Below, one piece after another: positions 1 through 64,000 of a DNA stretch of 64,000 nt (positions within the stretch are counted from its first letter, which is position 1; the number at the start of each line of letters is the position of its first letter). Position numbers and translations under genes: made by a program. Origin of the DNA: Hymenobacter sp. YIM 151858-1 (GTDB lineage Bacteria > Bacteroidota > Bacteroidia > Cytophagales > Hymenobacteraceae); the NCBI RefSeq assembly GCF_025979705.1, contig NZ_CP110136.1, forward strand, positions 3,844,001-3,908,000, written 5' to 3'. The notes under the pieces are model-generated. The model had not been told where the DNA came from and made no database searches. It worked only from the letters and a program-made list of their open reading frames with translations.

Positions 1-1622
1 ACAACCACGAGGAAGGCCTCATGGCTGACTTGATGCGCAAGGCTGGTGAGCTGGGCCTGTTTGGTGTGAGCATCCCCGCTGAGTACGGCGGCTACGACAT
101 GGACTTCAACACCTCGCTGCTCGTAACCGAGGGCGTAGGCGGTGGCCACTCGTTCCCGGTTGCTTTCGCGGCCCACACGGGCATCGGTATGCTGCCCATC
201 CTGTACTTCGGTACCGAGGAGCAGAAGGCCAAGTACATTCCGGACCTGACCAGCGGTGCTAAGTTTGCCGCCTACTGCCTCACCGAGCCCGGCTCGGGCT
301 CCGACGCCCTAGGTGCCAAAACCAAGGCCGTGCTGACGGAGGATGGCAACAGCTACGTGCTGAACGGCCAGAAGATGTGGATTACCAACGCCGGCTTTGC
401 CGACGTGTTCATCGTTTTCGCGCAGGTTGATGGCGACAAGTTCACCGGCTTCATTGTGGAGCGCGGCACGCCCGGCCTCACCTTCGGCAACGAAGAGCAC
501 AAAATGGGCATCAAAGGCTCCTCCACGCGCCAGGTATTCCTTTCTGACTGCGTAGTACCGAAGGAGAACGTACTGGGCGAAGTAGGCAAAGGCCACCTCA
601 TCGCCTTCAACATCCTGAACATCGGCCGCATCAAGCTGGCTGCTGCCTGCCTGGGTGCAGCCAAGCGCGTGGCTGGCCTGAGCGTGAAGTATGCCAACGA
701 GCGTCAGCAGTTCAAGCTGCCGATTGCCAAGTTCGGCGCCATCCGCCAGAAGATTGCCCAGCAGGCTATCCGCATCTACGCCGTAGAGTCGGCTATCTAC
801 CGCGCGGGCATGGACATCTACCGCAAGGAGCAGGAGCTGCAGTCGCAGGGCCAGGGCCACAACGAAGCGCTGCTGGGTGCTGCCCGCGAGTTTGCCGTGG
901 AGTGCGCCATCCTGAAGGTAGAAGGCTCGGAAGTGCTCGACTACGTGGTGGACGAAGGTGTGCAGATCTACGGTGGCTACGGCTTCTCGGCCGACTACCC
1001 CATGGACCGCGCTTACCGCGACTCGCGTATCAACCGCCTGTTTGAGGGCACTAACGAAATCAACCGCATGCTGGCCGTTGATATGATCCTGAAGAAGGGT
1101 CTGAAGGGCGAGCTGGACCTGATGAGCGCCGCTACGGCCGTGCAGCAGGAGCTGATGGCCATTCCGGACTTCGGCGGTGAGGAAGAAACCGGCCTGTTCA
1201 GCAAGGAATACAAGACCATCAAGAACCTGAAGAAGGCCATCCTGATGGTAGCCGGCACGGCCGTTCAGAAGTACATGAACTCGCTCGCCAAAGAGCAGGA
1301 AGTGCTGATGAACATCGCCGACATGGCCATTAAGGTGTACACCGCCGAAAGCACGTTGCTGCGCGTGGAGAAAGAAGTGAGCCTGAAGGGCGAAGACGCC
1401 CTGGGTCCGCAGATCGACATTGCCCGCGTGTACCTGGCCGACACCGTTGACCTGGTGAACAAGTCGGGCAAAGACGCCATTGCCTCCATGACCGAAGGCG
1501 ACGAGCAGCGCCTGCTGGCCCTGGGCCTGAAGCGCTTCACCAAGGCCGAGCTGTTCAACACCAAGGACGCGCGTCGTCGCATTGCGGCGCCGCTGATCGA
1601 GGCCAACGATTACGTGTACTAA
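1..1622 (+). CDS. Acyl-CoA dehydrogenase (5' truncated by window edge)
   Basis: FAD-dependent acyl-CoA dehydrogenase of fatty-acid beta-oxidation, which introduces the alpha-beta double bond of acyl-CoA and passes electrons to ETF. The frame is open from base 3 (NHEEGL before the first Met at base 21), so the start lies upstream. Family marks are TEPGSGSDALGAKTKA (flavin/substrate loop), RQVFLSDCVVPKENVLG, the YGGYGF segment and the FEGTNEI segment that carries the catalytic Glu. About 180 residues follow the canonical ~380-residue core; this long form of roughly 600 residues is usual in Bacteroidota and resembles VLCAD-like enzymes in layout. The gene uses CTG for nearly all Leu, as expected for high expression, and carries one CCTAGGT copy (Ala-Leu-Gly-Ala). 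A strong terminator follows. The exact chain-length specificity cannot be told. Confidence 0.95.
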   Translation, partial: NHEEGLMADLMRKAGELGLFGVSIPAEYGGYDMDFNTSLLVTEGVGGGHSFPVAFAAHTGIGMLPILYFGTEEQKAKYIPDLTSGAKFAAYCLTEPGSGSDALGAKTKAVLTEDGNSYVLNGQKMWITNAGFADVFIVFAQVDGDKFTGFIVERGTPGLTFGNEEHKMGIKGSSTRQVFLSDCVVPKENVLGEVGKGHLIAFNILNIGRIKLAAACLGAAKRVAGLSVKYANERQQFKLPIAKFGAIRQKIAQQAIRIYAVESAIYRAGMDIYRKEQELQSQGQGHNEALLGAAREFAVECAILKVEGSEVLDYVVDEGVQIYGGYGFSADYPMDRAYRDSRINRLFEGTNEINRMLAVDMILKKGLKGELDLMSAATAVQQELMAIPDFGGEEETGLFSKEYKTIKNLKKAILMVAGTAVQKYMNSLAKEQEVLMNIADMAIKVYTAESTLLRVEKEVSLKGEDALGPQIDIARVYLADTVDLVNKSGKDAIASMTEGDEQRLLALGLKRFTKAELFNTKDARRRIAAPLIEANDYVY

Positions 1623-1683
1623 GCGACACGCAAGCATCCCTGCCGCGGGGAAACGGCAGGGCTATTTCCCGATGGGGGAAAAC

Positions 1684-1720
1684 TGAAAAACGCCGCTCCG
1701 GCTTGGAGCGGCGTTTTTTG
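1684..1720 (+). terminator. Rho-independent terminator after acyl-CoA dehydrogenase
   Basis: An 11-bp perfect stem (1689-1699 with 1705-1715) around a 5-base loop, preceded by an A run and followed by a T run. It can act for both the dehydrogenase and the convergent gene ending at 1740. Confidence 0.9.
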
Positions 1721-1739
1721 TTGTGGCTGTTCGGTTGCC

Positions 1740-2075
1740 CTAGGTGGCGTGGTCATCGTGCCCAATGGCCAGCAAGCCGGTGTTTGCTGCTGAGGCATTG
1801 AGCAATAGCAAAAAGAAGCGTTGGGCAGGGCTATCGGCCTGCGGCAAGGTGGGCGAAAGCTGCGGGTGCCGGTGCAGCAGCAATTGCAGCTTCATGTTCA
1901 CGATGCCGTTGCTCCAGCGGAAGTCCTGCCAATAGTCTAAGCGTTTTTCAATGATGCGCTGCTCCTGTAGGTCGGTAAAGTCGTCGGCCGACAGTTGACC
2001 GGCCTTGGGCAACTCGGCTAACCGGGCGGGGGTGGGCCTAGGTGCGGCATCATCCAACAGGTAAAAATCGAGCAT
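1740..2075 (-). CDS. Hypothetical protein, second gene of operon
   Basis: A 111-residue soluble protein with no signal peptide and no family I recognise. It is rich in Leu, Asp and Gln, with a central charged stretch (LQEQRIIEKRLDYWQDFRW) that looks helical. Its ATG directly abuts the TAG of the upstream secreted protein (2076-3560) with zero spacing, so the two are almost certainly co-transcribed and translationally coupled. Its own stop codon TAG is embedded in a CCTAGG motif at 1739-1744, and another copy at 2037 is read as Pro-Arg. It converges on the acyl-CoA dehydrogenase and shares its terminator. Confidence 0.65.
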   Translation of the reverse strand: MLDFYLLDDAAPRPTPARLAELPKAGQLSADDFTDLQEQRIIEKRLDYWQDFRWSNGIVNMKLQLLLHRHPQLSPTLPQADSPAQRFFLLLLNASAANTGLLAIGHDDHAT

Positions 2076-3560
2076 CTACTTCAGCACGATTTTGTTGAGC
2101 TGAAGGGCAGCCGATTTCTTGTTGGGGCGCGTTACCACTACCATCGTCTTGTCGTCGAGCCAGGCGGTAAAGTCCTTCACGTAGGCCAGCTGCTGGTCGT
2201 TGGCAACGTTCAGACCTAGGGCCTTCGGGGCCGTTACCGCGCCGGTAGCTGCTGTCACTTTACGGCCGAACAGATCCGACTTGTTCTGCAGCTTCTCCAT
2301 CGTCACGATGCTCACATCGTTGCCGATGGTGGCGGCGCGGTAGCCGATGCCCGTGAAGCTCTCAGCGGCCGGCGCAATCTGGTGCTTGGCCACTACCTTC
2401 TGCCACGTGGGCGACTGAAACTCGTTGTAGCCGAACAGGTGCAGCTCGCGGGCGTGCACGGGGGCATTCTCGCCTTCTTCGGCTTTTTTCTCGGCAATTA
2501 CCACTACGTTCTGGTCGTCGGTGCGCAGTACGTCGGAGAGGTACACGTCGTCGAGGCGCTTGGCCGCTCCGCCGGTGGCTTTGTTTACCTCGGCCAGGTA
2601 CTCCGGCGTAAACTTGAACTCCGGCGCAAACTTCATGTCGGTGTTGGCGAAGTCGAATTTCACCAGCTTCAGGCTGTAGTACTCGCCCGAGTTGAAATCG
2701 GCGCAGAGGGCAGCGCCAAACAGGGTTTTGCCATCGAGCATGCGCCACTGCGTGTCGCGCACGGTCACCTTTTTGCCGCCAAACGTGCCGCCCACCGCTA
2801 CCGACATCACCTTCACTTCCGTCTCGGCATCGGCGTAGCGGCGCACCGTCAGCTTCTGGTTGTTGTCGCTGATGAGGGCCACGTACTGCGTGCCGTCGTT
2901 GGCCACATACACGGTAGGGGAGAAGAACGAACCTAGGGCCGCGAAGTCGTAGCTGCGGTCTTTCAGCTTATTCAGCTGCCGATCGTAGTGCACCGCGTTC
3001 AGGGCTTTGATCTGCTCCTCGCGCGTTACGTAGCGGAACGCGACCAGCTGCGTGCCATCGGGCGAAATACTGATGCCCGGGCGCCGCTCGCGCGGGCCGC
3101 CTGCCGCCACTTTCTTGGCCGCAGCTTTCTGGCCGGTTTTTAAGTCGATGGGTTGCACGAGCAAATGCTGACCCGTTTCGTCTTTGTGGTGCACCACCAC
3201 CAAGGCCTGCTGATCGTTGCGCGAAAACGCTTCCAGGCTTTCGCCGGCAGCAACCGGCACAGCTGCCGACCACACTTTTTTCAGGTCGGCATCGTAGCGC
3301 TCTACGGCGTATTCAGAGGCCGATCGGTGACTCAGGATAATAAAATCCTTACTGCCGGCAATGGGCAGCGTTTTCACGTGAACGCGCTGGTTGTAAGGGT
3401 CCTCGGTATGCTCGGGTACGTAGGCGAACGGGGTAGAGCGCACGCGTTGCGCTTCGGCAACGGGCGCGTTCAGGCACAGGCCAGCTACCAAAAAAGCGGC
3501 CGAGAGGTGAAAAAAAGAAAAGCGCACGGAATGAATTGGTTTAAAGGGGCTTGTAAGCAA
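2076..3560 (-). CDS. Secreted hypothetical protein, possible beta-propeller
   Basis: A 494-residue protein with an N-terminal signal sequence (hydrophobic stretch at about residues 14-35, ending near APVAEAQ). The body alternates short hydrophobic strands with turns and has recurring phrases such as ISPDGTQLVAFR, YVANDGTQYVALI and DDKTMVVVTRP, typical of beta-propeller blades (WD40/PD40-like); this fold assignment is an inference. No catalytic motif was seen. It is followed without spacing by the small gene at 1740-2075. A TACCTTTG promoter element lies about 20 bases upstream of the ATG. Likely exported to the periplasm or cell surface. Confidence 0.8.
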   Translation of the reverse strand: MLTSPFKPIHSVRFSFFHLSAAFLVAGLCLNAPVAEAQRVRSTPFAYVPEHTEDPYNQRVHVKTLPIAGSKDFIILSHRSASEYAVERYDADLKKVWSAAVPVAAGESLEAFSRNDQQALVVVHHKDETGQHLLVQPIDLKTGQKAAAKKVAAGGPRERRPGISISPDGTQLVAFRYVTREEQIKALNAVHYDRQLNKLKDRSYDFAALGSFFSPTVYVANDGTQYVALISDNNQKLTVRRYADAETEVKVMSVAVGGTFGGKKVTVRDTQWRMLDGKTLFGAALCADFNSGEYYSLKLVKFDFANTDMKFAPEFKFTPEYLAEVNKATGGAAKRLDDVYLSDVLRTDDQNVVVIAEKKAEEGENAPVHARELHLFGYNEFQSPTWQKVVAKHQIAPAAESFTGIGYRAATIGNDVSIVTMEKLQNKSDLFGRKVTAATGAVTAPKALGLNVANDQQLAYVKDFTAWLDDKTMVVVTRPNKKSAALQLNKIVLK

Positions 3561-3580
3561 CGCTAAAAAAAGTTCCTACT

Positions 3581-3588
3581 CAAAGGTA
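3581..3588 (-). promoter_or_regulatory. Bacteroidota-type -7 element upstream of 2076-3560
   Basis: On the minus strand this reads TACCTTTG, a perfect match to the TAnnTTTG -7 consensus of Bacteroidota. It lies 20 bases upstream of the start codon at 3560. No good -33 TTTG was seen at the usual distance. Confidence 0.5.
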
Positions 3589-3883
3589 TCATTCTGCGGG
3601 CCGCTCCCGTACACGCCCCGCTGCCTAACGCTCAAAATCAGTTGTTCACGTTTTCTTAACCCGTTTTTTGTCACCTCTTGCTCATCTAATCGTTTGAGCC
3701 ACCTAGGATTACCCGGAATGAAGGCTTAAATTTGCGCCGCGGTAACGCAAAGTCGGTCTGCCACACCGATCAGCGCGCATTAAATCTATTTCTAGGGTTC
3801 CGCCAGTCAAGCCAGCCGGGCTTGGCCAACGTTTAGGCCCAACTTTTGCAGAGGCCTGCTCCCTCCACCTGTCGATTGCTCAC
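3589..3883. other. Intergenic region between divergent genes
   Basis: A divergent intergenic region with one CCTAGG copy at 3702 and, on the plus strand, TAAATTTG at 3727-3734, a match to the -7 consensus. The latter could drive the small gene at 3884 with a leader of about 140 bases. Nothing else was recognised. Confidence 0.4.
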
Positions 3884-4096
3884 ATGAAATCCTTTTTACA
3901 ATTCGTTGTTCTGCTAACCCTGGTTGTTTTGGGCAAGCTCGTTAAAGAGCGCGCCAGTACTTCAGTTGCTGTTACGCCCCAACCGATCTACCAACCCGTA
4001 AACTCGCTGCACGCGTTTTTTGCCCGCCCGGTAAGTTACTCCGAAGCGCAAGGCAGCAACGCTCCGGTTCGAGCGACAACCGTCTCGATGAACTAG
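3884..4096 (+). CDS. Small secreted or membrane-anchored hypothetical protein
   Basis: A 70-residue protein beginning MKSFLQFVVLLTLVVLGKLV, one hydrophobic segment of about 17 residues that could be a signal peptide or an anchor, followed by a polar Ser/Thr/Val/Pro-rich tail of about 50 residues without cysteines or known motifs. I do not recognise a family. Support for it being real comes from the plausible export signal, an upstream TAAATTTG element and a strong terminator beginning five bases after the stop codon. It stands alone between divergent and convergent neighbours. Confidence 0.55.
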   Translation: MKSFLQFVVLLTLVVLGKLVKERASTSVAVTPQPIYQPVNSLHAFFARPVSYSEAQGSNAPVRATTVSMN

Positions 4097-4100
4097 CACT

Positions 4101-4128
4101 GTAAAACGGCTCCCAGAGCCGTTTTTTT
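4101..4128 (+). terminator. Rho-independent terminator after the small gene
   Basis: An 8-bp stem (4105-4112 with 4116-4123) with a 3-base loop and a run of seven T. It is likely shared with recG, which ends at 4154 on the other strand. Confidence 0.85.
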
Positions 4129-4153
4129 ATGCCCATACCGCAGCGGGCAGTTG

Positions 4154-6250
4154 TTAGCTGATGCGGCTCCAGTTCACGGCCGTAGGCGGCAACGACTCAA
4201 TGTGGCGGCGGATGTTCTGGTTTTCGGTTTTCGCCAGGTTGGGGTCATCGTTGAGCAGCTCCTGCGCCGCCGCCCGCGACTCCGTCAAAATCTTGCCGTC
4301 TTTGGCTAAGTCGGCCACCAGCAGATCGAGCACCCCGCTTTGCTGCGTGCCCATCAGGTCGCCCGGCCCGCGCAGCTTCAGGTCGATGTCGGCAATTTCA
4401 AAGCCATTGTTCGTGCGCACCATGGTTTCGAGGCGGGTGCGCGAATCTTTGCTGAGCTTGTAGCCCGACATCAGGATGCAATAGCTCTGATCGGCGCCCC
4501 GGCCCACGCGGCCGCGCAGCTGGTGCAACTGCGAAAGGCCAAACCGCTCGGCCGATTCAATCACCATCACCGAAGCATTGGGCACGTTCACGCCTACCTC
4601 AATCACGGTAGTGGCCACCATTATCTGGGTTTCGTTGCGCAGGAAACGCTGCATCTCGTAGTCCTTGTCGGCGGCGCTCATGCGGCCGTGCACAATGCTC
4701 ACCTTGTACTCCGGAAAAGCGCGCGTAATGCTCTCGTAGCCGTCGGTCAGGTCCTTGTACTCGGCCATACTTTCGCTTTCCTCAATCAGCGGGTACACCA
4801 CGTAGCACTGCCGACCTAGGCGTATTTGCTGGCGCATGAACTCAAATACCTTCAGGCGGTTCGAGTCGAAGCGGTGCACGGTTACGATGGGCTTGCGGCC
4901 GGCGGGCAGCTCGTCGATTACCGACACGTCCAGGTCGCCGTAAAGCGTCATGGCCAGCGTGCGGGGTATGGGCGTGGCCGTCATCACCAGCACGTGCGGA
5001 ATTACGTGCGGGTTCTTTTGCCACAGTTTCGAACGCTGCGCCACACCGAAGCGGTGCTGCTCGTCCATAATGGTGAGCCCTAGGTTCCGGAACTGCACCA
5101 CGTCTTCGAGCAGGGCGTGGGTGCCCACCAGCATGTGCAATTCGCCCGAGCGCAGCTGTTCGTGCAATACACGGCGCTCCGAGGTGCGGGTGCTGCCCGT
5201 AAGCTTGCCAATCTTGATGCCGAGCATGTCGGCAAACTTCTTCAGGCCCTCGTAGTGCTGGTCGGCCAGGATTTCGGTAGGGGCCATCATGCACGATTGG
5301 GCACCGTTGTCGGCGGCAATCAGCATCGAGATAAACGCCACAATGGTTTTGCCCGAGCCTACGTCGCCTTGCAGCAGGCGGTTCATCTGCTTGCCGGCCG
5401 TAAAATCCTTGTAAATGTCGTGGATTACCCGCTTCTGCGCCATCGTCAGATCGAAGGGCAGCACATTTTTATAGAAGTGCGTGAGCGTGGGCACTTTGTC
5501 GAAAATCTGCCCGGCCAGCTCCACCTTACGCTCGGTTTTTTGGCGCAGCAGCTTCAGCTGAATGTAAAACAGCTCCTCAAACTTTAGCCTTAAGCGGGCG
5601 GCCTGCAGCAAATCGGCGCTTTGCGGGAAGTGAATCTGCTGCATGGCCTCGGCCTTGGGCATCAGGGCGTAGCGCTGAATCAGGTCGGCCGAAAGCGTTT
5701 CGTGGAAGTGTGGTGCCGCCAGCTTCAGCACCTGCGCCATCAGCTTGCCGATGCCCTTGGTGTCGAGGTTGAAGTTGCGCAGCTTGTCGGTGCTGGAGTA
5801 CACCGGCTGCAGAAACGAAGCGCCGGGCTTCACCTCCGATACTTCTTCCAGCTCGGGGTGGGCTATCTGCGGCTTGCCATTGAACAGCGTCGGCTTGCCG
5901 AAAACTATGTACTCCTGGTGGTTTTTCAGCCACTTCTCAAACCACTTCACGCCCTTAAACCACACCAGCTCCACCTCGCCGCTGGCATCCTGCGCCTTGG
6001 CCACGAGGCGCTGCTTGCGGCCCTCGCCCAGCAGCTCCTTGGTGCGCACGGTAGCCTTCACCTGTACCATGGGCAGGTCGTCGTGCAAGTCGCACACGTG
6101 GTAGAACTGCGTGCGGTCGAGGTAGCGGAAGGGGTAAAACTGCACCAAGTCGCCGTAGGTGAACAGGTTCAGCTCTTTGGCCAGCACGTCGGCCCGCCGC
6201 GTATCCATACCGCGGAGCAGGGCAATTTTGGTGTTGAAGAAGTTGCTCAT
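4154..6250 (-). CDS. recG: ATP-dependent DNA helicase RecG
   Basis: A 698-residue branched-DNA helicase that reverses stalled replication forks and processes Holliday junctions. An N-terminal wedge/OB region (about residues 1-230, with the typical PFRYLDRT near the start) is followed by a superfamily 2 motor: Walker A GDVGSGKT, MMAPTEILADQHY (motif Ia), DEQH (motif II), VMTATPIPRTLAMT (motif III) and a second RecA lobe with VHGRMSAADKD and QLRGRVGRG. The length is normal for the family. It lies 86 bases downstream of gldD in the same orientation and may be read from the gldD promoter. CCTAGGT copies at 4815 and 5079 are both read as Leu-Gly. Confidence 0.97.
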   Translation of the reverse strand: MSNFFNTKIALLRGMDTRRADVLAKELNLFTYGDLVQFYPFRYLDRTQFYHVCDLHDDLPMVQVKATVRTKELLGEGRKQRLVAKAQDASGEVELVWFKGVKWFEKWLKNHQEYIVFGKPTLFNGKPQIAHPELEEVSEVKPGASFLQPVYSSTDKLRNFNLDTKGIGKLMAQVLKLAAPHFHETLSADLIQRYALMPKAEAMQQIHFPQSADLLQAARLRLKFEELFYIQLKLLRQKTERKVELAGQIFDKVPTLTHFYKNVLPFDLTMAQKRVIHDIYKDFTAGKQMNRLLQGDVGSGKTIVAFISMLIAADNGAQSCMMAPTEILADQHYEGLKKFADMLGIKIGKLTGSTRTSERRVLHEQLRSGELHMLVGTHALLEDVVQFRNLGLTIMDEQHRFGVAQRSKLWQKNPHVIPHVLVMTATPIPRTLAMTLYGDLDVSVIDELPAGRKPIVTVHRFDSNRLKVFEFMRQQIRLGRQCYVVYPLIEESESMAEYKDLTDGYESITRAFPEYKVSIVHGRMSAADKDYEMQRFLRNETQIMVATTVIEVGVNVPNASVMVIESAERFGLSQLHQLRGRVGRGADQSYCILMSGYKLSKDSRTRLETMVRTNNGFEIADIDLKLRGPGDLMGTQQSGVLDLLVADLAKDGKILTESRAAAQELLNDDPNLAKTENQNIRRHIESLPPTAVNWSRIS

Positions 6251-6336
6251 GCAGTCATTCAGCTGCCAGCAGCAGGCGAGTGGCTATGGGCAGGGCCCTA
6301 GGTGGATAACAGTGGTTAGCTGATGGGAGGCCAGGC

Positions 6337-6918
6337 TTACTGGTACTTCAGCGTATTGACGAGGTGTACGATGTCCTCCTTCACGTAGTCGATAACCGGC
6401 GCCAGCGAGTCGTTGGCTACGGCCGTGCGGAAATACAGCGCCCCGCGGAAGAAATGCTTCGTGGAATCGGTAGTGTAGAACTGAAACTGGCTCGGCACCT
6501 CGCCGCTCAGCTCGAACACGGTTACCTGCTTTCCGTCGGGCGTTTTCAGCATGTTTTCCTCAATGGCCGACGCCTTGATCTGGTGCTTGCCCGTGAGCTT
6601 GCGCGCGTCCTCCAGCATCTTGGCGAACAGTTTGGGGTTGTTCTGGATGTCGGTGTAGGTAATCTGCACGTTGGCGTGCAGCGCGGGGTAGTTCACGTTG
6701 ATCCAGTGCGGCTGAGCCAGATACGACGAATCGCGCAGGATGCGGGCGTGCTTCGAGTACTCGAACCGGTACGGGTGGCCGGCCGGCAGTTGCTGGTAAG
6801 CGTGCGGCGGCAAATCGATGCGGTTGTAGCCTTTGGGCTTGGGCGTGTAATCGGAGGCGGTGTTGCAGCCCGAAAGCAGCAAACCGGCAATCAGCAGCGC
6901 GCAGTAGGAGCGGAGCAC
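6337..6918 (-). CDS. gldD: Gliding-motility lipoprotein GldD
   Basis: A periplasmic or outer-membrane lipoprotein of the gliding/type IX secretion machinery. The lipobox is LLLSGC near residue 18, followed by [14 protein letters not shown], a hallmark of GldD, and the conserved YSKHARI, WINVNYP and FFRGALYF stretches. I chose the GTG at 6918 because a -7 promoter element (6945-6952) sits only three bases before the alternative TTG at 6942, which would leave no room for a transcript start; the GTG start also gives a compact lipoprotein signal. In many relatives the order is mutY, ssb, gldE, gldD; gldE is not here. In Flavobacterium johnsoniae GldD is required for gliding, and loss of gld functions also affects T9SS secretion. 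Confidence 0.88.
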
Positions 6919-6944
6919 AGGCAGCGGGAGAGAAGGTGACAAAC

Positions 6945-6952
6945 CAAAATTA
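6945..6952 (-). promoter_or_regulatory. -7 promoter element for gldD
   Basis: TAATTTTG on the minus strand matches TAnnTTTG. Its position argues for the GTG start of gldD at 6918, giving a leader of about 20 bases. No clear -33 element was seen. Confidence 0.45.
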
Positions 6953-7107
6953 CGCGAAGCAAGCCGGAGTACGCCCTAGGTGCCCGGCCGCTCGGCAGCA
7001 AGCAGCAGCCGAAGCACCTGGAGCAGCGCATTAGTTGCACGCAGCACAAACGCAAACCGCCCCAGCCAACGCATGACTGGGGCGGCTTATGCCACTAAAC
7101 AACCGGC

Positions 7108-7551
7108 CTAAAACGGCAGTTCGTTTAGCTCCGGCTCCTGGCGGAAAGTATTGGGCTCGGCCGCCGCGTTGCTGGCTTGGCTGGCAGCCTGGTTGCCTTG
7201 CTGCTCGCCGTGGCTACGCCCGCCACCACCTAGCATCGTGATTTCGTCGGCCACGATTTCGGTTACGTAACGCGTCTGCTGGTCTTTGTCCTGGTACTGG
7301 CGGGTGCGAATTTTACCCTCCACGTACACCTGCTGACCCTTCTTGATGTATTTCTCCACCGTTTCGGCCAGGCCGCGCCACGCTACCACATTGTGCCACT
7401 CGGTGCGCTCTACGCGGTTGCCTTGCTTGTCTTTATAGAACTCGTTGGTAGCCAAGCGGAACTGCGCTACCGTGCTGCCGCCTTCGAGGTGGCGCACTTC
7501 GGGGTCGGTACCTAAGTGGCCGATCAGGATAACTTTGTTTACGCTCGACAT
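7108..7551 (-). CDS. ssb: Single-stranded DNA-binding protein SSB
   Basis: A 147-residue SSB that coats single-stranded DNA during replication, repair and recombination. The OB fold spans about residues 1-110 (VNKVILIGHLGTDPEVR, then EWHNVVAW and YVEGKIRTRQY), followed by a Gly/Asn/Gln/Ala-rich linker and the short acidic-hydrophobic tip ending ELNELPF, the partner-docking peptide. The reading frame is open 17 residues further upstream, but the ATG at 7551 (MSSVNKVILIG) matches the family start exactly. It sits between mutY (upstream) and gldD (downstream) on the same strand, a neighbourhood conserved in Bacteroidota. Confidence 0.96.
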   Translation of the reverse strand: MSSVNKVILIGHLGTDPEVRHLEGGSTVAQFRLATNEFYKDKQGNRVERTEWHNVVAWRGLAETVEKYIKKGQQVYVEGKIRTRQYQDKDQQTRYVTEIVADEITMLGGGGRSHGEQQGNQAASQASNAAAEPNTFRQEPELNELPF

Positions 7552-7640
7552 AATCTTCTGTGTGTCTTGTTGAAAGGAACAACTAGCCGGTGCTAATTGC
7601 ATTACAATATCTAAATTTTTTAGCTAAAAAGCAAACGCTT

Positions 7641-8741
7641 TTAGTTGCTTAAAATGCCTTTTTGACTCAGGTAATTGCTGATGATAACCGGTTTGGGCAG
7701 CTCATCCATTTGCTCGGCCAGATAAGCCTCTAACCCCGTCTGTTTCAGTACCCGGTCGGTAAGCGGAGCATCCAACCACAACTCATGAAAGCGGGCTTCT
7801 ACCTTTTGATGGCTCAGCGCGTGCCGCAAAGCCGCTGCCGGTTCGCTCACCCGGTCGGTGGCTACTTGGGCACCTAGGGCCTCTAGCTCGGCGAGCAGGG
7901 CCTGGGGTGGCAAGGCGGCCTCGGGCGTTTCGGTAAGGTAAAAGTCGTAGAGGCTGTGCCAGATATCCTTGCCGGTGCGCTTGCGCAGATACACCCGCTC
8001 GCCGTGGCGCAACACTAGGTAGTGGAAGTAGCGCGTGCGGCCCGCTTTGGCTTTGCTCTTGACGGGCAGTTGCTGCACCATGCCGTGCTGAAACGCAAAG
8101 CACGGCTCGCGCACGGGGCAAAACAGGCAATCGGGGTTGGCGGGCGTGCACTGAATGGCGCCAAACTCCATAATGGCCTGGTTGTAGTCGGCCGGGTTTT
8201 CAACCGAAATCAGCTGATCGGCCAGGTACTGGAACTCCTTGCGGGCCGAGGGCTGGGCAATGTCGGTGGTCAGCCCAAACACCCGCGCCAGCACGCGGTA
8301 CACGTTGCCATCGAGCACGGCCACCCGCTCGCCAAACGCAAACGACGCAATAGCGGCCGCCGTGTACGGCCCGATGCCCCGCAGCTTCACCAACTCAGCG
8401 TAGCGCGCCGGAAACTGCCCGCCGTACTCATTTACCACCTGCTGCGCGGTAATGCGCATGTTGCGGGCCCGGGAGTAATAACCCAGGCCTTGCCACAGGC
8501 GCAGCACCTCCTGCTCGGGCGCGGCGGCGAGGTCGTGCACGGTGGGGTAAGCAGCCAGAAAACGCTCGTAATAAGGCAGTCCTTGCTGCACGCGTGTTTG
8601 CTGTAAGATTATCTCCGACAGCCAGATAGCGTATGGATCCTGGGTGCGGCGCCACGGCAGGTCGCGGCGGTGGCGCGGGTACCAGTCCAATAATGCCTCG
8701 GCAAAAAACGGATGGGCTTGAGGCGGCGAAGTGTTGATCAA
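7641..8741 (-). CDS. mutY: A/G-specific adenine DNA glycosylase MutY
   Basis: A 366-residue base-excision repair enzyme removing adenine mispaired with 8-oxoguanine. Visible motifs are SEIILQQTRVQQ with the catalytic Glu, the helix-hairpin-helix LRGIGPYTAAAIASFAFG followed by VLDGNVYRVLAR with the catalytic Asp, and the 4Fe-4S cysteine set in CTPANPDCLFCPVREPC. The C-terminal NUDIX-like 8-oxoG recognition domain (about residues 230-350) is present. The start used is TTG at 8741; no in-frame ATG lies nearby, so the exact start is uncertain. It diverges from the HU gene and is followed 89 bases later by ssb. Confidence 0.95.
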   Translation of the reverse strand: MINTSPPQAHPFFAEALLDWYPRHRRDLPWRRTQDPYAIWLSEIILQQTRVQQGLPYYERFLAAYPTVHDLAAAPEQEVLRLWQGLGYYSRARNMRITAQQVVNEYGGQFPARYAELVKLRGIGPYTAAAIASFAFGERVAVLDGNVYRVLARVFGLTTDIAQPSARKEFQYLADQLISVENPADYNQAIMEFGAIQCTPANPDCLFCPVREPCFAFQHGMVQQLPVKSKAKAGRTRYFHYLVLRHGERVYLRKRTGKDIWHSLYDFYLTETPEAALPPQALLAELEALGAQVATDRVSEPAAALRHALSHQKVEARFHELWLDAPLTDRVLKQTGLEAYLAEQMDELPKPVIISNYLSQKGILSN

Positions 8742-8801
8742 CGTGTTGATTATTAATATATTGCCATCAATTGCCCGGATTCACGGTATTTGGCAATTGC
8801 A

Positions 8802-8832
8802 TTTGTAAAACCAAAAAACGGGACTACCTTTG
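8802..8832 (+). promoter_or_regulatory. Canonical Bacteroidota promoter for HU gene
   Basis: TTTG at 8802-8805, a 19-base spacer, then TACCTTTG at 8825-8832. Both elements and the spacing fit the Bacteroidota housekeeping sigma consensus. The leader to the GTG start at 8921 is about 80 bases. Confidence 0.75.
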
Positions 8833-8920
8833 TGGCCCGAAATGCCTACCGGGCAAGGGCTTACGGGTTTTTAACAGCTTTTTGCCTATTCTTTTTTTCA
8901 CTTTTCAGGTTCCTAATACA

Positions 8921-9229
8921 GTGACCAAAGCAGAAGTAATTGCCGAGATTGCCGAGAAGACCGGCATTGAGAAAACCGACGTGTCTGCAACCGTTGAGGC
9001 TTTCTTCAAAGTGGTGAAGGATTCGATGGCCAACGGCAACAACATCTACGTGCGTGGCTTCGGTAGCTTCGTAAACAAGAAGCGGGCCCGGAAAGTGGCC
9101 CGTAACATTTCGAAAAATACTTCGATCATCATCGACGAGCACTTCATCCCGAGCTTCAAGCCCTCGAAGACCTTCATCAGCAAAATCAAAAACAGCAAGA
9201 AGGTAAAAGAGCAGCCGGTACAGGCCTAA
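8921..9229 (+). CDS. HU family DNA-binding protein
   Basis: A 102-residue nucleoid protein that bends and compacts DNA. It has the HU/IHF fold: TKAEVIAEIAEKTG at the start (helical dimer part) and the DNA-binding arm around GFGSFVNKKRARKVARN. The C-terminal part, about residues 80-102 with the FKPSKTF segment and a lysine-rich end, is typical of the Bacteroidota version. The frame is open for 50 more residues upstream, but that stretch contains the promoter and is not protein-like, so I chose the GTG at 8921. It diverges from mutY; the strong promoter suggests high expression. It would be a candidate partner for the abundant CCTAGGT sites, but that is speculation. Confidence 0.93.
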   Translation: MTKAEVIAEIAEKTGIEKTDVSATVEAFFKVVKDSMANGNNIYVRGFGSFVNKKRARKVARNISKNTSIIIDEHFIPSFKPSKTFISKIKNSKKVKEQPVQA

Positions 9230-9325
9230 GGCTTAAAACCGCTCGGTTCTTCGTAAACTTGCCGGCGCCGCCGAGCTGGTCTGCCCCGAAAGCAGCAGCC
9301 CGGCGGCCGCCTTTTTCTTCTGCTT

Positions 9326-10234
9326 ATGGCTAACGGCCGCTCTTCTTTTTCGCCCCAACTGCTCATTCTCATCCTGGCTGCCGCGGTGGTAGTTGGGTTG
9401 TTTTTGTTGCCCAAAGGTGTGGTGAAACCCAAGGAGGGCAAAGGCGAAGCCGCCCGCGACGCCGCTGCTACCAGCTCGCCCAACGGCGGTGGCCCCAACA
9501 CCAACGGCTCCAAAACCGAGGCTTCCTCGGGCCCGGTGCCAGCCAGCCAAGGCGTTACGGCTCAGCAGCCGCACACCATGGCATCGGCCGAGCAGCGCAA
9601 GGGCCTGAACACGCTCGTGGCTCGTTACCGGAGCGCGCAGGGTGCTGCCAAGCTCACCGTAGCCACCGACCTAGCCAAGCAGTACCAATCGGTACAGCGC
9701 TTCGATAGTGCCGGTTACTACTACGAGCAGGTAGCCCAGGCTAAGCCCGGCGAGCAAGCCTGGAAACGGGCCGCCGATCAGTACTTCGAAGCGTACAGCT
9801 TTGCGGCTACCGAAGAGCGCGCCAAAATGCTGGGTGGCAAAGCCCGCGAGCTGTACGAGAAGGTGCTGAAGCAGAACCCCCAAAACCTGGACGCCAAAAC
9901 GAACCTAGGGATGGCGCTGATGGCTAGCGAAAACCCCGTGCAAGGCATCATGATGCTGCGCGAGGTGCTGGCCGCCGACCCGAAGAATGAAAAGGCACTC
10001 TACAACCTGGGCATCCTGGCGCTGCAAAGCAACCAGCCCGACAAGGCCGTAGAGCGGTTCCAGGAGTTGGTGAAGGTAAACCCCAAGAATGTGAACGGAA
10101 TGTTCTACTTGGGCGTATCCTTGGCTCAATCCGGCAAGAAGGAAGATGCCCGGCAAACATTCCTGAAGGTGAAAAGCCTCAGCAATGACCCCGGCCTGCT
10201 AACCTCGGTGAACGAAGAACTTCAGAAATTGTAG
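9326..10234 (+). CDS. Membrane-anchored TPR protein
   Basis: A 302-residue protein with an N-terminal transmembrane segment (about residues 11-29, LLILILAAAVVVGLFLL), a Gly/Asn/Ser/Ala-rich low-complexity stretch (about 35-85), and at least three tetratricopeptide repeats in the C-terminal half, recognisable from AKTNLGMALMASENP, ALYNLGILALQSNQPDKA and GMFYLGVSLAQSGKKEDA. TPR arrays hold protein partners; here they would face the periplasm or the cytoplasm from the inner membrane. The gene lies between HU and rng, a placement common in Bacteroidota. The specific partner is unknown. Confidence 0.85.
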   Translation: MANGRSSFSPQLLILILAAAVVVGLFLLPKGVVKPKEGKGEAARDAAATSSPNGGGPNTNGSKTEASSGPVPASQGVTAQQPHTMASAEQRKGLNTLVARYRSAQGAAKLTVATDLAKQYQSVQRFDSAGYYYEQVAQAKPGEQAWKRAADQYFEAYSFAATEERAKMLGGKARELYEKVLKQNPQNLDAKTNLGMALMASENPVQGIMMLREVLAADPKNEKALYNLGILALQSNQPDKAVERFQELVKVNPKNVNGMFYLGVSLAQSGKKEDARQTFLKVKSLSNDPGLLTSVNEELQKL

Positions 10235-10282
10235 TGTAAACTACTTTCGAAATCAACCACTTAACCTTAAACCATAAATCTC

Positions 10283-10372
10283 ATGCCCTGCGGTAAAAAG
10301 AGAAAGCGTCACAAGATTGCCACCCACAAGCGGAAGAAGCGCCTGCGCAAGAACCGTCATAAGAAGAAGTAA
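10283..10372 (+). CDS. 29-residue AURKAIP1/COX24-domain protein
   Basis: A tiny, extremely basic protein beginning MPCGKKRKRHKIATHKRK and ending in HKKK, made almost wholly of Lys, Arg and His. It matches the short AURKAIP1/COX24-type proteins found in Bacteroidota; the domain is related to mitochondrial ribosomal protein mS38 and to small ribosome-associated proteins such as mycobacterial bS22. It is probably a ribosome-associated peptide. It sits 48 bases after the TPR gene and 217 bases before rng. It is below usual gene-calling length limits, so it can be missed. Confidence 0.85.
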   Translation: MPCGKKRKRHKIATHKRKKRLRKNRHKKK

Positions 10373-10589
10373 GCCCGCGGGGGTTTGCTGGGCGCCTGCG
10401 TGGCCGTAAGGTGGCGCCGCGCCCTATGTTTCACCCCGCCGACTCCCGGGCGTGGCTTTGTGGTTACGTTCTCCCCGTGGAACTAGATAAGGGGGAAGCT
10501 GGTGCTTGTGCGCTGGCTTCCCTTCTTGGCTTATGCACGGTGCAACGTTTTACAAGCCTTCCCGGACAGCCGGCTAACCCCGAACTCCA

Positions 10590-12197
10590 TTGAGTAACGA
10601 GTTAATCATTAATTCGACTCAGGAAGGCGAGCGGATTGCCCTGCTTCAGGACAAGCGGCTGATCGAGTATCACTTCGACCGCAACGACACCAACTACGCG
10701 GTGGGCGACATCTTTCTGGGCACCGTCAAGAAAGTAATGCCCGGCCTGAACGCCGCGTTTATTGATATCGGGTACCAGAAGGACGCCTTTCTGCATTACG
10801 GCGACCTAGGCGAGCAATTCCAGACCCTGGCCAAGTGGACGCGCCTGGTGCACTCCGGCAAAGCACCGGTAGCGCACCTCAAGGGCTTCCCGCGCGATGC
10901 TGCCCTCGAGAAAGTCGGCAAGATGGCCGACATCGTCAAGAAGGGCCAGCAAATGCTGGTTCAGATTGTGAAGGAGCCGATTTCGACGAAGGGTCCGCGC
11001 CTTTCTTCCGACTTATCCATGGCCGGGCGCTACCTCGTGCTCATGCCCTTCTCCGACACCATTTCGGTATCGAAGAAGATCGTGAGCCGGGCCGAGCGCG
11101 AACGGCTTAAGCGCCTGATTGCTTCCATTAAGCCCGATGGCTTCGGCGTGATTATCCGCACCGTTGCCGAAGGCCGCGACGTGGCTGAGCTCGACCGCGA
11201 CATGACCAACATGGTGGCCATGTGGGAGCAGCTCTACCAAAACCTGCGCAACGCCAAGCCCAACGATAAGGTGCTCGGCGAGCTGGGCCGTACGTCGTCG
11301 ATGCTGCGCGACATGCTCAGTGACTCGTTCGACGCTATCCACGTCGATTCGCAGGAGCTGTTTGACGAGCTGCGCAGCTACTTGCAGCAGATTGCCCCCG
11401 ACAAGGTGGATTTGCTGAAGCTTTACTCAGGCAAAACGAAGATTTTTGAGCAATTCGACATCGAAAAGCAGCTCAAAACTCTCTTCGGCAAAACCGTTAC
11501 GGTGCCCGGCGGTGGTTACTTGGTTATCGAGCACACCGAGGCGTTGCACGTTATCGACGTAAACTCGGGCAACAAGAGCAACCAGCAAAGCGACCAGGAA
11601 GCCACCGCGCTGATGGTGAACCTGGCTGCCGCCAAGGAAGTGGCCCGCCAGCTGCGCCTGCGCGATATGGGCGGCATCGTGGTAGTCGACTTTATCGACA
11701 TGCGCTCGGGCGAGAGCCGCAAAAAGGTGGAGGACACGGTGCAGCAGATTATGGCGCGCGACCGAGCCAAATTCACCATTCTGCCCATCACCAAGTTTGG
11801 TCTGCTGCAGATTACGCGGCAACGCGTGCGCCCTGAGCAGAACATCATTACCACCGAGGTGTGCCCCACCTGCGGCGGCACCGGTAAAATTACCGCCTCC
11901 ATTCTGGTTACCGACGAAATCGACCTCAGCATCGACGAGCTGCTAGTGAACCAGAACCACGCGGGCCTCACCTTGTACGTGCACCCCTTCTTGCACGCTT
12001 ATTACACCAAAGGGTTGGTAAGCAAGCAGATGAAGTGGTATCTGAAGTACTACAAATGGGTGAAGGTGGTGAAGGACACGAGCCTGGGCCTGACGGACTA
12101 CCGCATTCAGGACGAGCGCGGCGAGGACATTGAGCTGCACAGCCGCGCCGCCGAGCTGAACAGCCTGCAAGACCGCGACGACGAAACGGATGATTAA
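10590..12197 (+). CDS. rng: Ribonuclease E/G family protein
   Basis: A 535-residue endoribonuclease for rRNA 5'-end maturation and mRNA turnover. The N-terminus SNELIINSTQEGERIALLQD is typical of Bacteroidota RNase G; an S1-like domain covers about residues 40-130, and the DNase I-like catalytic part contains HVIDVNSG with the metal-binding Asp and VVVDFIDM. The zinc-link motif CPTCGGTGK (about 428-436) is present. There is no long C-terminal scaffold as in E. coli RNase E. The start is TTG at 10590. The 217-base leader may hold regulatory structure, including a weak GGGGAAGC/GCTTCCC pair near 10491-10530. A strong terminator follows. Confidence 0.95.
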   Translation: MSNELIINSTQEGERIALLQDKRLIEYHFDRNDTNYAVGDIFLGTVKKVMPGLNAAFIDIGYQKDAFLHYGDLGEQFQTLAKWTRLVHSGKAPVAHLKGFPRDAALEKVGKMADIVKKGQQMLVQIVKEPISTKGPRLSSDLSMAGRYLVLMPFSDTISVSKKIVSRAERERLKRLIASIKPDGFGVIIRTVAEGRDVAELDRDMTNMVAMWEQLYQNLRNAKPNDKVLGELGRTSSMLRDMLSDSFDAIHVDSQELFDELRSYLQQIAPDKVDLLKLYSGKTKIFEQFDIEKQLKTLFGKTVTVPGGGYLVIEHTEALHVIDVNSGNKSNQQSDQEATALMVNLAAAKEVARQLRLRDMGGIVVVDFIDMRSGESRKKVEDTVQQIMARDRAKFTILPITKFGLLQITRQRVRPEQNIITTEVCPTCGGTGKITASILVTDEIDLSIDELLVNQNHAGLTLYVHPFLHAYYTKGLVSKQMKWYLKYYKWVKVVKDTSLGLTDYRIQDERGEDIELHSRAAELNSLQDRDDETDD

Positions 12198-12220
12198 CGC
12201 CTAGGTTCTTGCTCTAGGCG

Positions 12221-12276
12221 TAAAACACCAACGCCCGCCGTTCTTGAGTGCAGAACGGCGGGCGTTGGTGTTTTCT
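12221..12276. terminator. Bidirectional terminator between rng and barrel gene
   Basis: A 21-bp perfect stem (12224-12244 with 12252-12272) with a 7-base loop, an A run before and a T run after. It serves two convergent genes. A smaller CTAG-centred hairpin, starting with the CCTAGG copy at 12200, precedes it. Confidence 0.93.
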
Positions 12277-12290
12277 CTGGTAGCTACCGA

Positions 12291-12980
12291 TTAGAACTTG
12301 AGACCCAGGTCGAGGGCTACTTCGTTGTTCTTGAACGTGATGTCCTTGAGCTTGCGGGTATTGTCGAAGTAACGCTCGATGTTGAACAAGCCGCGGTGGT
12401 ACGACACGCCAGCGAATACCTTGGTGCTTTGGCCCACCTGGTACTCAACCCCTAGGCCACCTAGCAAAGCCGCATCGGGCACAATAAAGTGGCTGGAGGC
12501 CTTGGTCTCGTTGCCGGTAGAGGGGTCGGTGTAGAATTTGTTGCCGTTGATGCGCGAAGCTACGCGAGCGTTGGCCGTGCCGCCCACCTGAAAGTAAAGC
12601 TTGGTATCGGTAGCAATTTCGTTGGTGAACAGCTTCAACGTAACCGGAATTTCGAGGTACTGCAAACCGATCTTTTGCTTCTGCGTCGAGAGGCCGTTAT
12701 CGGTAGGCGAGTTTTCGGTGAGGTAGCGTACGTTGCCGCCCTTAAACGTCAGGTTCAGACCGGTGCTGAAGGCGTAGTTCTCGCCAAAGAAGTAATCAAT
12801 TACTACTCCGCCACCGATACCGGCACGGCTGCCGTCGCTCTGGAAGTTGCGCTCCGTAGGCGAGCTAACGCGCAGGCTGGTAACCGAAGGCGATACTTTC
12901 AGGCCGATTTCAACCTGGGCCGAGGCTTTGGTAGCTACGCCGCCCACAAGCAGGGCCAGCGCCAACATCGTTTTTTTCAT
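12291..12980 (-). CDS. PorT-like outer-membrane beta-barrel protein
   Basis: A 229-residue protein with a signal peptide (MKKTMLALALLVGGVATKASA, cleavage before QVEIG) and an eight-strand-type barrel with alternating hydrophobic residues, of the porin/PorT-like group common in Bacteroidota. Typical phrases are AGIGGGVVIDYFFGENYAFSTGL, YLEIPVTLKLF and the C-terminal EVALDLGLKF ending in Phe as BAM substrates do. It is distantly related to the five barrels at 51-55 kb. A pair of adjacent Leu-Gly codons (CTA GGT, CTA GGG) lies at 12451-12463. Its ligand is unknown. Confidence 0.85.
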   Translation of the reverse strand: MKKTMLALALLVGGVATKASAQVEIGLKVSPSVTSLRVSSPTERNFQSDGSRAGIGGGVVIDYFFGENYAFSTGLNLTFKGGNVRYLTENSPTDNGLSTQKQKIGLQYLEIPVTLKLFTNEIATDTKLYFQVGGTANARVASRINGNKFYTDPSTGNETKASSHFIVPDAALLGGLGVEYQVGQSTKVFAGVSYHRGLFNIERYFDNTRKLKDITFKNNEVALDLGLKF

Positions 12981-13092
12981 AGGAGGAGATGCACGCTTAG
13001 CAGCCGTAGCGCGTTGCTACAGCCAACCGGGCGCGTTGGCCCGGCGTTTTGTCTAATTTCGCCCTAAATATAAAGTCCCCCTGCTACCCATC

Positions 13093-14115
13093 ATGCCCTT
13101 TCCGCGTTTGCGCCTTTGGCTGAGTGCCCCGGTGTTGGCCGCCACGCTGCTGTTTTCGGTTGGTTGTAACCGGGATGAAAAGTGCGAGATGTCGCCGGAA
13201 GTAGCCCGCGTGGCCGCCCCGGTGCAGCTCGACCGGCTGGAAAAGCAGTTCTTCCAGATCCGGACGCCGGCCGACGCCAAGCTGTTTATGGACCGCAACC
13301 CGGTTTTTGCGCGCCACTTTTTGCAGCGGGGGCAATACCCCTCGGATGCCATTCTGCAGCAGGCGTTGGTGCGGTTGGCCACCAACCCCGGGCTGCAAAA
13401 GCTAGGGCAACAAGCCGATACCACTTTCCGGGACACCGAGCGGTGGCAGGGCGACTTGCAGCGCATGTTCCAGCACGTGCGCTACTACTTCCCCGATTTT
13501 AAGGTGCCACAGGCCAAAACCTTTGTGAGCGGCCTAAGCCAGGACGTTTTCGCCAACGACAGCTTGTTGGTTATCAGCACCGATTTTTTTGTGGGGCCGA
13601 AGGCCGCGTATCGGCCCAACGTGCCCAACTACATCCTGCGCCGCTACCGCCCCGAGTACGTGCTGCCCACCACGGCCCTGGCTATTTCAACCAAGTACAA
13701 CAAGAAGGAGCTGACCAGCAACACCATGCTCGGCGAGATGATACAGGGCGGTAAGGCGCTCTATTTCGCCGAAAAAGTGCTGCCCTGCACCGATGATTCG
13801 TTGCTGGTTGGCTTTCCGGGCAAGGAGCTGCAAAATGTGCACTACAACGAGGCCAAAATCTGGGGGCACTTCCTGGAGAAGAACTTGCTCTACAACACCT
13901 CGCCCTTCCAGATTCAGAAGTACGTAGGCGAGCGGCCCAGCGTACCCGAAATCGACAAAAACTGCCCCGGCCGCATTGGCCTGTGGCTGGGCTGGCAAAT
14001 TGTGCGCAAGTACATGGCCGAGCACCCCAACGTAACCCTGGCGCAGCTAATGGCCATGAAGGATTCGCAGCGCATCCTCACGGAATCGCGCTACCGGCCC
14101 AAACCGAAAGGTTAA
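13093..14115 (+). CDS. gldB: Gliding-motility lipoprotein GldB
   Basis: A 340-residue lipoprotein (lipobox LLFSVGC near residues 19-25) of the GldB family, needed for gliding and linked to T9SS function. Matching regions are FPDFKVPQ, DVFANDSLLVISTDFFVGP, NYILRRY, MIQGGKALYF and CPGRIGLWLGWQIVRKYM near the end. Relatives have a DUF2268-like, metalloprotease-related fold, but no clear HExxH zinc motif was seen here. It diverges from the barrel gene at 12291-12980. The gldC gene that often follows gldB is absent; instead an inverted repeat and a glycosyltransferase follow. Confidence 0.88.
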   Translation: MPFPRLRLWLSAPVLAATLLFSVGCNRDEKCEMSPEVARVAAPVQLDRLEKQFFQIRTPADAKLFMDRNPVFARHFLQRGQYPSDAILQQALVRLATNPGLQKLGQQADTTFRDTERWQGDLQRMFQHVRYYFPDFKVPQAKTFVSGLSQDVFANDSLLVISTDFFVGPKAAYRPNVPNYILRRYRPEYVLPTTALAISTKYNKKELTSNTMLGEMIQGGKALYFAEKVLPCTDDSLLVGFPGKELQNVHYNEAKIWGHFLEKNLLYNTSPFQIQKYVGERPSVPEIDKNCPGRIGLWLGWQIVRKYMAEHPNVTLAQLMAMKDSQRILTESRYRPKPKG

Positions 14116-14120
14116 TTCTG

Positions 14121-14217
14121 AATGCTGAATTATGAATTCTGAATTGGGATGACGGTACCTGCACATAGCGCCTTCCAACGCGAATAATTCAGCATTCAGA
14201 ATTCATAATTCAGCATT
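14121..14217. repeat. AT-rich inverted repeat between gldB and glycosyltransferase
   Basis: A 24-base arm at 14121-14144 is exactly repeated in inverse at 14194-14217, separated by 49 bases. Each arm is itself semi-palindromic (GAATTATGAATTC core) and much richer in AT than the surroundings. It looks like a dispersed intergenic hairpin element; a similar AT-rich pair occurs at 57844-57940. Confidence 0.75.
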
Positions 14218-14225
14218 TTCGCCAA

Positions 14226-15425
14226 GTGCACATCGCCGTTTTCAGCCAGTACCACACCAACCCCGACTGCCCGGCCACCAGCCGGCATTACTCGTTGCTG
14301 GCGCACATTGCCCGGCACCACCGGGTTACGCTGATTACGACCAACACCTGGGAGCGGCAGCGTCTGACGCATAACTACCCGTGGCTTCCCGACGGCGTAG
14401 ACATGCTGGCCGCCGACATACCGTACCACAACCGCATGGGCGTGGCGGCGCGGGGTTGGGCCTTTGTGCAGTACATGGCCTATGCGTGGCGCCAAGGCCA
14501 ACGCATACCTAAGCCCGATGTGATTTGGGGTATCTCCACGCCGTTGTCGGCTGCCTGGGTGGCGGGCAAAGTGGCCCAGCAGCGGCGCGTGCCGTGGGTG
14601 TTTGAGGTGCAGGATTTGTGGCCCACCTTTCCCATTGAAATGGGCGCGGTACGCAACCCACTTGCTCAGCGTCAGCTATATGCCGCTGAGCGGCGCCTCT
14701 ACGAGCAGGCCCGCCACATCGTCACTCTCTCGCCGGGCATGACGCAGTACGTGCGCCACCTAGGGATAGGAGAGGAGAAGCTGAGCACCATCCTCAACGG
14801 CACCGACCTCGACCAGGCCAGCCAAGCTACGCCCGAAGCCGTTGCAACCCTGCGCCGGCAGCACAACTTAGCAGGCCGCCCGGTGGTGCTGTACGCCGGC
14901 ACCTTCGGTCGCGCCAACGACATACCCACGCTGGTGCAAGCTGCCGAAGCGCTGCACCGGCTGCAACCCGAGGTGGTGTGGTTGTTTATGGGCCACGGCT
15001 ATTATGAGCCGCTTATCCGGGAGGCGGCTTCGCGTTGCGCAGCCATCCGGCTGGTGTCACCGCAACCCAGGCACCAGGTATTTGCGTGGCTGGCGGTTGC
15101 CGATGTATCGGTGGTTTCCTTCATCAACCTGCCGGTGCTCGATACCAACTCGCCCGCCAAGTTCTACGATAGCCTTGCCGTGGGCACACCGGTGGTTGTT
15201 ACGAACCCAGGCTGGACGAAGCAGTTTGTGGAACAACACGGCTGCGGCTGGTATGTGCCAGCCGAGCAACCCAGGGCTTTGGCCGACAACTTACACCGGG
15301 CCCTAGGTGACAGGGCTGAACTGAGCGCGGCCGGGCAACGGGGGCAGCAAGTAGCGCAGCAGTTGTTCGACCGCCAGCGGCTGGCCGCCGAAGTACAGCT
15401 GATATTGGAGCGGGCGGCCGGCTAA
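14226..15425 (+). CDS. Glycosyltransferase family 4
   Basis: A 399-residue GT-B fold glycosyltransferase of the WbuB-like GT4 group, probably adding a sugar to a surface polysaccharide or lipid carrier. N-terminal Rossmann part: MHIAVFSQYHTNPDCPATSRHY; middle: FEVQDLWPTFPIEMG; C-terminal donor-binding part: VLYAGTFGRAND, MGHGYYEP, NLPVLDTNSPAKFYDSLAVGTPVV with the family E/D-type donor loop. The start is GTG at 14226, immediately after the inverted repeat. Its TAA overlaps the TAG of the convergent nth gene. It stands alone rather than in a polysaccharide cluster. Confidence 0.9.
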   Translation: MHIAVFSQYHTNPDCPATSRHYSLLAHIARHHRVTLITTNTWERQRLTHNYPWLPDGVDMLAADIPYHNRMGVAARGWAFVQYMAYAWRQGQRIPKPDVIWGISTPLSAAWVAGKVAQQRRVPWVFEVQDLWPTFPIEMGAVRNPLAQRQLYAAERRLYEQARHIVTLSPGMTQYVRHLGIGEEKLSTILNGTDLDQASQATPEAVATLRRQHNLAGRPVVLYAGTFGRANDIPTLVQAAEALHRLQPEVVWLFMGHGYYEPLIREAASRCAAIRLVSPQPRHQVFAWLAVADVSVVSFINLPVLDTNSPAKFYDSLAVGTPVVVTNPGWTKQFVEQHGCGWYVPAEQPRALADNLHRALGDRAELSAAGQRGQQVAQQLFDRQRLAAEVQLILERAAG

Positions 15426-16096
15426 ACCGGCGCCACAATGGGCTCCAGCGTGGGCTGCACCTTGTCGTTGTAGTACTTGCAGAAATCGGTAAGCGGGCAC
15501 TGCAGGCACTTGGGGTTGCGCGCCACGCAGATGTAGCGGCCGTGCAGAATCAGCCAGTGGTGAGCTTTCGGAATAAGCTCCTCGGGCGTGTGCTTCACCA
15601 AGCCTTTCTCTACAGCTAAGGGCGTAGTAGCTGTGCGCGGTACCAAACCTAGGCGGTGTGCCACCCGAAACACGTGCGTATCGACGGCCATGGCCGGCTG
15701 GTTGTATATAACCGACACGATTACGTTGGCCGTTTTGCGCCCAACGCCCGGCAGCTGCTGCAGGTCTTCAAGTCGGTCGGGTACTTCGCCGCCAAACTTC
15801 TCTACCAGCATCTTGCCCAGGCCGGCCAGGTGCTTGGCTTTGTTGTTGGGGTACGAAACGCTGCGGATAAACGGAAACACCTCCTCGGCCGAGGCGGCCG
15901 CCAGGTGCTGCGGCGTGGGGAATTGCTCGAACAGCGGGGGCGTAACCAGGTTCACGCGCTTGTCGGTGCACTGCGCACTGAGTACCACTGCCACCAGCAA
16001 CTCGTAGGGGTTGCGGTAGTGCAGCTCGGTTTCGGGCTCCGGAAAGTGGTTGGTGAAATAGGCCAGAAAGCGGCGAAACCGCTCGGCCCGGGGCAT
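15422..16096 (-). CDS. nth: Endonuclease III
   Basis: A 224-residue base-excision repair glycosylase/AP lyase for oxidised pyrimidines. It has the helix-hairpin-helix LQQLPGVGRKTANVI with the catalytic Lys, VDTHVFRVAHRLGL with the catalytic Asp, and the 4Fe-4S cluster CVARNPKCLQCPLTDFC at the C-terminus. The frame is open 34 residues further upstream, but the ATG at 16096 (MPRAERFRRFLAYF) fits the family. It is the third gene of a minus-strand group sigma factor, 76-residue protein, nth. The last bases overlap the stop of the convergent glycosyltransferase. Confidence 0.96.
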   Translation of the reverse strand: MPRAERFRRFLAYFTNHFPEPETELHYRNPYELLVAVVLSAQCTDKRVNLVTPPLFEQFPTPQHLAAASAEEVFPFIRSVSYPNNKAKHLAGLGKMLVEKFGGEVPDRLEDLQQLPGVGRKTANVIVSVIYNQPAMAVDTHVFRVAHRLGLVPRTATTPLAVEKGLVKHTPEELIPKAHHWLILHGRYICVARNPKCLQCPLTDFCKYYNDKVQPTLEPIVAPV

Positions 16097-16118
16097 AGAA
16101 GCTCTGGGCACAGGCGGT

Positions 16119-16349
16119 TTAGCTCGAGCGCATGAAGGTGCGCGAATACTGCAAAATGTTCTCGACGGCGCGGTCCGACGGCCCGTCTTGCAGGGCATCG
16201 AGGTAACGCTGGGCCTGGAGCAAATCGGCGCAACGAGCGGCCAGGTCGGCGTCGTGCAGCAGGGCTTGCTCTATACTTTGGGTCTCCTTAACCGGCAACT
16301 CGTTGTACACATACCGGAGCAGGGTCTCGTGGGTAAAGGTTTTGATCAT
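16119..16349 (-). CDS. Small putative anti-sigma protein
   Basis: A 76-residue acidic, helical protein (MIKTFTHETLLRYVYNELP at the start) with no membrane segment and only one Cys, so it is not a zinc-containing anti-sigma factor. The first part resembles the N-terminal helices of sigma-binding domains in that it follows the pattern L.RY...ELP....IE..L..D..L. It overlaps the end of the upstream ECF sigma gene by 62 bases and is therefore translationally coupled to it, which suggests it modulates that sigma factor. This role is an inference from position and size. Confidence 0.6.
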   Translation of the reverse strand: MIKTFTHETLLRYVYNELPVKETQSIEQALLHDADLAARCADLLQAQRYLDALQDGPSDRAVENILQYSRTFMRSS

Positions 16350-16923
16350 AGAAGACGGGTTGCGCGGCCATTTTCTTCCGCAAGTTGATGAGCGCGTAGC
16401 GCATACGGCCCAGCGCCGTATTGATGCTCACCCCCGTTGCATCGGCAATTTCCTGGAAGCTCATGTCGCCGTAGTGGCGCATGATGAGCACTTCCTTCTG
16501 CGCGGCCGGCAGCTCTTGTATTAACTCCCGAAGATGGCTATAGGTTTCCTCACGGGTCATGGAGGCGTCTACACCTTCTTCGGCCAACGACAACGAGTTG
16601 AACGCGTGGCCGGTGGCATCGAGGTTAAGCTGCGGGTTGCGCTTCTGGCGGCGGAAAAAGTCGATGGCCAGGTTGTGGGCAATGCGGCAGATCCACGACG
16701 AAAATTTCCCCTCCTCATTGTACCGGCCGCTCTTCATCGTGTGCACCGCTTTGATGAACGCGTCCTGCATCAGGTCTTCGGCAATCACGGGGTCTTTCAC
16801 GATCAGCATGATCGTGGTGAAGACACGGCGCTTGTGCCTGTCCAAGAGCAGGGCGAAGGCTTCTTCCTTGCCGGCAATGTAGAGCGAAATCAACGCGGAA
16901 TCGCTCGGCTGCATAGTTTCCAT
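16288..16923 (-). CDS. ECF RNA polymerase sigma factor
   Basis: A 211-residue extracytoplasmic-function sigma factor. Region 2 spans about residues 12-90 (AEDLMQDAFIKAVHTMKSG, then SSWICRIAHNLAIDFFRRQKR) and region 4 about 120-175 (LIQELPAAQKEVLIMRHYG, SFQEIADATGVSINTALGR). I placed the start at the ATG 16923 because a complete promoter lies at 17020-17049; the longer open frame to 17049 would run through it. The following small gene overlaps by 62 bases and may encode its regulator; nth follows. It is of the RpoE/SigW type, not the FecI type. Confidence 0.92.
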   Translation of the reverse strand: METMQPSDSALISLYIAGKEEAFALLLDRHKRRVFTTIMLIVKDPVIAEDLMQDAFIKAVHTMKSGRYNEEGKFSSWICRIAHNLAIDFFRRQKRNPQLNLDATGHAFNSLSLAEEGVDASMTREETYSHLRELIQELPAAQKEVLIMRHYGDMSFQEIADATGVSINTALGRMRYALINLRKKMAAQPVFYDQNLYPRDPAPVCVQRVAG

Positions 16924-17019
16924 AAAGGCTACGGTTAGGGGAACGTAGAGCTTTAGGCCATATTGTGCAGGTTGCCGTGAAAAGTTAGATGAAGAGCCCG
17001 TGAAGAAAGCGTGTTGATC

Positions 17020-17049
17020 AAATGTAGAGTTCTGGGGGCTCCGAAACAA
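17020..17049 (-). promoter_or_regulatory. Promoter of the ECF sigma-nth operon
   Basis: On the minus strand TTG (17047-17049), a 19-base spacer and TACATTTG (17020-17027) match the Bacteroidota -33/-7 consensus and spacing. The leader to the ATG at 16923 is about 90 bases. Confidence 0.7.
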
Positions 17050-17101
17050 CGCGTATTGTGGCCGGCACCGAAATTATTTTTTGGTTCCGAAGCTCAACAA
17101 T

Positions 17102-17133
17102 AAAAAAAGCCCGCTGGAGCAGCAGGCTTTCCA
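17102..17133 (-). terminator. Terminator after the DUF6799 gene
   Basis: A 10-bp stem with one mismatch, followed on the minus strand by a run of seven T, located just after the stop codon at 17153. Confidence 0.8.
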
Positions 17134-17152
17134 AGGCGCAAAAACCGTGCAG

Positions 17153-17689
17153 TTACTGTTTCAGCTGGGCATCGAGGGTGCGGAGCTGCTGGTCGTAGCG
17201 GGTGCCGTTGGGCACGGCGGCGGCACCTAGGGCCGTGCGCTCGGCCAGCTTATCGGTGGCTTGCTGCAGCAGGGCCACGCGCTCTTCCAGCTGCCGGAGC
17301 TGCCGGGCGGTGTTGGCCGGTACGGGTGTGCCGGGCACCATTACGCGGGTTTCGCCGGTGCTGCCGGTTACCTGCACGCTTTGCTTTTCGATGGCCTGCG
17401 GCGTGCGCATATCGTCGCGGAAGTTGACAACCACGCCCTGCATGTTCACGGCCTGGCCTTCGGGCAGCTGCTGGCGGGTGCCGTCTTTGCGCACGAGCAT
17501 GCCCGAGGGGTTGATAACGGAGCCGTCGGCGAGGGTTAACGGAGCTTGCAGGCGCGTGGCTTTTCCGGCTTTCAGGCGCATAACCACGCCGTTGCGGCGG
17601 TAGGCGCCGTCTTTCAGAGCAGGGGCCGACTGTGCCACCGAAACCAGGGTAGCGCAGCACAGGAAAAACAACAGGAGTAGGCGTCTCAT
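17153..17689 (-). CDS. Secreted DUF6799-domain protein
   Basis: A 178-residue exported protein. A signal peptide (MRRLLLLFFLCCATLVSVAQS) is followed by a tandem of two similar units of about 25-30 residues built as G...RNGVVMRLKAG and G.LVRKDGTRQQLPEGQ, which is the DUF6799 pattern of Bacteroidota, and then by a C-terminal coiled coil (about residues 130-178, RQLRQLEERVALLQQATDKL). The function of DUF6799 is unknown. The frame is open 33 residues more upstream, but the ATG at 17689 directly precedes the signal peptide. It lies 58 bases after the STAS-like gene in the same orientation. Confidence 0.8.
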   Translation of the reverse strand: MRRLLLLFFLCCATLVSVAQSAPALKDGAYRRNGVVMRLKAGKATRLQAPLTLADGSVINPSGMLVRKDGTRQQLPEGQAVNMQGVVVNFRDDMRTPQAIEKQSVQVTGSTGETRVMVPGTPVPANTARQLRQLEERVALLQQATDKLAERTALGAAAVPNGTRYDQQLRTLDAQLKQ

Positions 17690-17747
17690 GGGGCTATCGG
17701 GCGCGCCGCGAAAAGTGGATGCCGGTGCGCACGCTGCTCTACGCGGC

Positions 17748-18197
17748 CTAGGTGCCCGTTGTTGTAGGCAGCGGTTGGGCGTGCGCAATGTTCAGCTGGC
17801 GGCTTTGCCTGAGCCACTCCGTAGCCGAGTGCTCGTCGGTAAACACCTGCACGCGGCAACGGTCGTCGGCGGGTCGGGCATTGCTGATGATGGCGGGAAT
17901 TTCGCTCTGGTGCGCCGGCGAAATCAGGTAAGCCAGATACACCTGCCCACCCAGGGTAGCTACCAGCCGGGGCAAAAAAGCTTCCATTACCCAGCGCGTG
18001 GCGGTGGTGCTTACCATGCCGCGGCGGCGCATATCGAGCAGCCAGTAGCGCGCCCGGCGGGGTGCGGCCAGCGCCAGGGAAGCCTCGTAGCCTTGGCGCA
18101 CCTCGGCGTCATCTACCCCGCGCAGCCAGCGGCTGAAGAGTAGGCCTAGGTCGTCGCGGAACGACACGTCGACAATATCCTGAAGGGCAGCGCTCAT
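17748..18197 (-). CDS. STAS/SpoIIAA-like hypothetical protein
   Basis: A 149-residue soluble protein without signal peptide. The order of elements (an N-terminal strand near VSFRDDLG, a long helix, YWLLDMRRRG, a helix, AYLISP, and the C-terminal VQVFTDEHSATEWL) matches the small SpoIIAA/STAS-like proteins common in Hymenobacter relatives. A distant paralogue with the same order of elements is at 35102-35596. The stop codon TAG is embedded in a CCTAGG motif (17747-17752). The role is unknown; STAS-like proteins usually bind partners or small ligands. Confidence 0.6.
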   Translation of the reverse strand: MSAALQDIVDVSFRDDLGLLFSRWLRGVDDAEVRQGYEASLALAAPRRARYWLLDMRRRGMVSTTATRWVMEAFLPRLVATLGGQVYLAYLISPAHQSEIPAIISNARPADDRCRVQVFTDEHSATEWLRQSRQLNIAHAQPLPTTTGT

Positions 18198-18532
18198 TAT
18201 CAGCAGAAAAAAAGAAACCAAAGCGCGGCAAAGAGGCGCAACACAGCAGCGGAAGCACAGCCCGGCGGACGTATCTGCTCAGGCAAAAGGGCCGGAAAGC
18301 AAGCAAAAATCGGCACCTCGCCAAATTCAGCCCCCGGGGCGGAGCTGGCAAGCAAAGCAACAGTAGGTGCGGGCGGCGCAGCAGATGGAGGCGCCGGAAA
18401 ACCAGGCTGCCGGCGGGTGGGTGCAGCACCTGGCGTTATACACAACAATACTAAAATTGGGCGCCTAAAGCAAATCGTCGGAGCAACAACGGGCAGCCTA
18501 CCTTTGCGCGCTTTTCCCGTTAGAGGCTTCCT
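18198..18532. other. Divergent intergenic region, 335 bases
   Basis: Contains TACCTTTG on the plus strand at 18499-18506, a good -7 element about 27 bases before the MFS gene. No -33 element, repeat or small gene was recognised in the rest. Confidence 0.5.
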
Positions 18533-19831
18533 ATGAGTACTGCCGATTCGGCCGCGCCCCAGCGGCCCCTCCACGACCCCTACGCCGCGCTGCGCATTCC
18601 GGAGTTTCGTCGCCTGATTTCGGCGCGGGTGTGTTTGGTGCTGGCCACGCAAATGCAGGCCGTGGTAGTGGGCTGGCAGATGTACCAGCTGACCAAAGAC
18701 CCGCTGGCCCTCGGGCTGATTGGCCTGGCCGAGGCCATACCCAGCATCACGGTGTCGCTGTACGCGGGGCACGTGGCCGATTCGGTGCGGCGCAAAAACA
18801 TCATCGTGTCGGCCGTAACGGTGTTTATGCTGTGCTCGTTGGCCTTGTACCTGTTCACCAGGCCTACGGGCGCGTGGGTGATTGAGCACTACAAAACCCT
18901 GCCCATTTACGCGGTCATCTTCGTGAGCGGCATTGCGCGGGGCTTTTTGGGGCCGGCCTTGTTTTCGTTTATGCCGCAGCTGCTGCCCAACCGCCAGCTG
19001 CTGCCCAATGCCATTACCTGGAACAGCTCCACGTGGCAGTTTTCGGCCGTAATGGGGCCTGCCATCGGCGGTTTGCTCTACGCGCACCTAGGGATATCGG
19101 CGGCTTACGGCATCGATTTGATTTTGACGATTATGGCCCTGCTGCTGTTTAGCAGCATAGCCGGGCGGCCGCTGCCGCCGCGCGAGGGCGAGCAACTGAG
19201 CCTGCAGGAAAGCATTTTGTCGGGCGTGCGCTTCATCTTCCAGAATCAGATTGTGCTGGCGGCCCTGTCGCTCGATTTGTTTGCGGTGCTGTTTGGCGGG
19301 GCCGTGGCCTTGCTGCCTATCTTCGCCGACGAAATCCTGAAAACCGGCGCCGACGGCCTGGGTTACCTGCGCGCCGCGCCGGCCGTGGGCTCGGTGCTCA
19401 TGGCCGTTACGCTTACCTACTTTCCGTTGCACCGCCACATGGGGCGTAAGCTGTTGTGGGCCGTGGCGGGTTTTGGGTTGGCCACCGTGGGCTTTGCGTT
19501 GTCCACCAACTTCTGGTTGTCGTTGTTCCTGCTGTTTCTCACCGGCGTGTTCGATTCGGTTTCGGTTATCGTGCGCTCCACGCTTATCCACACCTTCACG
19601 CCCGAGTACATGAAGGGCCGCGTGGCTGCCGTGAACAACATCTTCATCGGCTCGTCCAACGAAATCGGCGCCTTCGAGTCGGGCACGGTAGCCCGGCTGA
19701 TGGGCGTGGTGCCCTCGGTGGTGTTTGGCGGCCTGATGACGCTGGTGGTGGTGGGCTTTACGGCCCTGCTGGCTCCGCGCCTGCGCCGACTGCAAAACGT
19801 GAAGGAGGCCGCCCCGGTGGCCGCTACCTAG
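18533..19831 (+). CDS. MFS transporter, EntS-like exporter family
   Basis: A 432-residue inner-membrane transporter with about 12 hydrophobic segments. The first cytoplasmic loop reads GHVADSVRRKNII, the usual MFS motif A pattern, and the N-terminus RISARVCLVLATQMQAVVVGWQMYQLT and SFMPQLLPNRQLLPNAITWNSSTWQ are typical of the MFS_3/enterobactin-exporter-like branch. Substrate unknown; relatives export siderophores or drugs. It is a single-gene unit with its own -7 element. The last codons read Thr then TAG, where the stop is part of a CCTAGG motif at 19827. Confidence 0.9.
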   Translation: MSTADSAAPQRPLHDPYAALRIPEFRRLISARVCLVLATQMQAVVVGWQMYQLTKDPLALGLIGLAEAIPSITVSLYAGHVADSVRRKNIIVSAVTVFMLCSLALYLFTRPTGAWVIEHYKTLPIYAVIFVSGIARGFLGPALFSFMPQLLPNRQLLPNAITWNSSTWQFSAVMGPAIGGLLYAHLGISAAYGIDLILTIMALLLFSSIAGRPLPPREGEQLSLQESILSGVRFIFQNQIVLAALSLDLFAVLFGGAVALLPIFADEILKTGADGLGYLRAAPAVGSVLMAVTLTYFPLHRHMGRKLLWAVAGFGLATVGFALSTNFWLSLFLLFLTGVFDSVSVIVRSTLIHTFTPEYMKGRVAAVNNIFIGSSNEIGAFESGTVARLMGVVPSVVFGGLMTLVVVGFTALLAPRLRRLQNVKEAAPVAAT

Positions 19832-20155
19832 GGCACGGCCAGCCAGCGGACAGCCGTGTCCGAAACCGGACATAATTTCGACATCATTTGGCCGCTGTTT
19901 GCCCGCAGCAACCACATTATCATGTGTTTACTGGTGTGGCATTGATTTGGTATTTCGTACGGGCATTCACCTGGGCCTTGTACGATTATGGACAGTTACG
20001 CTTTGCTTGCCCCGATTTCGGTTTCGCCTGTGGTACGCCGTGTGGCTGCCTGGGCTGAGCATGCAATTGAGCCTTCGATAAAGCATAGCGCAAAGCATAT
20101 CTTCCGTAGTTTTGCGCCGCGTCAGCCGCAAGGCCCGCGTGCTACCCGCGAGGAT
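19832..20155. other. Intergenic region upstream of ECF sigma gene
   Basis: A 324-base region. TAGTTTTG at 20107-20114 matches the -7 consensus and would give a leader of about 35 bases to the sigma gene start at 20156; the frame is open back to 19988, but that would run through this element. No -33 element or repeat was seen. Confidence 0.45.
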
Positions 20156-20746
20156 ATGGCTGCCAGTATACCCGAAGTTGAAACAGTAGATGCCCTGGAA
20201 GCCCGCCTGGCCGAGCTGCAGCGCACCAACGGGGAGGCTTTCATGCAAGAGCTGTTTCGGGCCTTTTACCGTCCCCTAGGTAGCGTCGTGTTCCGGGTAG
20301 TGCACGACCGCGCCGTGGCCGAAGACCTGCTGCAGGACGTGTTTTTGCGCATCTGGAACAACCGCGATACGCTCGTTATCAGCAGCACCTACAAAGCCTA
20401 CCTCTACCGCGCCGCCCTGAACGCGGCCCTGCGCCACGTAGCGCAGCAAAAACGCCAGGTAAGCTGGGACGACGCCAACCTCGCCGAACCCGGCCGCGAC
20501 ACCACCGCCGAGCACCTGGAGGGCCAGGAGGCCGAGCAGCTGGTGGCCAGCGCCCTCGAAGCCCTGCCGCCGCAGTGCCGCGCCGTGTTTCTGATGAGCC
20601 GGCAAGAGGGCATGAGCTATCAGCAGATTGCCGAAGCGCTGGAAGTGGCGCCCAAAACCGTAGAAAACCAAATGGGCAAGGCCCTGCGCATCATGCGCGA
20701 AAAGCTCAGTGGCTTTTTTTCGGGCCTGAATTCGTGGCTGTTATAG
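20156..20746 (+). CDS. ECF RNA polymerase sigma factor, FecI-like
   Basis: A 196-residue ECF sigma factor. Region 2 lies at about residues 28-95 (FRAFYRPLGSVVFRVVHDR, AEDLLQDVFLRIWNNRD, YKAYLYRAALNAALRH) and region 4 at about 130-188 (LEALPPQCRAVFLMSRQEGM, SYQQIAEALEVAPKTVENQM). This is the group of Bacteroidota ECF factors usually paired with FecR anti-sigma proteins and SusC-type receptors. The nearest FecR is 4.5 kb downstream at 25202, beyond a GIN-domain lipoprotein, a TonB receptor and a DUF4249 gene, all on the same strand. Whether that FecR controls this sigma factor is an open question. Confidence 0.92.
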   Translation: MAASIPEVETVDALEARLAELQRTNGEAFMQELFRAFYRPLGSVVFRVVHDRAVAEDLLQDVFLRIWNNRDTLVISSTYKAYLYRAALNAALRHVAQQKRQVSWDDANLAEPGRDTTAEHLEGQEAEQLVASALEALPPQCRAVFLMSRQEGMSYQQIAEALEVAPKTVENQMGKALRIMREKLSGFFSGLNSWLL

Positions 20747-20843
20747 CGAGGTTGAAAATTTTTTCAGGGGTGGCGTAGGGGTAGGGCCCGGGTTGCGGCT
20801 CTTACTACTGAAAACCCTGATCAACCAACCTCTCTCAACCGCT

Positions 20844-21578
20844 ATGAAAACCAACTGGCTCATCGCTCCACTTGTCTCGGTACTGCTACTCTCTGCCGGC
20901 TGCTCGCACGAAGGCGACGCTTTCGGCCCGCGGGTGCGGGGCACTGGCCCCACCGTTACGGAAACCCGCTCGCTCAACAGCTTCAGCCGTGTGGAGCTCA
21001 AGATTGATGCGGAGGTAATTCTCACGCAGGGCAGCCGGCAGGAAGTACGCCTCGAAGGCCAACGCAACATCCTCGATGTGCTCGAAACCGAAATCAACGG
21101 CGACGAGCTGCAGATTGAGTACGGCCACGTGCAGGTACGCAGCCACGATCCTATTAAAGTGTACATCACGGTGCCTTCGCTGTCGGAGGTGCAAGTATCG
21201 GGCTCGGGCAAAGTGCGCAGCACCTCGCCGTGGTCGGCCAACTCCTTTCAGGTAGAGGTATCGGGCTCCGGCGAAGCCACCCTCGACCTAGCCCGGGTAC
21301 AAAGCCTTCGCACCCGCATTTCGGGTTCGGGCGAGGCCCGCCTAGGTGGCGAGGCCACCAGCCACACCGTCAACATCAGCGGCTCGGGCAAGGTAAGCGC
21401 CTACGAGCTGGCCACGCAGGATACTTACGCCTCCATCAGCGGCTCGGGCAAAGCCTACGTGCACGCCGCCCGCACGCTCAACGCCGAAATCAGCGGCAGC
21501 GGCACGGTTTACTACCGCGGCAACCCCACTGTTACCACGCGCATCTCGGGCTCGGGCAAAGTGCTGTCGGGCAACTAA
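20844..21578 (+). CDS. GIN-domain (DUF2807) lipoprotein
   Basis: A 244-residue lipoprotein (lipobox LLLSAGC near residue 19) with a DUF2807/putative auto-transporter adhesin head GIN domain. Most of the chain is a right-handed beta-helix-like array in which the phrase SGSGK or SGSGE recurs seven times with spacings of mostly about 20 residues, preceded by the typical FSRVELKIDAEVILTQG entry. Such proteins are exposed in the periplasm or on the surface; the function is not established. I chose ATG 20844 over the upstream open frame because it begins the lipoprotein signal. It follows the ECF sigma gene by about 100 bases and could be its target. Confidence 0.9.
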   Translation: MKTNWLIAPLVSVLLLSAGCSHEGDAFGPRVRGTGPTVTETRSLNSFSRVELKIDAEVILTQGSRQEVRLEGQRNILDVLETEINGDELQIEYGHVQVRSHDPIKVYITVPSLSEVQVSGSGKVRSTSPWSANSFQVEVSGSGEATLDLARVQSLRTRISGSGEARLGGEATSHTVNISGSGKVSAYELATQDTYASISGSGKAYVHAARTLNAEISGSGTVYYRGNPTVTTRISGSGKVLSGN

Positions 21579-21767
21579 TCTCAGTTGGGGAGTTCCTGAG
21601 TTTAGGAATTGGCTCTGCGTTCGGCCTCCAAACCGCGCCAGCAAAACTCGCTCACTCCTTAACTCCCTAACTCATCAATTCCCAAACTCTCCCTTCTCTC
21701 AACAACCGCAACTGCTCTGGCTGGCGTCTGCTAGCCACCTAGGGAAGCTGCATCTCTGAAAACAAAC

Positions 21768-24158
21768 ATGAAACTACCTATCCAATGGGGGCTGGCCGCG
21801 GGGCTGCTACTGACGGCCAGTCCCACCTGGAGCCAGAACGCGCCCGCGGCCACCAGGCAGGCGCCCGCCGGGCAGGCTACCCTAAGCGGCTACCTGCGCG
21901 ACGGCGCCACCGGCGAAGCCTTGGTAGGTGCCAGCGTATTCGTGAAAGCGCTGGGCCTAGGTGCCAACACCGACGAAAACGGCTACTACCAACTGCAGCT
22001 GCCCAAAGGCACGCACACCGTTACTTACCTGATTATGGGCTACGAGCCGCAGGAGGTGCGCCTCGACCTAGGGGCCGATGCCACGCGCTCGGTGAAGCTC
22101 GCGGCCGTGCGCATGCAAACGCAGGAAGTGGTGGTGCAAGGCCAGCGCGCCGAAGACAACGTGCGCAAGCCCGAAATGAGCGTGAACAAGCTCGATATGA
22201 ACACCGTGAAGCTCATGCCCGCGCTCCTGGGTGAGGTGGATGTGGTGCGCAGCATTCAGCTGCTGCCCGGCGTGACGACGGTAGGCGAGGGGGCTTCGGG
22301 CTTCAACGTGCGCGGCGGCGGCGTCGATCAGAACCTGATTTTGATGGACGAGATGCCCGTGTACAACGTGTCGCACTTGTTTGGCTTGTTCTCGGCCTTC
22401 AACCCCGATGCCGTGCAGGACATGAAGCTGTACAAGGGCGGCATTCCGGCTCAGTACGGCGGGCGGTTGTCGTCGCTGCTCGATGTGCGCCTGCGTGATG
22501 GGCACACGGCCGAGCGCGCCAGCGTAAACGGCGGCATTGGCCTGATTTCGAGCCGGCTGGCCGTGGAGGCGCCGCTGATCAAGGACCGCACCTCGGTGGT
22601 GCTGGCCGGCCGCCGCTCCTACGGCGACTTGTTCCTGAAGCTGGTGCCCGATCAGAAAGACAATCAGGCGTACTTCTACGACCTGAGCGTGAAGGTGAAC
22701 CACAAGTTTAGCTCGCGCGACCAGCTGCAGCTAACCGGCTACCGCGGCCGCGACGTGTTCAACTTCAGCAACGTGTTTAAAAACAACTGGGGCAATACCG
22801 GCGGCACCGCCCGCTGGACGCACCAGTTCTCGCCCCGCTTGTTCGGGAACTTTACCGGCGTGGCCGCGCAGTACGATTACGCCCTAGGTGTGCCCAACGG
22901 CACGCAGGCCTTTGAGTGGACCTCGAGCGTGCGCAACTACACCGGCAAAGCCAATTTGAGCTTCCTGCTGAATGCGAACAACACCATTAGCGGCGGTGTG
23001 AGCGGTACCCGTTACCAGTTTAACCCCGCTACGGTAAAGCCGCTGAGCGCCGAGTCGATATTCGTGGAGCTGAAGGTGGACGAGCAAAAGGCGGGCGAGT
23101 ACGCGGCTTACCTCGACAACGAGCAAACCCTGTCGCCGCGCCTGCAGCTGCAGTATGGCCTGCGCCTGTCGGTGTTCGATTTCCTAGGTACCGGCAAAAC
23201 CATTTACGACTACCAGGGCGAAACCGGGCAGCGCAAAGACCCGCTGAACCCGCGCACGCCCAAAAACGGCGAGGTGGTGAAGCGCTACGCCAACCTCGAG
23301 CCCCGCGCCTCGCTGCGCTTCACCCTGAGTGAGAACAGCTCGCTGAAAGCCAGCTACAACCGCACGGCGCAGTACATCCACCTGATTTCGAACACCACGG
23401 CCGCCTCGCCCTTGGATGTGTGGAGCCCCAGCACCAACAACATCCGGCCGGAGCGCGCCGACCAAGTGGCCCTAGGTTACTTCCGCAACTTCCTCGACAA
23501 CGGCTACGAGGCCTCGGTGGAGGTGTTCGGCAAAACCATGGACAACCAGATCGACTACGTGAACGGGGCCAACACCCTGCTCAACAAGAATCTGGAAGGC
23601 GAGCTGCTCTACGGCCAGGGCCGCGCCTACGGGGCGGAGTTCTTCGTGAAGAAAAACCAAGGCCCGCTTACCGGTTGGGTGAGCTACACCTTGTCGCGCT
23701 CGGAGCGGCAGATCGACGGCATTAACCGCGGCGAGTGGTACGCCAACAAGTACGACAAAACGCACAACCTCTCGGTGGTGAGCATGTACCAAGTGGGCAA
23801 GCGCCTCACGGTGTCGGGCAACTTTGCCTACAGCACCGGCGTGGCTACCACCTTCCCCAACGCCCGCTTCAGCTATGAGGGGCTGGTGGTGCCGGTGGTA
23901 AGCGGCGATGCCCGCAACAACTACCGCGTGCCCGCCTACCACCGCCTCGACCTAGGCGCCACGCTCAAGAACCGCACGGTGGAAGGCCGCCGCTGGCAGA
24001 GCGAGTGGGTGTTCTCGGTGTACAACGTGTACAGCCGCCGCAACGCCTACGGCATCTACTTCCGCCAGAACGAAGACAATCCGCGCAAAACTGAGGCCGT
24101 GCGCCTGTCGGTGTTCGGCTCGATGCTGCCTTCAGTGTCTTACAACTTCAACTTCTAA
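21768..24158 (+). CDS. TonB-dependent receptor with carboxypeptidase-like N-domain
   Basis: A 796-residue outer-membrane receptor for energy-dependent uptake. Signal peptide about 1-22; a carboxypeptidase D regulatory-like domain about 38-115 (LSGYLRDGATGEALVGASVF, NGYYQLQLPKG); plug domain about 140-250 (EVDVVRSIQLLPGV, FNVRGGGVDQNLILMDEMP, YGGRLSSLLDVRLRDG); then a 22-strand barrel to the C-terminus. There is no STN domain, so it is not itself a transducing receptor. The DUF4249 lipoprotein follows after 21 bases; this pairing is common in Bacteroidota. It is rich in CCTAGGT (six copies, all Leu-Gly). The ligand is unknown. Confidence 0.94.
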   Translation: MKLPIQWGLAAGLLLTASPTWSQNAPAATRQAPAGQATLSGYLRDGATGEALVGASVFVKALGLGANTDENGYYQLQLPKGTHTVTYLIMGYEPQEVRLDLGADATRSVKLAAVRMQTQEVVVQGQRAEDNVRKPEMSVNKLDMNTVKLMPALLGEVDVVRSIQLLPGVTTVGEGASGFNVRGGGVDQNLILMDEMPVYNVSHLFGLFSAFNPDAVQDMKLYKGGIPAQYGGRLSSLLDVRLRDGHTAERASVNGGIGLISSRLAVEAPLIKDRTSVVLAGRRSYGDLFLKLVPDQKDNQAYFYDLSVKVNHKFSSRDQLQLTGYRGRDVFNFSNVFKNNWGNTGGTARWTHQFSPRLFGNFTGVAAQYDYALGVPNGTQAFEWTSSVRNYTGKANLSFLLNANNTISGGVSGTRYQFNPATVKPLSAESIFVELKVDEQKAGEYAAYLDNEQTLSPRLQLQYGLRLSVFDFLGTGKTIYDYQGETGQRKDPLNPRTPKNGEVVKRYANLEPRASLRFTLSENSSLKASYNRTAQYIHLISNTTAASPLDVWSPSTNNIRPERADQVALGYFRNFLDNGYEASVEVFGKTMDNQIDYVNGANTLLNKNLEGELLYGQGRAYGAEFFVKKNQGPLTGWVSYTLSRSERQIDGINRGEWYANKYDKTHNLSVVSMYQVGKRLTVSGNFAYSTGVATTFPNARFSYEGLVVPVVSGDARNNYRVPAYHRLDLGATLKNRTVEGRRWQSEWVFSVYNVYSRRNAYGIYFRQNEDNPRKTEAVRLSVFGSMLPSVSYNFNF

Positions 24159-24179
24159 CGGCTGCGGCCGCCTAGCTAT

Positions 24180-25010
24180 ATGCTTGCCCGTTTCATCTCT
24201 TTTGCTGCCTTAGCCCTAACCCTAGGTACGCTGGCCAGCTGCACCGATGTGGTGCCGATAGATTTGCCCGAGCCGGAGTCGCAGTTGGCCGTGGAAGGCA
24301 ACATCACCGACCAACCCGGTCCCTACGAAATTCGCCTGACGCGCACCGGCGCTTACTTCGACGACAAAACCCCACTGGCCGTACGTGGCGCCGAACTCAC
24401 CATTTCGGATAGCCAGGGCACTACCGAAACCCTGCGCGAAACCGAACCCGGCGTGTACCAAACCAGCACCTTGCGCGGGCGCATCGGCAACCAGTACACG
24501 CTCACCATTAAGGCCGATGGGCAGGAGTACCGCGCCGCTACCGAAATCAAGCGCGTGCCCGAAATCGACCGGTTTGAGCAGCAGCACAAAGTAAACGAGC
24601 CCGGCTGGCGCGACGGATACTACGTGCTCTACAACGGCCCCGAGCTGCCTGGCGTGGGCGACTACTACCGCTTTAAGCTGTACCAGAACGACACGCTGCG
24701 CAACAACCCCGACGAGCTGATTGTGCGCGACGATGCCTTGGTAGATGGCAAGTACATCGGCGACGTGGAGCTCACCGACCGGCCTTTCCGCATCGGCGAC
24801 CGGGTGCGGGTGGAAATCCTGTCGCTGCCGAAGGATTATTTCTTCTTCCTGAACGAGATGTTCACGCAGATCAACAACGTGGGCATGTTCTCGTCGCCGC
24901 CCGCCAACGTGCGCACCAACATCATCAACGTCGATCCGAAAGGCCCGAAAGCCGTAGGCTACTTTGCCGGCACCGCCGTGCGCTCGGCTAGCCTCACCAT
25001 CACGCCATAG
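24180..25010 (+). CDS. DUF4249 lipoprotein, partner of TonB receptor
   Basis: A 276-residue lipoprotein (lipobox TLASC near residue 20) of the DUF4249 family, whose start reads CTDVVPIDLPEPESQLAVEG. Beta-rich, with YEIRLTRTG and YTLTIKADGQEY typical of the immunoglobulin-like N-terminal part. These proteins are routinely encoded directly after a TonB-dependent receptor with a carboxypeptidase-like domain and are thought to be its surface-exposed partner; here the spacing is 21 bases. A hairpin element begins three bases after the stop codon. Confidence 0.9.
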   Translation: MLARFISFAALALTLGTLASCTDVVPIDLPEPESQLAVEGNITDQPGPYEIRLTRTGAYFDDKTPLAVRGAELTISDSQGTTETLRETEPGVYQTSTLRGRIGNQYTLTIKADGQEYRAATEIKRVPEIDRFEQQHKVNEPGWRDGYYVLYNGPELPGVGDYYRFKLYQNDTLRNNPDELIVRDDALVDGKYIGDVELTDRPFRIGDRVRVEILSLPKDYFFFLNEMFTQINNVGMFSSPPANVRTNIINVDPKGPKAVGYFAGTAVRSASLTITP

Positions 25011-25012
25011 CA

Positions 25013-25152
25013 GTAGCGCGGACTTTGGCTACGCCTTCCTTCGGTTGTAGTCCGCGTCCTAGGATAGTAACTTCTAATCAGTTGAACGATTGATAGTACT
25101 ATCCGAAGGACGCGGGCTGAACCGAAGGAAGGCGTAGCCAAGCCTACGCTAC
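25013..25152. repeat. Hairpin-type intergenic element, about 140 bases
   Basis: Two arms of about 56 bases (25013-25069 and 25097-25152) are near-perfect inverted copies. Both begin GTAGCG, contain the shared segment TTGGCTACGCCTTCCTTCGG and end GGATAGTA, with a short AT-rich loop. The left arm carries TCCTAGGA, the right TCCTTCGG in its place. No coding potential. It resembles REP/MITE-like non-autonomous elements and could also terminate the receptor operon. Confidence 0.85.
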
Positions 25153-25201
25153 ATGCAGTTTGGTCGAAAATCACCAACTTAATACCCGATTCTCCGCCAC
25201 C

Positions 25202-26275
25202 ATGCCCGACCTCTACCCCGATACGGAAGCCCCCTGGGAGCTACTCGCCAAACATTTGGCGGGCGAAGCCTCTGTGTCGGAACAGGAGGAGCTGCACCGC
25301 TGGCTAATGGCGCGCCCGAGCCGCCTGCGCGTGCTTACCGATGCCACCCGGGCGTGGGAGCGAGGCGGCACCACGGCCGAGGTTTTCACCGAAGCTGATG
25401 TGGATAAAGCCTGGCGGCGCTTTAGCGCCGCGGCCGGCATAAAAACCACCGGCGGCAGCACGGTAGCACCACCTGCACCGGCCGAAGAAGCTCGGGTAGT
25501 TTCGATGTGGGGCAGCAGCCAAACCTGGATGCGCGTAGCCGCGGCCGTGTTGCTGCTGGTAGGTGCCTGGGCCGTGGCCCGCACCTTCTTGCTCAGCCGC
25601 AACGCGGCCGAAACGGTAACGGTAGCCGCCGGCCCCGAGCGCAAGCTAAGCACCTTGCCCGATGGCAGCCGCGTGTGGGTAAACCGCAACTCCACGCTCA
25701 GCTACGCCGCCGATTTCAACGAGAATAGCCGCGTGGTGCAGCTGAAAGGCGAGGCGTTCTTCGAAGTAAAAAAGGACAACGGCCGACCCTTTACGGTGCT
25801 GGCCAACGACACCCGCACGCGGGTGCTGGGCACCTCCTTCAACGTGCGCGCCTACTCGGCCGAAGATTCGGTGGAGGTATCGGTGGTGACGGGACGCGTG
25901 GCGTTCAGCCCTGATCGGCAGAAGGTGACGGTGCAGGACTCGGTGGTGCTTACGCCGGGGCTGCGCGGCGTAATCCGGCGCTCGGCACCGGCGGTGGCCG
26001 TGCAAAAGCCCATCATCGACCCCAACTTCCGGGCGTGGCAGCAGGATGAGCTGGTGTTCGACAACCAGAGCCTCGGCCAGGTGGCCCAAGCCCTTACGCG
26101 CTTCTACGGCACGCCCGTGGAGCTAAGCCGACCCGAGCTGGCGAACTGCCGCTTTACGGGCACCTTCAAACAGGCCCAACTGCCGCAAGTGCTGCGCGTC
26201 GTCAGCCTGTCGGCTAATCTGTCGGTTTCGCAATCCGCCGACGGCTATACCCTTGACGGACCGGGCTGCCAATAG
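25202..26275 (+). CDS. FecR-family anti-sigma factor
   Basis: A 357-residue inner-membrane regulator. The cytoplasmic N-terminus (about 1-105) contains LLAKHLAGEASVSEQEELHRWL, the usual sigma-binding start; one transmembrane helix at about 110-130 (MRVAAAVLLLVGAWAVARTF); the periplasmic FecR domain at about 135-240 (LPDGSRVWVNRNSTLSY, VLGTSFNVRAYSA) and a C-terminal DUF4974 domain at about 285-350. It normally binds an ECF sigma factor and receives a signal from an STN domain. No sigma gene directly precedes it; the STN-domain gene follows after 34 bases. Start ATG 25202 chosen because upstream sequence overlaps the hairpin element region. Confidence 0.93.
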   Translation: MPDLYPDTEAPWELLAKHLAGEASVSEQEELHRWLMARPSRLRVLTDATRAWERGGTTAEVFTEADVDKAWRRFSAAAGIKTTGGSTVAPPAPAEEARVVSMWGSSQTWMRVAAAVLLLVGAWAVARTFLLSRNAAETVTVAAGPERKLSTLPDGSRVWVNRNSTLSYAADFNENSRVVQLKGEAFFEVKKDNGRPFTVLANDTRTRVLGTSFNVRAYSAEDSVEVSVVTGRVAFSPDRQKVTVQDSVVLTPGLRGVIRRSAPAVAVQKPIIDPNFRAWQQDELVFDNQSLGQVAQALTRFYGTPVELSRPELANCRFTGTFKQAQLPQVLRVVSLSANLSVSQSADGYTLDGPGCQ

Positions 26276-26309
26276 CCCTATCTTCACCCTCCAACAGACT
26301 TCCTGATCC

Positions 26310-28256
26310 ATGTCTGCTATGCGAAACCGCATATGCCTGGCGGCTGCCATGCTGTGCGCCCTGGCTACCGAGCCCGTTGTGGGCCAAGTTCGGAGTGGCT
26401 CGGTGCTCGAGCGCAAAGTCACGGTTACGTTCAACGAGGCGCCGCTCGAGTCGGTGCTGCGCACCTTGCGCCGGCAGTACGGCGTGCGCATCTCCTACAG
26501 CAACACAGCGCTTGATCTGAAGCAGCCCGTAACGGTTTCGGCCAACAACCAGCCGCTGCGTACGGTGCTCGGCGAGGTGCTGCGCGATAAGAACATCGGC
26601 TACGAGCTGGTGGGCGACCAAGTGGTGCTGCACCCATCAGCGCCGAAAGCAGCGACCAAGCCTGCCCCGGCTGCGGCACCCACGGCTACTACTACTACCG
26701 TCAACAAAGCCGTAATCGACCGAGCACCCGACGAGGCGCCTAGGTCGGAGCCGAGCAAAGCGGCCGATAAACCCAGCGCCGCACCGGCTGCCAAGCCGGG
26801 AACACCAGCTAAAGCCGCCCCCACGAAGAAGGAGCCAGCCAAGGCGACAAAGAGCCAGTCGGCTACCTCTAAGGCTAGCAACACGGGAGGCGGTAAAGCC
26901 CCAACCAAGGCAGCGGTTCCAAGCAAAAGTGCAACGCCCGCGCAAGCCGCTACCGTTGCCAAACCCAACGGCCAAGGCGCTGCTGCTACTGGCGCAGGAG
27001 GTACCAACCCGGAAATAGCGCCAGTTGCCACTGCAACAATCAGCGCACCGGCCGCTACTACACCAGCCGCCGCTACGCCGCCCATCACAACTGAGGCTAA
27101 GCCCATAGCCAAGCAGGACTCGACTGCCGTAGCTGCCGCGCCGCCTGCAGCTACCGAGAGCGAAGAACCCGCACGCCCTACCTACAAGGAGCCGGCGCAG
27201 ATTTCCTTCCTAGGTCCGTTGGGCTCCAATGGGCTGCGCAGTGGGCAAACGGTGAATAACCTATCCATCAACGTGCTGGGCGGCTACGCCGCCGGCGTAG
27301 AAGGCTTCGAGGCGGCCGGCCTGTTCAACATCGACCGCGACACCGTAGATGGCGCGCAGGTAGCCGGCCTGGCCAACATCGTGGGTAAACACCTGGATGG
27401 CGTGCAAGGCGCAGGCCTGATGAACGTGCTGGGCGGTGGCGGCCGTGGCTGGCAGGCCGCAGGCTTGCTGAACGTGGCCGCGCGGCCCATTGCCGGCGCC
27501 CAAACGGCGGGATTGTTCAACTATGTGGGCCCTACCAAGAAGCTGCCCGTGGTAGCCGATGCAGCGCCAGCCGCCGAGGCCGTGCCAACCCGGAAACCCA
27601 CGGTGCAGGCAGCAGGCTTGTTCAACGTGGCCCTAGGTGAGGTGCGGGGCGGACAAGCGGCAGGGCTGCTGAACGTGGCCGGTACCGTGCACGGCGTGCA
27701 GCTGGCCGGCCTGCTGAACGTAGCTGATTCAGTAGACGGTGTGAGCATTGCGCCCATCAACTTTGTGCGGCACGGCTACCACCGCTTCGAGGTAACGAAC
27801 TCCGAGGTGTGGCCCGTAAGCGCCAGCCTGAAGCTAGGCGGCTCGGCGGCGTTCTACACCTTCTTCACGGGCGCCTACGCGGGCTTCGGCAACAAGCCCC
27901 GGCGGTGGGCCCTAGGTTACGGCTTGGGCTCCGAGGTATGGGCGCGGCGCCGCCTGAGCCTGGCCCTCGATGCCGTAGCCATGCACGTAAACGAGGAGCA
28001 ACGCGGCTGGACGCGCGACCTGAACCTCGACAGCCAATTGCGCCTGCTCCTAGGTGTAGCGCCCTTTAAAAAAGACGGGCACCTGCGGATTGTGTTCGGG
28101 CCCACGGTTAGCGTGCTCGTAACGCAGCGCTACGATACCACCGAGCAGCAGGTGTATTCCAACCTGGCCGAAGGCCGCAAGCTGTGGCTCGACGAGGGCA
28201 ACTCCGCCACCCGCGTGCTCGGTTGGGTGGGCTACACGGCCGGTATCCGCTTCTGA
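26310..28256 (+). CDS. STN-domain protein with low-complexity linker and surface repeats
   Basis: A 648-residue exported protein of unusual build. Signal peptide about 1-25; an STN (secretin/TonB short N-terminal) domain about 30-108 (VTFNEAPLESVLRTLRRQYG, IGYELVGDQVVLHP); an Ala/Pro/Lys/Thr linker of about 180 residues; then about eight copies of a 16-residue unit of the form AGLxNVxxxxxxGxQ (about 325-480) and a beta-rich C-terminal part that may be a barrel. It is not a TonB receptor: no plug domain. STN domains pass signals to FecR, and the FecR gene lies 34 bases upstream, so the two probably form a sensor pair. The repeat part resembles surface-repeat proteins of the LA_2272 type. Function unknown. 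Confidence 0.85.
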   Translation: MSAMRNRICLAAAMLCALATEPVVGQVRSGSVLERKVTVTFNEAPLESVLRTLRRQYGVRISYSNTALDLKQPVTVSANNQPLRTVLGEVLRDKNIGYELVGDQVVLHPSAPKAATKPAPAAAPTATTTTVNKAVIDRAPDEAPRSEPSKAADKPSAAPAAKPGTPAKAAPTKKEPAKATKSQSATSKASNTGGGKAPTKAAVPSKSATPAQAATVAKPNGQGAAATGAGGTNPEIAPVATATISAPAATTPAAATPPITTEAKPIAKQDSTAVAAAPPAATESEEPARPTYKEPAQISFLGPLGSNGLRSGQTVNNLSINVLGGYAAGVEGFEAAGLFNIDRDTVDGAQVAGLANIVGKHLDGVQGAGLMNVLGGGGRGWQAAGLLNVAARPIAGAQTAGLFNYVGPTKKLPVVADAAPAAEAVPTRKPTVQAAGLFNVALGEVRGGQAAGLLNVAGTVHGVQLAGLLNVADSVDGVSIAPINFVRHGYHRFEVTNSEVWPVSASLKLGGSAAFYTFFTGAYAGFGNKPRRWALGYGLGSEVWARRRLSLALDAVAMHVNEEQRGWTRDLNLDSQLRLLLGVAPFKKDGHLRIVFGPTVSVLVTQRYDTTEQQVYSNLAEGRKLWLDEGNSATRVLGWVGYTAGIRF

Positions 28257-28268
28257 GCACCTAGGGTG

Positions 28269-29669
28269 CTAGCGTTTGGTGTGCCGCGCCAGCCAATCGC
28301 CGATTGCCTGCAGCGCTGTGGGCGAGAAGGTTTCCTCAATTTGGCCGTACTCCTGGCTGAGGCCCGTATTGGCGGTTTGGAACAAGTGGTTGAGCCCCGT
28401 TAACTCCTGCACCGTTACATCCTGGTTGCCACCCGCACGTACGCCCTGCTCCCAAGCGGGCAGGTTTACGCTGGCCGCTACTTGCAGGTCTTTGCCGCCG
28501 TTGAGGGCCAGCACCGGGCACTTCACCTTGGGCAGCAGCGGCTGCGGATCGAAGGCGAGCAGCTGGCGGTACCAAGCGGTGGTAAGCACGGCTGCTTGCT
28601 GCTGGGCTTGGGCGGCGCTCAGGCCGGCTTGCTTCATCAGGGCAATTACGCGTTCGTTGGCCTGCGCTTTGTCGGGTGTTTGCAGCACCGTCATGTACAC
28701 CTGTTGGTTGAGGGCGCGGGCGCTGGCAACTTGGTCGGGCGACATGCCGGAGGCGCGGCCCAGGTCTTCGGCCTGGCGCAGCATAAACTCCAGGCCACGG
28801 ACGGCGGGCCCGGCCAGTGCAATCAGGAAAGCCGGCGGGTTGGGCTCGGTAGCCGCAATTAGCCCAATCATGGCGCCTTCGCTGTGGCCCAGCAGGCCGG
28901 CTTGCCTGGCTTGCACCTCGGGGCGGGTGCGTAGGTAAGCCAAGGCGGCTTGGGCATCGGTTACGCCATCGGCAGTGGTGTAGGAGGTAGTAGTGCCGCC
29001 CGATTTGCCCACGCCGCGGTCGTCGTAGCGCAGCACCACGTAGCCGCGGCGGGTTAGGTAATCGGCCAGCACCCAAAACGGCTTGTGGCCGAACACGGTC
29101 TCGTCGCGGTCTTGCGGCCCCGAGCCGGTAACCAGCACCACCGCCGGAAAAGGCCCTTTGCCGGCCGGCGTGGTAACAGTGCCTGCTAGCTTGATGTTGG
29201 TCTTGGCATTGCTAAACGTAACTTCTTCGCTGTGGTACGGAAACGGCGCCTTGGGCTCCTGCGGCCGATTGGCAGTAGCGCCAGCCTGGTGAGCTAGCGT
29301 GAGCGGAAACGAGCGGCCCGCTTGCAGCCACGCTCCTTCAAGCTGTTTGCCGCCGCCAACTACGCGCCCGGCAAAGCGGGCGGCGGGGCGGGTTAGCTGC
29401 AGTATTACGCTGTCGGCGCGCTGGGTTACTTTCTCCACCGGCAGGCCGTAGGCATTCTGATTGGGGCTATCCAAGGTAGCGGTGCGGGCACCGTTAGCCG
29501 CTTCGGCTATATGGAAGATGAGCGGCAACTCGGTGGCGCCGGCCTGCATTTTGCCCCGCCAAATACCGGCACGTAACGGCGCGTTGCCCTGCGCCCAAGC
29601 CGTAGCCGAAAAACAAAGCAACACGAGCAGCCACACGGCGCCGCGCAGATAACAGAGAAACCGTAGCAT
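28269..29669 (-). CDS. Secreted alpha/beta hydrolase
   Basis: A 466-residue exported serine hydrolase. Signal peptide to about residue 27 (SATAWAQ); a beta-rich N-terminal domain of about 110 residues (GIWRGKMQAGATELPLIFHI); then the hydrolase: VLVTGSGPQDRDE, YLTRRGYVVLRYDDRGVGKS, the nucleophile elbow GHSEG, the acid near LNGGKDLQV and the histidine in LNHLF. It belongs to the group of prolyl-oligopeptidase/dienelactone-hydrolase-like secreted esterases of Bacteroidota; substrate unknown. The start at ATG 29669 immediately precedes the signal peptide. Upstream on the same strand is a clear paralogue (29790-31304) that lacks the nucleophile. Confidence 0.88.
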   Translation of the reverse strand: MLRFLCYLRGAVWLLVLLCFSATAWAQGNAPLRAGIWRGKMQAGATELPLIFHIAEAANGARTATLDSPNQNAYGLPVEKVTQRADSVILQLTRPAARFAGRVVGGGKQLEGAWLQAGRSFPLTLAHQAGATANRPQEPKAPFPYHSEEVTFSNAKTNIKLAGTVTTPAGKGPFPAVVLVTGSGPQDRDETVFGHKPFWVLADYLTRRGYVVLRYDDRGVGKSGGTTTSYTTADGVTDAQAALAYLRTRPEVQARQAGLLGHSEGAMIGLIAATEPNPPAFLIALAGPAVRGLEFMLRQAEDLGRASGMSPDQVASARALNQQVYMTVLQTPDKAQANERVIALMKQAGLSAAQAQQQAAVLTTAWYRQLLAFDPQPLLPKVKCPVLALNGGKDLQVAASVNLPAWEQGVRAGGNQDVTVQELTGLNHLFQTANTGLSQEYGQIEETFSPTALQAIGDWLARHTKR

Positions 29670-29775
29670 AAAGCAGAAGGTGGAACGCCTGGGTGGCCCA
29701 AACAGGCTGGTAAGCAAACAGGTGATAAACATCCGGGCCAGCAAGTTGCAGGCCCACCCCTAAATAACCTAGCAC

Positions 29776-29805
29776 AAAAAAAGAGCCGCCTAATTGGCGG
29801 CTCTT
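29776..29805 (-). terminator. Terminator overlapping the end of the upstream hydrolase paralogue
   Basis: An 11-bp perfect stem (29780-29790 with 29796-29806) around a 5-base loop, with a T run on the minus strand. The stem encodes the last residues and stop codon of the gene ending at 29790. Confidence 0.85.
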
Positions 29806-31304
29806 TGCGTTGCGGTGCTGGCCTGAGCGGCTTTCGCTTTGCTCCTCAGGCTCAACTTTGTTTTGGCTACCTGGGATTGCGGCGCGGCCGGCTTCGGGAC
29901 GGGCTTGGCGCTGTGCTTGGCAATCCAGCCGTGGATGAGCACCAGCGCGCGGGGCGAGAAGGTGGGCTGAATTTCGCCGTTCACGAGCGGCCACTGCGAG
30001 CGGTCCGATTGAAACCAGTGGTTTACGCCGGTTAGCTTGTACACCTCCACTTTTTTGTTGCCCTTGGCACGCAGGCCTTTTTGCAGCAGCGGCAGGTTGC
30101 GGTTGGCCGATACCATTAGGTCGGCGGTGCCGTTGAGGGCCAACACCGGGCATTTCACGCCCGAAAAACGGGTTTTGGGGTCGAAATCGATGAAGAAACG
30201 GTACCAGGGCGAGGTTAGCTGCGTGGCGCGGGCCTGCACCATGGTAAAGTCGATGTCGGCGTTGCTCATGCGCAGCATGGCGGCCACTTTGGCGCGGGCG
30301 AGGTCGTTGTTGGGCGTTTCGCGGATAATGTTGAGCATCCGCTCGTGCAGCTGCAGCGCGGCGCTAACCTGGGCCGGCGTCGAGCCAATCAGGCGCATGA
30401 TTTCGGTTTGCTGACGACGCAGCAGTTCCGAGCCCGATTGCCCGCTACCCGCCAGCGAAATCACGAAGTTGGGTGCCCCAATGGGTTGGGCGGCAGCCAG
30501 CAAGGCAATGTTGGCGCCCTCGCCGTGGCCGAGCATGCCCACCTGCGTTTTGTTTACTTTGTAGTGGGCGCGCAAAAAGCCCATGGCTGCCTGCGCGTCC
30601 GATACCAGATCGGCGGTGTTGGCCTGCTGGTAGCTGCCCGTCGATTTCCCCACGCCGCGGTCGTCGTAGCGCAGCACGGCCACGCCCCGGCGCGTGAGGT
30701 AATCGGCCAGGATGTTGAACATGCGGTAGTTATCCACGGCCGCGTTGCGGTCTTGCGGGCCCGAATCCGAAATCAGCACCACGCCCGGAAATGGCCCCCG
30801 GCCCTGCGGCATGGTGAGCGTACCCGTCAGGCGGAGCTTGTCTACTTTGTTGGGCACTACTACTTCTTCTTCGCGGTAGGGGGCTGCGGGCTTAAAGGTA
30901 GCGGCGTTCAGCACCGAGCCGGCCGAGCGCTCGAGCACCAGGGCCGAGGTAAGCCCCGGCTGCGACCACATGCCCTTCATGCTCTTGTTGTCGGCGGAGA
31001 GGCGGCCCGTAAAGCGGCTGCCGGCCTCCTCGATGCGCATGGTTACCTCGGAGCCTTTCAGGGTCACCTTTACGGGCATGCGGGTAACCTTCTGCTTCGG
31101 CACGTCGAGGGTGGCGTAGAGCGTGCCGTTGCTCAGCGGAATGATGGTAATGACCAGCTCCGAGGTGCCGCCCGATACTTTTAGCTCGCCGCGCCATTGA
31201 CCACCTAGGGGCGAATCGGCAGGGTTGTATGCAACAGCTGTACACAGCAGCGGAAACAGCAGCAGAAACCACAAGATCGGCTGAAGGCGTAAAAAATTCC
31301 TCAT
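29790..31304 (-). CDS. Alpha/beta-hydrolase paralogue lacking the catalytic serine
   Basis: A 504-residue exported protein, collinear with its neighbour at 28269-29669: signal peptide to about residue 26, N-terminal beta domain (GQWRGELKVSGGTSELVITI), YLTRRGVAVLRYDDRGVGKS, acid near LNGTADLMV and histidine in VNHWF. The nucleophile elbow reads GHGEG: the codon is GGC where the paralogue has AGC, so the catalytic Ser is replaced by Gly. It should therefore be inactive as a serine hydrolase, perhaps a binding or regulatory pseudoenzyme. A Lys/Ala/Gln-rich tail of about 40 residues is extra. A -7 element lies 60 bases upstream of ATG 31304. Confidence 0.88.
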   Translation of the reverse strand: MRNFLRLQPILWFLLLFPLLCTAVAYNPADSPLGGQWRGELKVSGGTSELVITIIPLSNGTLYATLDVPKQKVTRMPVKVTLKGSEVTMRIEEAGSRFTGRLSADNKSMKGMWSQPGLTSALVLERSAGSVLNAATFKPAAPYREEEVVVPNKVDKLRLTGTLTMPQGRGPFPGVVLISDSGPQDRNAAVDNYRMFNILADYLTRRGVAVLRYDDRGVGKSTGSYQQANTADLVSDAQAAMGFLRAHYKVNKTQVGMLGHGEGANIALLAAAQPIGAPNFVISLAGSGQSGSELLRRQQTEIMRLIGSTPAQVSAALQLHERMLNIIRETPNNDLARAKVAAMLRMSNADIDFTMVQARATQLTSPWYRFFIDFDPKTRFSGVKCPVLALNGTADLMVSANRNLPLLQKGLRAKGNKKVEVYKLTGVNHWFQSDRSQWPLVNGEIQPTFSPRALVLIHGWIAKHSAKPVPKPAAPQSQVAKTKLSLRSKAKAAQASTATQRAAN

Positions 31305-31363
31305 AAAGTTCAATAAAGAGGCTGGCAGAGCGGAGTTAAGCACGCTTTATTCTGGGAGAATAC

Positions 31364-31371
31364 CAAAATTA
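31364..31371 (-). promoter_or_regulatory. -7 element upstream of the hydrolase paralogue
   Basis: TAATTTTG on the minus strand fits TAnnTTTG and lies about 60 bases upstream of the start codon at 31304. A TTG occurs about 25 bases further upstream, slightly longer than the usual spacing. Confidence 0.4.
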
Positions 31372-31481
31372 AGCATTCTTGGCGAAGCCGCATACGCAAG
31401 AATACTGCCGAGGTTGGTTGAACTCTGAAGAAAGTTGTGGCTATAAAGCAGCCGTGCCAGCCTAGCGCGCAGGTTTTCAGA

Positions 31482-31937
31482 CTAGGTATTGCTTGAGCCG
31501 AGCCAATCCTCGCGGCGCATCTCAAACTTTATTTCGCCTTTGCCGTGCTGGCCTACCTCGCGCCAGCCGTTTTTTCTGTAGAAACCCGCGGCGCGGGTAT
31601 TGGCCCCAGTGCCCAACCACACGGTATTTTGGTTTTGCGCAAAGTACCAGTCGAGCATGCAGTCGTGCAGCCGTTTGCCGATGCCACGGCCCTCAAACGC
31701 CGGGTGCACAAACAAGGCCCAGATATTTTGGTCCTGTAAATCGGCAATGGCAAACCCCACTACTTGCTCATCAACCAGGCAAACCCAGCCTTTGCCGCGG
31801 CGATTAATGTATTGCTCGCAGTCCTGGTCGGTAACACGGCTAGGGTCCGACAGCACGTTTTCCTTCACCGAATTTCGCACCAGCTGCATTTGCTTGATGT
31901 CGGCGGTTCGGGCCTCTCTGATGAGTACGGTAGACAC
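31482..31937 (-). CDS. GNAT family N-acetyltransferase
   Basis: A 151-residue acetyltransferase using acetyl-CoA. The order of motifs is that of the GNAT fold: IREARTADIKQM at the start, VVGFAIAD (strand 4), the acetyl-CoA binding loop VHPAFEGRGIGKRL (Q/RxxGxG/A pattern) and GANTRAAGFYRKNGWREVG near the end. The substrate, either a protein or small amine, cannot be predicted. The start is GTG at 31937. It is a single minus-strand gene, divergent from uvrA; the stop codon TAG lies in ACCTAGT, close to but not a CCTAGG motif. Confidence 0.9.
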   Translation of the reverse strand: MSTVLIREARTADIKQMQLVRNSVKENVLSDPSRVTDQDCEQYINRRGKGWVCLVDEQVVGFAIADLQDQNIWALFVHPAFEGRGIGKRLHDCMLDWYFAQNQNTVWLGTGANTRAAGFYRKNGWREVGQHGKGEIKFEMRREDWLGSSNT

Positions 31938-32135
31938 TGGCTGGCGATTAAAGGGATTGACGGGCCGGTTTTGATGTCACCGGGATTGGGCCTTCTCGTC
32001 GGTTGATTTCGGTAACAAGGGTCAATCTATCAGCTTCGCACCAAACGCATTCAGCCCCGTTGTACCTTCGCTGCCCCAATCCACTAACCGGGTTAGCCGA
32101 AACCTAAGAGGTAGGATTGGGTGTTAGAGGAATCT

Positions 32136-35015
32136 ATGGCCCAGGACAACCTGCAGGTAGCCGCACCGGCTGCCGATCCGATTGATCAGCTCGACCCGCG
32201 CGAGTTCATCATTATTAAGAACGCGCGCGTTCACAACCTCAAAAACCTGAGCGTGGCTTTCCCGCGCAACAAGTTTATCGTGGTCACGGGCCTGTCGGGC
32301 TCGGGCAAGTCGTCGTTGGCGTTCGATACGCTGTATGCCGAGGGCCAGCGCATGTACGTGGAAAGCCTGAGCTCCTACGCGCGGCAGTTTTTGGGCCGTA
32401 TGGACAAGCCCGATGTCGACTATATCCGCGGGATTTCGCCGGCCATTGCCATCGAGCAGAAGGTAACGGTGCGCAACAACCGCTCGACGGTAGGCACCAG
32501 CACCGAGATTTACGACTACCTCAAGCTGTTTTTTGCCCGCGTAGGCCGCACCTATTCGCCTGTTTCGGGCCGCGAGGTGCGTAAGGACCAGGTATCCGAC
32601 GTGGTCGATTACTTGTTTACCTTGCCCGAAGGCACCCGCGTGATGGTGCTGGCGCCGCTGGTACCCTCCGAAGACGGCCGCCCGCTGCGCAAGGAGCTCG
32701 ATTTGCTGCTGCAGAAGGGCTACGCCCGCGTGGTGATAAACGGCGAAATGGCCTTTATCGAAGACCTGTTGGCCGAGGGGCAGCCCGAGCCCACAGGGAA
32801 GGTGCAGATCATGATTGACCGCGCCGTGGTGCAGCCCGGCGACGAAGACCTGCAGTTCCGCCTTTCCGACTCGGTGCAAACCGCCTTCTTCGAGGGCCAC
32901 GGCACGTGCGTAGTAGTTGTCAGTGGCCAGTTGCCGGTTGCCAGTGAGGAAGGCCAGCCCCAACCGACAACTGAGACAAGGACTTTCTCCGACCGTTTCG
33001 AACTCGACGGCATTGCGTTCGAGGAGCCCAACGTCAACTTCTTCACCTTCAACAACCCCTACGGCGCGTGCCCGCGCTGCGAGGGGTTCGGCTCGGTGCT
33101 GGGCATCGACCCCGATCTGGTGATACCCGACAAAACCCTGACGGTGTACGAAGGCGCCATTGCCCCGTGGCGCACCGAGAAGCAGAGCGAGTGGCTGAAA
33201 CCGCTGCTGAAAAACGGCATTCGCTTCGACTTCCCCATTCACCGCCCCTACAACGAGCTAACCGAAGCCGAGCAGCGCCTGCTTTGGGAAGGCAACAAGC
33301 ACTTTCAGGGCCTGCACGACTACTTTGATTGGGTTCAGACGCAGACGCACAAGATTCAGTACCGCGTGTTGCTGAGCCGCTACCGCGGCCGCACCGTGTG
33401 CCCCGATTGCCGCGGTACCCGCCTGCGCAAAGACGCCCAGTACGTGAAAGTGGCCGGCAAGAACATTGCCGACCTGGTGCTGCTGCCCATCCGCGACGCC
33501 CTAGGTTTCTTCGAGAACCTCTCGCTCACGGAGCACGAAAAGGCCGTATCGGACCGCTTGGTAACGGAGGTACACAACCGCCTGAGCTACCTGGTGCGCG
33601 TAGGCCTGGGCTACCTCACGCTCAACCGCTTGTCAAACACCTTGTCGGGCGGCGAGTCGCAGCGCATTCAGCTGGCTACTTCGCTGGGCTCGGCGTTGGT
33701 GGGCTCGATGTACGTGCTCGATGAGCCCAGCATCGGCCTGCACCCCAAGGATGCCGAGCAGCTGATTGGCGTGCTGCGCTCGTTGCAACAGCTAGGCAAC
33801 ACCGTGGTGGTGGTGGAGCACGAGGAGAAGATGATGGAGGTGGCCGACCAAATCATCGACATCGGACCCGAAGCGGGCTCGGGTGGCGGTAATCTGGTGT
33901 TTCAGGGCACGTACTCCGAAATTCTGCAGGACGAAAAGACTTACACCGGCCAGTACCTCAGCGGCAAAATGGAGGTGCCGGTGCCCAAGGTGCGTCGCCC
34001 GTGGCGCAACGCCCTGGAGGTAGTAGGCGCCCGCGAAAACAACCTGAAGAACCTCACGGTGAAGTTTCCGTTGGGCGTGATGACGGTGGTAACGGGCGTA
34101 TCGGGCTCGGGCAAATCCACGCTCATCAAACGCATTTTGTACCCGGCGCTGGCGCGGCACCTAGGCGGCACGGCCTCCGAGAGCATCGGCAAGTTCGATA
34201 AGCTCGGCGGCGACCTAGGCGCAGTGTCGCACGTGGAGTTCGTCGATCAGAACCCCATCGGCAAGAGCAGCCGCTCGAACCCGGTAACCTACGTGAAGGC
34301 CTACGACGCCATCCGGACGTTGTTTGCCGATCAGCAGCTGGCCAAGGCCCGCGGGTTCAAACCCTCGCACTTCAGCTTCAACATCGAGGGCGGCCGCTGC
34401 GAGGTGTGCCAGGGCGAAGGCCAGGTGAAAATCGAGATGCAGTTCATGGCCGACATCTACCTGACCTGCGAAGCCTGCGGTGGCCGCAAGTTCAAGCAGG
34501 ACATCCTGGAGGTGAAGTACAAGGACAAGAGCATCGACGAGGTGCTGGAGCTGACCGTGGAAGATTCGCTCGACTTCTTCGCCGATCAGCCCAAGGTGGC
34601 GGAGCGCCTGCGGCCGCTGTTCGATGTGGGCCTGGGCTACATCCGCCTAGGTCAGTCGGCCAATACCTTGTCGGGCGGCGAGGCGCAGCGCGTTAAGCTG
34701 GCGTCGTTCCTTACCAAAGGCGCCACGTTGCAATCCGATAAGATCCTGTTCGTGTTCGACGAGCCAAGCACCGGCCTGCACTTCCACGACATCAACAAGC
34801 TGCTCACGGCCCTGAACGCGCTGGTGGAGCAGGGCAACTCGGTGCTCATCATCGAGCACAACATGGACATCGTGAAGGCTGCCGACTGGGTGATTGACCT
34901 AGGGCCCGAGGGCGGCACCGGCGGCGGGCACCTGCTGTTCGAGGGCACGCCCGAGGCGTTTGCCAAGCTGAAAGACGAAAATCACACGGCGCGTTTCCTG
35001 GCCGAAAAGCTGTAG
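32136..35015 (+). CDS. uvrA: Excinuclease ABC subunit UvrA
   Basis: A 959-residue damage-recognition ATPase of nucleotide-excision repair. Two ABC-type ATPase halves: Walker [10 protein letters not shown] near residue 55 and GVSGSGKST near 655; signatures LSGGESQR and LSGGEAQR; zinc modules [16 protein letters not shown], and the CEVCQGEG with CEACGGRKF pair in the second half. It lacks nothing essential. Between EGHGTC and the FSDRFELDG segment there is an extra stretch rich in Gln, Pro, Thr and Ser (about residues 258-280), whose DNA looks like an inserted repeat. The ATG at 32136 is preferred over the GTG at 32121. Five CCTAGGT copies, all Leu-Gly. Confidence 0.97.
32911..32980 (+). repeat. 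Repeat-like insertion inside uvrA
   Basis: The DNA contains recurring short units GTTGTCAGT, CCAGTTGCC, GGTTGCCAGT and, inverted, CAACCGACAACTGAG. It encodes an extra low-complexity stretch in frame. The composition differs from the rest of uvrA and resembles intergenic repeat DNA. Confidence 0.45.
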
Positions 35016-35025
35016 CCGAGCTACC

Positions 35026-35060
35026 GGCCCGCCGCTGCACGCACAGCGCCGCGGCGGGCC
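35026..35060 (+). terminator. Hairpin downstream of uvrA
   Basis: A 10-bp perfect GC-rich stem (35026-35035 with 35051-35060) directly after the uvrA stop codon. It lacks a clear T run, so termination is plausible but not certain. Confidence 0.45.
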
Positions 35061-35101
35061 AAGTGGCAAATTTTAAGGTTCTTTGCCGGGGTTTGGAGCC
35101 T

Positions 35102-35596
35102 ATGATACTGCACGACGTCCCGGAAATAGTGCTGCAGCACGACCCCGCCACGGCCCTGCTGCGCGCGGCGTGGCGCGCGCATTGCCCGCTGGCCCGGTTT
35201 GTGCCCGTTTTGTTGCAATTGGTCGAGTTCAGCCGGCAGCGCGGCATACGCCACTGGCTCATGAACATCGACCAGCTGCCCCCGCTTGGGCAGCAGGAGC
35301 AGGCCTGGATTTTTGATACGTGGTTTCCGCTGATGGCCACCACGCCCGTGGAGCACCTGGCCCTGGTGCTACCCGCCGGCCTGCACAACCAGCTGGTGGC
35401 CACCGCGCCCGTGTTTGATAGGCCCGCCGTTATGTCGTTCGAGCTGCATTTTTTTGCCGACGACGAATCGGCCTTCAGCTGGATTAGCGAAGGCAACCTT
35501 AACGGCGCGCAGCTGCGCCAGGAATGGGCCTTGACGGTGGACCAAACCCAGCACGGGGCTGCCAACCGGCCCGAAAGCCTGCCGGCCGGAAGCTAA
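35102..35596 (+). CDS. STAS/SpoIIAA-like hypothetical protein, second copy
   Basis: A 164-residue soluble protein without export signal. Its layout mirrors the protein at 17748-18197: an N-terminal strand (PEIVLQHD), a helix, HWLMNIDQLP, a helix with WIFDTWFPLM, LALVLPAG and the C-terminal ELHFFADDESAFSWI. The two are probably paralogues of a lineage-specific STAS-like family. Function unknown. The frame is open to a GTG at 35063, but ATG 35102 gives the better family match. It follows uvrA by about 90 bases and precedes the TspO-like gene by 39 bases on the same strand. Confidence 0.6.
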   Translation: MILHDVPEIVLQHDPATALLRAAWRAHCPLARFVPVLLQLVEFSRQRGIRHWLMNIDQLPPLGQQEQAWIFDTWFPLMATTPVEHLALVLPAGLHNQLVATAPVFDRPAVMSFELHFFADDESAFSWISEGNLNGAQLRQEWALTVDQTQHGAANRPESLPAGS

Positions 35597-35635
35597 ACCA
35601 GCGGGAACAAAGGCGGCACCAGTTGTTGTGCCGGT

Positions 35636-36448
35636 ATGGAAACCGTAGCACCCCCTACCACCACACCGGCGCCGGCCGCTGCCCCGCCCGGCTACGCCTG
35701 GCGCTGGCTGGCCGCCCTGGCCATCTTCGGCTGCATTTTGCTGAACTACTGGTGGAACGCCAACCCGCCCAACGGCCAAAACATGGGGCAGGTATCGGCG
35801 CAGTACCCCACGCCGCTTACGCCCGCTGGTTGGGCATTTAGCATCTGGGGGCTGATTTTTCTGGCCGAAGCCATTTACGCCGTGTGGCAGCTGCTGCCTG
35901 CCCAGCGCGCCAACCCCTTGCCCAATGCCGTAGCGCGGCCGCTTACCGTGGCCAACCTGGCCGCCGCGGCCTGGGTGGTGTGCTTCAGCTACCAGCTGAT
36001 TGCCCTGTGCACCGCCCTGATGCTGCTAACCCTAGGTGCCTTGGTGCTGGCTTATGGCCGGGCAAGGCGGCTGGTATTGGCCGGCGACACGGCCAAGCTC
36101 TCGAGCTGGCCCGTGTCGTTGTTTATGGGCTGGATATCCGTGGCTACCGTGGTAAACCTCACGCTGGCGCTGCGCGATTTTGGCCTGGAAACGCCCCTGA
36201 ACGTAACGGTGGTGCTGTGCGTGGCGCTGCTGGCGGTGGTAGTGGCATTGGGCCTCATCATCAGCAGCTCGTTCCGCGATGCCGTGTACGCGCTGGTGCT
36301 GGCTTGGGGCCTGATAGGAATTTGGGCTGCCCGCCGCACCGACGTAGTAGAGCTGGCCTGGGTAGCTCTAGCCGGTGCCGTAGTGGTGGGCCTGCTGGGC
36401 GTGCTGCTGGCCAACCGCCGGCGCAGCACCAGCCGCGCCGGTGAGTAG
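35636..36448 (+). CDS. TspO/MBR-related membrane protein
   Basis: A 270-residue integral membrane protein with about seven hydrophobic segments. The stretch YPTPLTPAGWAFSIWGLIFL is typical of the long tryptophan-rich TspO-related proteins of Bacteroidota, and Trp residues recur in the loops. TspO proteins bind tetrapyrroles or lipids; the role of the long branch is not established. The N-terminus is a Pro/Ala/Thr-rich cytoplasmic stretch of about 20 residues. It is followed by a terminator and then tpiA. Confidence 0.75.
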   Translation: METVAPPTTTPAPAAAPPGYAWRWLAALAIFGCILLNYWWNANPPNGQNMGQVSAQYPTPLTPAGWAFSIWGLIFLAEAIYAVWQLLPAQRANPLPNAVARPLTVANLAAAAWVVCFSYQLIALCTALMLLTLGALVLAYGRARRLVLAGDTAKLSSWPVSLFMGWISVATVVNLTLALRDFGLETPLNVTVVLCVALLAVVVALGLIISSSFRDAVYALVLAWGLIGIWAARRTDVVELAWVALAGAVVVGLLGVLLANRRRSTSRAGE

Positions 36449-36524
36449 GGGAGGGCTAAGCCCAGGCTATGTGCCCCAATACCCGCCCCGACCTCCATCA
36501 ACCAATTTTGTTTGCCTTAATAGC

Positions 36525-36557
36525 TGCAACCCCGCCCACCAGCGGGGTTGCTCTTTT
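36525..36557 (+). terminator. Terminator after the TspO-like gene
   Basis: A 10-bp GC-rich stem (about 36526-36535 with 36542-36551) with a short loop and a T-rich tail, located between the TspO-like gene and tpiA. Confidence 0.8.
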
Positions 36558-36639
36558 TCGGCCACCTAGGGCCGCGGCACCGATGGGTGCAGGCCAAATG
36601 CTTTTCTTTGTACCTCGTCAGATATTTCCCTCCCACTCT

Positions 36640-37404
36640 ATGCGTAAGAACATCGTTGCCGGCAACTGGAAGATGAACATGACTCTTCAGGACGGCCAGG
36701 CTCTCGTTTCGGAAATCGTGAACATGGTGCAGGACGAAGTAACCGGCTCCGGGGTGGAGGTGGTTATTGCGCCGCCCTTCCCGCTGCTGCCCGTTATCGG
36801 CCGCATGCTGCCCGAGGGTGGCCGCATTCACCTAGGGGCTCAAAACTGCCACCAGAAGGAGAGCGGCGCGTTCACCGGCGAGGTATCGGCCAAGCTGCTG
36901 GCTTCGGTAGGCACGGGGTACGTTATCCTGGGCCACTCGGAGCGCCGCCAGTACTTCGGCGAAGACGACGAGCTGCTAAGCCAAAAGCTGAAGGCTGCCC
37001 TGGCTGCCGGCCTGCGCCCCATCTTCTGCGTGGGCGAGTCGCTCGAAACCCGCGAGCGGGAAGAAACCTTCGCGTTCATTGCCAGCCAGCTGAAAAACGG
37101 CCTGTTTCACCTCAGCAACGAGGAGTTCGAGCGCGTGGTAATTGCCTACGAGCCCATTTGGGCCATTGGCACCGGCAAAACGGCCACCAGCCAGCAGGCG
37201 CAGGAGGTGCACGCATTTATCCGCGAGCAAATTGCCCGTGCCTACGACGCCGAAGCCGCCCTGAACACCACCATCCTGTACGGCGGCTCGGCCAACGCCC
37301 AAAACGCCCGCGAGCTGTTTTCGCAGCCCGATGTGGACGGCGGCCTGATCGGCGGCGCTTCGCTGAAGTCGCGCGACTTTACCGAAATCATTAAGTCGTT
37401 CTAG
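36640..37404 (+). CDS. tpiA: Triosephosphate isomerase
   Basis: A 254-residue TIM-barrel enzyme interconverting dihydroxyacetone phosphate and glyceraldehyde 3-phosphate in glycolysis. Catalytic residues are visible: Asn and Lys in AGNWKMN near the start, His in LGHSERR (about 98), the catalytic Glu in AYEPIWAIGTGKTA (about 170) and the phosphate-binding GGSAN near the end. The frame is open 57 residues upstream, but ATG 36640 (MRKNIVAGNWKMN) is the family start. It lies after the terminator of the TspO-like gene, so it has its own promoter, possibly around TTTCTTTG at 36603-36610, which is not a perfect -7 match. Confidence 0.97.
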   Translation: MRKNIVAGNWKMNMTLQDGQALVSEIVNMVQDEVTGSGVEVVIAPPFPLLPVIGRMLPEGGRIHLGAQNCHQKESGAFTGEVSAKLLASVGTGYVILGHSERRQYFGEDDELLSQKLKAALAAGLRPIFCVGESLETREREETFAFIASQLKNGLFHLSNEEFERVVIAYEPIWAIGTGKTATSQQAQEVHAFIREQIARAYDAEAALNTTILYGGSANAQNARELFSQPDVDGGLIGGASLKSRDFTEIIKSF

Positions 37405-37443
37405 GTTCTGTAAATCAGCTGATAGTAGCTGCTGAAACAAATT

Positions 37444-37491
37444 GTAAGCGAGTTTACTGGCTAATAAAATTGGTCTGGTAAACTCGCTTAC
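37444..37491. repeat. Perfect 14-bp inverted repeat downstream of tpiA
   Basis: GTAAGCGAGTTTAC (37444-37457) is exactly repeated in inverse at 37478-37491 with a 20-base AT-rich spacer. There is no T run, so it may be an operator or an intergenic hairpin rather than a terminator. Confidence 0.7.
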
Positions 37492-37595
37492 GATACGTTT
37501 ATAGCCTGCCCGCACGCTAGTTGCACCACCCGACCTAGGCCCGAACCAAAGTGGCGCGGTACTTGTCGGTACCCGCAGAACCTTCCTTGTCCGCT

Positions 37596-37976
37596 ATGCT
37601 TCTGGCCACGCTCGTATCGGCTTTGCTCTGGCTGCCGCCCGCCACCACGCCCAAAGTGCCTTTTGCGGCGCAGCAGCAGCGCGGCGGCTACGTCGATCCG
37701 TGCAAAATTTACGGCAGCATTTACCTGGAGCGCGACCCGCGCCGCCGGGCGTACTGCTCGGCCACCGTTTTCGTGGAGCAGCAGGATGCCTTTGCCAGCC
37801 TCGTGGTGTACCAGGAAGCCAACAAGCTGTTTGCCGATAAGCCGGGCACGTGGTACGTAACGGATGCCCGCGACTTTGCCGACTACACCGTGCTCGTAAC
37901 CGACAACCGCGCCTTCGCCGATTTCGGCATCTTCTACACCAAAGTGCGCTCGTTTGCGGGCTGCCGGCAGAACTAG
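37596..37976 (+). CDS. Secreted DUF6150-type protein
   Basis: A 126-residue exported protein. Signal peptide MLLATLVSALLWLPPATT; the mature part has KIYGSIYLERD, ASLVVYQEANKLFAD, GTWYVTDARDFADYTV and FGIFYTKVRSFAGC, which is the DUF6150 pattern of Bacteroidota. Two conserved Cys (near DPCKIYG and AGC at the end) could form a disulfide. The function is unknown. The frame is open to a GTG at 37551, but ATG 37596 begins the signal peptide. A strong terminator follows. Confidence 0.8.
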   Translation: MLLATLVSALLWLPPATTPKVPFAAQQQRGGYVDPCKIYGSIYLERDPRRRAYCSATVFVEQQDAFASLVVYQEANKLFADKPGTWYVTDARDFADYTVLVTDNRAFADFGIFYTKVRSFAGCRQN

Positions 37977-37997
37977 AAACGCCATTGGCTGCTAACC

Positions 37998-38040
37998 ACA
38001 AGGCCCGGCCGCAACGGTACCACGTTGCGGCCGGGCCTTT
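37998..38040. terminator. Terminator after DUF6150 gene
   Basis: A 17-bp perfect stem (38000-38016 with 38023-38039) with a 6-base loop and short T tract. It separates two convergent units. Confidence 0.9.
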
Positions 38041-38059
38041 GCTTTGGGGGGGCTTGCGG

Positions 38060-38374
38060 CTACAGCTTCACGAGCTCCACGCGCCGGTTTTGGGCTTTAT
38101 GCGGTTCGGTGTCGTTGGCCACCAGCGGCTTATCGGAGCCAAAGCCAGCGGCCCGCAACCGGTCGGCCGCAATGCCTGCTTGCGTGAGCTTCGTTACCAC
38201 GGCCTGCGCCCGTCCCTGCGAGAGTTGCCGGTTGTGGGCCGGGCTGCCGGTGTTGTCGGTATGGCCCTCCACACCTAGGCGCAGCTGCGGGTGCTGGCGC
38301 AGCAGGGTTACTACCTCGGCCACCGTCGGCTCCGATTCGGGCCGGATGGTGGTCTGGTCCGTGTCGAAGTTCAC
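38060..38374 (-). CDS. OmpA-like domain, separated by frameshift from its N-terminal part
   Basis: A 104-residue OmpA C-terminal domain that binds peptidoglycan: NFDTDQTTIRPES, LGVEGHTDNTGS, LSQGRAQAVVTKL, FGSDKPLVANDT and NRRVELV are diagnostic. It has no signal sequence of its own and begins at a GTG that is normally an internal Val. With one extra A in the A9 run at 38405-38413 the upstream lipoprotein reads through into it (LKKKLDAEGHATLYVNFDTD), giving one protein of about 348 residues. So this is the downstream half of a frameshifted gene, or of a gene expressed by slippage. Confidence 0.85.
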   Translation of the reverse strand: MNFDTDQTTIRPESEPTVAEVVTLLRQHPQLRLGVEGHTDNTGSPAHNRQLSQGRAQAVVTKLTQAGIAADRLRAAGFGSDKPLVANDTEPHKAQNRRVELVKL

Positions 38375-38400
38375 GTACAGGGTAGCGTGCCCTTCAGCAT

Positions 38401-39105
38401 CTAGTTTTTTTTTAGCTCAGCGGCCTGCACCACCGAAATCTGCTGGGGCATGGCGGCTTTCTCGGCTACGTTCAGGTAGTAGTCGCGGTCAAGCTTCTGC
38501 ATGTCCAGCCATATTTCCTTGTCCTTCTGCCGAATCACGTACACGTCGTGCTCAGCCGAAAAGCCCGATATGCCACCTTTTTTGGCAGCCTGGCTGCCGC
38601 CTACTTTTTCCACGGCTTCGTCGGGAATGGCGCCCGAAAACACCTTCACGCCGCCTACGCTGTTGATGAAGTTTTCGTAGTTGCGGCGCACCATCAGGTC
38701 CGAGGCCTGCTTCTTTTCGTCGACGGGGCTGAAGCGGCGGCGCAGCACGTGGCCCTCCACGGCTACCAGGTTTTTGCCGTCGTAGAAGTAGGAGCGGTCG
38801 AATTCGTAGTCTACGCTGTCGCTGTCGTAAGGCACCTGGTAGCCCTTCATGGCGCCCACGTACGGAAACTTGCCCAGGTTGGCCGATGAAACGGGTACGC
38901 TGCTCATGTCGAAGGTAGCAGCGGCCTGGGGCGTGGTGGCCGCCGGCGCCGCGGTGGCCGGGGTTTCGGTAGCCGGAGCCGCAGCAGCGGCAGCCGTTTC
39001 GGGAGTGGTGGTTTCGGCAGCCGCCTCTTTGGCTTCTTTCGAGCCGCAAGAGGCCGCTAGCGTCAGTAGGGTAAAGCTGGCAGCTAAACGCAGGGTTTGT
39101 TTCAT
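38401..39105 (-). CDS. OmpA-family lipoprotein, N-terminal part ending at an A9 frameshift
   Basis: A 234-residue lipoprotein: lipobox LLTLAASC near residue 20, an Ala/Thr/Pro linker (about 25-65), and a domain of about 165 residues (VPVSSANLGKFPYVGAMKGY, YDGKNLVAVEGHVLRR, GFSAEHDVYVIRQKDKEIWL). It stops three codons after entering a run of nine A, at AAC TAG. The OmpA domain it should carry is next door in the other frame. Together they make an outer-membrane lipoprotein anchored to peptidoglycan. The start ATG 39105 is well supported by the signal peptide. Confidence 0.85.
   Translation of the reverse strand: MKQTLRLAASFTLLTLAASCGSKEAKEAAAETTTPETAAAAAAPATETPATAAPAATTPQAAATFDMSSVPVSSANLGKFPYVGAMKGYQVPYDSDSVDYEFDRSYFYDGKNLVAVEGHVLRRRFSPVDEKKQASDLMVRRNYENFINSVGGVKVFSGAIPDEAVEKVGGSQAAKKGGISGFSAEHDVYVIRQKDKEIWLDMQKLDRDYYLNVAEKAAMPQQISVVQAAELKKN
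38405..38413 (-). other. A9 homopolymer at the frameshift
   Basis: Nine consecutive A on the coding (minus) strand at the exact point where the lipoprotein and the OmpA domain change frame. Runs of nine A are known sites of polymerase slippage in transcription and of replication-based phase variation; an uncorrected sequencing error is the simple alternative. Confidence 0.9.
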
Positions 39106-39286
39106 AAAAGGATGAACGGTAGGATAGAATGATTGCGGTTGAGCTGCAAAGCAATAAATATTTTGATACTTCTATGTAAATGTGCCGGAACTGCGCCGCC
39201 GGAGTGCCCTGCATCGGGTGGTTTTTTATCCGACCTTTGCGGGGCGCCCGCCTCGTACGCCGGCGCTGCACACTGCTAAGTTGCTC

Positions 39287-40129
39287 ATGGATTTTATTGA
39301 ACTGCGCGTAACGGCCCCGGCCGACCTCACCGATATCCTCGTTGCCGAGCTGGGCGAAGTAGGCTTCGACACCTTCGAAGACAACGACGAAGGCTTTTGC
39401 GCCTACACCACCGAAGATGGCTTCAACCAGGAAGCCGTGTCGGAGGTGCTGGCCAAGTACGCCGCCTGGCCCAGCGGCCACCCCACCGCCGACAGCCGCG
39501 TGATTACGCGCCAGAACTGGAACACCGAGTGGGAAAAGAACTTTGAGCCGCTGGTAATTGGCGAGCAGGTATCGGTGCGGGCGCCCTTCCACCCGGAGCG
39601 GCCCGATTTGCCCTACGACATCGTGATTATGCCGCGCATGTCGTTTGGTACCGGCCACCACAACACCACGGCCCTGATGATTGAAAACCAGCTGACCGTG
39701 GACCACCAGGGCAAGCGCGTGCTCGATATGGGCTGCGGCACCGGCATCCTGGCCATTATGGCGGTGCACCTGGGCGCCAACTACGTGCTGGCCGTGGACG
39801 TGGAGCCCTGGACGGCTGAAAACGCCGCCGACAACGCCCAGGAGAACCACGTGCAGGACAAAGTCGAGGCTAGCCTAGGTGATATTTCGGCGCTGGAAGG
39901 CGAGGAGCCGTTCGACATCATCCTGGCCAACATCAACCGCAACGTGCTGCTCGAGGATATGGGCGCTTACTACCGCTACCTGCGGCCCGGCGGCCCCATT
40001 TTGTTTTCGGGCTTCTACGAAGAAGATATGCACCTCATCCGCGAGGCCGCCGAAAAGGAAGGCTTCCGCTACCAGTCGATGCGCACCCGCAACGACTGGG
40101 TTTCGGCCATCTTCACGAAGCCCGAGTAA
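39287..40129 (+). CDS. prmA: Ribosomal protein L11 methyltransferase
   Basis: A 280-residue SAM-dependent methyltransferase that trimethylates ribosomal protein L11. N-terminal substrate domain about 1-110 (MDFIELRVTAPADLTDILVA); the Rossmann methyltransferase part has RMSFGTGHHNTTALM, the SAM loop LDMGCGTGILAIMA, VDVEPWTAENAADN and ILANINRNVLLEDM with the conserved Asn motif. The upstream open frame to 39182 is not protein-like, so ATG 39287 is used. It diverges from the OmpA-family gene; a GACCTTTG near 39231 resembles a -7 element. A terminator follows. Confidence 0.95.
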   Translation: MDFIELRVTAPADLTDILVAELGEVGFDTFEDNDEGFCAYTTEDGFNQEAVSEVLAKYAAWPSGHPTADSRVITRQNWNTEWEKNFEPLVIGEQVSVRAPFHPERPDLPYDIVIMPRMSFGTGHHNTTALMIENQLTVDHQGKRVLDMGCGTGILAIMAVHLGANYVLAVDVEPWTAENAADNAQENHVQDKVEASLGDISALEGEEPFDIILANINRNVLLEDMGAYYRYLRPGGPILFSGFYEEDMHLIREAAEKEGFRYQSMRTRNDWVSAIFTKPE

Positions 40130-40147
40130 GCCCGTTGCTCTTATTTC

Positions 40148-40193
40148 AGCAAGCGCCCGCAGCCCTGCCCAAGCTGCGGGCGCTTGGCTTTTG
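40148..40193 (+). terminator. Terminator after prmA
   Basis: A 13-bp perfect stem (40151-40163 with 40173-40185) followed by a T-rich tail. The next 220 bases before the T9SS substrate gene are AT-rich in part but show no recognised element. Confidence 0.9.
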
Positions 40194-40411
40194 TACTACT
40201 CCGATACGCTTGGTAACGGGCAGGAAATGCAATAGTTGAGTTAAATAGTTTATAATTAATATTTGTTTAAGTACATTTTTTGTCCGTCTTTTGTGCCGCT
40301 AGCTAGTGACGTATCCGGGGCAAAGCTGATCATTAGGCGGGGCTTTGCGTGGCGCCCAACCGGGGCTCCCGTGGCTGACGATAGAAACGCTTTATCTACA
40401 GCACGTATGCA

Positions 40412-42001
40412 ATGAAACAAGTACGACTTTTATTACTCGCCTTTTTGTATCTGCTGGTAGCCTTACCGGCGCTGGCTCAAGTAGAATGGGAGTGGGCCAA
40501 AACCCAGCCCTTTAAAGTAAATGCCGTAGCCACCGATGCCGTGGGCCGCGTGTACGTTACCGGCAGCTTCAGCGGCAGCATCACGCTGGGCGAGCAGCAG
40601 CTCACGGCCCAAAGCACCGGCACCGATTTGCTGGTGGCCCGCTTCAGCCCCGAGGGCAAGGTGGACTGGGCCAACTCCCTAGGTGCTGCGCCTTTTATTA
40701 ACGGCGCCAGCAGCGCGGCCAGCGGTACCGACATCAGCGTGAACCTACAAACGGGCGAAGCCTACGTGGTGGGCAGCTACAGTGGCAACCTGATTGGGGT
40801 ACCAGGCGCCGAGCCCGGCGACCCGGGCATCACCCGCGTGGTGGTGCTCAAACTTGCCGACAGCGGCCGCATTCAGTGGGTAGTGCGGGCGGGCAGCTTT
40901 AGCCCGGCCACCTTAGGCAACGCCATTGCCACCGATTTGCTGGGCAACGCCTACGTAACGGGCAGCACCAACGGCGGCTTCAACCTGAGCAACGGCAGCA
41001 CCTTCGGCACCGGTAGCCGCAGCCTGTTTGTGTTGTCGCTGAACCCGGCTGGCCAAACCCGCTGGATCGTGGGCGCGCAAAGTACCCTAGGTGCCCGGGG
41101 CGATGATTTGGCCACCAACGCGCAAGGCAACGTGTACTTGGTGGGCCGACACTTTGGCCCGGCCAGATTCGGAGGATTTGATCTGCCGAGCGAGTTCAGT
41201 ACTTTTCTGGCCAGGCTTAACCCGGCCACCGGCGTGCCCCTGTGGGTCCGGACGGGCAGGGTTGGCGAACGAAGCTCGCTGGCTGCTGATGCCCAGGGCA
41301 ACCTTTACATCGGTGGCTACGCGAATGGCAACATCAACTTCGGCGGCGCTAACCTGACCTTGGGCGCGGAGCCTGAGGGTTACGTGATTGAAGTGAGCCA
41401 AAACGGCAACACTAGCTGGCTGCGCTCGGTGGGCCCTGTAGCCCCGCTCCTGCCGGTGGAGGTAGCCGCGCCGCCCGCGCCCAGCGGTGCCGTGCGGGTG
41501 GTAGTAGGGCTTACGCGGCCCTCCAACGCGGCCACGGTGCTGGCCCTGCGCTCCAATGGTACCATCATTTGGCAGGAGCAAGCCAGCGGCGGCCAGAGCA
41601 ACATCCGCGACGTGGCCGTGGCCCCCGGGCTGCGCATTTACCTGGGCGGCACGCTCGCGGGGCAGGTGCAGTTCGGCGACAACGCGCTCAGCAGCAACCG
41701 CGCCACCGATTACCTGGCTGCCCTGGCGCCGCGGGCCAACCCCTTGCGCTTCAACTGGGGCGAGCTGAGCGTGTTCCCGAACCCGGCTGCGGTGCAGCTC
41801 TCGGTGGAAGTGCCGCCCCTGCCGGCCGTGCACATCCAGCTGCTCAACCTCAATGGCCGCGTGGTGCGCGAGGTGCGCCTGCCTGCCAGCCGCCAGTCTC
41901 AAACCGCCACGTTTGATGTGCGCGAGCTGCCCGGCGGCTTGTACTCGCTGCGCCTCACCGCGGGCGGCGAAACCTACAGCCGCCTGGTGCAAATTCGCTG
42001 A
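40412..42001 (+). CDS. Secreted repeat protein with type IX secretion sorting domain
   Basis: A 529-residue exported protein. Signal peptide about 1-22 (ALPALAQ); then about seven SBBP-like beta-propeller repeats of the form DAVGRVYVTGSFSG, DLLGNAYVTGST, NAQGNVYLVGRHF, DAQGNLYIGGYA; and a C-terminal type A T9SS domain of about 80 residues (LSVFPNPAAVQLSVEVP at its start, ELPGGLYSLRLTAGGE, then YSRLVQIR). The CTD directs export through the type IX system and attachment or release at the surface. gldB, gldD and a RemB-like gene in the window are consistent with a working T9SS. Its ligand is unknown. Confidence 0.9.
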   Translation: MKQVRLLLLAFLYLLVALPALAQVEWEWAKTQPFKVNAVATDAVGRVYVTGSFSGSITLGEQQLTAQSTGTDLLVARFSPEGKVDWANSLGAAPFINGASSAASGTDISVNLQTGEAYVVGSYSGNLIGVPGAEPGDPGITRVVVLKLADSGRIQWVVRAGSFSPATLGNAIATDLLGNAYVTGSTNGGFNLSNGSTFGTGSRSLFVLSLNPAGQTRWIVGAQSTLGARGDDLATNAQGNVYLVGRHFGPARFGGFDLPSEFSTFLARLNPATGVPLWVRTGRVGERSSLAADAQGNLYIGGYANGNINFGGANLTLGAEPEGYVIEVSQNGNTSWLRSVGPVAPLLPVEVAAPPAPSGAVRVVVGLTRPSNAATVLALRSNGTIIWQEQASGGQSNIRDVAVAPGLRIYLGGTLAGQVQFGDNALSSNRATDYLAALAPRANPLRFNWGELSVFPNPAAVQLSVEVPPLPAVHIQLLNLNGRVVREVRLPASRQSQTATFDVRELPGGLYSLRLTAGGETYSRLVQIR

Positions 42002-42022
42002 TCTGGTATTCCGCTTTCTTGC

Positions 42023-42068
42023 CACGCCCGGCCGGCAGCGCTCAGCTGCCGGCCGGGCGTGTGCTTTT
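42023..42068 (+). terminator. Terminator after the T9SS substrate gene
   Basis: A 17-bp perfect GC-rich stem (42023-42039 with 42045-42061), 5-base loop, then TGCTTTT. A CCTAGGT copy follows directly at 42071. Confidence 0.9.
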
Positions 42069-42169
42069 GGCCTAGGTGCCATGGCGTTGCCCGGCCCGCA
42101 GGGGCGGCAAAATACCTGGGGCGGGTCGCTAATAAAATGCCTTCGCAAACGTTGTGGTTCTTTGAATAT

Positions 42170-42210
42170 TCCACATTCATTACTTGGATGCATTCAATGT
42201 AAAATGTGGA
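42170..42210. promoter_or_regulatory. Inverted repeat upstream of the 1797-residue protein gene
   Basis: TCCACATT (42170-42177) and its inverse AATGTGGA (42203-42210) flank an AT-rich spacer that contains CATTCAAT. It lies about 90-130 bases before the start codon in an otherwise featureless 230-base stretch, so it may be an operator. Confidence 0.35.
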
Positions 42211-42298
42211 TTTTCAATTGGTTGACTACTCTGTTCCAATGAATGCGCCAAATTTTACCGAAATTGTAGGCGACTCATTTTGCCTTGAGGGCATTTGT

Positions 42299-45200
42299 AT
42301 GAAGCACTTCGCCACATGGGGGCTTTGCGCGTTGATGGCGTGGGGTTCGGCTGTTACCAGCTGGGCCCAAACTACTAAGCCACAACAGCCAGCCACAAAT
42401 CCTACTCCATCTATCTCGCCTGTAGTACGCTACAGCACCACCCCTTTTAGTACCGATGCCGAGCAGTTTATCGGGGAGGTAGTAGCCTTAATGGCTACCA
42501 CCAAAAACGCCCCGGCCATTGCCCTTACCGAGCAGCTTAGGCAGCTATGGGCCAGCAACAAGCTCACCACCACCCAGCAAGGCAAGGTGATTGAGCTGGC
42601 CCGCCAGATGCAGGCGCGTCGCCTGAAGCCACGCCCCCACCTGGAGGCCCTCGTGGGCTTGGTGGTGGCGGCCAAGCAGGGGCAACTGGCCCTCAACGAC
42701 CTGCAAACCGATCAGCTGCTGGAGGTAACGGGCAAAGCACTGGCCCAGCAAGACCTGCGCGAGCTCGAGAAGTTCGTGAACTCGACCACGCAGTTCCTGA
42801 AAACCCGCGAGCTGTATACCTCGCGCTACAACCGGCTCAAGCTAAGCAGCAACACGCTGGTGTCGTTTGCCTACAACGAGACCGACTACCCCATGCCGCC
42901 CGCGCCCAAGCCCTCCGACGCGCCGGCCCCGCTGACGCCCGAACCGCTGAAGCCCGCGGCCACATCGGCCAAAACCCCAGCCAAAGCTAAACCCGCTGCC
43001 AAACCGGCCGCCAAGCCCGCAGCTAAAAAGAAAAGCAGCGGCTGGGACGACTGGGACTCGGGCGCAGGCTGGGATACCGGCGGTGGCTGGGGCTCCGATG
43101 ACGGTTGGGGTGCGCCCGTGAAAAAGAAGGCTCCCGCGCCAGCCAAAAAAACGACCGCCGCCACGCCGGCCAAAACCGCCACGCAGCCCGCAGCCGCAGC
43201 AAAAGAGCCCGAGCCGGAGCCCGAACCGCAAGCCCCGGCCTACAGCAGCTATTACGCACCGCCCAGCACCAAAGGCCCCGTGTTGGTGCTGAAGGATGCC
43301 GACCTACTGCTCGCCACCGCTTACGACTCGGTGCTGATCCAGAAAACCAGTGGCTCGCTTGTAACCACCACGGGTAAGTACGTGGGGCAGGGCGGCACCT
43401 TTGGTTGGCAGCTCAACGGCAACCCGCTCACGGCGGAGCTGGGGCCGTTTGATATGGACGTGAACAAGCCCCAGTTTAAGGCCGAGCCCGTAACGCTTAC
43501 CTACCCGGCCGTGCTGGAAGCGCCCGTAAAAGGCGCCATGGCTTACAAGAGCGTGCAAAAGAAAAACGGCGCCGACACGGGCTTCCCTAGGTTCGTGTCG
43601 CTCACCAACGATGCCCGCATCAAGAACATCGGCGAGAACATCAAGTACCAGGGTGGCTTTTCGCTGAACGGCAAGCAGATGTACAGCTCCACGCTCGACG
43701 GCTCGCTGTCGCGCATTACCGTGGAGCTCGATGGCAAGCCGCGCTTCCGGGCCGCTTCGCGCAGCTACATGCTCGGCGATACGCTTATCACCGCCGACCG
43801 CGCCGCTATTACCATCTTCCAGGACAAGGTTGACTCGCTCACGCACCCCGGCGTGAAGCTGAAGTACTCGAAGCCCCGCCGCGTGCTGGTAATGGCCCGC
43901 GAAGAAGGCCTGTACAAAACCACGCCCTACTACGACTCTTACCACCAGATGGAAATAGCGGCGGAGCAGGCCAAATGGAACCTCGCCACGCCCAACATCG
44001 ATTTCCAGACCCTCACGGCCAAAAACCAGGTTACGGCCGATTTCGAGTCGAAGGAGTTTTACACCAACACCCGCTACCAGCAGATCAAGGGCATCAACAA
44101 GATGCACCCGCTGCAAATGGTGGTGGGCTACAGCCAATCGCACGGCAACGCCAAACGATTTGCGGTGCAGGATTTGGCCAAGTCGCTGAACCTGAAAGAG
44201 GCCAACGTGCGCTCGGCCGTAGCCGGCCTGGCCCGCGACGGGTACGTGAGCATCAGCCCCGTAAGCAGCGACATTACTCTGCTGCCCAAGGCCATGCACT
44301 ACGTGAACTCCTCGCGCGGCAAAAAGGACTACGACCACATTGCCATCAAATCGTTGGCGCCCAACGGCCGCAATGCCTCGCTCAACCTGAACAGCAACGT
44401 GCTCACGGTGCGCGGCGTCGACAAGTTCAACTTCTCCGACGACTCCATTGCCGTGTTCGTGAAGCCCGACTCGGCCATTGTGCGCGTGCAGAAAAACCGC
44501 AACATCGAGTTCAACGGTACGGTGGTGGCCTCGGCCTTCGTGTTCAAAGGCAAGGAGTTTAAGTTTGATTACGACGGCTTTTACATCGACATGTTCAAGA
44601 TCGACTCCATCATCGTGAAGGGGAAGAACTCGAAAGGCTCGGTGATGCGGGCGCGTAAGGAAACCGACTTTACCCTCACCAACAAAGACCGCCACTCGGC
44701 CGGCCGCTTGTACATCAACGCGCCCAACAACAAATCGGGCCGCAAGAAGCTGGGCGCTTACCCCACCTTCGATGCCACCACCGGCGCCTACGTGTTCTTC
44801 AACAAGCCCGAAGTACTGGGCGGCGCCTACGACACCACCATCTACTTCGACATTCCGCCCTTTAAGCTCGACTCGCTGAACAACGCCAACCGCACGGCGG
44901 TGGGCTTTAAGGGCACGTTCGTGTCGGGCGGCATTCTGCCTGATATCAAGACCAAGCTCTCGATGCAGGACGACGGCTCCCTAGGTTTCAATTACGCCGT
45001 ACCGAAGGAGGGCTTTCCGGTGTACGGGGGCAAAGGCCGCCTCTTCAACCAGGTGCGCATGAGCAACCGGGGTATCCAGGGCGTGGGCGAAATGACGTAC
45101 CTCGCCAGCACTCTGCAGAGCGACCAGTTCATCTTTTACAAGGACTCGGTGGTAACGGTGGGCAAAACAGCCCAGATCAAGGAAGGAACCCTGAACGGCG

Positions 45201-47692
45201 CCGAGTACCCGAAAGTGGCCTTGCTGCCCGGTTACCAAATGAAATGGGTGGTGAAGGCCGACTCGATGTACCTCTCCACGCCGCCCGGCGGCGAGTCGAT
45301 GCGCTTCTACGACGGTACCTATCAGTACAAAGGGGTAGCCACGCTCACGCCCAAAGGCCTGTACGGCACGGGCCGTATGGAAAGCCAGCAGTCGGTTATC
45401 CGTTCGCCTTCGTTCACCTTCCTGCCTACGCAGTACAAGGGCAACAACTCGGTGGTGAGCGTTAAGTCGTCGGAGCCGAACAAGCCCGCGCTTACTGCGC
45501 CCGACGTAGCGTTTACCTACGACATCAAGCGCGGGTACGCCGACTTTACGCGCGAGCAGAACGCCAAAACCACCATCGAGCTGCCGTACTCGCAGTACCG
45601 CACTTCGCTGAGCGGCGGCCGCTGGGATTTCAAGAAGAAATCGGTGCAGCTGCGCGTAGCGCCGGGGCAGGACTCTACCACGGCCTATTTCTACTCGGTG
45701 AAGCCCGAGCAACAGGGCCTGCGCTTTCGGGCTGCTACCGGCATGTACGACCTGAACAAGTACCGCCTGGTGGCCAACGGCGTGCCCTACATTGCCGCCG
45801 CCGATGCCTGGATTCAGCCCGACTCGAACAAGGTATATGTGCTGCCCAATGCCGAGATGCGCTCCTTCCAGAATGCGGGCATCACGATGGACACCCTGCA
45901 GAAGCACCACCAGCTGTACCGGGGCGAAATCAAGGTGTTGTCGCGCCTGGCCTTTACGGGCAACGCGCTGTACCGCTACAAAACGCCTACCGACTCGTTC
46001 GCCATTAAGTTCAGCAACTTCCGCACCGACTCGACCAGCATTGCCGGCGTGAAGGGCGAAGGCAAAAAGCGCGGCGGCTTGCTAAGCCGCGGCAACGACA
46101 ACGGCCCCGAGCGCCTGCCCACCCTGGCGCAGGCCGATATCAAGGCCGCCGACAAGTTCCGGATTGCGCCCCGCATTCAGTACCGCGGCGCCATGACGAT
46201 GAACTCGCAGCGCAAAGGCTTTGCCTTCGACGGGCAGGCCCGCCTCGAGTTCAGCAAGCAGCAGGCGCAGGCCGGCTGGTTCCCGGTGCAGGACAGCATC
46301 GACCCGCAGTTCGTGAAGATTCACCTGAAGGAAACCAAGGCCGAGGACGGCACGCCCATGCTCACGGGCTTGTTTGCCAACGAGGGCACCGGCAAGCCGT
46401 ACCCGCTGTTTGTGGCCGCCAAGCCCAACGTTACCGACGGCAACTTCTTTGAGGTGGGCGGCACGCTCACCTACGACCCCAAGAAGCGCGTGTACACCAT
46501 CAGCCAGCACGATGCGCTGAACACCGAAATCTACGAGGGCTCGGTGCTGACGCTCAACGACACCACGGGCCACCTAGGCTTCCGCGGCAAGCTGAACCTC
46601 ATCAACTCGAACAAGGACTACAGCATCGTGGCGTCGGGCATCGGCAAGGCCAACACCGATTCGAGTCGCTACAACATCGATGCGATGATGGGCTTTGACA
46701 TGAACTTCCCCGACAAAGCTTTCGAGGCCATGGCCGCCGATATGGCCAAGTACTCGAAGGGCTTGCCCGAAGCGCTGACCAGCACCCAGGACGAATACTA
46801 CAAGCTGGGCGAGTTTGCCGGCTCCAAAGCCATCGGCGACTATGCCAACCGCAAGGGCGGCAGCTACGTGCCGCTGCAAAAAGTGTCGGCCAAGTTTCTG
46901 CACGACGTGATGCTGAACCGCGTGAACCTGAAGTGGTCGAACAAGCACAACGCCTGGTACTCGGTGGGCAAAATCGGCCTCGTCAGCATCGGCAAGAAGG
47001 ACATCAACGCCTTGGTGGATGGCTACGTTGAAATCAAGAAGGGCAGCGCCGGCGACGCCGTGGAGCTGTACCTCGAGGCCGACCCCGAAACCTGGTACTA
47101 CTTTAAGTACTCCGAGAACAAGCTGCTGGCCAAAGCCCAGCACGGCGAGTTCGACGAAATCCTAGGTCGGGCGGCGAAGGGCGACTACAACACGGCCACC
47201 AACTTCGGCTTCTTCCTGGGCGATGAGCAGGAAAAAGTGCTCTTCGTAAACCACTTCCGCAAAGACTACCTAGGCGAAACCAAGCCGCAAAAGCAGGTAA
47301 GCCGTCCGCAGAGCTCGGGCAACTTCGATTTCATGGAGGAGCCGGGCAAGAAGAAAAAGAAGAAGGAAGAGGAAGCGCCAGCCGTGGAGGAAGGCCCGAT
47401 TGACTACTCGGAGCCCGCCCCGAAGAAGAAAAAGAAGAAAGACGAAGCTGCAGCGGCCGATGGCTTCGGCGACACCAACGCCGCGCCGGCCGAAGAGCCT
47501 GCCAAAAAGGACAAAAAGAAAAAGGACGAAGCCCCGGCCGCAGCCGACGAACCGGTAGCCGAACCCAGCAAAAAGGACAAGAAAAAGAAAGAAGAGGCCG
47601 CCCCGACGGAAGAGCCGAAGCAGGAAGAGGCCCCGAAAAAGGAGAAGAAGTCGAAGAAGAAGGCCGAGGACGACCCCTTCGGCGACACCTGA
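42299..47692 (+). CDS. Very large exported protein of unknown function
   Basis: A 1797-residue protein. Signal peptide about 1-25 (MAWGSAVTSWAQ end); a helical domain about 30-190; a Pro/Ala/Lys linker about 198-317 that includes an Asp/Trp/Gly patch (WDDWDSGAGWDTGGGWGSDD); a long core about 317-1660 made mostly of short beta strands with repeated phrases about motion of D-S-L/I residues (for example DSVVTVGKTAQIKEGTLNGA), suggesting a long beta-helix or jelly-roll stack; and a Lys/Glu/Ala/Pro tail about 1661-1797 with recurring KKDKKKKDEA units. A helix-turn-helix-like stretch (FAVQDLAKSLNLKEANVRSA) occurs near residue 620. Similar giant proteins are known in Cytophagales but I know of no function. 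It is encoded alone, between two terminators. Confidence 0.85.
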   Translation: MKHFATWGLCALMAWGSAVTSWAQTTKPQQPATNPTPSISPVVRYSTTPFSTDAEQFIGEVVALMATTKNAPAIALTEQLRQLWASNKLTTTQQGKVIELARQMQARRLKPRPHLEALVGLVVAAKQGQLALNDLQTDQLLEVTGKALAQQDLRELEKFVNSTTQFLKTRELYTSRYNRLKLSSNTLVSFAYNETDYPMPPAPKPSDAPAPLTPEPLKPAATSAKTPAKAKPAAKPAAKPAAKKKSSGWDDWDSGAGWDTGGGWGSDDGWGAPVKKKAPAPAKKTTAATPAKTATQPAAAAKEPEPEPEPQAPAYSSYYAPPSTKGPVLVLKDADLLLATAYDSVLIQKTSGSLVTTTGKYVGQGGTFGWQLNGNPLTAELGPFDMDVNKPQFKAEPVTLTYPAVLEAPVKGAMAYKSVQKKNGADTGFPRFVSLTNDARIKNIGENIKYQGGFSLNGKQMYSSTLDGSLSRITVELDGKPRFRAASRSYMLGDTLITADRAAITIFQDKVDSLTHPGVKLKYSKPRRVLVMAREEGLYKTTPYYDSYHQMEIAAEQAKWNLATPNIDFQTLTAKNQVTADFESKEFYTNTRYQQIKGINKMHPLQMVVGYSQSHGNAKRFAVQDLAKSLNLKEANVRSAVAGLARDGYVSISPVSSDITLLPKAMHYVNSSRGKKDYDHIAIKSLAPNGRNASLNLNSNVLTVRGVDKFNFSDDSIAVFVKPDSAIVRVQKNRNIEFNGTVVASAFVFKGKEFKFDYDGFYIDMFKIDSIIVKGKNSKGSVMRARKETDFTLTNKDRHSAGRLYINAPNNKSGRKKLGAYPTFDATTGAYVFFNKPEVLGGAYDTTIYFDIPPFKLDSLNNANRTAVGFKGTFVSGGILPDIKTKLSMQDDGSLGFNYAVPKEGFPVYGGKGRLFNQVRMSNRGIQGVGEMTYLASTLQSDQFIFYKDSVVTVGKTAQIKEGTLNGAEYPKVALLPGYQMKWVVKADSMYLSTPPGGESMRFYDGTYQYKGVATLTPKGLYGTGRMESQQSVIRSPSFTFLPTQYKGNNSVVSVKSSEPNKPALTAPDVAFTYDIKRGYADFTREQNAKTTIELPYSQYRTSLSGGRWDFKKKSVQLRVAPGQDSTTAYFYSVKPEQQGLRFRAATGMYDLNKYRLVANGVPYIAAADAWIQPDSNKVYVLPNAEMRSFQNAGITMDTLQKHHQLYRGEIKVLSRLAFTGNALYRYKTPTDSFAIKFSNFRTDSTSIAGVKGEGKKRGGLLSRGNDNGPERLPTLAQADIKAADKFRIAPRIQYRGAMTMNSQRKGFAFDGQARLEFSKQQAQAGWFPVQDSIDPQFVKIHLKETKAEDGTPMLTGLFANEGTGKPYPLFVAAKPNVTDGNFFEVGGTLTYDPKKRVYTISQHDALNTEIYEGSVLTLNDTTGHLGFRGKLNLINSNKDYSIVASGIGKANTDSSRYNIDAMMGFDMNFPDKAFEAMAADMAKYSKGLPEALTSTQDEYYKLGEFAGSKAIGDYANRKGGSYVPLQKVSAKFLHDVMLNRVNLKWSNKHNAWYSVGKIGLVSIGKKDINALVDGYVEIKKGSAGDAVELYLEADPETWYYFKYSENKLLAKAQHGEFDEILGRAAKGDYNTATNFGFFLGDEQEKVLFVNHFRKDYLGETKPQKQVSRPQSSGNFDFMEEPGKKKKKKEEEAPAVEEGPIDYSEPAPKKKKKKDEAAAADGFGDTNAAPAEEPAKKDKKKKDEAPAAADEPVAEPSKKDKKKKEEAAPTEEPKQEEAPKKEKKSKKKAEDDPFGDT

Positions 47693-47710
47693 TCCGAACT
47701 GCCCGACCGC

Positions 47711-47750
47711 GCAACAGCCACGCCCACCTAGGGCGTGGCTGTTTTGCTTT
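47711..47750 (+). terminator. Terminator after the giant gene, with CCTAGG spanning loop and stem
   Basis: A 12-bp perfect stem (47714-47725 with 47731-47742) with loop ACCTA and T-rich tail. The CCTAGG core at 47727-47732 spans loop and stem. Confidence 0.9.
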
Positions 47751-47815
47751 TGGGGCCGTAGGGGTGGATTTACCGAAAACCGCCACCCGGCTCGGTCGAG
47801 GCTGCGTTAGCTAGC

Positions 47816-47823
47816 TATATTTG
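47816..47823 (+). promoter_or_regulatory. -7 element for plsY
   Basis: TATATTTG fits TAnnTTTG and lies 22 bases upstream of the plsY ATG. No convincing -33 element was seen. Confidence 0.45.
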
Positions 47824-47845
47824 ACTGTTTCCATCTTTCCCCGCT

Positions 47846-48487
47846 ATGAATTTGGCTGTAGTGCTACCCTTGCTTGTGCTGGCTTACCTGCTCGGCTCCA
47901 TCCCAACGGCCCTGTGGGTCGGCCGCCGCTTCTACGGCATCGATGTGCGGGAACACGGCTCGGGCAACGCCGGCGCTACCAACACCTTCCGGGTGCTGGG
48001 CAAAAAGCCGGGTTCGTTTGTGCTGTTTGTTGATGCCCTGAAAGGCTTTGTAGCGGCCTACTTCCTGCCCATGCTCATGGTAGACCTAGGGGCCATTGCG
48101 CCCGAGCACGAGGTGTACTACCGCCTGGGTTGCGGCGTGCTGGCTATTGTAGGGCACATCTATCCGGTGTTTGCGCAGTTTCGGGGCGGCAAGGGCGTGG
48201 CCACGGTGCTGGGCATGATGCTGGGCGTGGCGCCCGTTACCGTAAGCGTGTGCATCCTCATTTTTATTACCATGCTGCTGCTTACGCGCTATGTGTCGCT
48301 CAGCAGCATGACGGCCGGCGTGGCTTTCGCGCTGCTGCAGCTGCTGCCCGCGTTTCGGCCGCCGCAGCCGTTCTTGGTGTACGTTGGGTTTGTGCTGGCC
48401 GCGCTGCTGGTGTACACGCACCGCGCCAACATCGGCCGCCTGCGGGCCGGTACCGAGAGCCGCGTACCGCTGTTTGGGCGCAAATAA
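47846..48487 (+). CDS. plsY: Glycerol-3-phosphate acyltransferase PlsY
   Basis: A 213-residue inner-membrane enzyme that transfers an acyl group from acyl-phosphate to glycerol 3-phosphate, the first step of phospholipid synthesis. Its conserved loops are visible: GSIPTALWVGRRFYGID near the start, HGSGNAGATNTFRVLG (motif 1), and GHIYPVFAQFRGGKGVATVLG (motif 2/3, phosphate binding), with about five to seven membrane segments. Length and order are normal. It is a single gene with its own -7 element; no terminator was recognised after it. Confidence 0.96.
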   Translation: MNLAVVLPLLVLAYLLGSIPTALWVGRRFYGIDVREHGSGNAGATNTFRVLGKKPGSFVLFVDALKGFVAAYFLPMLMVDLGAIAPEHEVYYRLGCGVLAIVGHIYPVFAQFRGGKGVATVLGMMLGVAPVTVSVCILIFITMLLLTRYVSLSSMTAGVAFALLQLLPAFRPPQPFLVYVGFVLAALLVYTHRANIGRLRAGTESRVPLFGRK

Positions 48488-48579
48488 CATGCGGACAAAT
48501 ATTTCTGCAGGCTATTGAGGGTTAGCTACTTACTGATAGCAGGAGCATTTATAACAATTCAATAACGAAACTTTTGAAT

Positions 48580-48598
48580 ATGATAGTTTAACTATCAT
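48580..48598. promoter_or_regulatory. 19-base palindrome upstream of carbonic anhydrase gene
   Basis: ATGATAGTT, one central T, and AACTATCAT form a perfect dyad 45 bases upstream of the chosen start codon. AT-rich surroundings suggest an operator overlapping the promoter. The regulator is unknown. Confidence 0.55.
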
Positions 48599-48642
48599 GG
48601 ATAACAGTGGTTGTTTTGCGGACACAACCACACGTTTTATTC

Positions 48643-49440
48643 ATGACTGTACTGAAGTCTTTTTTGCTGGTGTTGGGCCTGGGCCTGCTTGCCGAAACCA
48701 CCGAAGCGCAAACCAAGCGCCGCACAGCAGTTGCCGAAAAACAAAACCCGGCCGCCGAAAACTCGCCGCAATGGCTTAAAGAGCATTACGTCGTCGACCG
48801 CGACTCGGCCTACGCCAACCCCTACGTAGCCCTGCGCAAGCTGATGGGCGGCAACCGCCGCTTCGTGGAGCACAAAAGCATTAAGCCCCGCCAAGACCAG
48901 GCCGCCCTCACCAACACCGAAAAAGGCCAGAAGCCCTTTGCCACCATCGTGGGCTGCTCCGATAGCCGCGTGCCCAACGAAATCATCTTCGACCAGGGCG
49001 TGGGCGACTTGTTTATCATTCGCACGGCCGGGCAGGTAATGGCCGAGGCCTCGTACGGCAGCATCGAGTTTGCATCGGTAGCGCTGGGCTCTAAACTCAT
49101 CGTGGTGCTCGGCCACCAAAGTTGTGGCGCCGTGGATGCCGCCGTTCGGCGCCCCGACGTGCCCGGCCACATTATTACGCTGGTGAACGGCATCAAGCCC
49201 GCCGCTGAGAAAACCAAAAACATGGCCGGCGACCGGCTCGACAACACCATCCGCCAGAATGTGCTCGATCAGGTGCAAGAGCTGCGCGACCTGGAGCCGG
49301 TACTGGCCAAAAAGTACCGCAACGGCGAAATCCTGATCGTGGGCGCCGTGTACAATTTGCACACGGGTAAGGTGGAGTTTTTGCCCGAAACGCTGCAAAA
49401 CCTGCCCGCTTTCCGCCCGGCAACTGCCGCCGCCAAGTAA
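48643..49440 (+). CDS. Periplasmic beta-class carbonic anhydrase
   Basis: A 265-residue zinc enzyme converting CO2 and bicarbonate. Signal peptide MTVLKSFLLVLGLGLLAETTEA; then the beta-carbonic anhydrase fold with IVGCSDSRVPNE (first Cys ligand and the Asp/Arg dyad), IIRTAGQV, and LGHQSCGAVDAAV (His and second Cys ligand). All three ligands are present. The signal peptide places it outside the inner membrane, which is less usual for this class. Start chosen at ATG 48643 for the signal peptide; a 19-base palindrome lies 45 bases upstream. Confidence 0.93.
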   Translation: MTVLKSFLLVLGLGLLAETTEAQTKRRTAVAEKQNPAAENSPQWLKEHYVVDRDSAYANPYVALRKLMGGNRRFVEHKSIKPRQDQAALTNTEKGQKPFATIVGCSDSRVPNEIIFDQGVGDLFIIRTAGQVMAEASYGSIEFASVALGSKLIVVLGHQSCGAVDAAVRRPDVPGHIITLVNGIKPAAEKTKNMAGDRLDNTIRQNVLDQVQELRDLEPVLAKKYRNGEILIVGAVYNLHTGKVEFLPETLQNLPAFRPATAAAK

Positions 49441-49458
49441 GGTGGCCGTTGCTTGTTA

Positions 49459-49486
49459 CGCCCCGGCCCCGCAGAAGCCGGGGCGT
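49459..49486. terminator. GC-rich hairpin after the carbonic anhydrase gene
   Basis: A 10-bp stem (about 49459-49468 with 49477-49486) just after the stop codon. There is no T run; termination is possible but weakly supported. Confidence 0.4.
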
Positions 49487-49615
49487 AGCCAGGACTTAGG
49501 TGCAACCAGCAGGCGCGGGCCCTGGGTGCGCAAATGAGGCACGGGCATATATACGCGTCGGCAACTGCTATTACCTTTATAGCCCACTGCATTCCTGTTA
49601 TTTCCCCATCTGCTG

Positions 49616-50992
49616 ATGACCTCGACCTACCTCACCGAAAACCAAGATCGTTTCCTGAGCGAGCTGCTCGATTGGCTTCGCATTCCGTCGGTTTCGGCCG
49701 ATCCTAAGTTTAGCGGCGACGTGCTGCGTGCCGCCGAGTACCTTAAGACGCGCCTCGAAGAAGTGGGCCTCGACAACGTGGAGCTGTGCCCCACGGCTGG
49801 CTACCCCATCGTATACGGCGAAAAGCTGATCGACCCCGCCCTGCCCACCGTGCTGGTGTACGGCCACTACGACGTGCAGCCCGCCGATCCGTACGAGCTC
49901 TGGACCTCGGGTCCGTTCGATCCGGTTATAAAAGACGGCAACATCTACGCCCGCGGCGCCTGCGACGACAAAGGCCAGGTGTACATGCACGTAAAAGCCT
50001 TTGAGGTGCTGAACCAGAATGGCGGCGTGCCCTGCAACGTGAAGGTGATGATTGAGGGCGAGGAGGAAGTAGGCTCGGAGAACCTGGGCATCTTCGTGCG
50101 CTCGAACAAAGAGAAGCTGCGCGCCGACGTGGTGCTGCTCTCCGATACGGGCATCATCAACAACGAAACCCCCAGCATTGAGGTGGGCCTGCGCGGCCTG
50201 AGCTACCACGAGGTAGAGGTAACCGGCCCCAACCGCGACCTGCACTCGGGCCTGTACGGCGGCGCCGTACACAACCCCATCAACGCCTTGTGCAAGATGA
50301 TTGCCTCGTTGCACGACGAGAACGGCCACATCACCATTCCCGGCTTCTACGACAACGTGCAGGTGCTGACGGAGGAAGAGCGCGCCGAGCTGAACAAGGC
50401 TCCGTACGACGAGCAGGAGTACAAAGAGAGCATCGGCCTGCCTGCCACCTATGGCGAGAAAGGCTACACCACCCTGGAGCGCACCAGCATCCGGCCCACG
50501 CTCGACGTGAACGGCATTTGGGGCGGCTACACCGGCGAGGGCGCCAAAACGGTTATTGCCTCCAAGGCCTACGCCAAAATCTCGATGCGCCTGGTGCCCA
50601 ACCAAACCTCCGAGGAAATCAGCCAGAAGTTTCAGCAGCACTTCCAGAGCATTGCGCCCGAGGGCGTGACGGTGGTAGTGAAGCCCCACCACGGCGGCGA
50701 GCCGGTAGTTACGCCTACCGACTCGGTGGCCTACCGCGCGGCCTCGGCGGCCATGGAAGACACCTTCGGCAAAAAGCCTATCCCTACGCGCGGCGGCGGC
50801 TCCATCCCGATTGTGGCTATGTTCAAGGGCGAGTTGGGCGTTGATTCGGTACTGCTTGGTTTCGGCCTCGATAGCGACGCCATTCACTCGCCCAACGAGA
50901 AGTACGGCGTGTTCAACTTCATGAAAGGCATTGAGACGATTCCGCTGTTTTACCAGCACTACGCGCGCCTGATGAAAGAGCAGCAAGCCTAG
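49616..50992 (+). CDS. M20 family dipeptidase
   Basis: A 458-residue di-zinc metallopeptidase of the ArgE/DapE/carnosinase-like M20 family, probably cytoplasmic, splitting dipeptides. Metal ligands and catalytic residues: GHYDVQPADP (His, Asp), ARGACDDKGQVYM (bridging Asp), EGEEEVGSENL (catalytic Glu and next ligand), LLSDTG (Asp) and DSDAIHSPNEKYG (His). The dimerisation lid domain spans about 190-320. There is no signal peptide. The stop codon TAG is embedded in GCCTAGGT at 50988. A TACCTTTA at 49572-49579 resembles a -7 element. Confidence 0.94.
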   Translation: MTSTYLTENQDRFLSELLDWLRIPSVSADPKFSGDVLRAAEYLKTRLEEVGLDNVELCPTAGYPIVYGEKLIDPALPTVLVYGHYDVQPADPYELWTSGPFDPVIKDGNIYARGACDDKGQVYMHVKAFEVLNQNGGVPCNVKVMIEGEEEVGSENLGIFVRSNKEKLRADVVLLSDTGIINNETPSIEVGLRGLSYHEVEVTGPNRDLHSGLYGGAVHNPINALCKMIASLHDENGHITIPGFYDNVQVLTEEERAELNKAPYDEQEYKESIGLPATYGEKGYTTLERTSIRPTLDVNGIWGGYTGEGAKTVIASKAYAKISMRLVPNQTSEEISQKFQQHFQSIAPEGVTVVVKPHHGGEPVVTPTDSVAYRAASAAMEDTFGKKPIPTRGGGSIPIVAMFKGELGVDSVLLGFGLDSDAIHSPNEKYGVFNFMKGIETIPLFYQHYARLMKEQQA

Positions 50993-51014
50993 GTTTGCCA
51001 ACCGCCCTAGGTGC

Positions 51015-51052
51015 CACAACGCCCGGCTTCTGCGAGGAGGCCGGGCGTTGTG
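51015..51052. terminator. Bidirectional terminator between dipeptidase and barrel genes
   Basis: A 13-bp perfect stem (51015-51027 with 51040-51052) between two convergent genes, immediately after a CCTAGGT copy at 51006. It has no strong T run. Confidence 0.75.
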
Positions 51053-51056
51053 CTGT

Positions 51057-51788
51057 TCAGGCGCCTTTGGCGGGGGCGGAGCCGGCTTTGCGCCGAAATG
51101 GGTTTAGCCGGATTTTCTTCAGCCCCGCAAAACTATTGAAGCGGTAGCCCAGCGAAAACTGCACCACGCTGTGGCGCAGGCGCACTTGCGTGGTGGTGGC
51201 GGCATCGTAGCGCACGGGGCGGTACACGTTGGGCAGGCCAGCGGAGTAGCGCCAGCTTAGGCTCAGCCCGTTGGGGTCCTGGTAGCCCAAGCCTACCGCG
51301 AGGCCGTAATCGAGCGGGCGGTAGGTATCGAGGGCGAAGGGGCGCAGGGCGGCATCGTGGTAGCGGGTGCGCAGCAGGCGGGCGGCGTAGGGGCCCAATT
51401 CTACAAAGGCGTCGTCGCGGGTGTATCGGGCCAGTAGCGGCACCTCCAGGTAATCCAGCTTGGCCCCGATACTGGGGCCGTACTGCAGGGTATTGTCGCC
51501 TTTGGCTGAGTATAGCACCTCGGGCCCCACCGACCAGTACCTGCCCAGCTGAAGCTGCGTAACGAGGCCGCCGTGGTACGCCAAGCACACCTTGCGCCGG
51601 GCAGCATCGGGGCCGGCGGCGTTGGCGAAGTTGGCGCCCCCGCGCAGGCCCGCTTTAAACGATACCTGCGCCCAGCCGGTACCGGGCTCTATGGCCAGGA
51701 TCAGCAGCAGGGCCGCTACGGAAGTCCGAAAAGATAGTAAGCCCGAACGGATGGCGGCCGGGCAGGAGCCGAAAACGGATAAGCAACG
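51057..51788 (-). CDS. PorT-like barrel protein, array member 1
   Basis: A beta-barrel protein of about 243 residues: signal region ending near GTGWAQ, then VSFKAGLRGGANFANA, VGPEVLYSAKGDN, LDYLEVPLLARYTRDDAFVELGPYAARLL and VVQFSLGYRF, the standard pattern of Bacteroidota porin/PorT-like proteins. It is the most divergent of five tandem barrels. The start is uncertain: the frame opens at a TTG at 51836, but a -7 element (51834-51841) overlaps that codon, so a later TTG, such as 51788, is likelier. A Lys/Arg-rich C-terminal extension of about 20 residues follows the last strand, which is odd for a barrel protein. Confidence 0.75.
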   Translation of the reverse strand, partial: RCLSVFGSCPAAIRSGLLSFRTSVAALLLILAIEPGTGWAQVSFKAGLRGGANFANAAGPDAARRKVCLAYHGGLVTQLQLGRYWSVGPEVLYSAKGDNTLQYGPSIGAKLDYLEVPLLARYTRDDAFVELGPYAARLLRTRYHDAALRPFALDTYRPLDYGLAVGLGYQDPNGLSLSWRYSAGLPNVYRPVRYDAATTTQVRLRHSVVQFSLGYRFNSFAGLKKIRLNPFRRKAGSAPAKGA

Positions 51789-51833
51789 CAACGAAATACC
51801 GGTAAACAACGCTTGGGCAACCCAGCCCGCCGC

Positions 51834-51841
51834 CAAAACTA
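51834..51841 (-). promoter_or_regulatory. -7 element of array member 1
   Basis: TAGTTTTG on the minus strand matches TAnnTTTG and lies just after the terminator of the preceding barrel gene, so this barrel is probably transcribed on its own. Confidence 0.45.
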
Positions 51842-51850
51842 TAAAAAGGA

Positions 51851-51885
51851 ACCGGCCGGCTCCCTAGGTAACGGAGCCGGCCGGT
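51851..51885 (-). terminator. Terminator of array member 2 with CCTAGGT in the loop
   Basis: A 13-bp perfect stem (51851-51863 with 51873-51885); the 9-base loop is CTAGGTAAC, so the CCTAGGT motif starts at the last stem base and fills the loop. A short T-rich tail is on the minus strand. Confidence 0.85.
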
Positions 51886-51913
51886 TTGTGGTGGCAGCTA
51901 TGCCAGCCGAAAA

Positions 51914-52573
51914 TTACTTGCCGAAGAAGTACCCCAACGACAGCATAAACGTGGAGTTGCGGGCGTTGCTGAACTCGTTTTGGGCGGCGTCTTTCTTGCC
52001 GTATTTGCTGAGGCCGCCGTTGTAGCGCAGCCCAATCAGCAGGCCCATATCCGACTCGTAGCCCACGCCGGCGGCGTAGCCGAGCTCGGTGCGCTGCACG
52101 TTGTCGAGGTTGTCGTAGTTGCTCGAGTTGTTGGTAACGTTGCCGTTTACCTCGCGCCGCACGTTGTTGCTCACGCTCAGCAGGTAACCTACCTGCGGGC
52201 CGGCCTCGAAGAAGATGCCATCGGCGTTGATCTTGAGCAGAATCGGCACATCGAGGTAGTTGTAGTTTACCTTGCCCGTTTCTTTGATGCGGTTGCCGAA
52301 CACGTCGGTGTACGAGTTGTCGGCGTACTTAAAGCCTTTTTGCGAGAACAGCAGCTCGGGCTGTACCGACAGAAAGTTGTCGTCGGTGAGGCCGATGTTC
52401 ACCATCAGGCCGGCGTGCGGGCCAACCTTGCTGTCGTAGCGGTTTTCGTCGGTAAGGTCGCCGGCCAGGTTGGAGTAGTTGGCGCCGGCCTTCAGGCCGA
52501 GGCGGATGTCCTGCGCCTGGGCAGCGGAGGCAGCACCTAGGCCCAACAGCGTCAGCAGAAGTAGTTTTTTCAT
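51914..52573 (-). CDS. PorT-like barrel protein, array member 2
   Basis: A 219-residue outer-membrane barrel. Signal peptide MKKLLLLTLLGLGAASAAQA; mature start QDIRLGLKAGANYSNLAGDL; then SVQPELLFSQKGFKYA, VNYNYLDVPILLKINADGIF, FEAGPQVGYLLSVS, LGYAAGVGYES and the terminal LSLGYFFGK. It is closely related to array member 3 (52672-53331) and member 4 (53506-54213), which share KAGANYSNLAG, YNYLDVP and GYAAG phrases. Such barrels are usually called porin family proteins; the ligand is unknown. Its stop is followed by a terminator, its ATG preceded by a near-match TACTTTCG at 52596-52603. Confidence 0.9.
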   Translation of the reverse strand: MKKLLLLTLLGLGAASAAQAQDIRLGLKAGANYSNLAGDLTDENRYDSKVGPHAGLMVNIGLTDDNFLSVQPELLFSQKGFKYADNSYTDVFGNRIKETGKVNYNYLDVPILLKINADGIFFEAGPQVGYLLSVSNNVRREVNGNVTNNSSNYDNLDNVQRTELGYAAGVGYESDMGLLIGLRYNGGLSKYGKKDAAQNEFSNARNSTFMLSLGYFFGK

Positions 52574-52671
52574 GGCTACTGGTAAAAGTACGGCGCGAAA
52601 GTAGGCAGCCGGCGTCGCTTTGGCCCCGGCGGCCTGCAGGCCCTATACGTAGCCACGGGCACCTAGGCTGC

Positions 52672-53331
52672 TTACTCGCCGCCAAACATAAAGCCTACCG
52701 ATAAGAGAAACACCGAGTTGCGGGCGTTCCGGAACTCGTCGCCCTGGTAGCCGTCGTCGGCAAAATCGGTGAGGGAGCCGTTGTAGCGCAGCCCGATCAT
52801 GGGGCCGCTTTTGGCTTGGTAGCCCAGCCCGGCGGCGTAGCCCACCTCGGTGCGCTTCACGTCGTCGAGGTTGGAGTAGTTCTGCGACGACGTTTGCGTC
52901 TGGCCGTTGCGGGTTATCTCAATGTCGTCGCTGGCGCTGAGCAGGTAGCCAAACTGCGGCCCGGCCTCGAAGAACAAGCCGCCGGCGTTGATTTTCAGCA
53001 GCACCGGCACATCGAGGTAGTTGTAGGTGAGCTTGCCGGTGAAGCGGAACCGGTCGTTGCCGATGGTTACGTCGCGGTCGGCGTACTTAAAGCCCTTTTG
53101 CGAGAAGAGTAGCTCGGGCTGCAGCGACAAAAAGCCGTCGTCGATCAGCCCCACGTTCAGCATCAAGCCGCCGTGCACGCCAAACTTGCTTTCGTAGCGG
53201 TCCTCGTCTACCACGTCGCCGGCCAGGTTGGAGTAGTTGGCGCCGGCTTTCACCCCAAAGCGGATGCCTTGCGCCTGAGCGCTTAGCGCAGCCAGGGTGC
53301 AGAATGTCAGAATAAAGACGAAGTGTTTCAT
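52672..53331 (-). CDS. PorT-like barrel protein, array member 3
   Basis: A 219-residue outer-membrane barrel with the same length as member 2. Signal peptide about 1-20 (LAALSAQA), mature start QGIRFGVKAGANYSNLAGDV, LQPELLFSQKGFKYADRD, LTYNYLDVPVLLKINAGGLF, AGLGYQAKSGPMIGLRYNGS and the terminal FLLSVGFMFGGE. It differs from member 2 mostly in the exposed loops, as expected from duplication followed by surface diversification. No terminator was recognised between it and member 2, so member 2 may also be read from its transcript. Confidence 0.9.
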   Translation of the reverse strand: MKHFVFILTFCTLAALSAQAQGIRFGVKAGANYSNLAGDVVDEDRYESKFGVHGGLMLNVGLIDDGFLSLQPELLFSQKGFKYADRDVTIGNDRFRFTGKLTYNYLDVPVLLKINAGGLFFEAGPQFGYLLSASDDIEITRNGQTQTSSQNYSNLDDVKRTEVGYAAGLGYQAKSGPMIGLRYNGSLTDFADDGYQGDEFRNARNSVFLLSVGFMFGGE

Positions 53332-53436
53332 AGCGGTAAAAGGGTTAGGAATGAAGAGCAGGAATGGCTAGCGCCAACAACGGATACAACCATTCGGCAA
53401 ATCATATGTTTAACTGAAGCGCTTATAAATCAGTAA

Positions 53437-53476
53437 CTAAAACGCCCGGCCTCCTAACGGAAGCCGGGCGCGTTTC
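53437..53476 (-). terminator. Terminator of array member 4
   Basis: An 8-bp GC-rich stem (CGCCCGGC with GCCGGGCG) followed on the minus strand by TTTT, located just after the stop codon at 53506. Confidence 0.8.
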
Positions 53477-53505
53477 ATAGCTCAGAGCAGGAGACAGCCG
53501 AGGGG

Positions 53506-54213
53506 TTACTTACCCGCGAAGAGGTAGTTTACCGAAAGCTGGAAGGCCGAGTGGCGGGCGTTCTTCAGGTCGCCCTGGAAGTAGGTGCCGTTCTCCGGCT
53601 TCACGAAGTCGCTGAAGGCGCCCGTGTAGCGCAGGCCAAAGCCCAGGCCGCTTTCGGTTTGGTAGCCCACGCCGGCCACGTAGCCCAGCTCGCTGCGCTT
53701 CAGGCCGCTTACATCGTTCTGGTCTTCCGTCTCGCGCACTTCCTGGAAGGTGCCGTTGGGCAGCGTGCGGCGCGAAAGTTTGCTTTCGTTGCTCGAGCTG
53801 AGCAGGTACGAATACTGCGGGCCGGCCTCAAACACGAAGCCATCGGCGTTGAACTTAGCCAGTACCGGCACGTCGAGGTAATTGTAGTTTACCTTGCCTT
53901 CGCGCTTTACCTCGTAGCCCGCGCCAAAGAGCGTGCTGGTGTAGGTGGTGGGCTTGTTTTCGAAGCCTTTTTGCGAGTACAGGATTTCGGGCTGCACCGA
54001 GAAGAATCCGTCGCCGGTGAGGTCGGCGTTCAGGATTACGCCGCCCATGAACCCGATTTTGTTATTGTAGATGCTCTCGTTCTGCACCTCGCCCGCGAGG
54101 TTGGAGTAGTTGGCCCCGGCCCGGAAACCCAGGCGTACGCCTTGGGCGTGAGCGGCCGGAGCAGCCAGGGCAGCAATAGCGAGAGCGGAGAAAGCAAAAA
54201 CAGCTTTTTTCAT
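53506..54213 (-). CDS. PorT-like barrel protein, array member 4
   Basis: A 235-residue outer-membrane barrel. Signal peptide about 1-23 (APAAHA), mature start QGVRLGFRAGANYSNLAGEV, VQPEILYSQKGFENK, VNYNYLDVPVLAKFNADGFV, FEAGPQYSYLLSSSNES, YVAGVGYQTESGLGFGLRYT and the terminal LSVNYLFAGK. It shares the core phrases of members 2 and 3 with longer loops. It is followed by its own terminator. Function unknown beyond the family. Confidence 0.9.
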   Translation of the reverse strand: MKKAVFAFSALAIAALAAPAAHAQGVRLGFRAGANYSNLAGEVQNESIYNNKIGFMGGVILNADLTGDGFFSVQPEILYSQKGFENKPTTYTSTLFGAGYEVKREGKVNYNYLDVPVLAKFNADGFVFEAGPQYSYLLSSSNESKLSRRTLPNGTFQEVRETEDQNDVSGLKRSELGYVAGVGYQTESGLGFGLRYTGAFSDFVKPENGTYFQGDLKNARHSAFQLSVNYLFAGK

Positions 54214-54343
54214 GGTGAAAAGGCAGTTTTAGGTGGAGAAATAGGACTGCGTTTGGCAGCCCAGGGGCCATAAGCGTGCCAATCCGGCTTTGGCGCCGGG
54301 CAAAAAGTTCCGTGCTGGCGGTAACTCGCAGAAAACGTGTTAC

Positions 54344-54373
54344 AAAAAAAGAGCCGCCCTAGGTGGGCGGCTC
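54344..54373 (-). terminator. Terminator of array member 5 with CCTAGGT at the loop
   Basis: A 9-bp perfect stem (54351-54359 with 54365-54373) with loop TAGGT, and a seven-T run on the minus strand. The CCTAGG core at 54358-54363 spans stem and loop. Confidence 0.9.
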
Positions 54374-54400
54374 CGTTGCAATGGTGCGGGGTAGTGGGGC

Positions 54401-55150
54401 TTAGCGGCCGCCCGTGGGCAGCAGGTAGCCCAGCTGCAGGGTAAAGGCGTTGTTGAAGGCTTTGGGCTCGTTGTCTGCGTCTTTGGAGTCGATGAGCGAG
54501 TTGAAGCCGCGGGCGTAGCGCAGGTTCAGGCTAATGCCGGCATCCGGAATCATGTAGCCTACGCCGGCCACACCGCTGATGTCGAACTGGGCCAGGTCAG
54601 ACTTGTACGCCTCGTCGCGCGAAATGCCGGTGTAGTCGCGGAAACCGCTGTTGTCCTCCACCTTATCCTTGGTGCCGTTGCTGTACTTGGTGGTGGTTTG
54701 CGTCTTGGCTTTCGAGCCGAACAGGTAGCTTACCTGCGGGCCTACTTCGAAGAACAGGCCGCCGGCGTTGATGCGCGCCAGCACCGGCACATCGATGTAG
54801 TGCAGCACGCGCTGCTGCTCCATTTCCATTTTCGAAACGCCGCTGGGCAGGCCCGTGGTCTGCTCCGATTGGATTTCGTAGCCCTTGCGGTTGTACAAAA
54901 TTTCCGGGGCGATGGAGAAGAACCCGTCGCTGCTCACGGGCAGGTTAAACGACAAGCCCGCGTTGTAGCCCAGTTTGGAGTCGCCTAGGTCGGAGCTGTA
55001 GCCGGGGCCGGTCAGCTGCTGTACGTTGTCGCCCGATACGTTGGAGTAGGTGGCACCTACTTTAACCCCGATGCCAAGGCTGGTTTGGCCTTGCGCAAAA
55101 GCGGCGGTGGTACCAGCCAGGGCGAGTGCGAGAGCAAAAAACTTTTTCAT
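54401..55150 (-). CDS. PorT-like barrel protein, array member 5
   Basis: A 249-residue outer-membrane barrel, the longest of the tandem set. Signal peptide MKKFFALALALAGTTAAFAQ; TSLGIGVKVGATYSNVSGDN, IAPEILYNRKGYEIQSEQ, VLHYIDVPVLARINAGGLFF, EVGPQVSYLFGSKAKTQ, SGVAGVGYMIPDAGISLNLR and the terminal LQLGYLLPTGGR. It is the first gene of the minus-strand array and diverges from the PagL-like gene. It has its own terminator, so each barrel seems to be an independent unit or nearly so. Confidence 0.9.
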   Translation of the reverse strand: MKKFFALALALAGTTAAFAQGQTSLGIGVKVGATYSNVSGDNVQQLTGPGYSSDLGDSKLGYNAGLSFNLPVSSDGFFSIAPEILYNRKGYEIQSEQTTGLPSGVSKMEMEQQRVLHYIDVPVLARINAGGLFFEVGPQVSYLFGSKAKTQTTTKYSNGTKDKVEDNSGFRDYTGISRDEAYKSDLAQFDISGVAGVGYMIPDAGISLNLRYARGFNSLIDSKDADNEPKAFNNAFTLQLGYLLPTGGR

Positions 55151-55368
55151 AGTCAGTGGATTTTGTTGCTTGTTTGGAATTTGAGGGCGGCCGCTGCACA
55201 GTATCTGCTATCCGGAGCGGGGTGCTGCCAACTCGTTACAGCGCCTCTTACGCAATAGCGCTTGCACAATGTTGCGGATCAGTTGTATTATTAATTTTCA
55301 ATAAGCTATATCCAAGCTCAAGCGGCGGGTGCACCGGGCTCAGGTACAAGGGCTAAACGGCGGCTATC

Positions 55369-55376
55369 TATTTTTG
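55369..55376 (+). promoter_or_regulatory. -7 element upstream of the PagL-like gene
   Basis: TATTTTTG matches TAnnTTTG and lies 23 bases upstream of the ATG at 55400. The rest of the 249-base divergent region shows nothing I recognise. Confidence 0.45.
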
Positions 55377-55399
55377 TAGCTGGTCTGATTCCTTTGCTT

Positions 55400-56506
55400 A
55401 TGCCCGCTGCTGTTCGGCGCCTTGTTGTATTGTTGTTGCTGTGGCCGGGGGGGGCGCCGCTGTGGGCGCAGGCACCTAGGGCAACCCAACCGGTGGTGGT
55501 AGGGCTGTACGCGCAAGGCGGTTTTATCATTGCCCACTCGCCCCGCGTTAAGCACCTCGTAACGGCCCACCCCACGGGGCTGGAGCTGAATTTGCAACGC
55601 CAGCTAACCGGCACCCAGCCCTGGCACGCGTGGTACCGCTACCCCAAAGTGGGCGTGGCCCTGGTGTACTACGATTACCACAACCCGGCCATGGGCAAGT
55701 CGTACGCCGGCTCGGTGTACCTCAGCAAAACGGCGTGGCGTACCCCGCGGCAGGAGCTGAGCTTCCGGCTGGGTACGGGCATCGGGTATTTTCCGAAGGC
55801 CTTCGACCGCGAAACCAACCACAAAAACCTGTTCGTCAGCTCGCGGCTGAATGCCACTTTGCAAGCCCGCGCCGAGTACGACGTAGCCCTTACGCCCAAG
55901 CTGGGTTTGCTGGTGGGCCTGGCGCTGAACCACTACTCCAACGGCGCCACCGCCAAGCCCAACCTAGGCGTGAATATTCCGACGGTGGTGCTGGGCCTCA
56001 ACTACCACCGGCAGCGCCAGTTTGTGCCCCTGCCTGCCACGCCCGCCAACGAGCCCACCGACCTAGGGCGCAACTTTTTCAACGTGAGCACCAGCGTGGG
56101 TTTCAAGCAGCGCAACGAATCGGACCGGCAGCGCTACTGGGTAAACTCCGTAACGGTAGCCGGCGGCCGGCGCATCAACCGCAAAAGCAACCTGCTGGTG
56201 GGGCTCGAGGGCTTTTACGACCGCTCCCTGCTGGCCGAGCAGCGCGATACCGCCCGCAACGCCGATAAGCTGCAGGATGTAAAAAAAGCCGGCGTGCTGC
56301 TGGGCCACGAGCTGCTGCTGGGCCGGCTGGCCTTTGGTACCCACCTGGGGTTTTATTTCTACAACCCCTACAAATCCAACAACTTCTACTACGAGCGGCT
56401 CAGCCTGAAATACCACCTCACCCAGCACCTTTTCGGGGCCCTCGATCTGAAAGTACACCGCGGCGCCGCCGACGTAATTGAGTGCCGCGTGGGCGTGCGG
56501 TTGTAG
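55400..56506 (+). CDS. PagL-like lipid A deacylase (acyloxyacyl hydrolase family)
   Basis: A 368-residue outer-membrane barrel enzyme. Signal peptide about 1-19 (GGAPLWAQ); the PagL signature is LNHYSNGA (His-x-Ser-Asn), with Phe/Tyr-rich strands such as KVGVALVYYDYHNP, FRLGTGIGYFPKAFDR and AEYDVALTPKLGLLVGL before it. PagL removes a 3-O-linked acyl chain from lipid A; the Bacteroidota members are about twice as long as Pseudomonas PagL and are annotated acyloxyacyl hydrolase. The activity of this one is an inference from the motif. The frame starts two codons earlier at a TTG; ATG 55400 is preferred. CCTAGG at 55475 is read as Pro-Arg. Confidence 0.82.
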   Translation: MPAAVRRLVVLLLLWPGGAPLWAQAPRATQPVVVGLYAQGGFIIAHSPRVKHLVTAHPTGLELNLQRQLTGTQPWHAWYRYPKVGVALVYYDYHNPAMGKSYAGSVYLSKTAWRTPRQELSFRLGTGIGYFPKAFDRETNHKNLFVSSRLNATLQARAEYDVALTPKLGLLVGLALNHYSNGATAKPNLGVNIPTVVLGLNYHRQRQFVPLPATPANEPTDLGRNFFNVSTSVGFKQRNESDRQRYWVNSVTVAGGRRINRKSNLLVGLEGFYDRSLLAEQRDTARNADKLQDVKKAGVLLGHELLLGRLAFGTHLGFYFYNPYKSNNFYYERLSLKYHLTQHLFGALDLKVHRGAADVIECRVGVRL

Positions 56507-56521
56507 GCTGCCACAATCGGC

Positions 56522-56557
56522 ACGGCCCCGCAGCTGCTTGCAGTTGCGGGGCCGTTC
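56522..56557. terminator. Terminator between PagL-like gene and bTHX gene
   Basis: A GC-rich stem (ACGGCCCCGCA with TGCGGGGCCGT) with a short inner loop between two convergent genes. Confidence 0.75.
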
Positions 56558-56581
56558 GGTTCCTGAGGAGTAGGAAGTAGG

Positions 56582-56704
56582 TTACTTGGTTTCGGCAGGC
56601 TTGGGTGCCGAGGCAATTTTGTTTCGGGTTTTGCGCGGCCGCTTTTTGCCAAACGAGCCTTTCGTGAGCTTGCCGCGTTTCGATTTCTTGTCTCCTTTGC
56701 CCAT
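56582..56704 (-). CDS. 30S ribosomal protein bTHX
   Basis: A 40-residue, strongly basic protein beginning MGKGDKKSKRGKLTKGSFGK and ending PKPAETK. The MGKGDKKSKRGK start is the hallmark of Bacteroidota bTHX proteins, small subunits that sit in the head of the 30S ribosome in Thermus. It is shorter than usual gene-calling limits. The ATG at 56704 and TAA at 56582 are unambiguous. It is downstream of pyrD's divergent end and convergent with the PagL-like gene. A CCTAGG core (one of three without the extra base) lies at 56740. Confidence 0.93.
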   Translation of the reverse strand: MGKGDKKSKRGKLTKGSFGKKRPRKTRNKIASAPKPAETK

Positions 56705-56772
56705 AATGTGTACTGGTGTAAAAGGTGATTGAGAAAATGCCTAGGCTAAAATAGCACCCGGGCAGGTTCGGT

Positions 56773-57825
56773 TCAACCCCGTTCTACGAGCGGCAGCCGG
56801 GCTAGTTCGCGGCACATGCGCTGCACCACGGCGGGCCCTTCGTAAATAAAACCCGTGTAGAGCTGCACCAACGAGGCACCGGCCGCCAGTTTCTCCTGCG
56901 CATCGGCCGGCGAAAAAATGCCGCCTACGCCAATAATCGGCAGCGTGCCGCCCGAGCGTTGGTGCAAGTACCGGATTACTTCGGTGCTGCGCGCCCGCAG
57001 CGGGGCACCGCTCAGGCCACCCGCGCCTATGTGCTCTATTTCGCTGGCTGGGGTGCGCAGGCCGCCGCGCCCGATGGTGGTGTTGGTTGCCACTACGCCG
57101 CTTAAGCCGGCCTCCTGCACAATGGTCACAATGTCGTCGAGCTGCTCGTTGCTGAGGTCGGGCGCGATTTTGAGCAGCAGCGGGCGGGCGGTGCGCTGGG
57201 CGTGGTTGGCGCGTTGCACCTCGCGCAGCAAGGCCAGCAGCGGCTCGCGCTCCTGCAGCTGCCGCAGTCCCGGCGTGTTCGGCGACGACACGTTCACCAC
57301 AAAGTAGTCGACGGTGTCGTGCAGGGCCTGCACGCAGGCCACGTAATCGTCGGCAGCTTGCTCGTTAGGCGTGTCCTTGTTCTTGCCAATGTTGCCGCCG
57401 ATGATGATGCTCGCGCTGCGCTTGCGCAGGCGCTCGGTCGCCGCGGCTGCCCCACCATTGTTGAAGCCCATGCGGTTGATGAGTGCCTGATCGGTTGGCA
57501 GCCGGAACAACCTAGGGGTTGGGTTGCCGGGTTGCGGCCGGGGCGTCACGGTGCCCACTTCCACGTGCCCAAAACCCAAGGCCGCCAGCTCATCAACCAG
57601 CACCGCATTCTTATCGAAGCCGGCAGCGAGTCCGATGGGATTCTTGAACTTCAGCCCGAATACCTCGCGCTCCAGATTGGGGTGCTCGTAGCCGAACTGG
57701 TTGCGCAGCACCGCGTGCGCGAAGGGCAGCTTGCCCGCTGCACCCAGGGCCTCGAAGGTAAAATGGTGTGCCTGCTCGGGGCTGAGGCGGAACAGCAGGG
57801 GGCGCAGGAGGTTCTGGTAAAGCAC
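56773..57825 (-). CDS. pyrD: Dihydroorotate dehydrogenase, class 2
   Basis: A 350-residue quinone-dependent flavoenzyme of pyrimidine synthesis, peripheral on the inner membrane, oxidising dihydroorotate to orotate. The N-terminal helices for quinone access (MLYQNLLRPLLFRLSPEQAH) define class 2; FMN- and substrate-binding motifs are GLAAGFDKNAVLVD, VEVGTVTPRPQPGNPTPRLF, RMGFNNGGA, VVNVSSPNTPGLRQLQ with the catalytic Ser, and IGVGGIFSPADAQEK. The start is GTG at 57825. CCTAGG at 57511 is read as Pro-Arg. The gene lies between a small ribosomal gene and comM. Confidence 0.95.
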   Translation of the reverse strand: MLYQNLLRPLLFRLSPEQAHHFTFEALGAAGKLPFAHAVLRNQFGYEHPNLEREVFGLKFKNPIGLAAGFDKNAVLVDELAALGFGHVEVGTVTPRPQPGNPTPRLFRLPTDQALINRMGFNNGGAAAATERLRKRSASIIIGGNIGKNKDTPNEQAADDYVACVQALHDTVDYFVVNVSSPNTPGLRQLQEREPLLALLREVQRANHAQRTARPLLLKIAPDLSNEQLDDIVTIVQEAGLSGVVATNTTIGRGGLRTPASEIEHIGAGGLSGAPLRARSTEVIRYLHQRSGGTLPIIGVGGIFSPADAQEKLAAGASLVQLYTGFIYEGPAVVQRMCRELARLPLVERG

Positions 57826-57955
57826 GGCGAAAGCAATGAAAAATTCAGAATTAAAAATTATGAATTGACCTGGAAGGGCGCTTGGGTGGATGCATCTGCC
57901 AGCGGGGTGTGAGGGGCCATCTTTAATCTTTAATTCTGAAATTTTAATTGGCCCC
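57826..57955. repeat. AT-rich inverted repeats between pyrD and comM
   Basis: TTCAGAATTAAA at 57844-57855 recurs in inverse at 57929-57940 with AT-rich flanks, inside an otherwise GC-rich region. It resembles the element at 14121-14217 in composition and in its CAGAATT core. Confidence 0.55.
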
Positions 57956-59494
57956 TCAGCCAGCCCAACCTTCCCGGTCGAGCGAGCGGTACTGGATGGC
58001 TTCGGCCAGGTGTTCGATGCGGATTTCGTCGGAGCCGGCCAGGTCGGCGATGGTGCGCGATACTTTCAGGATGCGGTCGTAGGCGCGGGCCGACAGACCC
58101 AGGCGCTCCATGGCGGTTTTCAGCAGCGTGCGCCCGGCCTGGTTTATCTGGCAAATGTCCTTCACCATCTGCGAGGGCATCATGGCGTTGGAGTGGATGT
58201 CGGGGAAGTCCTTGAAGCGCTCGGCCTGCACCTGCCGCGCCTTATCGACGCGCTCCTGAATGCTGGCGCTGCTCTCGGCCCGGCGCGTTTCGGTCATCTG
58301 GTCGAAGGTAACGGGGGTTACCTCCACGTGCAGGTCGATGCGGTCGAGCAACGGGCCCGATACTTTGTTCAGGTAGCGCTGCACCACGCCGGGGCCGCAC
58401 ACGCACTCCTTATCGGGGTGGTTGTAGTAGCCGCAGGGGCACGGGTTCATGCTGGCAATCAGCATGAAGTTGGCCGGGTAATCAATACTCACCTTGGCGC
58501 GCGAAATCGTAACGCGGCGCTCCTCCAGGGGCTGGCGCATTACCTCCAGCACCGTGCGCTTAAACTCGGGTAGCTCGTCGAGGAAAAGTACGCCGTTGTG
58601 CGCCAGCGAGATTTCGCCGGGCTGCGGGTTGCCGCCCCCGCCCACCAGGGCCACGTCGGAAATGGTGTGGTGCGGCGAGCGGAACGGCCGCGTGTTCAGC
58701 AGCGACGAATTTGCGCCCAGCTTGCCGGCTACGGAGTGAATTTTGGTGGTTTCGAGAGCCTCGTGCATGCTCAGCGGCGGCAAAATGCTGGGCAGGCGCT
58801 TGGCCAGCATGGTTTTGCCCGCGCCGGGTGGGCCGATCATGATGACGTTGTGCCCGCCAGCCGCCGCAATTTCCATGGCCCGCTTGATGTTCTCCTGGCC
58901 TTGCACGTCGGCAAAGTCGGCGGCGTACTGGTTGGCCGAGTGCTGAAACACGTCGCGCGTGTCAATCTTCAGCGGCTCAATCTCCTCGCGGCCTTCGAAA
59001 AAGTCGATGGCCTGCTGCATGCTCTCGACGGGGATAATGTCGAGGTTGTTGACGATGGCAGCTTCCTGGGCGTTTTGCTTCGGCAGCACAAAACCCTTGA
59101 AGCCCTCTTTACGGGCCTGAATGGCAATAGGCAGCACGCCTTTGATGGGGCGCAGCTCGCCATCGAGGGCCAGCTCGCCCATAATAATGTACTGGCCCAG
59201 CTTATCGGTGCTGATTTGCTGCGACGCGTGCAGAATACCTAGGGCAATGGGCAAATCGTAGGCCGAGCCTTCCTTGCGGATGTCGGCCGGGGCCATGTTC
59301 ACCACCACTTTGGTGCGCGGCATGTGGTAGCCCCGCACGCGCATGGCCGCCTCAATGCGCTGCTGGCTTTCCTTAATGGCATTATCGGGCAGGCCCACCA
59401 CAAAAAAGTTGGTGCCCTGCGATACGGCAACCTCAATGGTAATGGTGTAAGCGTTGACACCCTGAACGGCCGAACCGTAGGTTTTAGTAATCAT
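57956..59494 (-). CDS. comM: YifB/ComM-family Mg chelatase-like AAA ATPase
   Basis: A 512-residue hexameric ATPase. ComM promotes branch migration of incoming DNA during natural transformation in Haemophilus and Vibrio; the family is also widespread in species not known to transform. N-terminal Lon-like domain about 1-170 (TIEVAVSQGTNFFVVGLPD, VVVNMAPADIRKEGSAYDLP); AAA core with Walker A GPPGAGKTMLA and Walker B FLDELPEF; a zinc-type loop CPCGYYNHPDKECVC; C-terminal Mg chelatase domain. Length is normal. It is one of two hints in the window that bear on DNA uptake, the other being the iterated CCTAGGT motif. No other competence gene is visible here. Confidence 0.93.
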   Translation of the reverse strand: MITKTYGSAVQGVNAYTITIEVAVSQGTNFFVVGLPDNAIKESQQRIEAAMRVRGYHMPRTKVVVNMAPADIRKEGSAYDLPIALGILHASQQISTDKLGQYIIMGELALDGELRPIKGVLPIAIQARKEGFKGFVLPKQNAQEAAIVNNLDIIPVESMQQAIDFFEGREEIEPLKIDTRDVFQHSANQYAADFADVQGQENIKRAMEIAAAGGHNVIMIGPPGAGKTMLAKRLPSILPPLSMHEALETTKIHSVAGKLGANSSLLNTRPFRSPHHTISDVALVGGGGNPQPGEISLAHNGVLFLDELPEFKRTVLEVMRQPLEERRVTISRAKVSIDYPANFMLIASMNPCPCGYYNHPDKECVCGPGVVQRYLNKVSGPLLDRIDLHVEVTPVTFDQMTETRRAESSASIQERVDKARQVQAERFKDFPDIHSNAMMPSQMVKDICQINQAGRTLLKTAMERLGLSARAYDRILKVSRTIADLAGSDEIRIEHLAEAIQYRSLDREGWAG

Positions 59495-59528
59495 TCGAGC
59501 GAAAGCAATCAGCTAAACAGGCAAAAGG

Positions 59529-59556
59529 AAGCCCGCCTTTTGGAGGGGCGGGCTTT
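59529..59556 (-). terminator. Terminator after gmhA
   Basis: A 9-bp stem (59529-59537 with 59547-59555) with a T-rich tail on the minus strand, after the gmhA stop at 59570. A CCTAGG core at 59558 lies between the stop and the stem. Confidence 0.75.
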
Positions 59557-59569
59557 ACCTAGGGCAAAT

Positions 59570-60175
59570 TTACAAAGCATCTGGCTGCTTGGCTGCTACG
59601 AGTCGCTCGATTAGCAAAATCAGGATGTGAATTACTTTGATGTGTATCTCCTGAATGCGGTCGGCGTAGCCGGCGTGCGGCGCGCGTATTTCTACATCGG
59701 CCAGCGCGGCGAGGGGGCCGCCGTCTTTGCCGGTAAGGGCCACCACCTGCATGCCGGCAGCCTTGGCGGCCTCGGCGGCGCGCAGCACGTTGGGCGAGTG
59801 GCCGCTGGTGCTAATGGCCAGCAGCACATCGCCCCCGCGACCCAGGGCCTGCACGTAGCGGCTGAACACGTACTCGTAGCCGTAGTCGTTGGCCACGCAG
59901 CTCATGTGCGAGGCCTCGGTAAGCGCAATGGCGGCCAGGGCGGGCCTATCCTGGCGGTAGCGGCCCGAAAGCTCTTCGGCGAAGTGCTGCGCATCGCACA
60001 GCGAGCCGCCGTTGCCGCAGCTCAGGAGCTTGCCGCCACCCAGCAGGCTGGTAGCCATTAGCTGCGCGGCTTGCTCGATGCGGGCCAGGTTGGTGGGCTC
60101 GGCCAAAAAACGCTCGAGCACGGTGCGGGCTTCCGTTAGTTCAGCCCGGATAAGGTCGGTGAGGGTATCTGCCAC
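59570..60175 (-). CDS. gmhA: Sedoheptulose-7-phosphate isomerase
   Basis: A 201-residue SIS-domain enzyme making D-glycero-D-manno-heptose 7-phosphate, the first step to the heptose of LPS core. Zinc and substrate residues are visible: [17 protein letters not shown] (His, Glu), [31 protein letters not shown] and [12 protein letters not shown] (Gln, His). Start GTG at 60175. It follows by nine bases the gene at 60185-60754 on the same strand and ends at its own terminator. The partner heptose genes are not in the window. Confidence 0.92.
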
Positions 60176-60184
60176 GCCGCGAAG

Positions 60185-60754
60185 TTACACAGCGGGGCGG
60201 TCGTTCGGGTAGGGCGGCGTGTTGGTGGGGTGCGGATGAATGGTAGTGGGCGGCACGGCGCTGGGCGGCAGGTCGGCGGCGGAGGGCGGCGGCACAGCGG
60301 TGCGCGGCAAATCCTGGTCGTAGCCTTCGTCGAGGGGGCGTACGGGCGGCATGGTGGTGCGGGCAATGCTGCCGGGGGCGGCTTGCGGCTGCGGCGTTAC
60401 GGTAGGCTGGGCTACCACGGGCTCGGCCGGGCGGGGCGTGCTGGTGCCACCCGAGCGCCACGATTGGTCGCGTTGCTCCAGTTGGTGGTCGTAGAGCTTG
60501 GCTTTCAGTTCGTTGATTTTGGCTTCATAATGCGTCACGTTGCGGCGCAGCGCCACGGTGTGGGCATTCTCGACGAGCAGCAGCAACAGCAGCAGGGCGG
60601 CGCCAATCAGCATCATGTTGAACCAGAAATCGGCGCGGCTGGTGCCAAACATGCTGATCATGGCATCGCGGGCACCGGCCGTTACGGCCAGCAGCAAGGC
60701 CATCAGCAGGTACACCATCACCAGCACGGTAACTATTCGACGGAGGGCTATCAT
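60185..60754 (-). CDS. Membrane protein with proline-rich tail
   Basis: A 189-residue protein of unknown function. Two hydrophobic segments (about residues 6-28 and 45-63), a short coiled coil (about 65-95, RRNVTHYEAKINELKAKL), then a Pro/Ala/Thr-rich tail of about 90 residues with PP-type repeats, probably cytoplasmic. I do not recognise a family. It is directly upstream of gmhA (nine bases) and thus co-transcribed, which may point to an envelope role. Start ATG 60754. No -7 element was recognised upstream. Confidence 0.7.
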   Translation of the reverse strand: MIALRRIVTVLVMVYLLMALLLAVTAGARDAMISMFGTSRADFWFNMMLIGAALLLLLLLVENAHTVALRRNVTHYEAKINELKAKLYDHQLEQRDQSWRSGGTSTPRPAEPVVAQPTVTPQPQAAPGSIARTTMPPVRPLDEGYDQDLPRTAVPPPSAADLPPSAVPPTTIHPHPTNTPPYPNDRPAV

Positions 60755-61178
60755 ACGGAAAGAGGTTTGTGGAGGAGAGCCGCGCAGCTGCCAGGCCGCG
60801 CCGCGGAAATATACCTCTTTACGTATGGTTGCTCGAACAAGTGGCGTGAGGATGCACTGGCGCGAACAAACGGCAACCTGGATATGCTGGCGCGAGTCTT
60901 AGCGCGGAGCGCGCGACTCGTGCCGCAGCATGGGTGGGAATCTCCAGACTTCCGGGCGTTGCACGGCACTTAGAGAACGGCTTGCTGACTTAAGCTCCTT
61001 GGCTTGCGTGCCCCAGCGGCACCTAGGCCGGGTCGTTCACGGTACGGGAGTCGGAGACTCCCCTCCATACCTAGGCACGAGTCGCGCGCTCACGCGCTAA
61101 GACGCGCGCCAGTTTATTGTGCGTTGCTCGCGCCGGGTTGCCTGTTCGATGCGTCACTCTATCCCTAGGTGCCTCGTG
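60755..61178. repeat. Large inverted-repeat element, about 330 bases, no gene
   Basis: Arms at 60889-60924 and 61074-61110 are inverted copies with one mismatch and one indel (GGCGCG ... GACTCGTGCC). Similarity continues outward on both sides for about 50 bases with small gaps (GCGCGAACAAACGGCAAC on the left against its inverse on the right), and a second, looser inverted pair lies inside (about 60930-60962 with 61028-61068). Two CCTAGGT copies are at 61022 and 61070, a third at 61164. The rest of this 424-base region codes for nothing I recognise. Looks like a MITE or a fossil hairpin element. Confidence 0.7.
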
Positions 61179-63026
61179 CTACGCCAACGCCGGGTTTCCT
61201 TGCATCCGACTCAGGCGGGCATACAGGCCATCGGGGCGGCTCAGCAGCTCGTCGTGGGTGCCGCGCTCGGCAATGCGGCCGTGCTGCAGCACCACAATCT
61301 CATCGGCGTGTTGCACGGTGCTGAGGCGGTGGGCAATTACCAGCGAAGTGCGGTTGGTCATGAGGCGCGTTAAGGCTTCCTGCACCAGCTTTTCGCTTTC
61401 GGTGTCGAGGGCCGAGGTGGCTTCGTCGAGAATGAGAATGGGCGGATTGCGCAAAATGGCGCGGGCAATGCTCAGGCGCTGCCGCTGCCCACCCGAAAGG
61501 CGCGTGCCCCGGTCGCCGATGATAGTGTTGTATCCCTCGGGCGAGGCCATGATGAACTCGTGGGCGTTGGCAATTTTGGCGGCCTCCATTACCTCCTGCT
61601 CCGTGGCGTCCTGTTTGTTGAAGCGGATGTTGTTGAAAACGGTGTCGTTGAACAGGATGCTCTCCTGCGTTACGATGCCCATTTGCGCCCGCACCGAGTG
61701 CAGGGTGCAGTCGCGCAGGTCGTGGCCATCGATGAGGATCTGGCCGGCGGTGGGGTCGTAAAAGCGCGGTACCAAATCGGCCAGGGTGCTTTTGCCGCCG
61801 CCCGAGGGGCCCACCAGCGCCACGGTTTTGCCCTTGGGTACTACCAGGTTAATGTCTTCCAGCACCGTACGCTCGCCGTAGCTGAAGGCCACGTTGCGGA
61901 ACTCCACTTCGTGCGCAAACGCAGGCAGCACCTGCGCATTCGGCTTGTCCTTGATTGTAGGCTCAGTGTCGATTACCGACAGCACCCGCTCGCCGGCCAC
62001 CAGGCCGCGCTGAATGTTGCTGAACGCCGACGACAAGGCCTTGGCCGGCACCAGCACTTGCGAAAACAGCACGATGTAGGTAATAAAGTTGGCCGCGGTC
62101 AGGTCCGATTCGCCGCCCAGCACCAGGGTGCCGCCGAAGTACAGCAGCGCCGCCACCACCGATACGCCGGCAAACTCCGAGAACGGCGAGGCCAGGTCGC
62201 GGGTGTTGTCGATGCTGCGCTGGGTGCGGGCGTACTGCTCGTTCTGCGCGTGAAACTTGCTCAGGATGTACGGCTCGGCGTTGAAGGCCTTAATGACGCG
62301 CACGCCACCTAGGGTTTCGTCAATCACCGAGAGCATCGAGCCCAGGGTTTGCTGGCTTTGCTGGGCCTGGCGGCGCAAACGCTTCGAAATGCCCGCAATC
62401 AGCCCACCCGAAATCGGCAGCAGAATCAGCGTGAACAACGTTAGCTTGACGGACATAAAAAACAGCACCGCGAAATAGCCCACGATGGCCAGCGGCTCCC
62501 GGATAACGGCCGTGAGCGAGTTCACCACCGAGGTTTCCACCTCCTGCACGTCGTTGGTAAAGCGCGACATCAGGTCGCCTTTTTGGGCCGCCGTGAAGTA
62601 GCCCAGTTGCAGCTGCGTTACGCGCTGGTACAGGGCGGCGCGCAGGTTGCGGATAACGCGGGCGCGCACCTTGGCCAGCAGCCGCAGCCCTAGGTACCGG
62701 AACACGTTGCTCAGAAATACCGAGCCAATCAGCAGCATGCACACCCACGCCAGCGCCCCGAGCTTGCCCTGCGTTTCGATTACCTCGCGGAAGTGGTACT
62801 TGAACGTATCGGTGATAAACGACAGCGACAGGCTGAACGCCGGCGGGGCGCCGGGCGCTTCGGCCAGCATTTTGCCGGTGGTGTCGAACAGGATATTGAG
62901 CAGCGGAATGAGCATGCCGAAGTTGGCAATGCCAAAGAAGATGCCCAGCACCGTGAACAGGATGTACTGGGGCAGAAAATCGGCGTAGGGCCGGGCAAAA
63001 CGCAGAATGCGGAGGTAAGTCTTCAT
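61179..63026 (-). CDS. MsbA-type ABC exporter
   Basis: A 615-residue half-transporter, membrane domain fused to ATPase. Six transmembrane helices in about 1-335; the nucleotide-binding part carries Walker A GPSGGGKST, Q-loop IVTQESILFND, signature LSGGQRQRLS, Walker B ILILDEATSALD and H-loop IAHRLST. It belongs to the lipid/drug exporter (MsbA/LmrA-like) group that can flip lipid A core across the inner membrane; gmhA nearby and a PagL-like gene in the window fit, but the substrate is an inference. The ATG 63026 is preferred over the ten-residue upstream extension. A -7 element lies only eight bases upstream, implying a very short leader. Confidence 0.93.
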   Translation of the reverse strand: MKTYLRILRFARPYADFLPQYILFTVLGIFFGIANFGMLIPLLNILFDTTGKMLAEAPGAPPAFSLSLSFITDTFKYHFREVIETQGKLGALAWVCMLLIGSVFLSNVFRYLGLRLLAKVRARVIRNLRAALYQRVTQLQLGYFTAAQKGDLMSRFTNDVQEVETSVVNSLTAVIREPLAIVGYFAVLFFMSVKLTLFTLILLPISGGLIAGISKRLRRQAQQSQQTLGSMLSVIDETLGGVRVIKAFNAEPYILSKFHAQNEQYARTQRSIDNTRDLASPFSEFAGVSVVAALLYFGGTLVLGGESDLTAANFITYIVLFSQVLVPAKALSSAFSNIQRGLVAGERVLSVIDTEPTIKDKPNAQVLPAFAHEVEFRNVAFSYGERTVLEDINLVVPKGKTVALVGPSGGGKSTLADLVPRFYDPTAGQILIDGHDLRDCTLHSVRAQMGIVTQESILFNDTVFNNIRFNKQDATEQEVMEAAKIANAHEFIMASPEGYNTIIGDRGTRLSGGQRQRLSIARAILRNPPILILDEATSALDTESEKLVQEALTRLMTNRTSLVIAHRLSTVQHADEIVVLQHGRIAERGTHDELLSRPDGLYARLSRMQGNPALA

Positions 63027-63034
63027 CGGAGGTG

Positions 63035-63042
63035 CAAAGGTA
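63035..63042 (-). promoter_or_regulatory. -7 element of the MsbA-type gene
   Basis: TACCTTTG on the minus strand, a perfect TAnnTTTG match, eight bases upstream of the start codon. It overlaps the first bases of the inverted repeat element at 63041-63255. No -33 at standard spacing. Confidence 0.45.
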
Positions 63043-63255
63043 GACCACGGATTCAAGCGGATTCATCGGATTCCGCGGATTTCGTGGGCGGCCGCGCGCG
63101 TAGCGGGCCGGCACCTAGGGCGCGGCCTGGCCAGGCCGCGCCCTAGGTGCCGGCCAGCCGGCCCAACGCCAACGGCCCGGAGCAGGTGCCCCGGGCCGTT
63201 GGCGTTGTTCACAAAATCCGCGGAATCCGATGAATCCGCCCGAATCCGTGGTCTA
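63041..63255. repeat. Nested inverted-repeat element between MsbA-type and RemB-like genes
   Basis: Outer arms 63041-63087 and 63209-63255 are inverted copies with only a few mismatches (TAGACCACGGATTC at the ends). Inside are a 50-bp perfect palindrome (63106-63155) and a 17-bp stem with a 10-base loop (63164-63180 with 63191-63207). The outer right end contains the stop codon of the RemB-like gene. No coding potential was seen. Confidence 0.88.
63106..63155. repeat. 50-bp perfect palindrome with two CCTAGGT motifs head to head
   Basis: The two 25-base arms meet at 63130/63131 without a spacer. Each arm carries one motif, at 63113-63119 (ACCTAGG) and 63142-63148 (CCTAGGT). Confidence 0.92.
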
Positions 63256-64000
63256 GAATTCGAGCAGGCGCTGGGCGGCGTTCCAGCGCAGCGACACCGA
63301 CGGAATGATGGCGTTGCCGAACAGGTTGCTGTTGCGGGCAATCAGCTTGGCATCGAACCAGAGGTTGTGGCGGGCTTGCCAGGTGGCCGTCAGATCGGTG
63401 TGCAGCAGGTTGTGGCGCCGGCCGTCGGCGGTGCGGTAGCCAAAGTCGATGAGGTTGCCGGCGGCATCGCGCGGGCGAGTGTTGTACGAGCGCAGCACGT
63501 TGGAGCCAAGGTTGGTACCTTCGGCGCGGTCGTCGAAATCGATGCCCTGCTGCACGTAAAAGGCCTTGCCCACCAGCGTGAGGCGGGGCAGGGGCTGGTA
63601 GGTGAGCACGCCCAGCACCTCGCGCAGGTTGGCGCCCATGGGGTGGGCCAGCGGCTGGCCGTAGTGCTCGTAGGCACGGTACAAATCGGCGTGCTGGTAG
63701 GTGTAGGGCCGGATGTAGTTGAACTCGGCCTGCAGATCGAGGTTGCGCAGGCCCAGCACATCGAGGTACTTGGCGCCCAGCTGCACCGATTGCTTGTTGC
63801 CCCACCAGCCGTTGCCGGCCCGCACCTGGCTTACAATCAGCTCATCGAGTACCACTTGCCCATAGATCTGCCCGCGTTTCAGGATGTTCCACTTGAAATC
63901 GGCGCCTAGAATGGCGTTGTCGTTCGAGCCGACGTGCTGCTCGATGCTGCGGTAGAAGATGAGGGGGTTGAGGTACTGCAGCTCGAAGCGGCCCTTGCCC
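63253..64000 (-). CDS. RemB-like surface motility protein (start beyond window)
   Basis: The last 249 residues or so of a larger protein; the frame stays open to the window end. The segment reads NPLIFYRSIEQHVGSND, GADFKWNILKRGQIYGQVVL, GWWGNKQSVQLGAKYLDVLG, EFNYIRPYTYQHAD and GQPLAHPMGANLREVLG, which matches the RemB/capsule assembly Wzi-like beta-barrel group of Bacteroidota. RemB is a gliding-motility-linked cell-surface protein of Flavobacterium. The C-terminus SLRWNAAQRLLEF ends in Phe as in barrel proteins. Stop codon TAG at 63253 lies at the edge of the nested inverted repeat. Confidence 0.8.
   Translation of the reverse strand, partial: GKGRFELQYLNPLIFYRSIEQHVGSNDNAILGADFKWNILKRGQIYGQVVLDELIVSQVRAGNGWWGNKQSVQLGAKYLDVLGLRNLDLQAEFNYIRPYTYQHADLYRAYEHYGQPLAHPMGANLREVLGVLTYQPLPRLTLVGKAFYVQQGIDFDDRAEGTNLGSNVLRSYNTRPRDAAGNLIDFGYRTADGRRHNLLHTDLTATWQARHNLWFDAKLIARNSNLFGNAIIPSVSLRWNAAQRLLEF

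Follow-up and report, generated by a model that had tools for sequence, protein, structure and literature searches.

The heptamer CCTAGGT, repeated on both strands throughout the DNA analysed here, belongs to a set of dialect words that spans the family Hymenobacteraceae and shares a TA core. The features of these words (mostly asymmetric, on both strands, in dialects built around a core, chromosomal and maintained) match DNA uptake sequences (DUS) best. We give about an even chance to the reading that CCTAGGT is the local dialect of self-recognition words which would work like a DUS, without calling it one. The earlier note was right in describing CCTAGGT as an iterated motif, and wrong in treating it as a single one. 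To our knowledge, genome-wide self-tags with dialects have come from Neisseriaceae and Pasteurellaceae, and palindromic ones from cyanobacteria; we know of no such self-tag previously known in Hymenobacteraceae.

The window, i.e., the whole stretch of 64,000 nt analysed, had 40 copies of CCTAGGT, 40 copies of ACCTAGG (CCTAGGT on the minus strand), no copy of the octamer ACCTAGGT and 125 CTAG tetramers. The 80 oriented copies extended from 308 to 63148, about one per 800 bases. On the plus strand (308..63148) their first bases were 308, 1739, 2037, 5079, 6297, 6975, 12200, 15302, 17747, 18145, 20275, 21341, 21956, 22883, 23183, 23471, 24221, 26739, 27209, 27632, 27911, 28049, 33500, 34646, 36031, 39874, 40678, 41086, 42071, 43586, 44980, 47161, 50988, 51006, 51863, 54358, 54984, 61164, 62689 and 63142. 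For the minus strand (2214..63119) they were 2214, 2931, 3701, 4814, 7872, 9903, 10804, 14758, 15647, 17225, 19086, 19826, 21737, 22066, 23950, 28259, 31203, 34159, 34213, 34897, 36564, 36830, 37533, 38273, 46572, 47268, 47726, 48084, 52535, 52661, 55474, 55962, 56061, 57510, 59237, 59557, 61021, 61069, 62307 and 63113. Three further CCTAGG, extended on neither flank, began at 12451, 25058 and 56740. All 83 CCTAGG stand against 14.3 expected from an order-3 Markov model, an expectation itself inflated by the motif. The recount reproduced all the counts given earlier for the window, and the proposed Markov check upheld the excess at the scale of the window.

The density also held outside the window. 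The 4.62-Mb genome contained 5,096 heptamers (2561 + 2535), as against 28 copies of the reversed word (15 + 13). The chromosome carried on average 26 CCTAGG per 20 kb (21 bins, with the island stretch L016 left out). Contigs C2 and C3, putative plasmids judging from their size, had 2, 0 and 0 in the three 20-kb stretches sampled, and the 20 kb of L016 had 4. L016 opens with the gene of a phenylalanyl-tRNA synthetase, after which come an integrase-like gene and a nuclease. An apparently even spacing of CCTAGG (variance/mean 0.24 for 20-kb stretches, 21 bins, without L016 and L020) was not upheld with more stretches: the ratio rose to 0.78 over 26 bins with five new ones (16, 16, 36, 25 and 17 copies), and to 1.46 over 27 bins including L016. 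The octamer ACCTAGGT, said never to be seen, was indeed missing from the window, and occurred 12 times in the 464 kb of this genome that were counted. A T followed ACCTAGG at 5% of 533 oriented sites of this genome, compared with 19% in the background. The missing octamer is thus a depletion and no ban.

The motif acts at the DNA level, not at the protein or codon level. By simple gene calls, 302 of the 335 coding copies lay on Leu-Gly codon pairs, while 147 copies were intergenic and 52 at gene edges. Leu-Gly was written CTA GGT at 170 of 619 places after NNC, versus 7 of 497 after other bases (odds ratio 26.5, Fisher p 1.8e-39, same simple gene calls). About half of the Leu-Gly places after C in this genome (302/619) bore the motif. 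The density was ~2.0 times higher in intergenic than in coding DNA (1.87 vs 0.93 per kb), and this ratio reached 3.2 and 2.4 in the relatives that carry AACTATA and AGGTATA, respectively.

Compared with same-genus species of similar GC without the excess, CCTAGGT was enriched 78 times in the window genome. Its 18 one-mismatch neighbours at positions 1–6 ranged from 0.23 to 1.95 times, none reaching twofold. Changes at position 7 were raised 11 to 140 times, which we read mostly as the same sites on the opposite strand. In the AGGTATA and AAGTATA groups the T4/A5 neighbours were not enriched (0.6 to 1.4) and A to G at position 7 was tolerated (5.7 and 4.6 times, respectively). The AACTATA group had several one-mismatch neighbours raised 2 to 4.8 times, with AACGATA at 4.8. 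Sharp specificity is a property of the window genome, not a general one across dialects.

Comparing the density across relatives, as had been suggested, confined the CCTAGGT excess to eight of 204 Hymenobacteraceae genomes. The distribution was bimodal, these eight having >2500 copies per strand and the next highest 345. They are the window genome (G000), G200, G201, G023, G029, G081, G097 and G116. G000 belongs to the genus g1, as does G201 (Solirubrum puertoriconensis MC1A, L071), and five other species of g1 were at background. In a draw of 296 genomes from the phylum only G000 was high; among the other 295, two of them Hymenobacteraceae, the highest count was 249 + 219. Below, g4 is termed Hymenobacter and g6 Pontibacter, some of their members matching named loci (G029, G034, G054, G081 and G097) or falling among these in the tree (G147). 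CCTAGGT was patchily distributed within Hymenobacter.

Other words, similarly dense or denser, were found in relatives: AACTATA, AGGTATA, AAGTATA and ATATATA in the Pontibacter group, and GGGGTAG, GGCCTAG and CCCTAGGG in Hymenobacter. When words were counted de novo in 80 named loci, mostly of 22 kb, the top heptamer scored at least 5.5 in 21 loci and had a TA core in 19 of these. The other two enriched words, GGGCCCC (L127) and GCCCCCC (L093), fall outside the dialect pattern. In one g6 genome of 4.1 Mb the four ARSTATA words together totalled 10446 + 10284, versus 839 + 898 for the control, and they reached 5 copies per kb genome-wide in g6; their forward count was at least twice the control in 42 of 50 g6 genomes. 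ATATATA was interspersed in G182 (17 copies in 20 kb). CCCTAGGG was found in a stretch of G065, GGCCTAG in one of G130, and GGGGTAG-type words also in G012, G027, G066 and G080. The apparent motif of G180 was mostly a tandem array. No clear dialect appeared in 20 kb each of G054, G111, G129, G017, G126, G183, G184, G194 and G176, nor any in 16 other families of the order, which were thinly sampled with one genome and 10–20 kb each.

Aligned on the TA, the dialects of Solirubrum and Pontibacter approximate to [C/A]-A-NN-TA-NN-[G/A]-C. A T directly after the heptamer was rare: Solirubrum had fractions of 0.05 and 0.07, three Pontibacter groups had 0.04, 0.07 and 0.07, and G182 had 0/34; the octamer ACCTAGGT is missing because of this rarity. 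The H. crusticola clade is an exception: of 228 ACCTAG sites there, half have T at this place, and ACCTAGGT was common. CCTAGG, ACCTAGGT (crusticola clade) and CCCTAGGG (G065) are palindromes; CCTAGGT, AACTATA, AGGTATA, AAGTATA and GGGGTAG are not.

The sites are conserved between relatives. In the sister genome G200 (88.6% identity) 52 of 70 aligned heptamers were intact, compared with 49.7% for all heptamers, and in G201 46 of 67, compared with 49.3%. A better control than all heptamers is CTAG inside and outside the motif: it was kept in 54/70 versus 6/35 cases in G200 (p 4e-9), and in 52/68 versus 18/39 in G201 (p 0.0016). Against three same-genus species without the excess, only 1/34, 0/28 and 0/45 heptamers survived. 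Gaps were found at 2/36, 3/31 and 3/48 aligned sites of the same species, the differences being substitutions. A transposon- or MITE-borne repeat, with copies arising by insertion, is contradicted by these mostly ungapped sites.

We used recG (4154..6250, minus strand) as the marker for the search of relatives and for the phylogeny. On the RecG tree (86 rows) AGGTATA and AACTATA formed one clade each and required one change each; GGCCTAG required one, AAGTATA two, and CCTAGGT and GGGGTAG three each. We do not claim three independent origins of CCTAGGT, although the tree needs three changes, as its sites coincide between the clades. The word stood at the same orthologous place in 8/17, 12/19 and 13/21 cases between the three clades, more than heptamers generally. 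Heavy occupancy of permissive Leu-Gly places accounts for most of this coincidence. Conserved Leu-Gly places preceded by C were occupied in 7/16 (L071), 10/16 (L124) and 14/17 (L097) cases, and none of the same kind in five motif-poor Hymenobacter loci. Conditioned on permissive Leu-Gly places, the coincidence gave p values of 0.12, 0.12, 0.27, 0.017 and 0.009 for five pairs, in a test that left out places not C-preceded in both (22 to 32 per pair). Heavy occupancy explains the coincidence mostly, perhaps not wholly.

The earlier note chose its comparisons, HIP1 and DUS/USS, well. Of the two, DUS/USS is favoured by the evidence: the word is asymmetric, its dialects are core-based, it lies on both strands, the signal is at the DNA level and it is nearly absent from the plasmid stretches sampled. 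A lineage-specific DNA-binding receptor would prefer DNA with its own word, of which the TA core would be common while the dialect would determine the flanks. Once imported, DNA of kin would recombine into the chromosome in place of the resident DNA, and alleles with the motif would thereby spread and persist. We infer that biased import followed by recombination may be the driving force; one receptor family may stand behind all dialects, and the TA step may be central because it is easily bent.

USS of Pasteurellaceae occur about once per kb, and their specificity is graded. The words here are similar in their density of ~1 copy per kb, in being non-palindromic and in lying mostly in genes, but they have no long flanking consensus, and the window genome, with its unenriched neighbours at positions 1–6, is sharper than USS, which speaks against the uptake reading. 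One orientation of USS is commoner in reading frames (PMC2346458). G000 (223:172, p 0.012) and the AACTATA group (103:58, p 0.0005) had such a bias, which the AGGTATA group (72:84) lacked. The gene-end excess of USS described for all Pasteurellaceae (PMC2346458) differs from our results: G000 had no concentration at gene ends, where its deciles were low (decile test, p 0.056), and the Pontibacter deciles (p 0.45, and 0.016 for the uneven AGGTATA group) had no consistent end excess.

The DUS of Neisseriaceae comprise eight dialects with a CTG core (PMC3630211). As here, they number thousands in a genome, their dialects span the family around an invariant short core, and intergenic regions are permissive (PMC3630211); some dialects are confined to one clade. 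The DUS word is longer, whereas the words here are TA-centred, have seven to eight bases and come from Bacteroidota; unlike DUS, the window genome has no enriched one-mismatch class. DUS serve uptake by ComP and the type IV pilus, whereas the CCTAGGT-rich genomes had no pilus ATPase match.

DUS/USS systems use the type IV pilus ATPase family. The corresponding pilus/type II secretion ATPase domain (PF00437) had no match in any of the eight CCTAGGT-rich genomes, a point against the uptake reading. Over 31 genomes nine matched, with one full-length match (G009) and short ones of about 50–65 residues in G012 and the seven g6 genomes, of which one, in G159, passed the cut-off; this ATPase search recognised no type IV pilus-type uptake machine in the CCTAGGT-rich genomes. 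A receptor, if it exists, is not tied to a findable pilus/type II secretion ATPase in the CCTAGGT-rich genomes. ComEC was found in 31/31 genomes, motif-bearing or not; it does not track the motif, and this also weighs against uptake. The comM/YifB-like gene to which the earlier note had pointed is in the window (57956..59494, minus strand, with Mg_chelatase and ChlI domains), but its link to the motif carries little weight, since ComEC is present in 31/31 genomes.

In Riemerella anatipestifer, also a member of the Bacteroidota, a transposon screen gave four essential transformation genes unlike the well-known machinery, plus ComEC, DprA, ComF and RecA, and YifB mutants transform less (PMC8459023). 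Because this machinery is unlike the known one, another uptake route is a reasonable assumption; the main text of that paper never uses the term "uptake sequence". DUF5689 (PF18942), a surface-protein lead from Riemerella, matched in 78 of 204 genomes, and the strong matches examined were mostly part of a SusC-SusD-DUF5689-metallophosphatase operon. The SusD orthologue of this operon (E below 1e-160) was found in 18 g4, 8 g5, 8 g6 and 0 g1 genomes. Each of the five CCTAGGT-rich Hymenobacter genomes had it, yet so did G055, G123, G131, G136, G017 and G126, where 20 kb show no clear motif, and it was absent from G000, G200, G201 and 42 of 50 g6 genomes. We rejected the operon as the determinant, its presence not tracking the motif. 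The motif status of the SusD-bearing G117, G101 and G059 was ambiguous. Weak DUF5689 matches in G200/G201 and G197 belonged to a different gene beside mutS2. A DNA-binding protein that tracks the density, as had been proposed, was not among the candidates searched (ComEC, PF00437 and DUF5689/SusD).

Further points against the uptake reading are the patchy distribution in Hymenobacter and the two enriched words without a TA core. Among the literature matches listed, none reported that Hymenobacteraceae take up DNA or are transformed, and no title or abstract described such a motif in Bacteroidota. A table in PMC1939737 prints GCCTAGGC, a palindrome of unknown effect. More tentatively, and with less than even confidence, we suggest a sequence-specific, pilus-independent self-recognition system of Bacteroidota with a TA-centred word, near-enzymatic stringency of the receptor, dialect switching within a genus and the rewriting of about half of the C-preceded Leu-Gly codon pairs in the window's chromosome. 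If true, this would be a third self-tag radiation, in another phylum, without the pilus ATPase and of independent origin. Some forty motif-rich g6 genomes with several dialects would then serve for mapping receptor specificity, and DNA exchange in environmental Bacteroidota would be directly testable with donor DNA that bears or lacks a seven-base tag.

The main rival is a HIP1-like repair drive, in which a methyltransferase would recognise the motif or its core and methylation-dependent mismatch repair would convert near-matches into the motif. HIP1 and its alternates are palindromic, and each alternate is paired with a matching methyltransferase (PMC4390886). The extreme excess, the lineage-specific alternates and the differences between relatives by substitution are alike in both. 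This explanation keeps some weight because of the sharp specificity of the window genome, whose step-like form suits an enzyme, and of the palindromic members CCTAGG, ACCTAGGT and CCCTAGGG. We nevertheless consider it unlikely: most dialects (AACTATA, AGGTATA, AAGTATA, GGGGTAG) are non-palindromic, and the presence of CCTAGGT is not followed by either of two methyltransferase superfamilies. Six of the eight CCTAGGT-rich genomes had no match to the C5 methyltransferases (PF00145), five had none to the N6/N4 methyltransferases (PF01555), and G200, G029, G097 and G116 lacked both.

The words could also mark where an abundant nucleoid or chromosome-organising protein binds, each site being kept by ordinary selection. 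Their chromosome-wide presence on both strands, their conservation and their near absence from the plasmid stretches sampled fit such a protein, but with about half of the C-preceded Leu-Gly places occupied, thousands of copies would each need selection, and the near-total absence from same-genus species opposes an essential structural role; we regard this as rather improbable. A Chi-like recombination signal, read by AddAB/RecBCD and sparing self DNA from degradation, would likewise be a short species-specific motif far above chance and tied to chromosomal DNA. Chi sites are usually polar, though, and against the sign of the GC skew, a weak proxy of the leading strand with small skew in many stretches, there was no strand polarity in four sets (255:283, 173:151, 105:124 and 50:45), which leaves a Chi-like role very improbable.

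A passive product of codon usage, composition or mutation bias, to which the many Leu-Gly copies might point, is scarcely credible given the dependence of CTA GGT on a preceding C, the higher intergenic density, the 78 times lower level in same-genus species of similar GC and the one-mismatch neighbours that are not raised. The codon usage of these genomes would be read differently, because many of their rare CTA codons appear to be set by the tag.

In Solirubrum puertoriconensis MC1A (G201), a sister genome of the window's genome, a site-poor region (L058) had four copies of the hexamer CCTAGG. Its genes included a large one of the LRR/DUF6443 type and another with an RHS repeat, and the region is likely variable DNA. 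The window's own genome had a single strong match to a C5 methyltransferase (G000:C1:3021030-3022109), located ~1 kb past its site-poor island stretch (L016). Therefore, this methyltransferase may be island-borne. No CCTAGG was found in 20 kb of contig C3, a plasmid-like contig of the same genome (L320). This contig had over-represented words of its own, GTGGCCAC (18 copies, counted on both strands) and CTTATAAA (10 copies).

Other words were enriched in the relatives. GGGGCCCC/GGGCCCC was over-represented in H. nivis, one MAG and genome G059 (L127, L129, L307), and lacked the TA core, so a second class of iterated word may exist besides the TA-core words. Both H. sp. BT188 and H. roseosalivarius (L093, L103) had an excess of the octamers GGGGGGCA/GGGGGCAA, with 16 copies of GGGGGGCA, counted over both strands, in 22 kb of L093. 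TGGATCC, the heptamer reversed and used as control word, had only 0 to 1 copies in some Hymenobacter (e.g., G016, G077 and G114), and because of this near absence GGATCC looks to be avoided in them. In a genome from another family of the order (G249, stretch L223), we detected a GGCCAAACCGAAGG-like repeat, interspersed or tandem, with 24 GGCCAAAC in 20 kb, counted over both strands.

A SusC-SusD-DUF5689-metallophosphatase operon (L273, 7547-15423) was conserved, and its counterpart was present in each of L274-L285 and L288-L290. In the members examined from Pontibacter and a further genus (g5), it was accompanied by a PLD-type nuclease. The operon possibly has a role in nucleic-acid scavenging.

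The marker gene recG of genome G129 was recovered in three separate matches (G129:C1:506809-508903), one of them containing an internal TGA.
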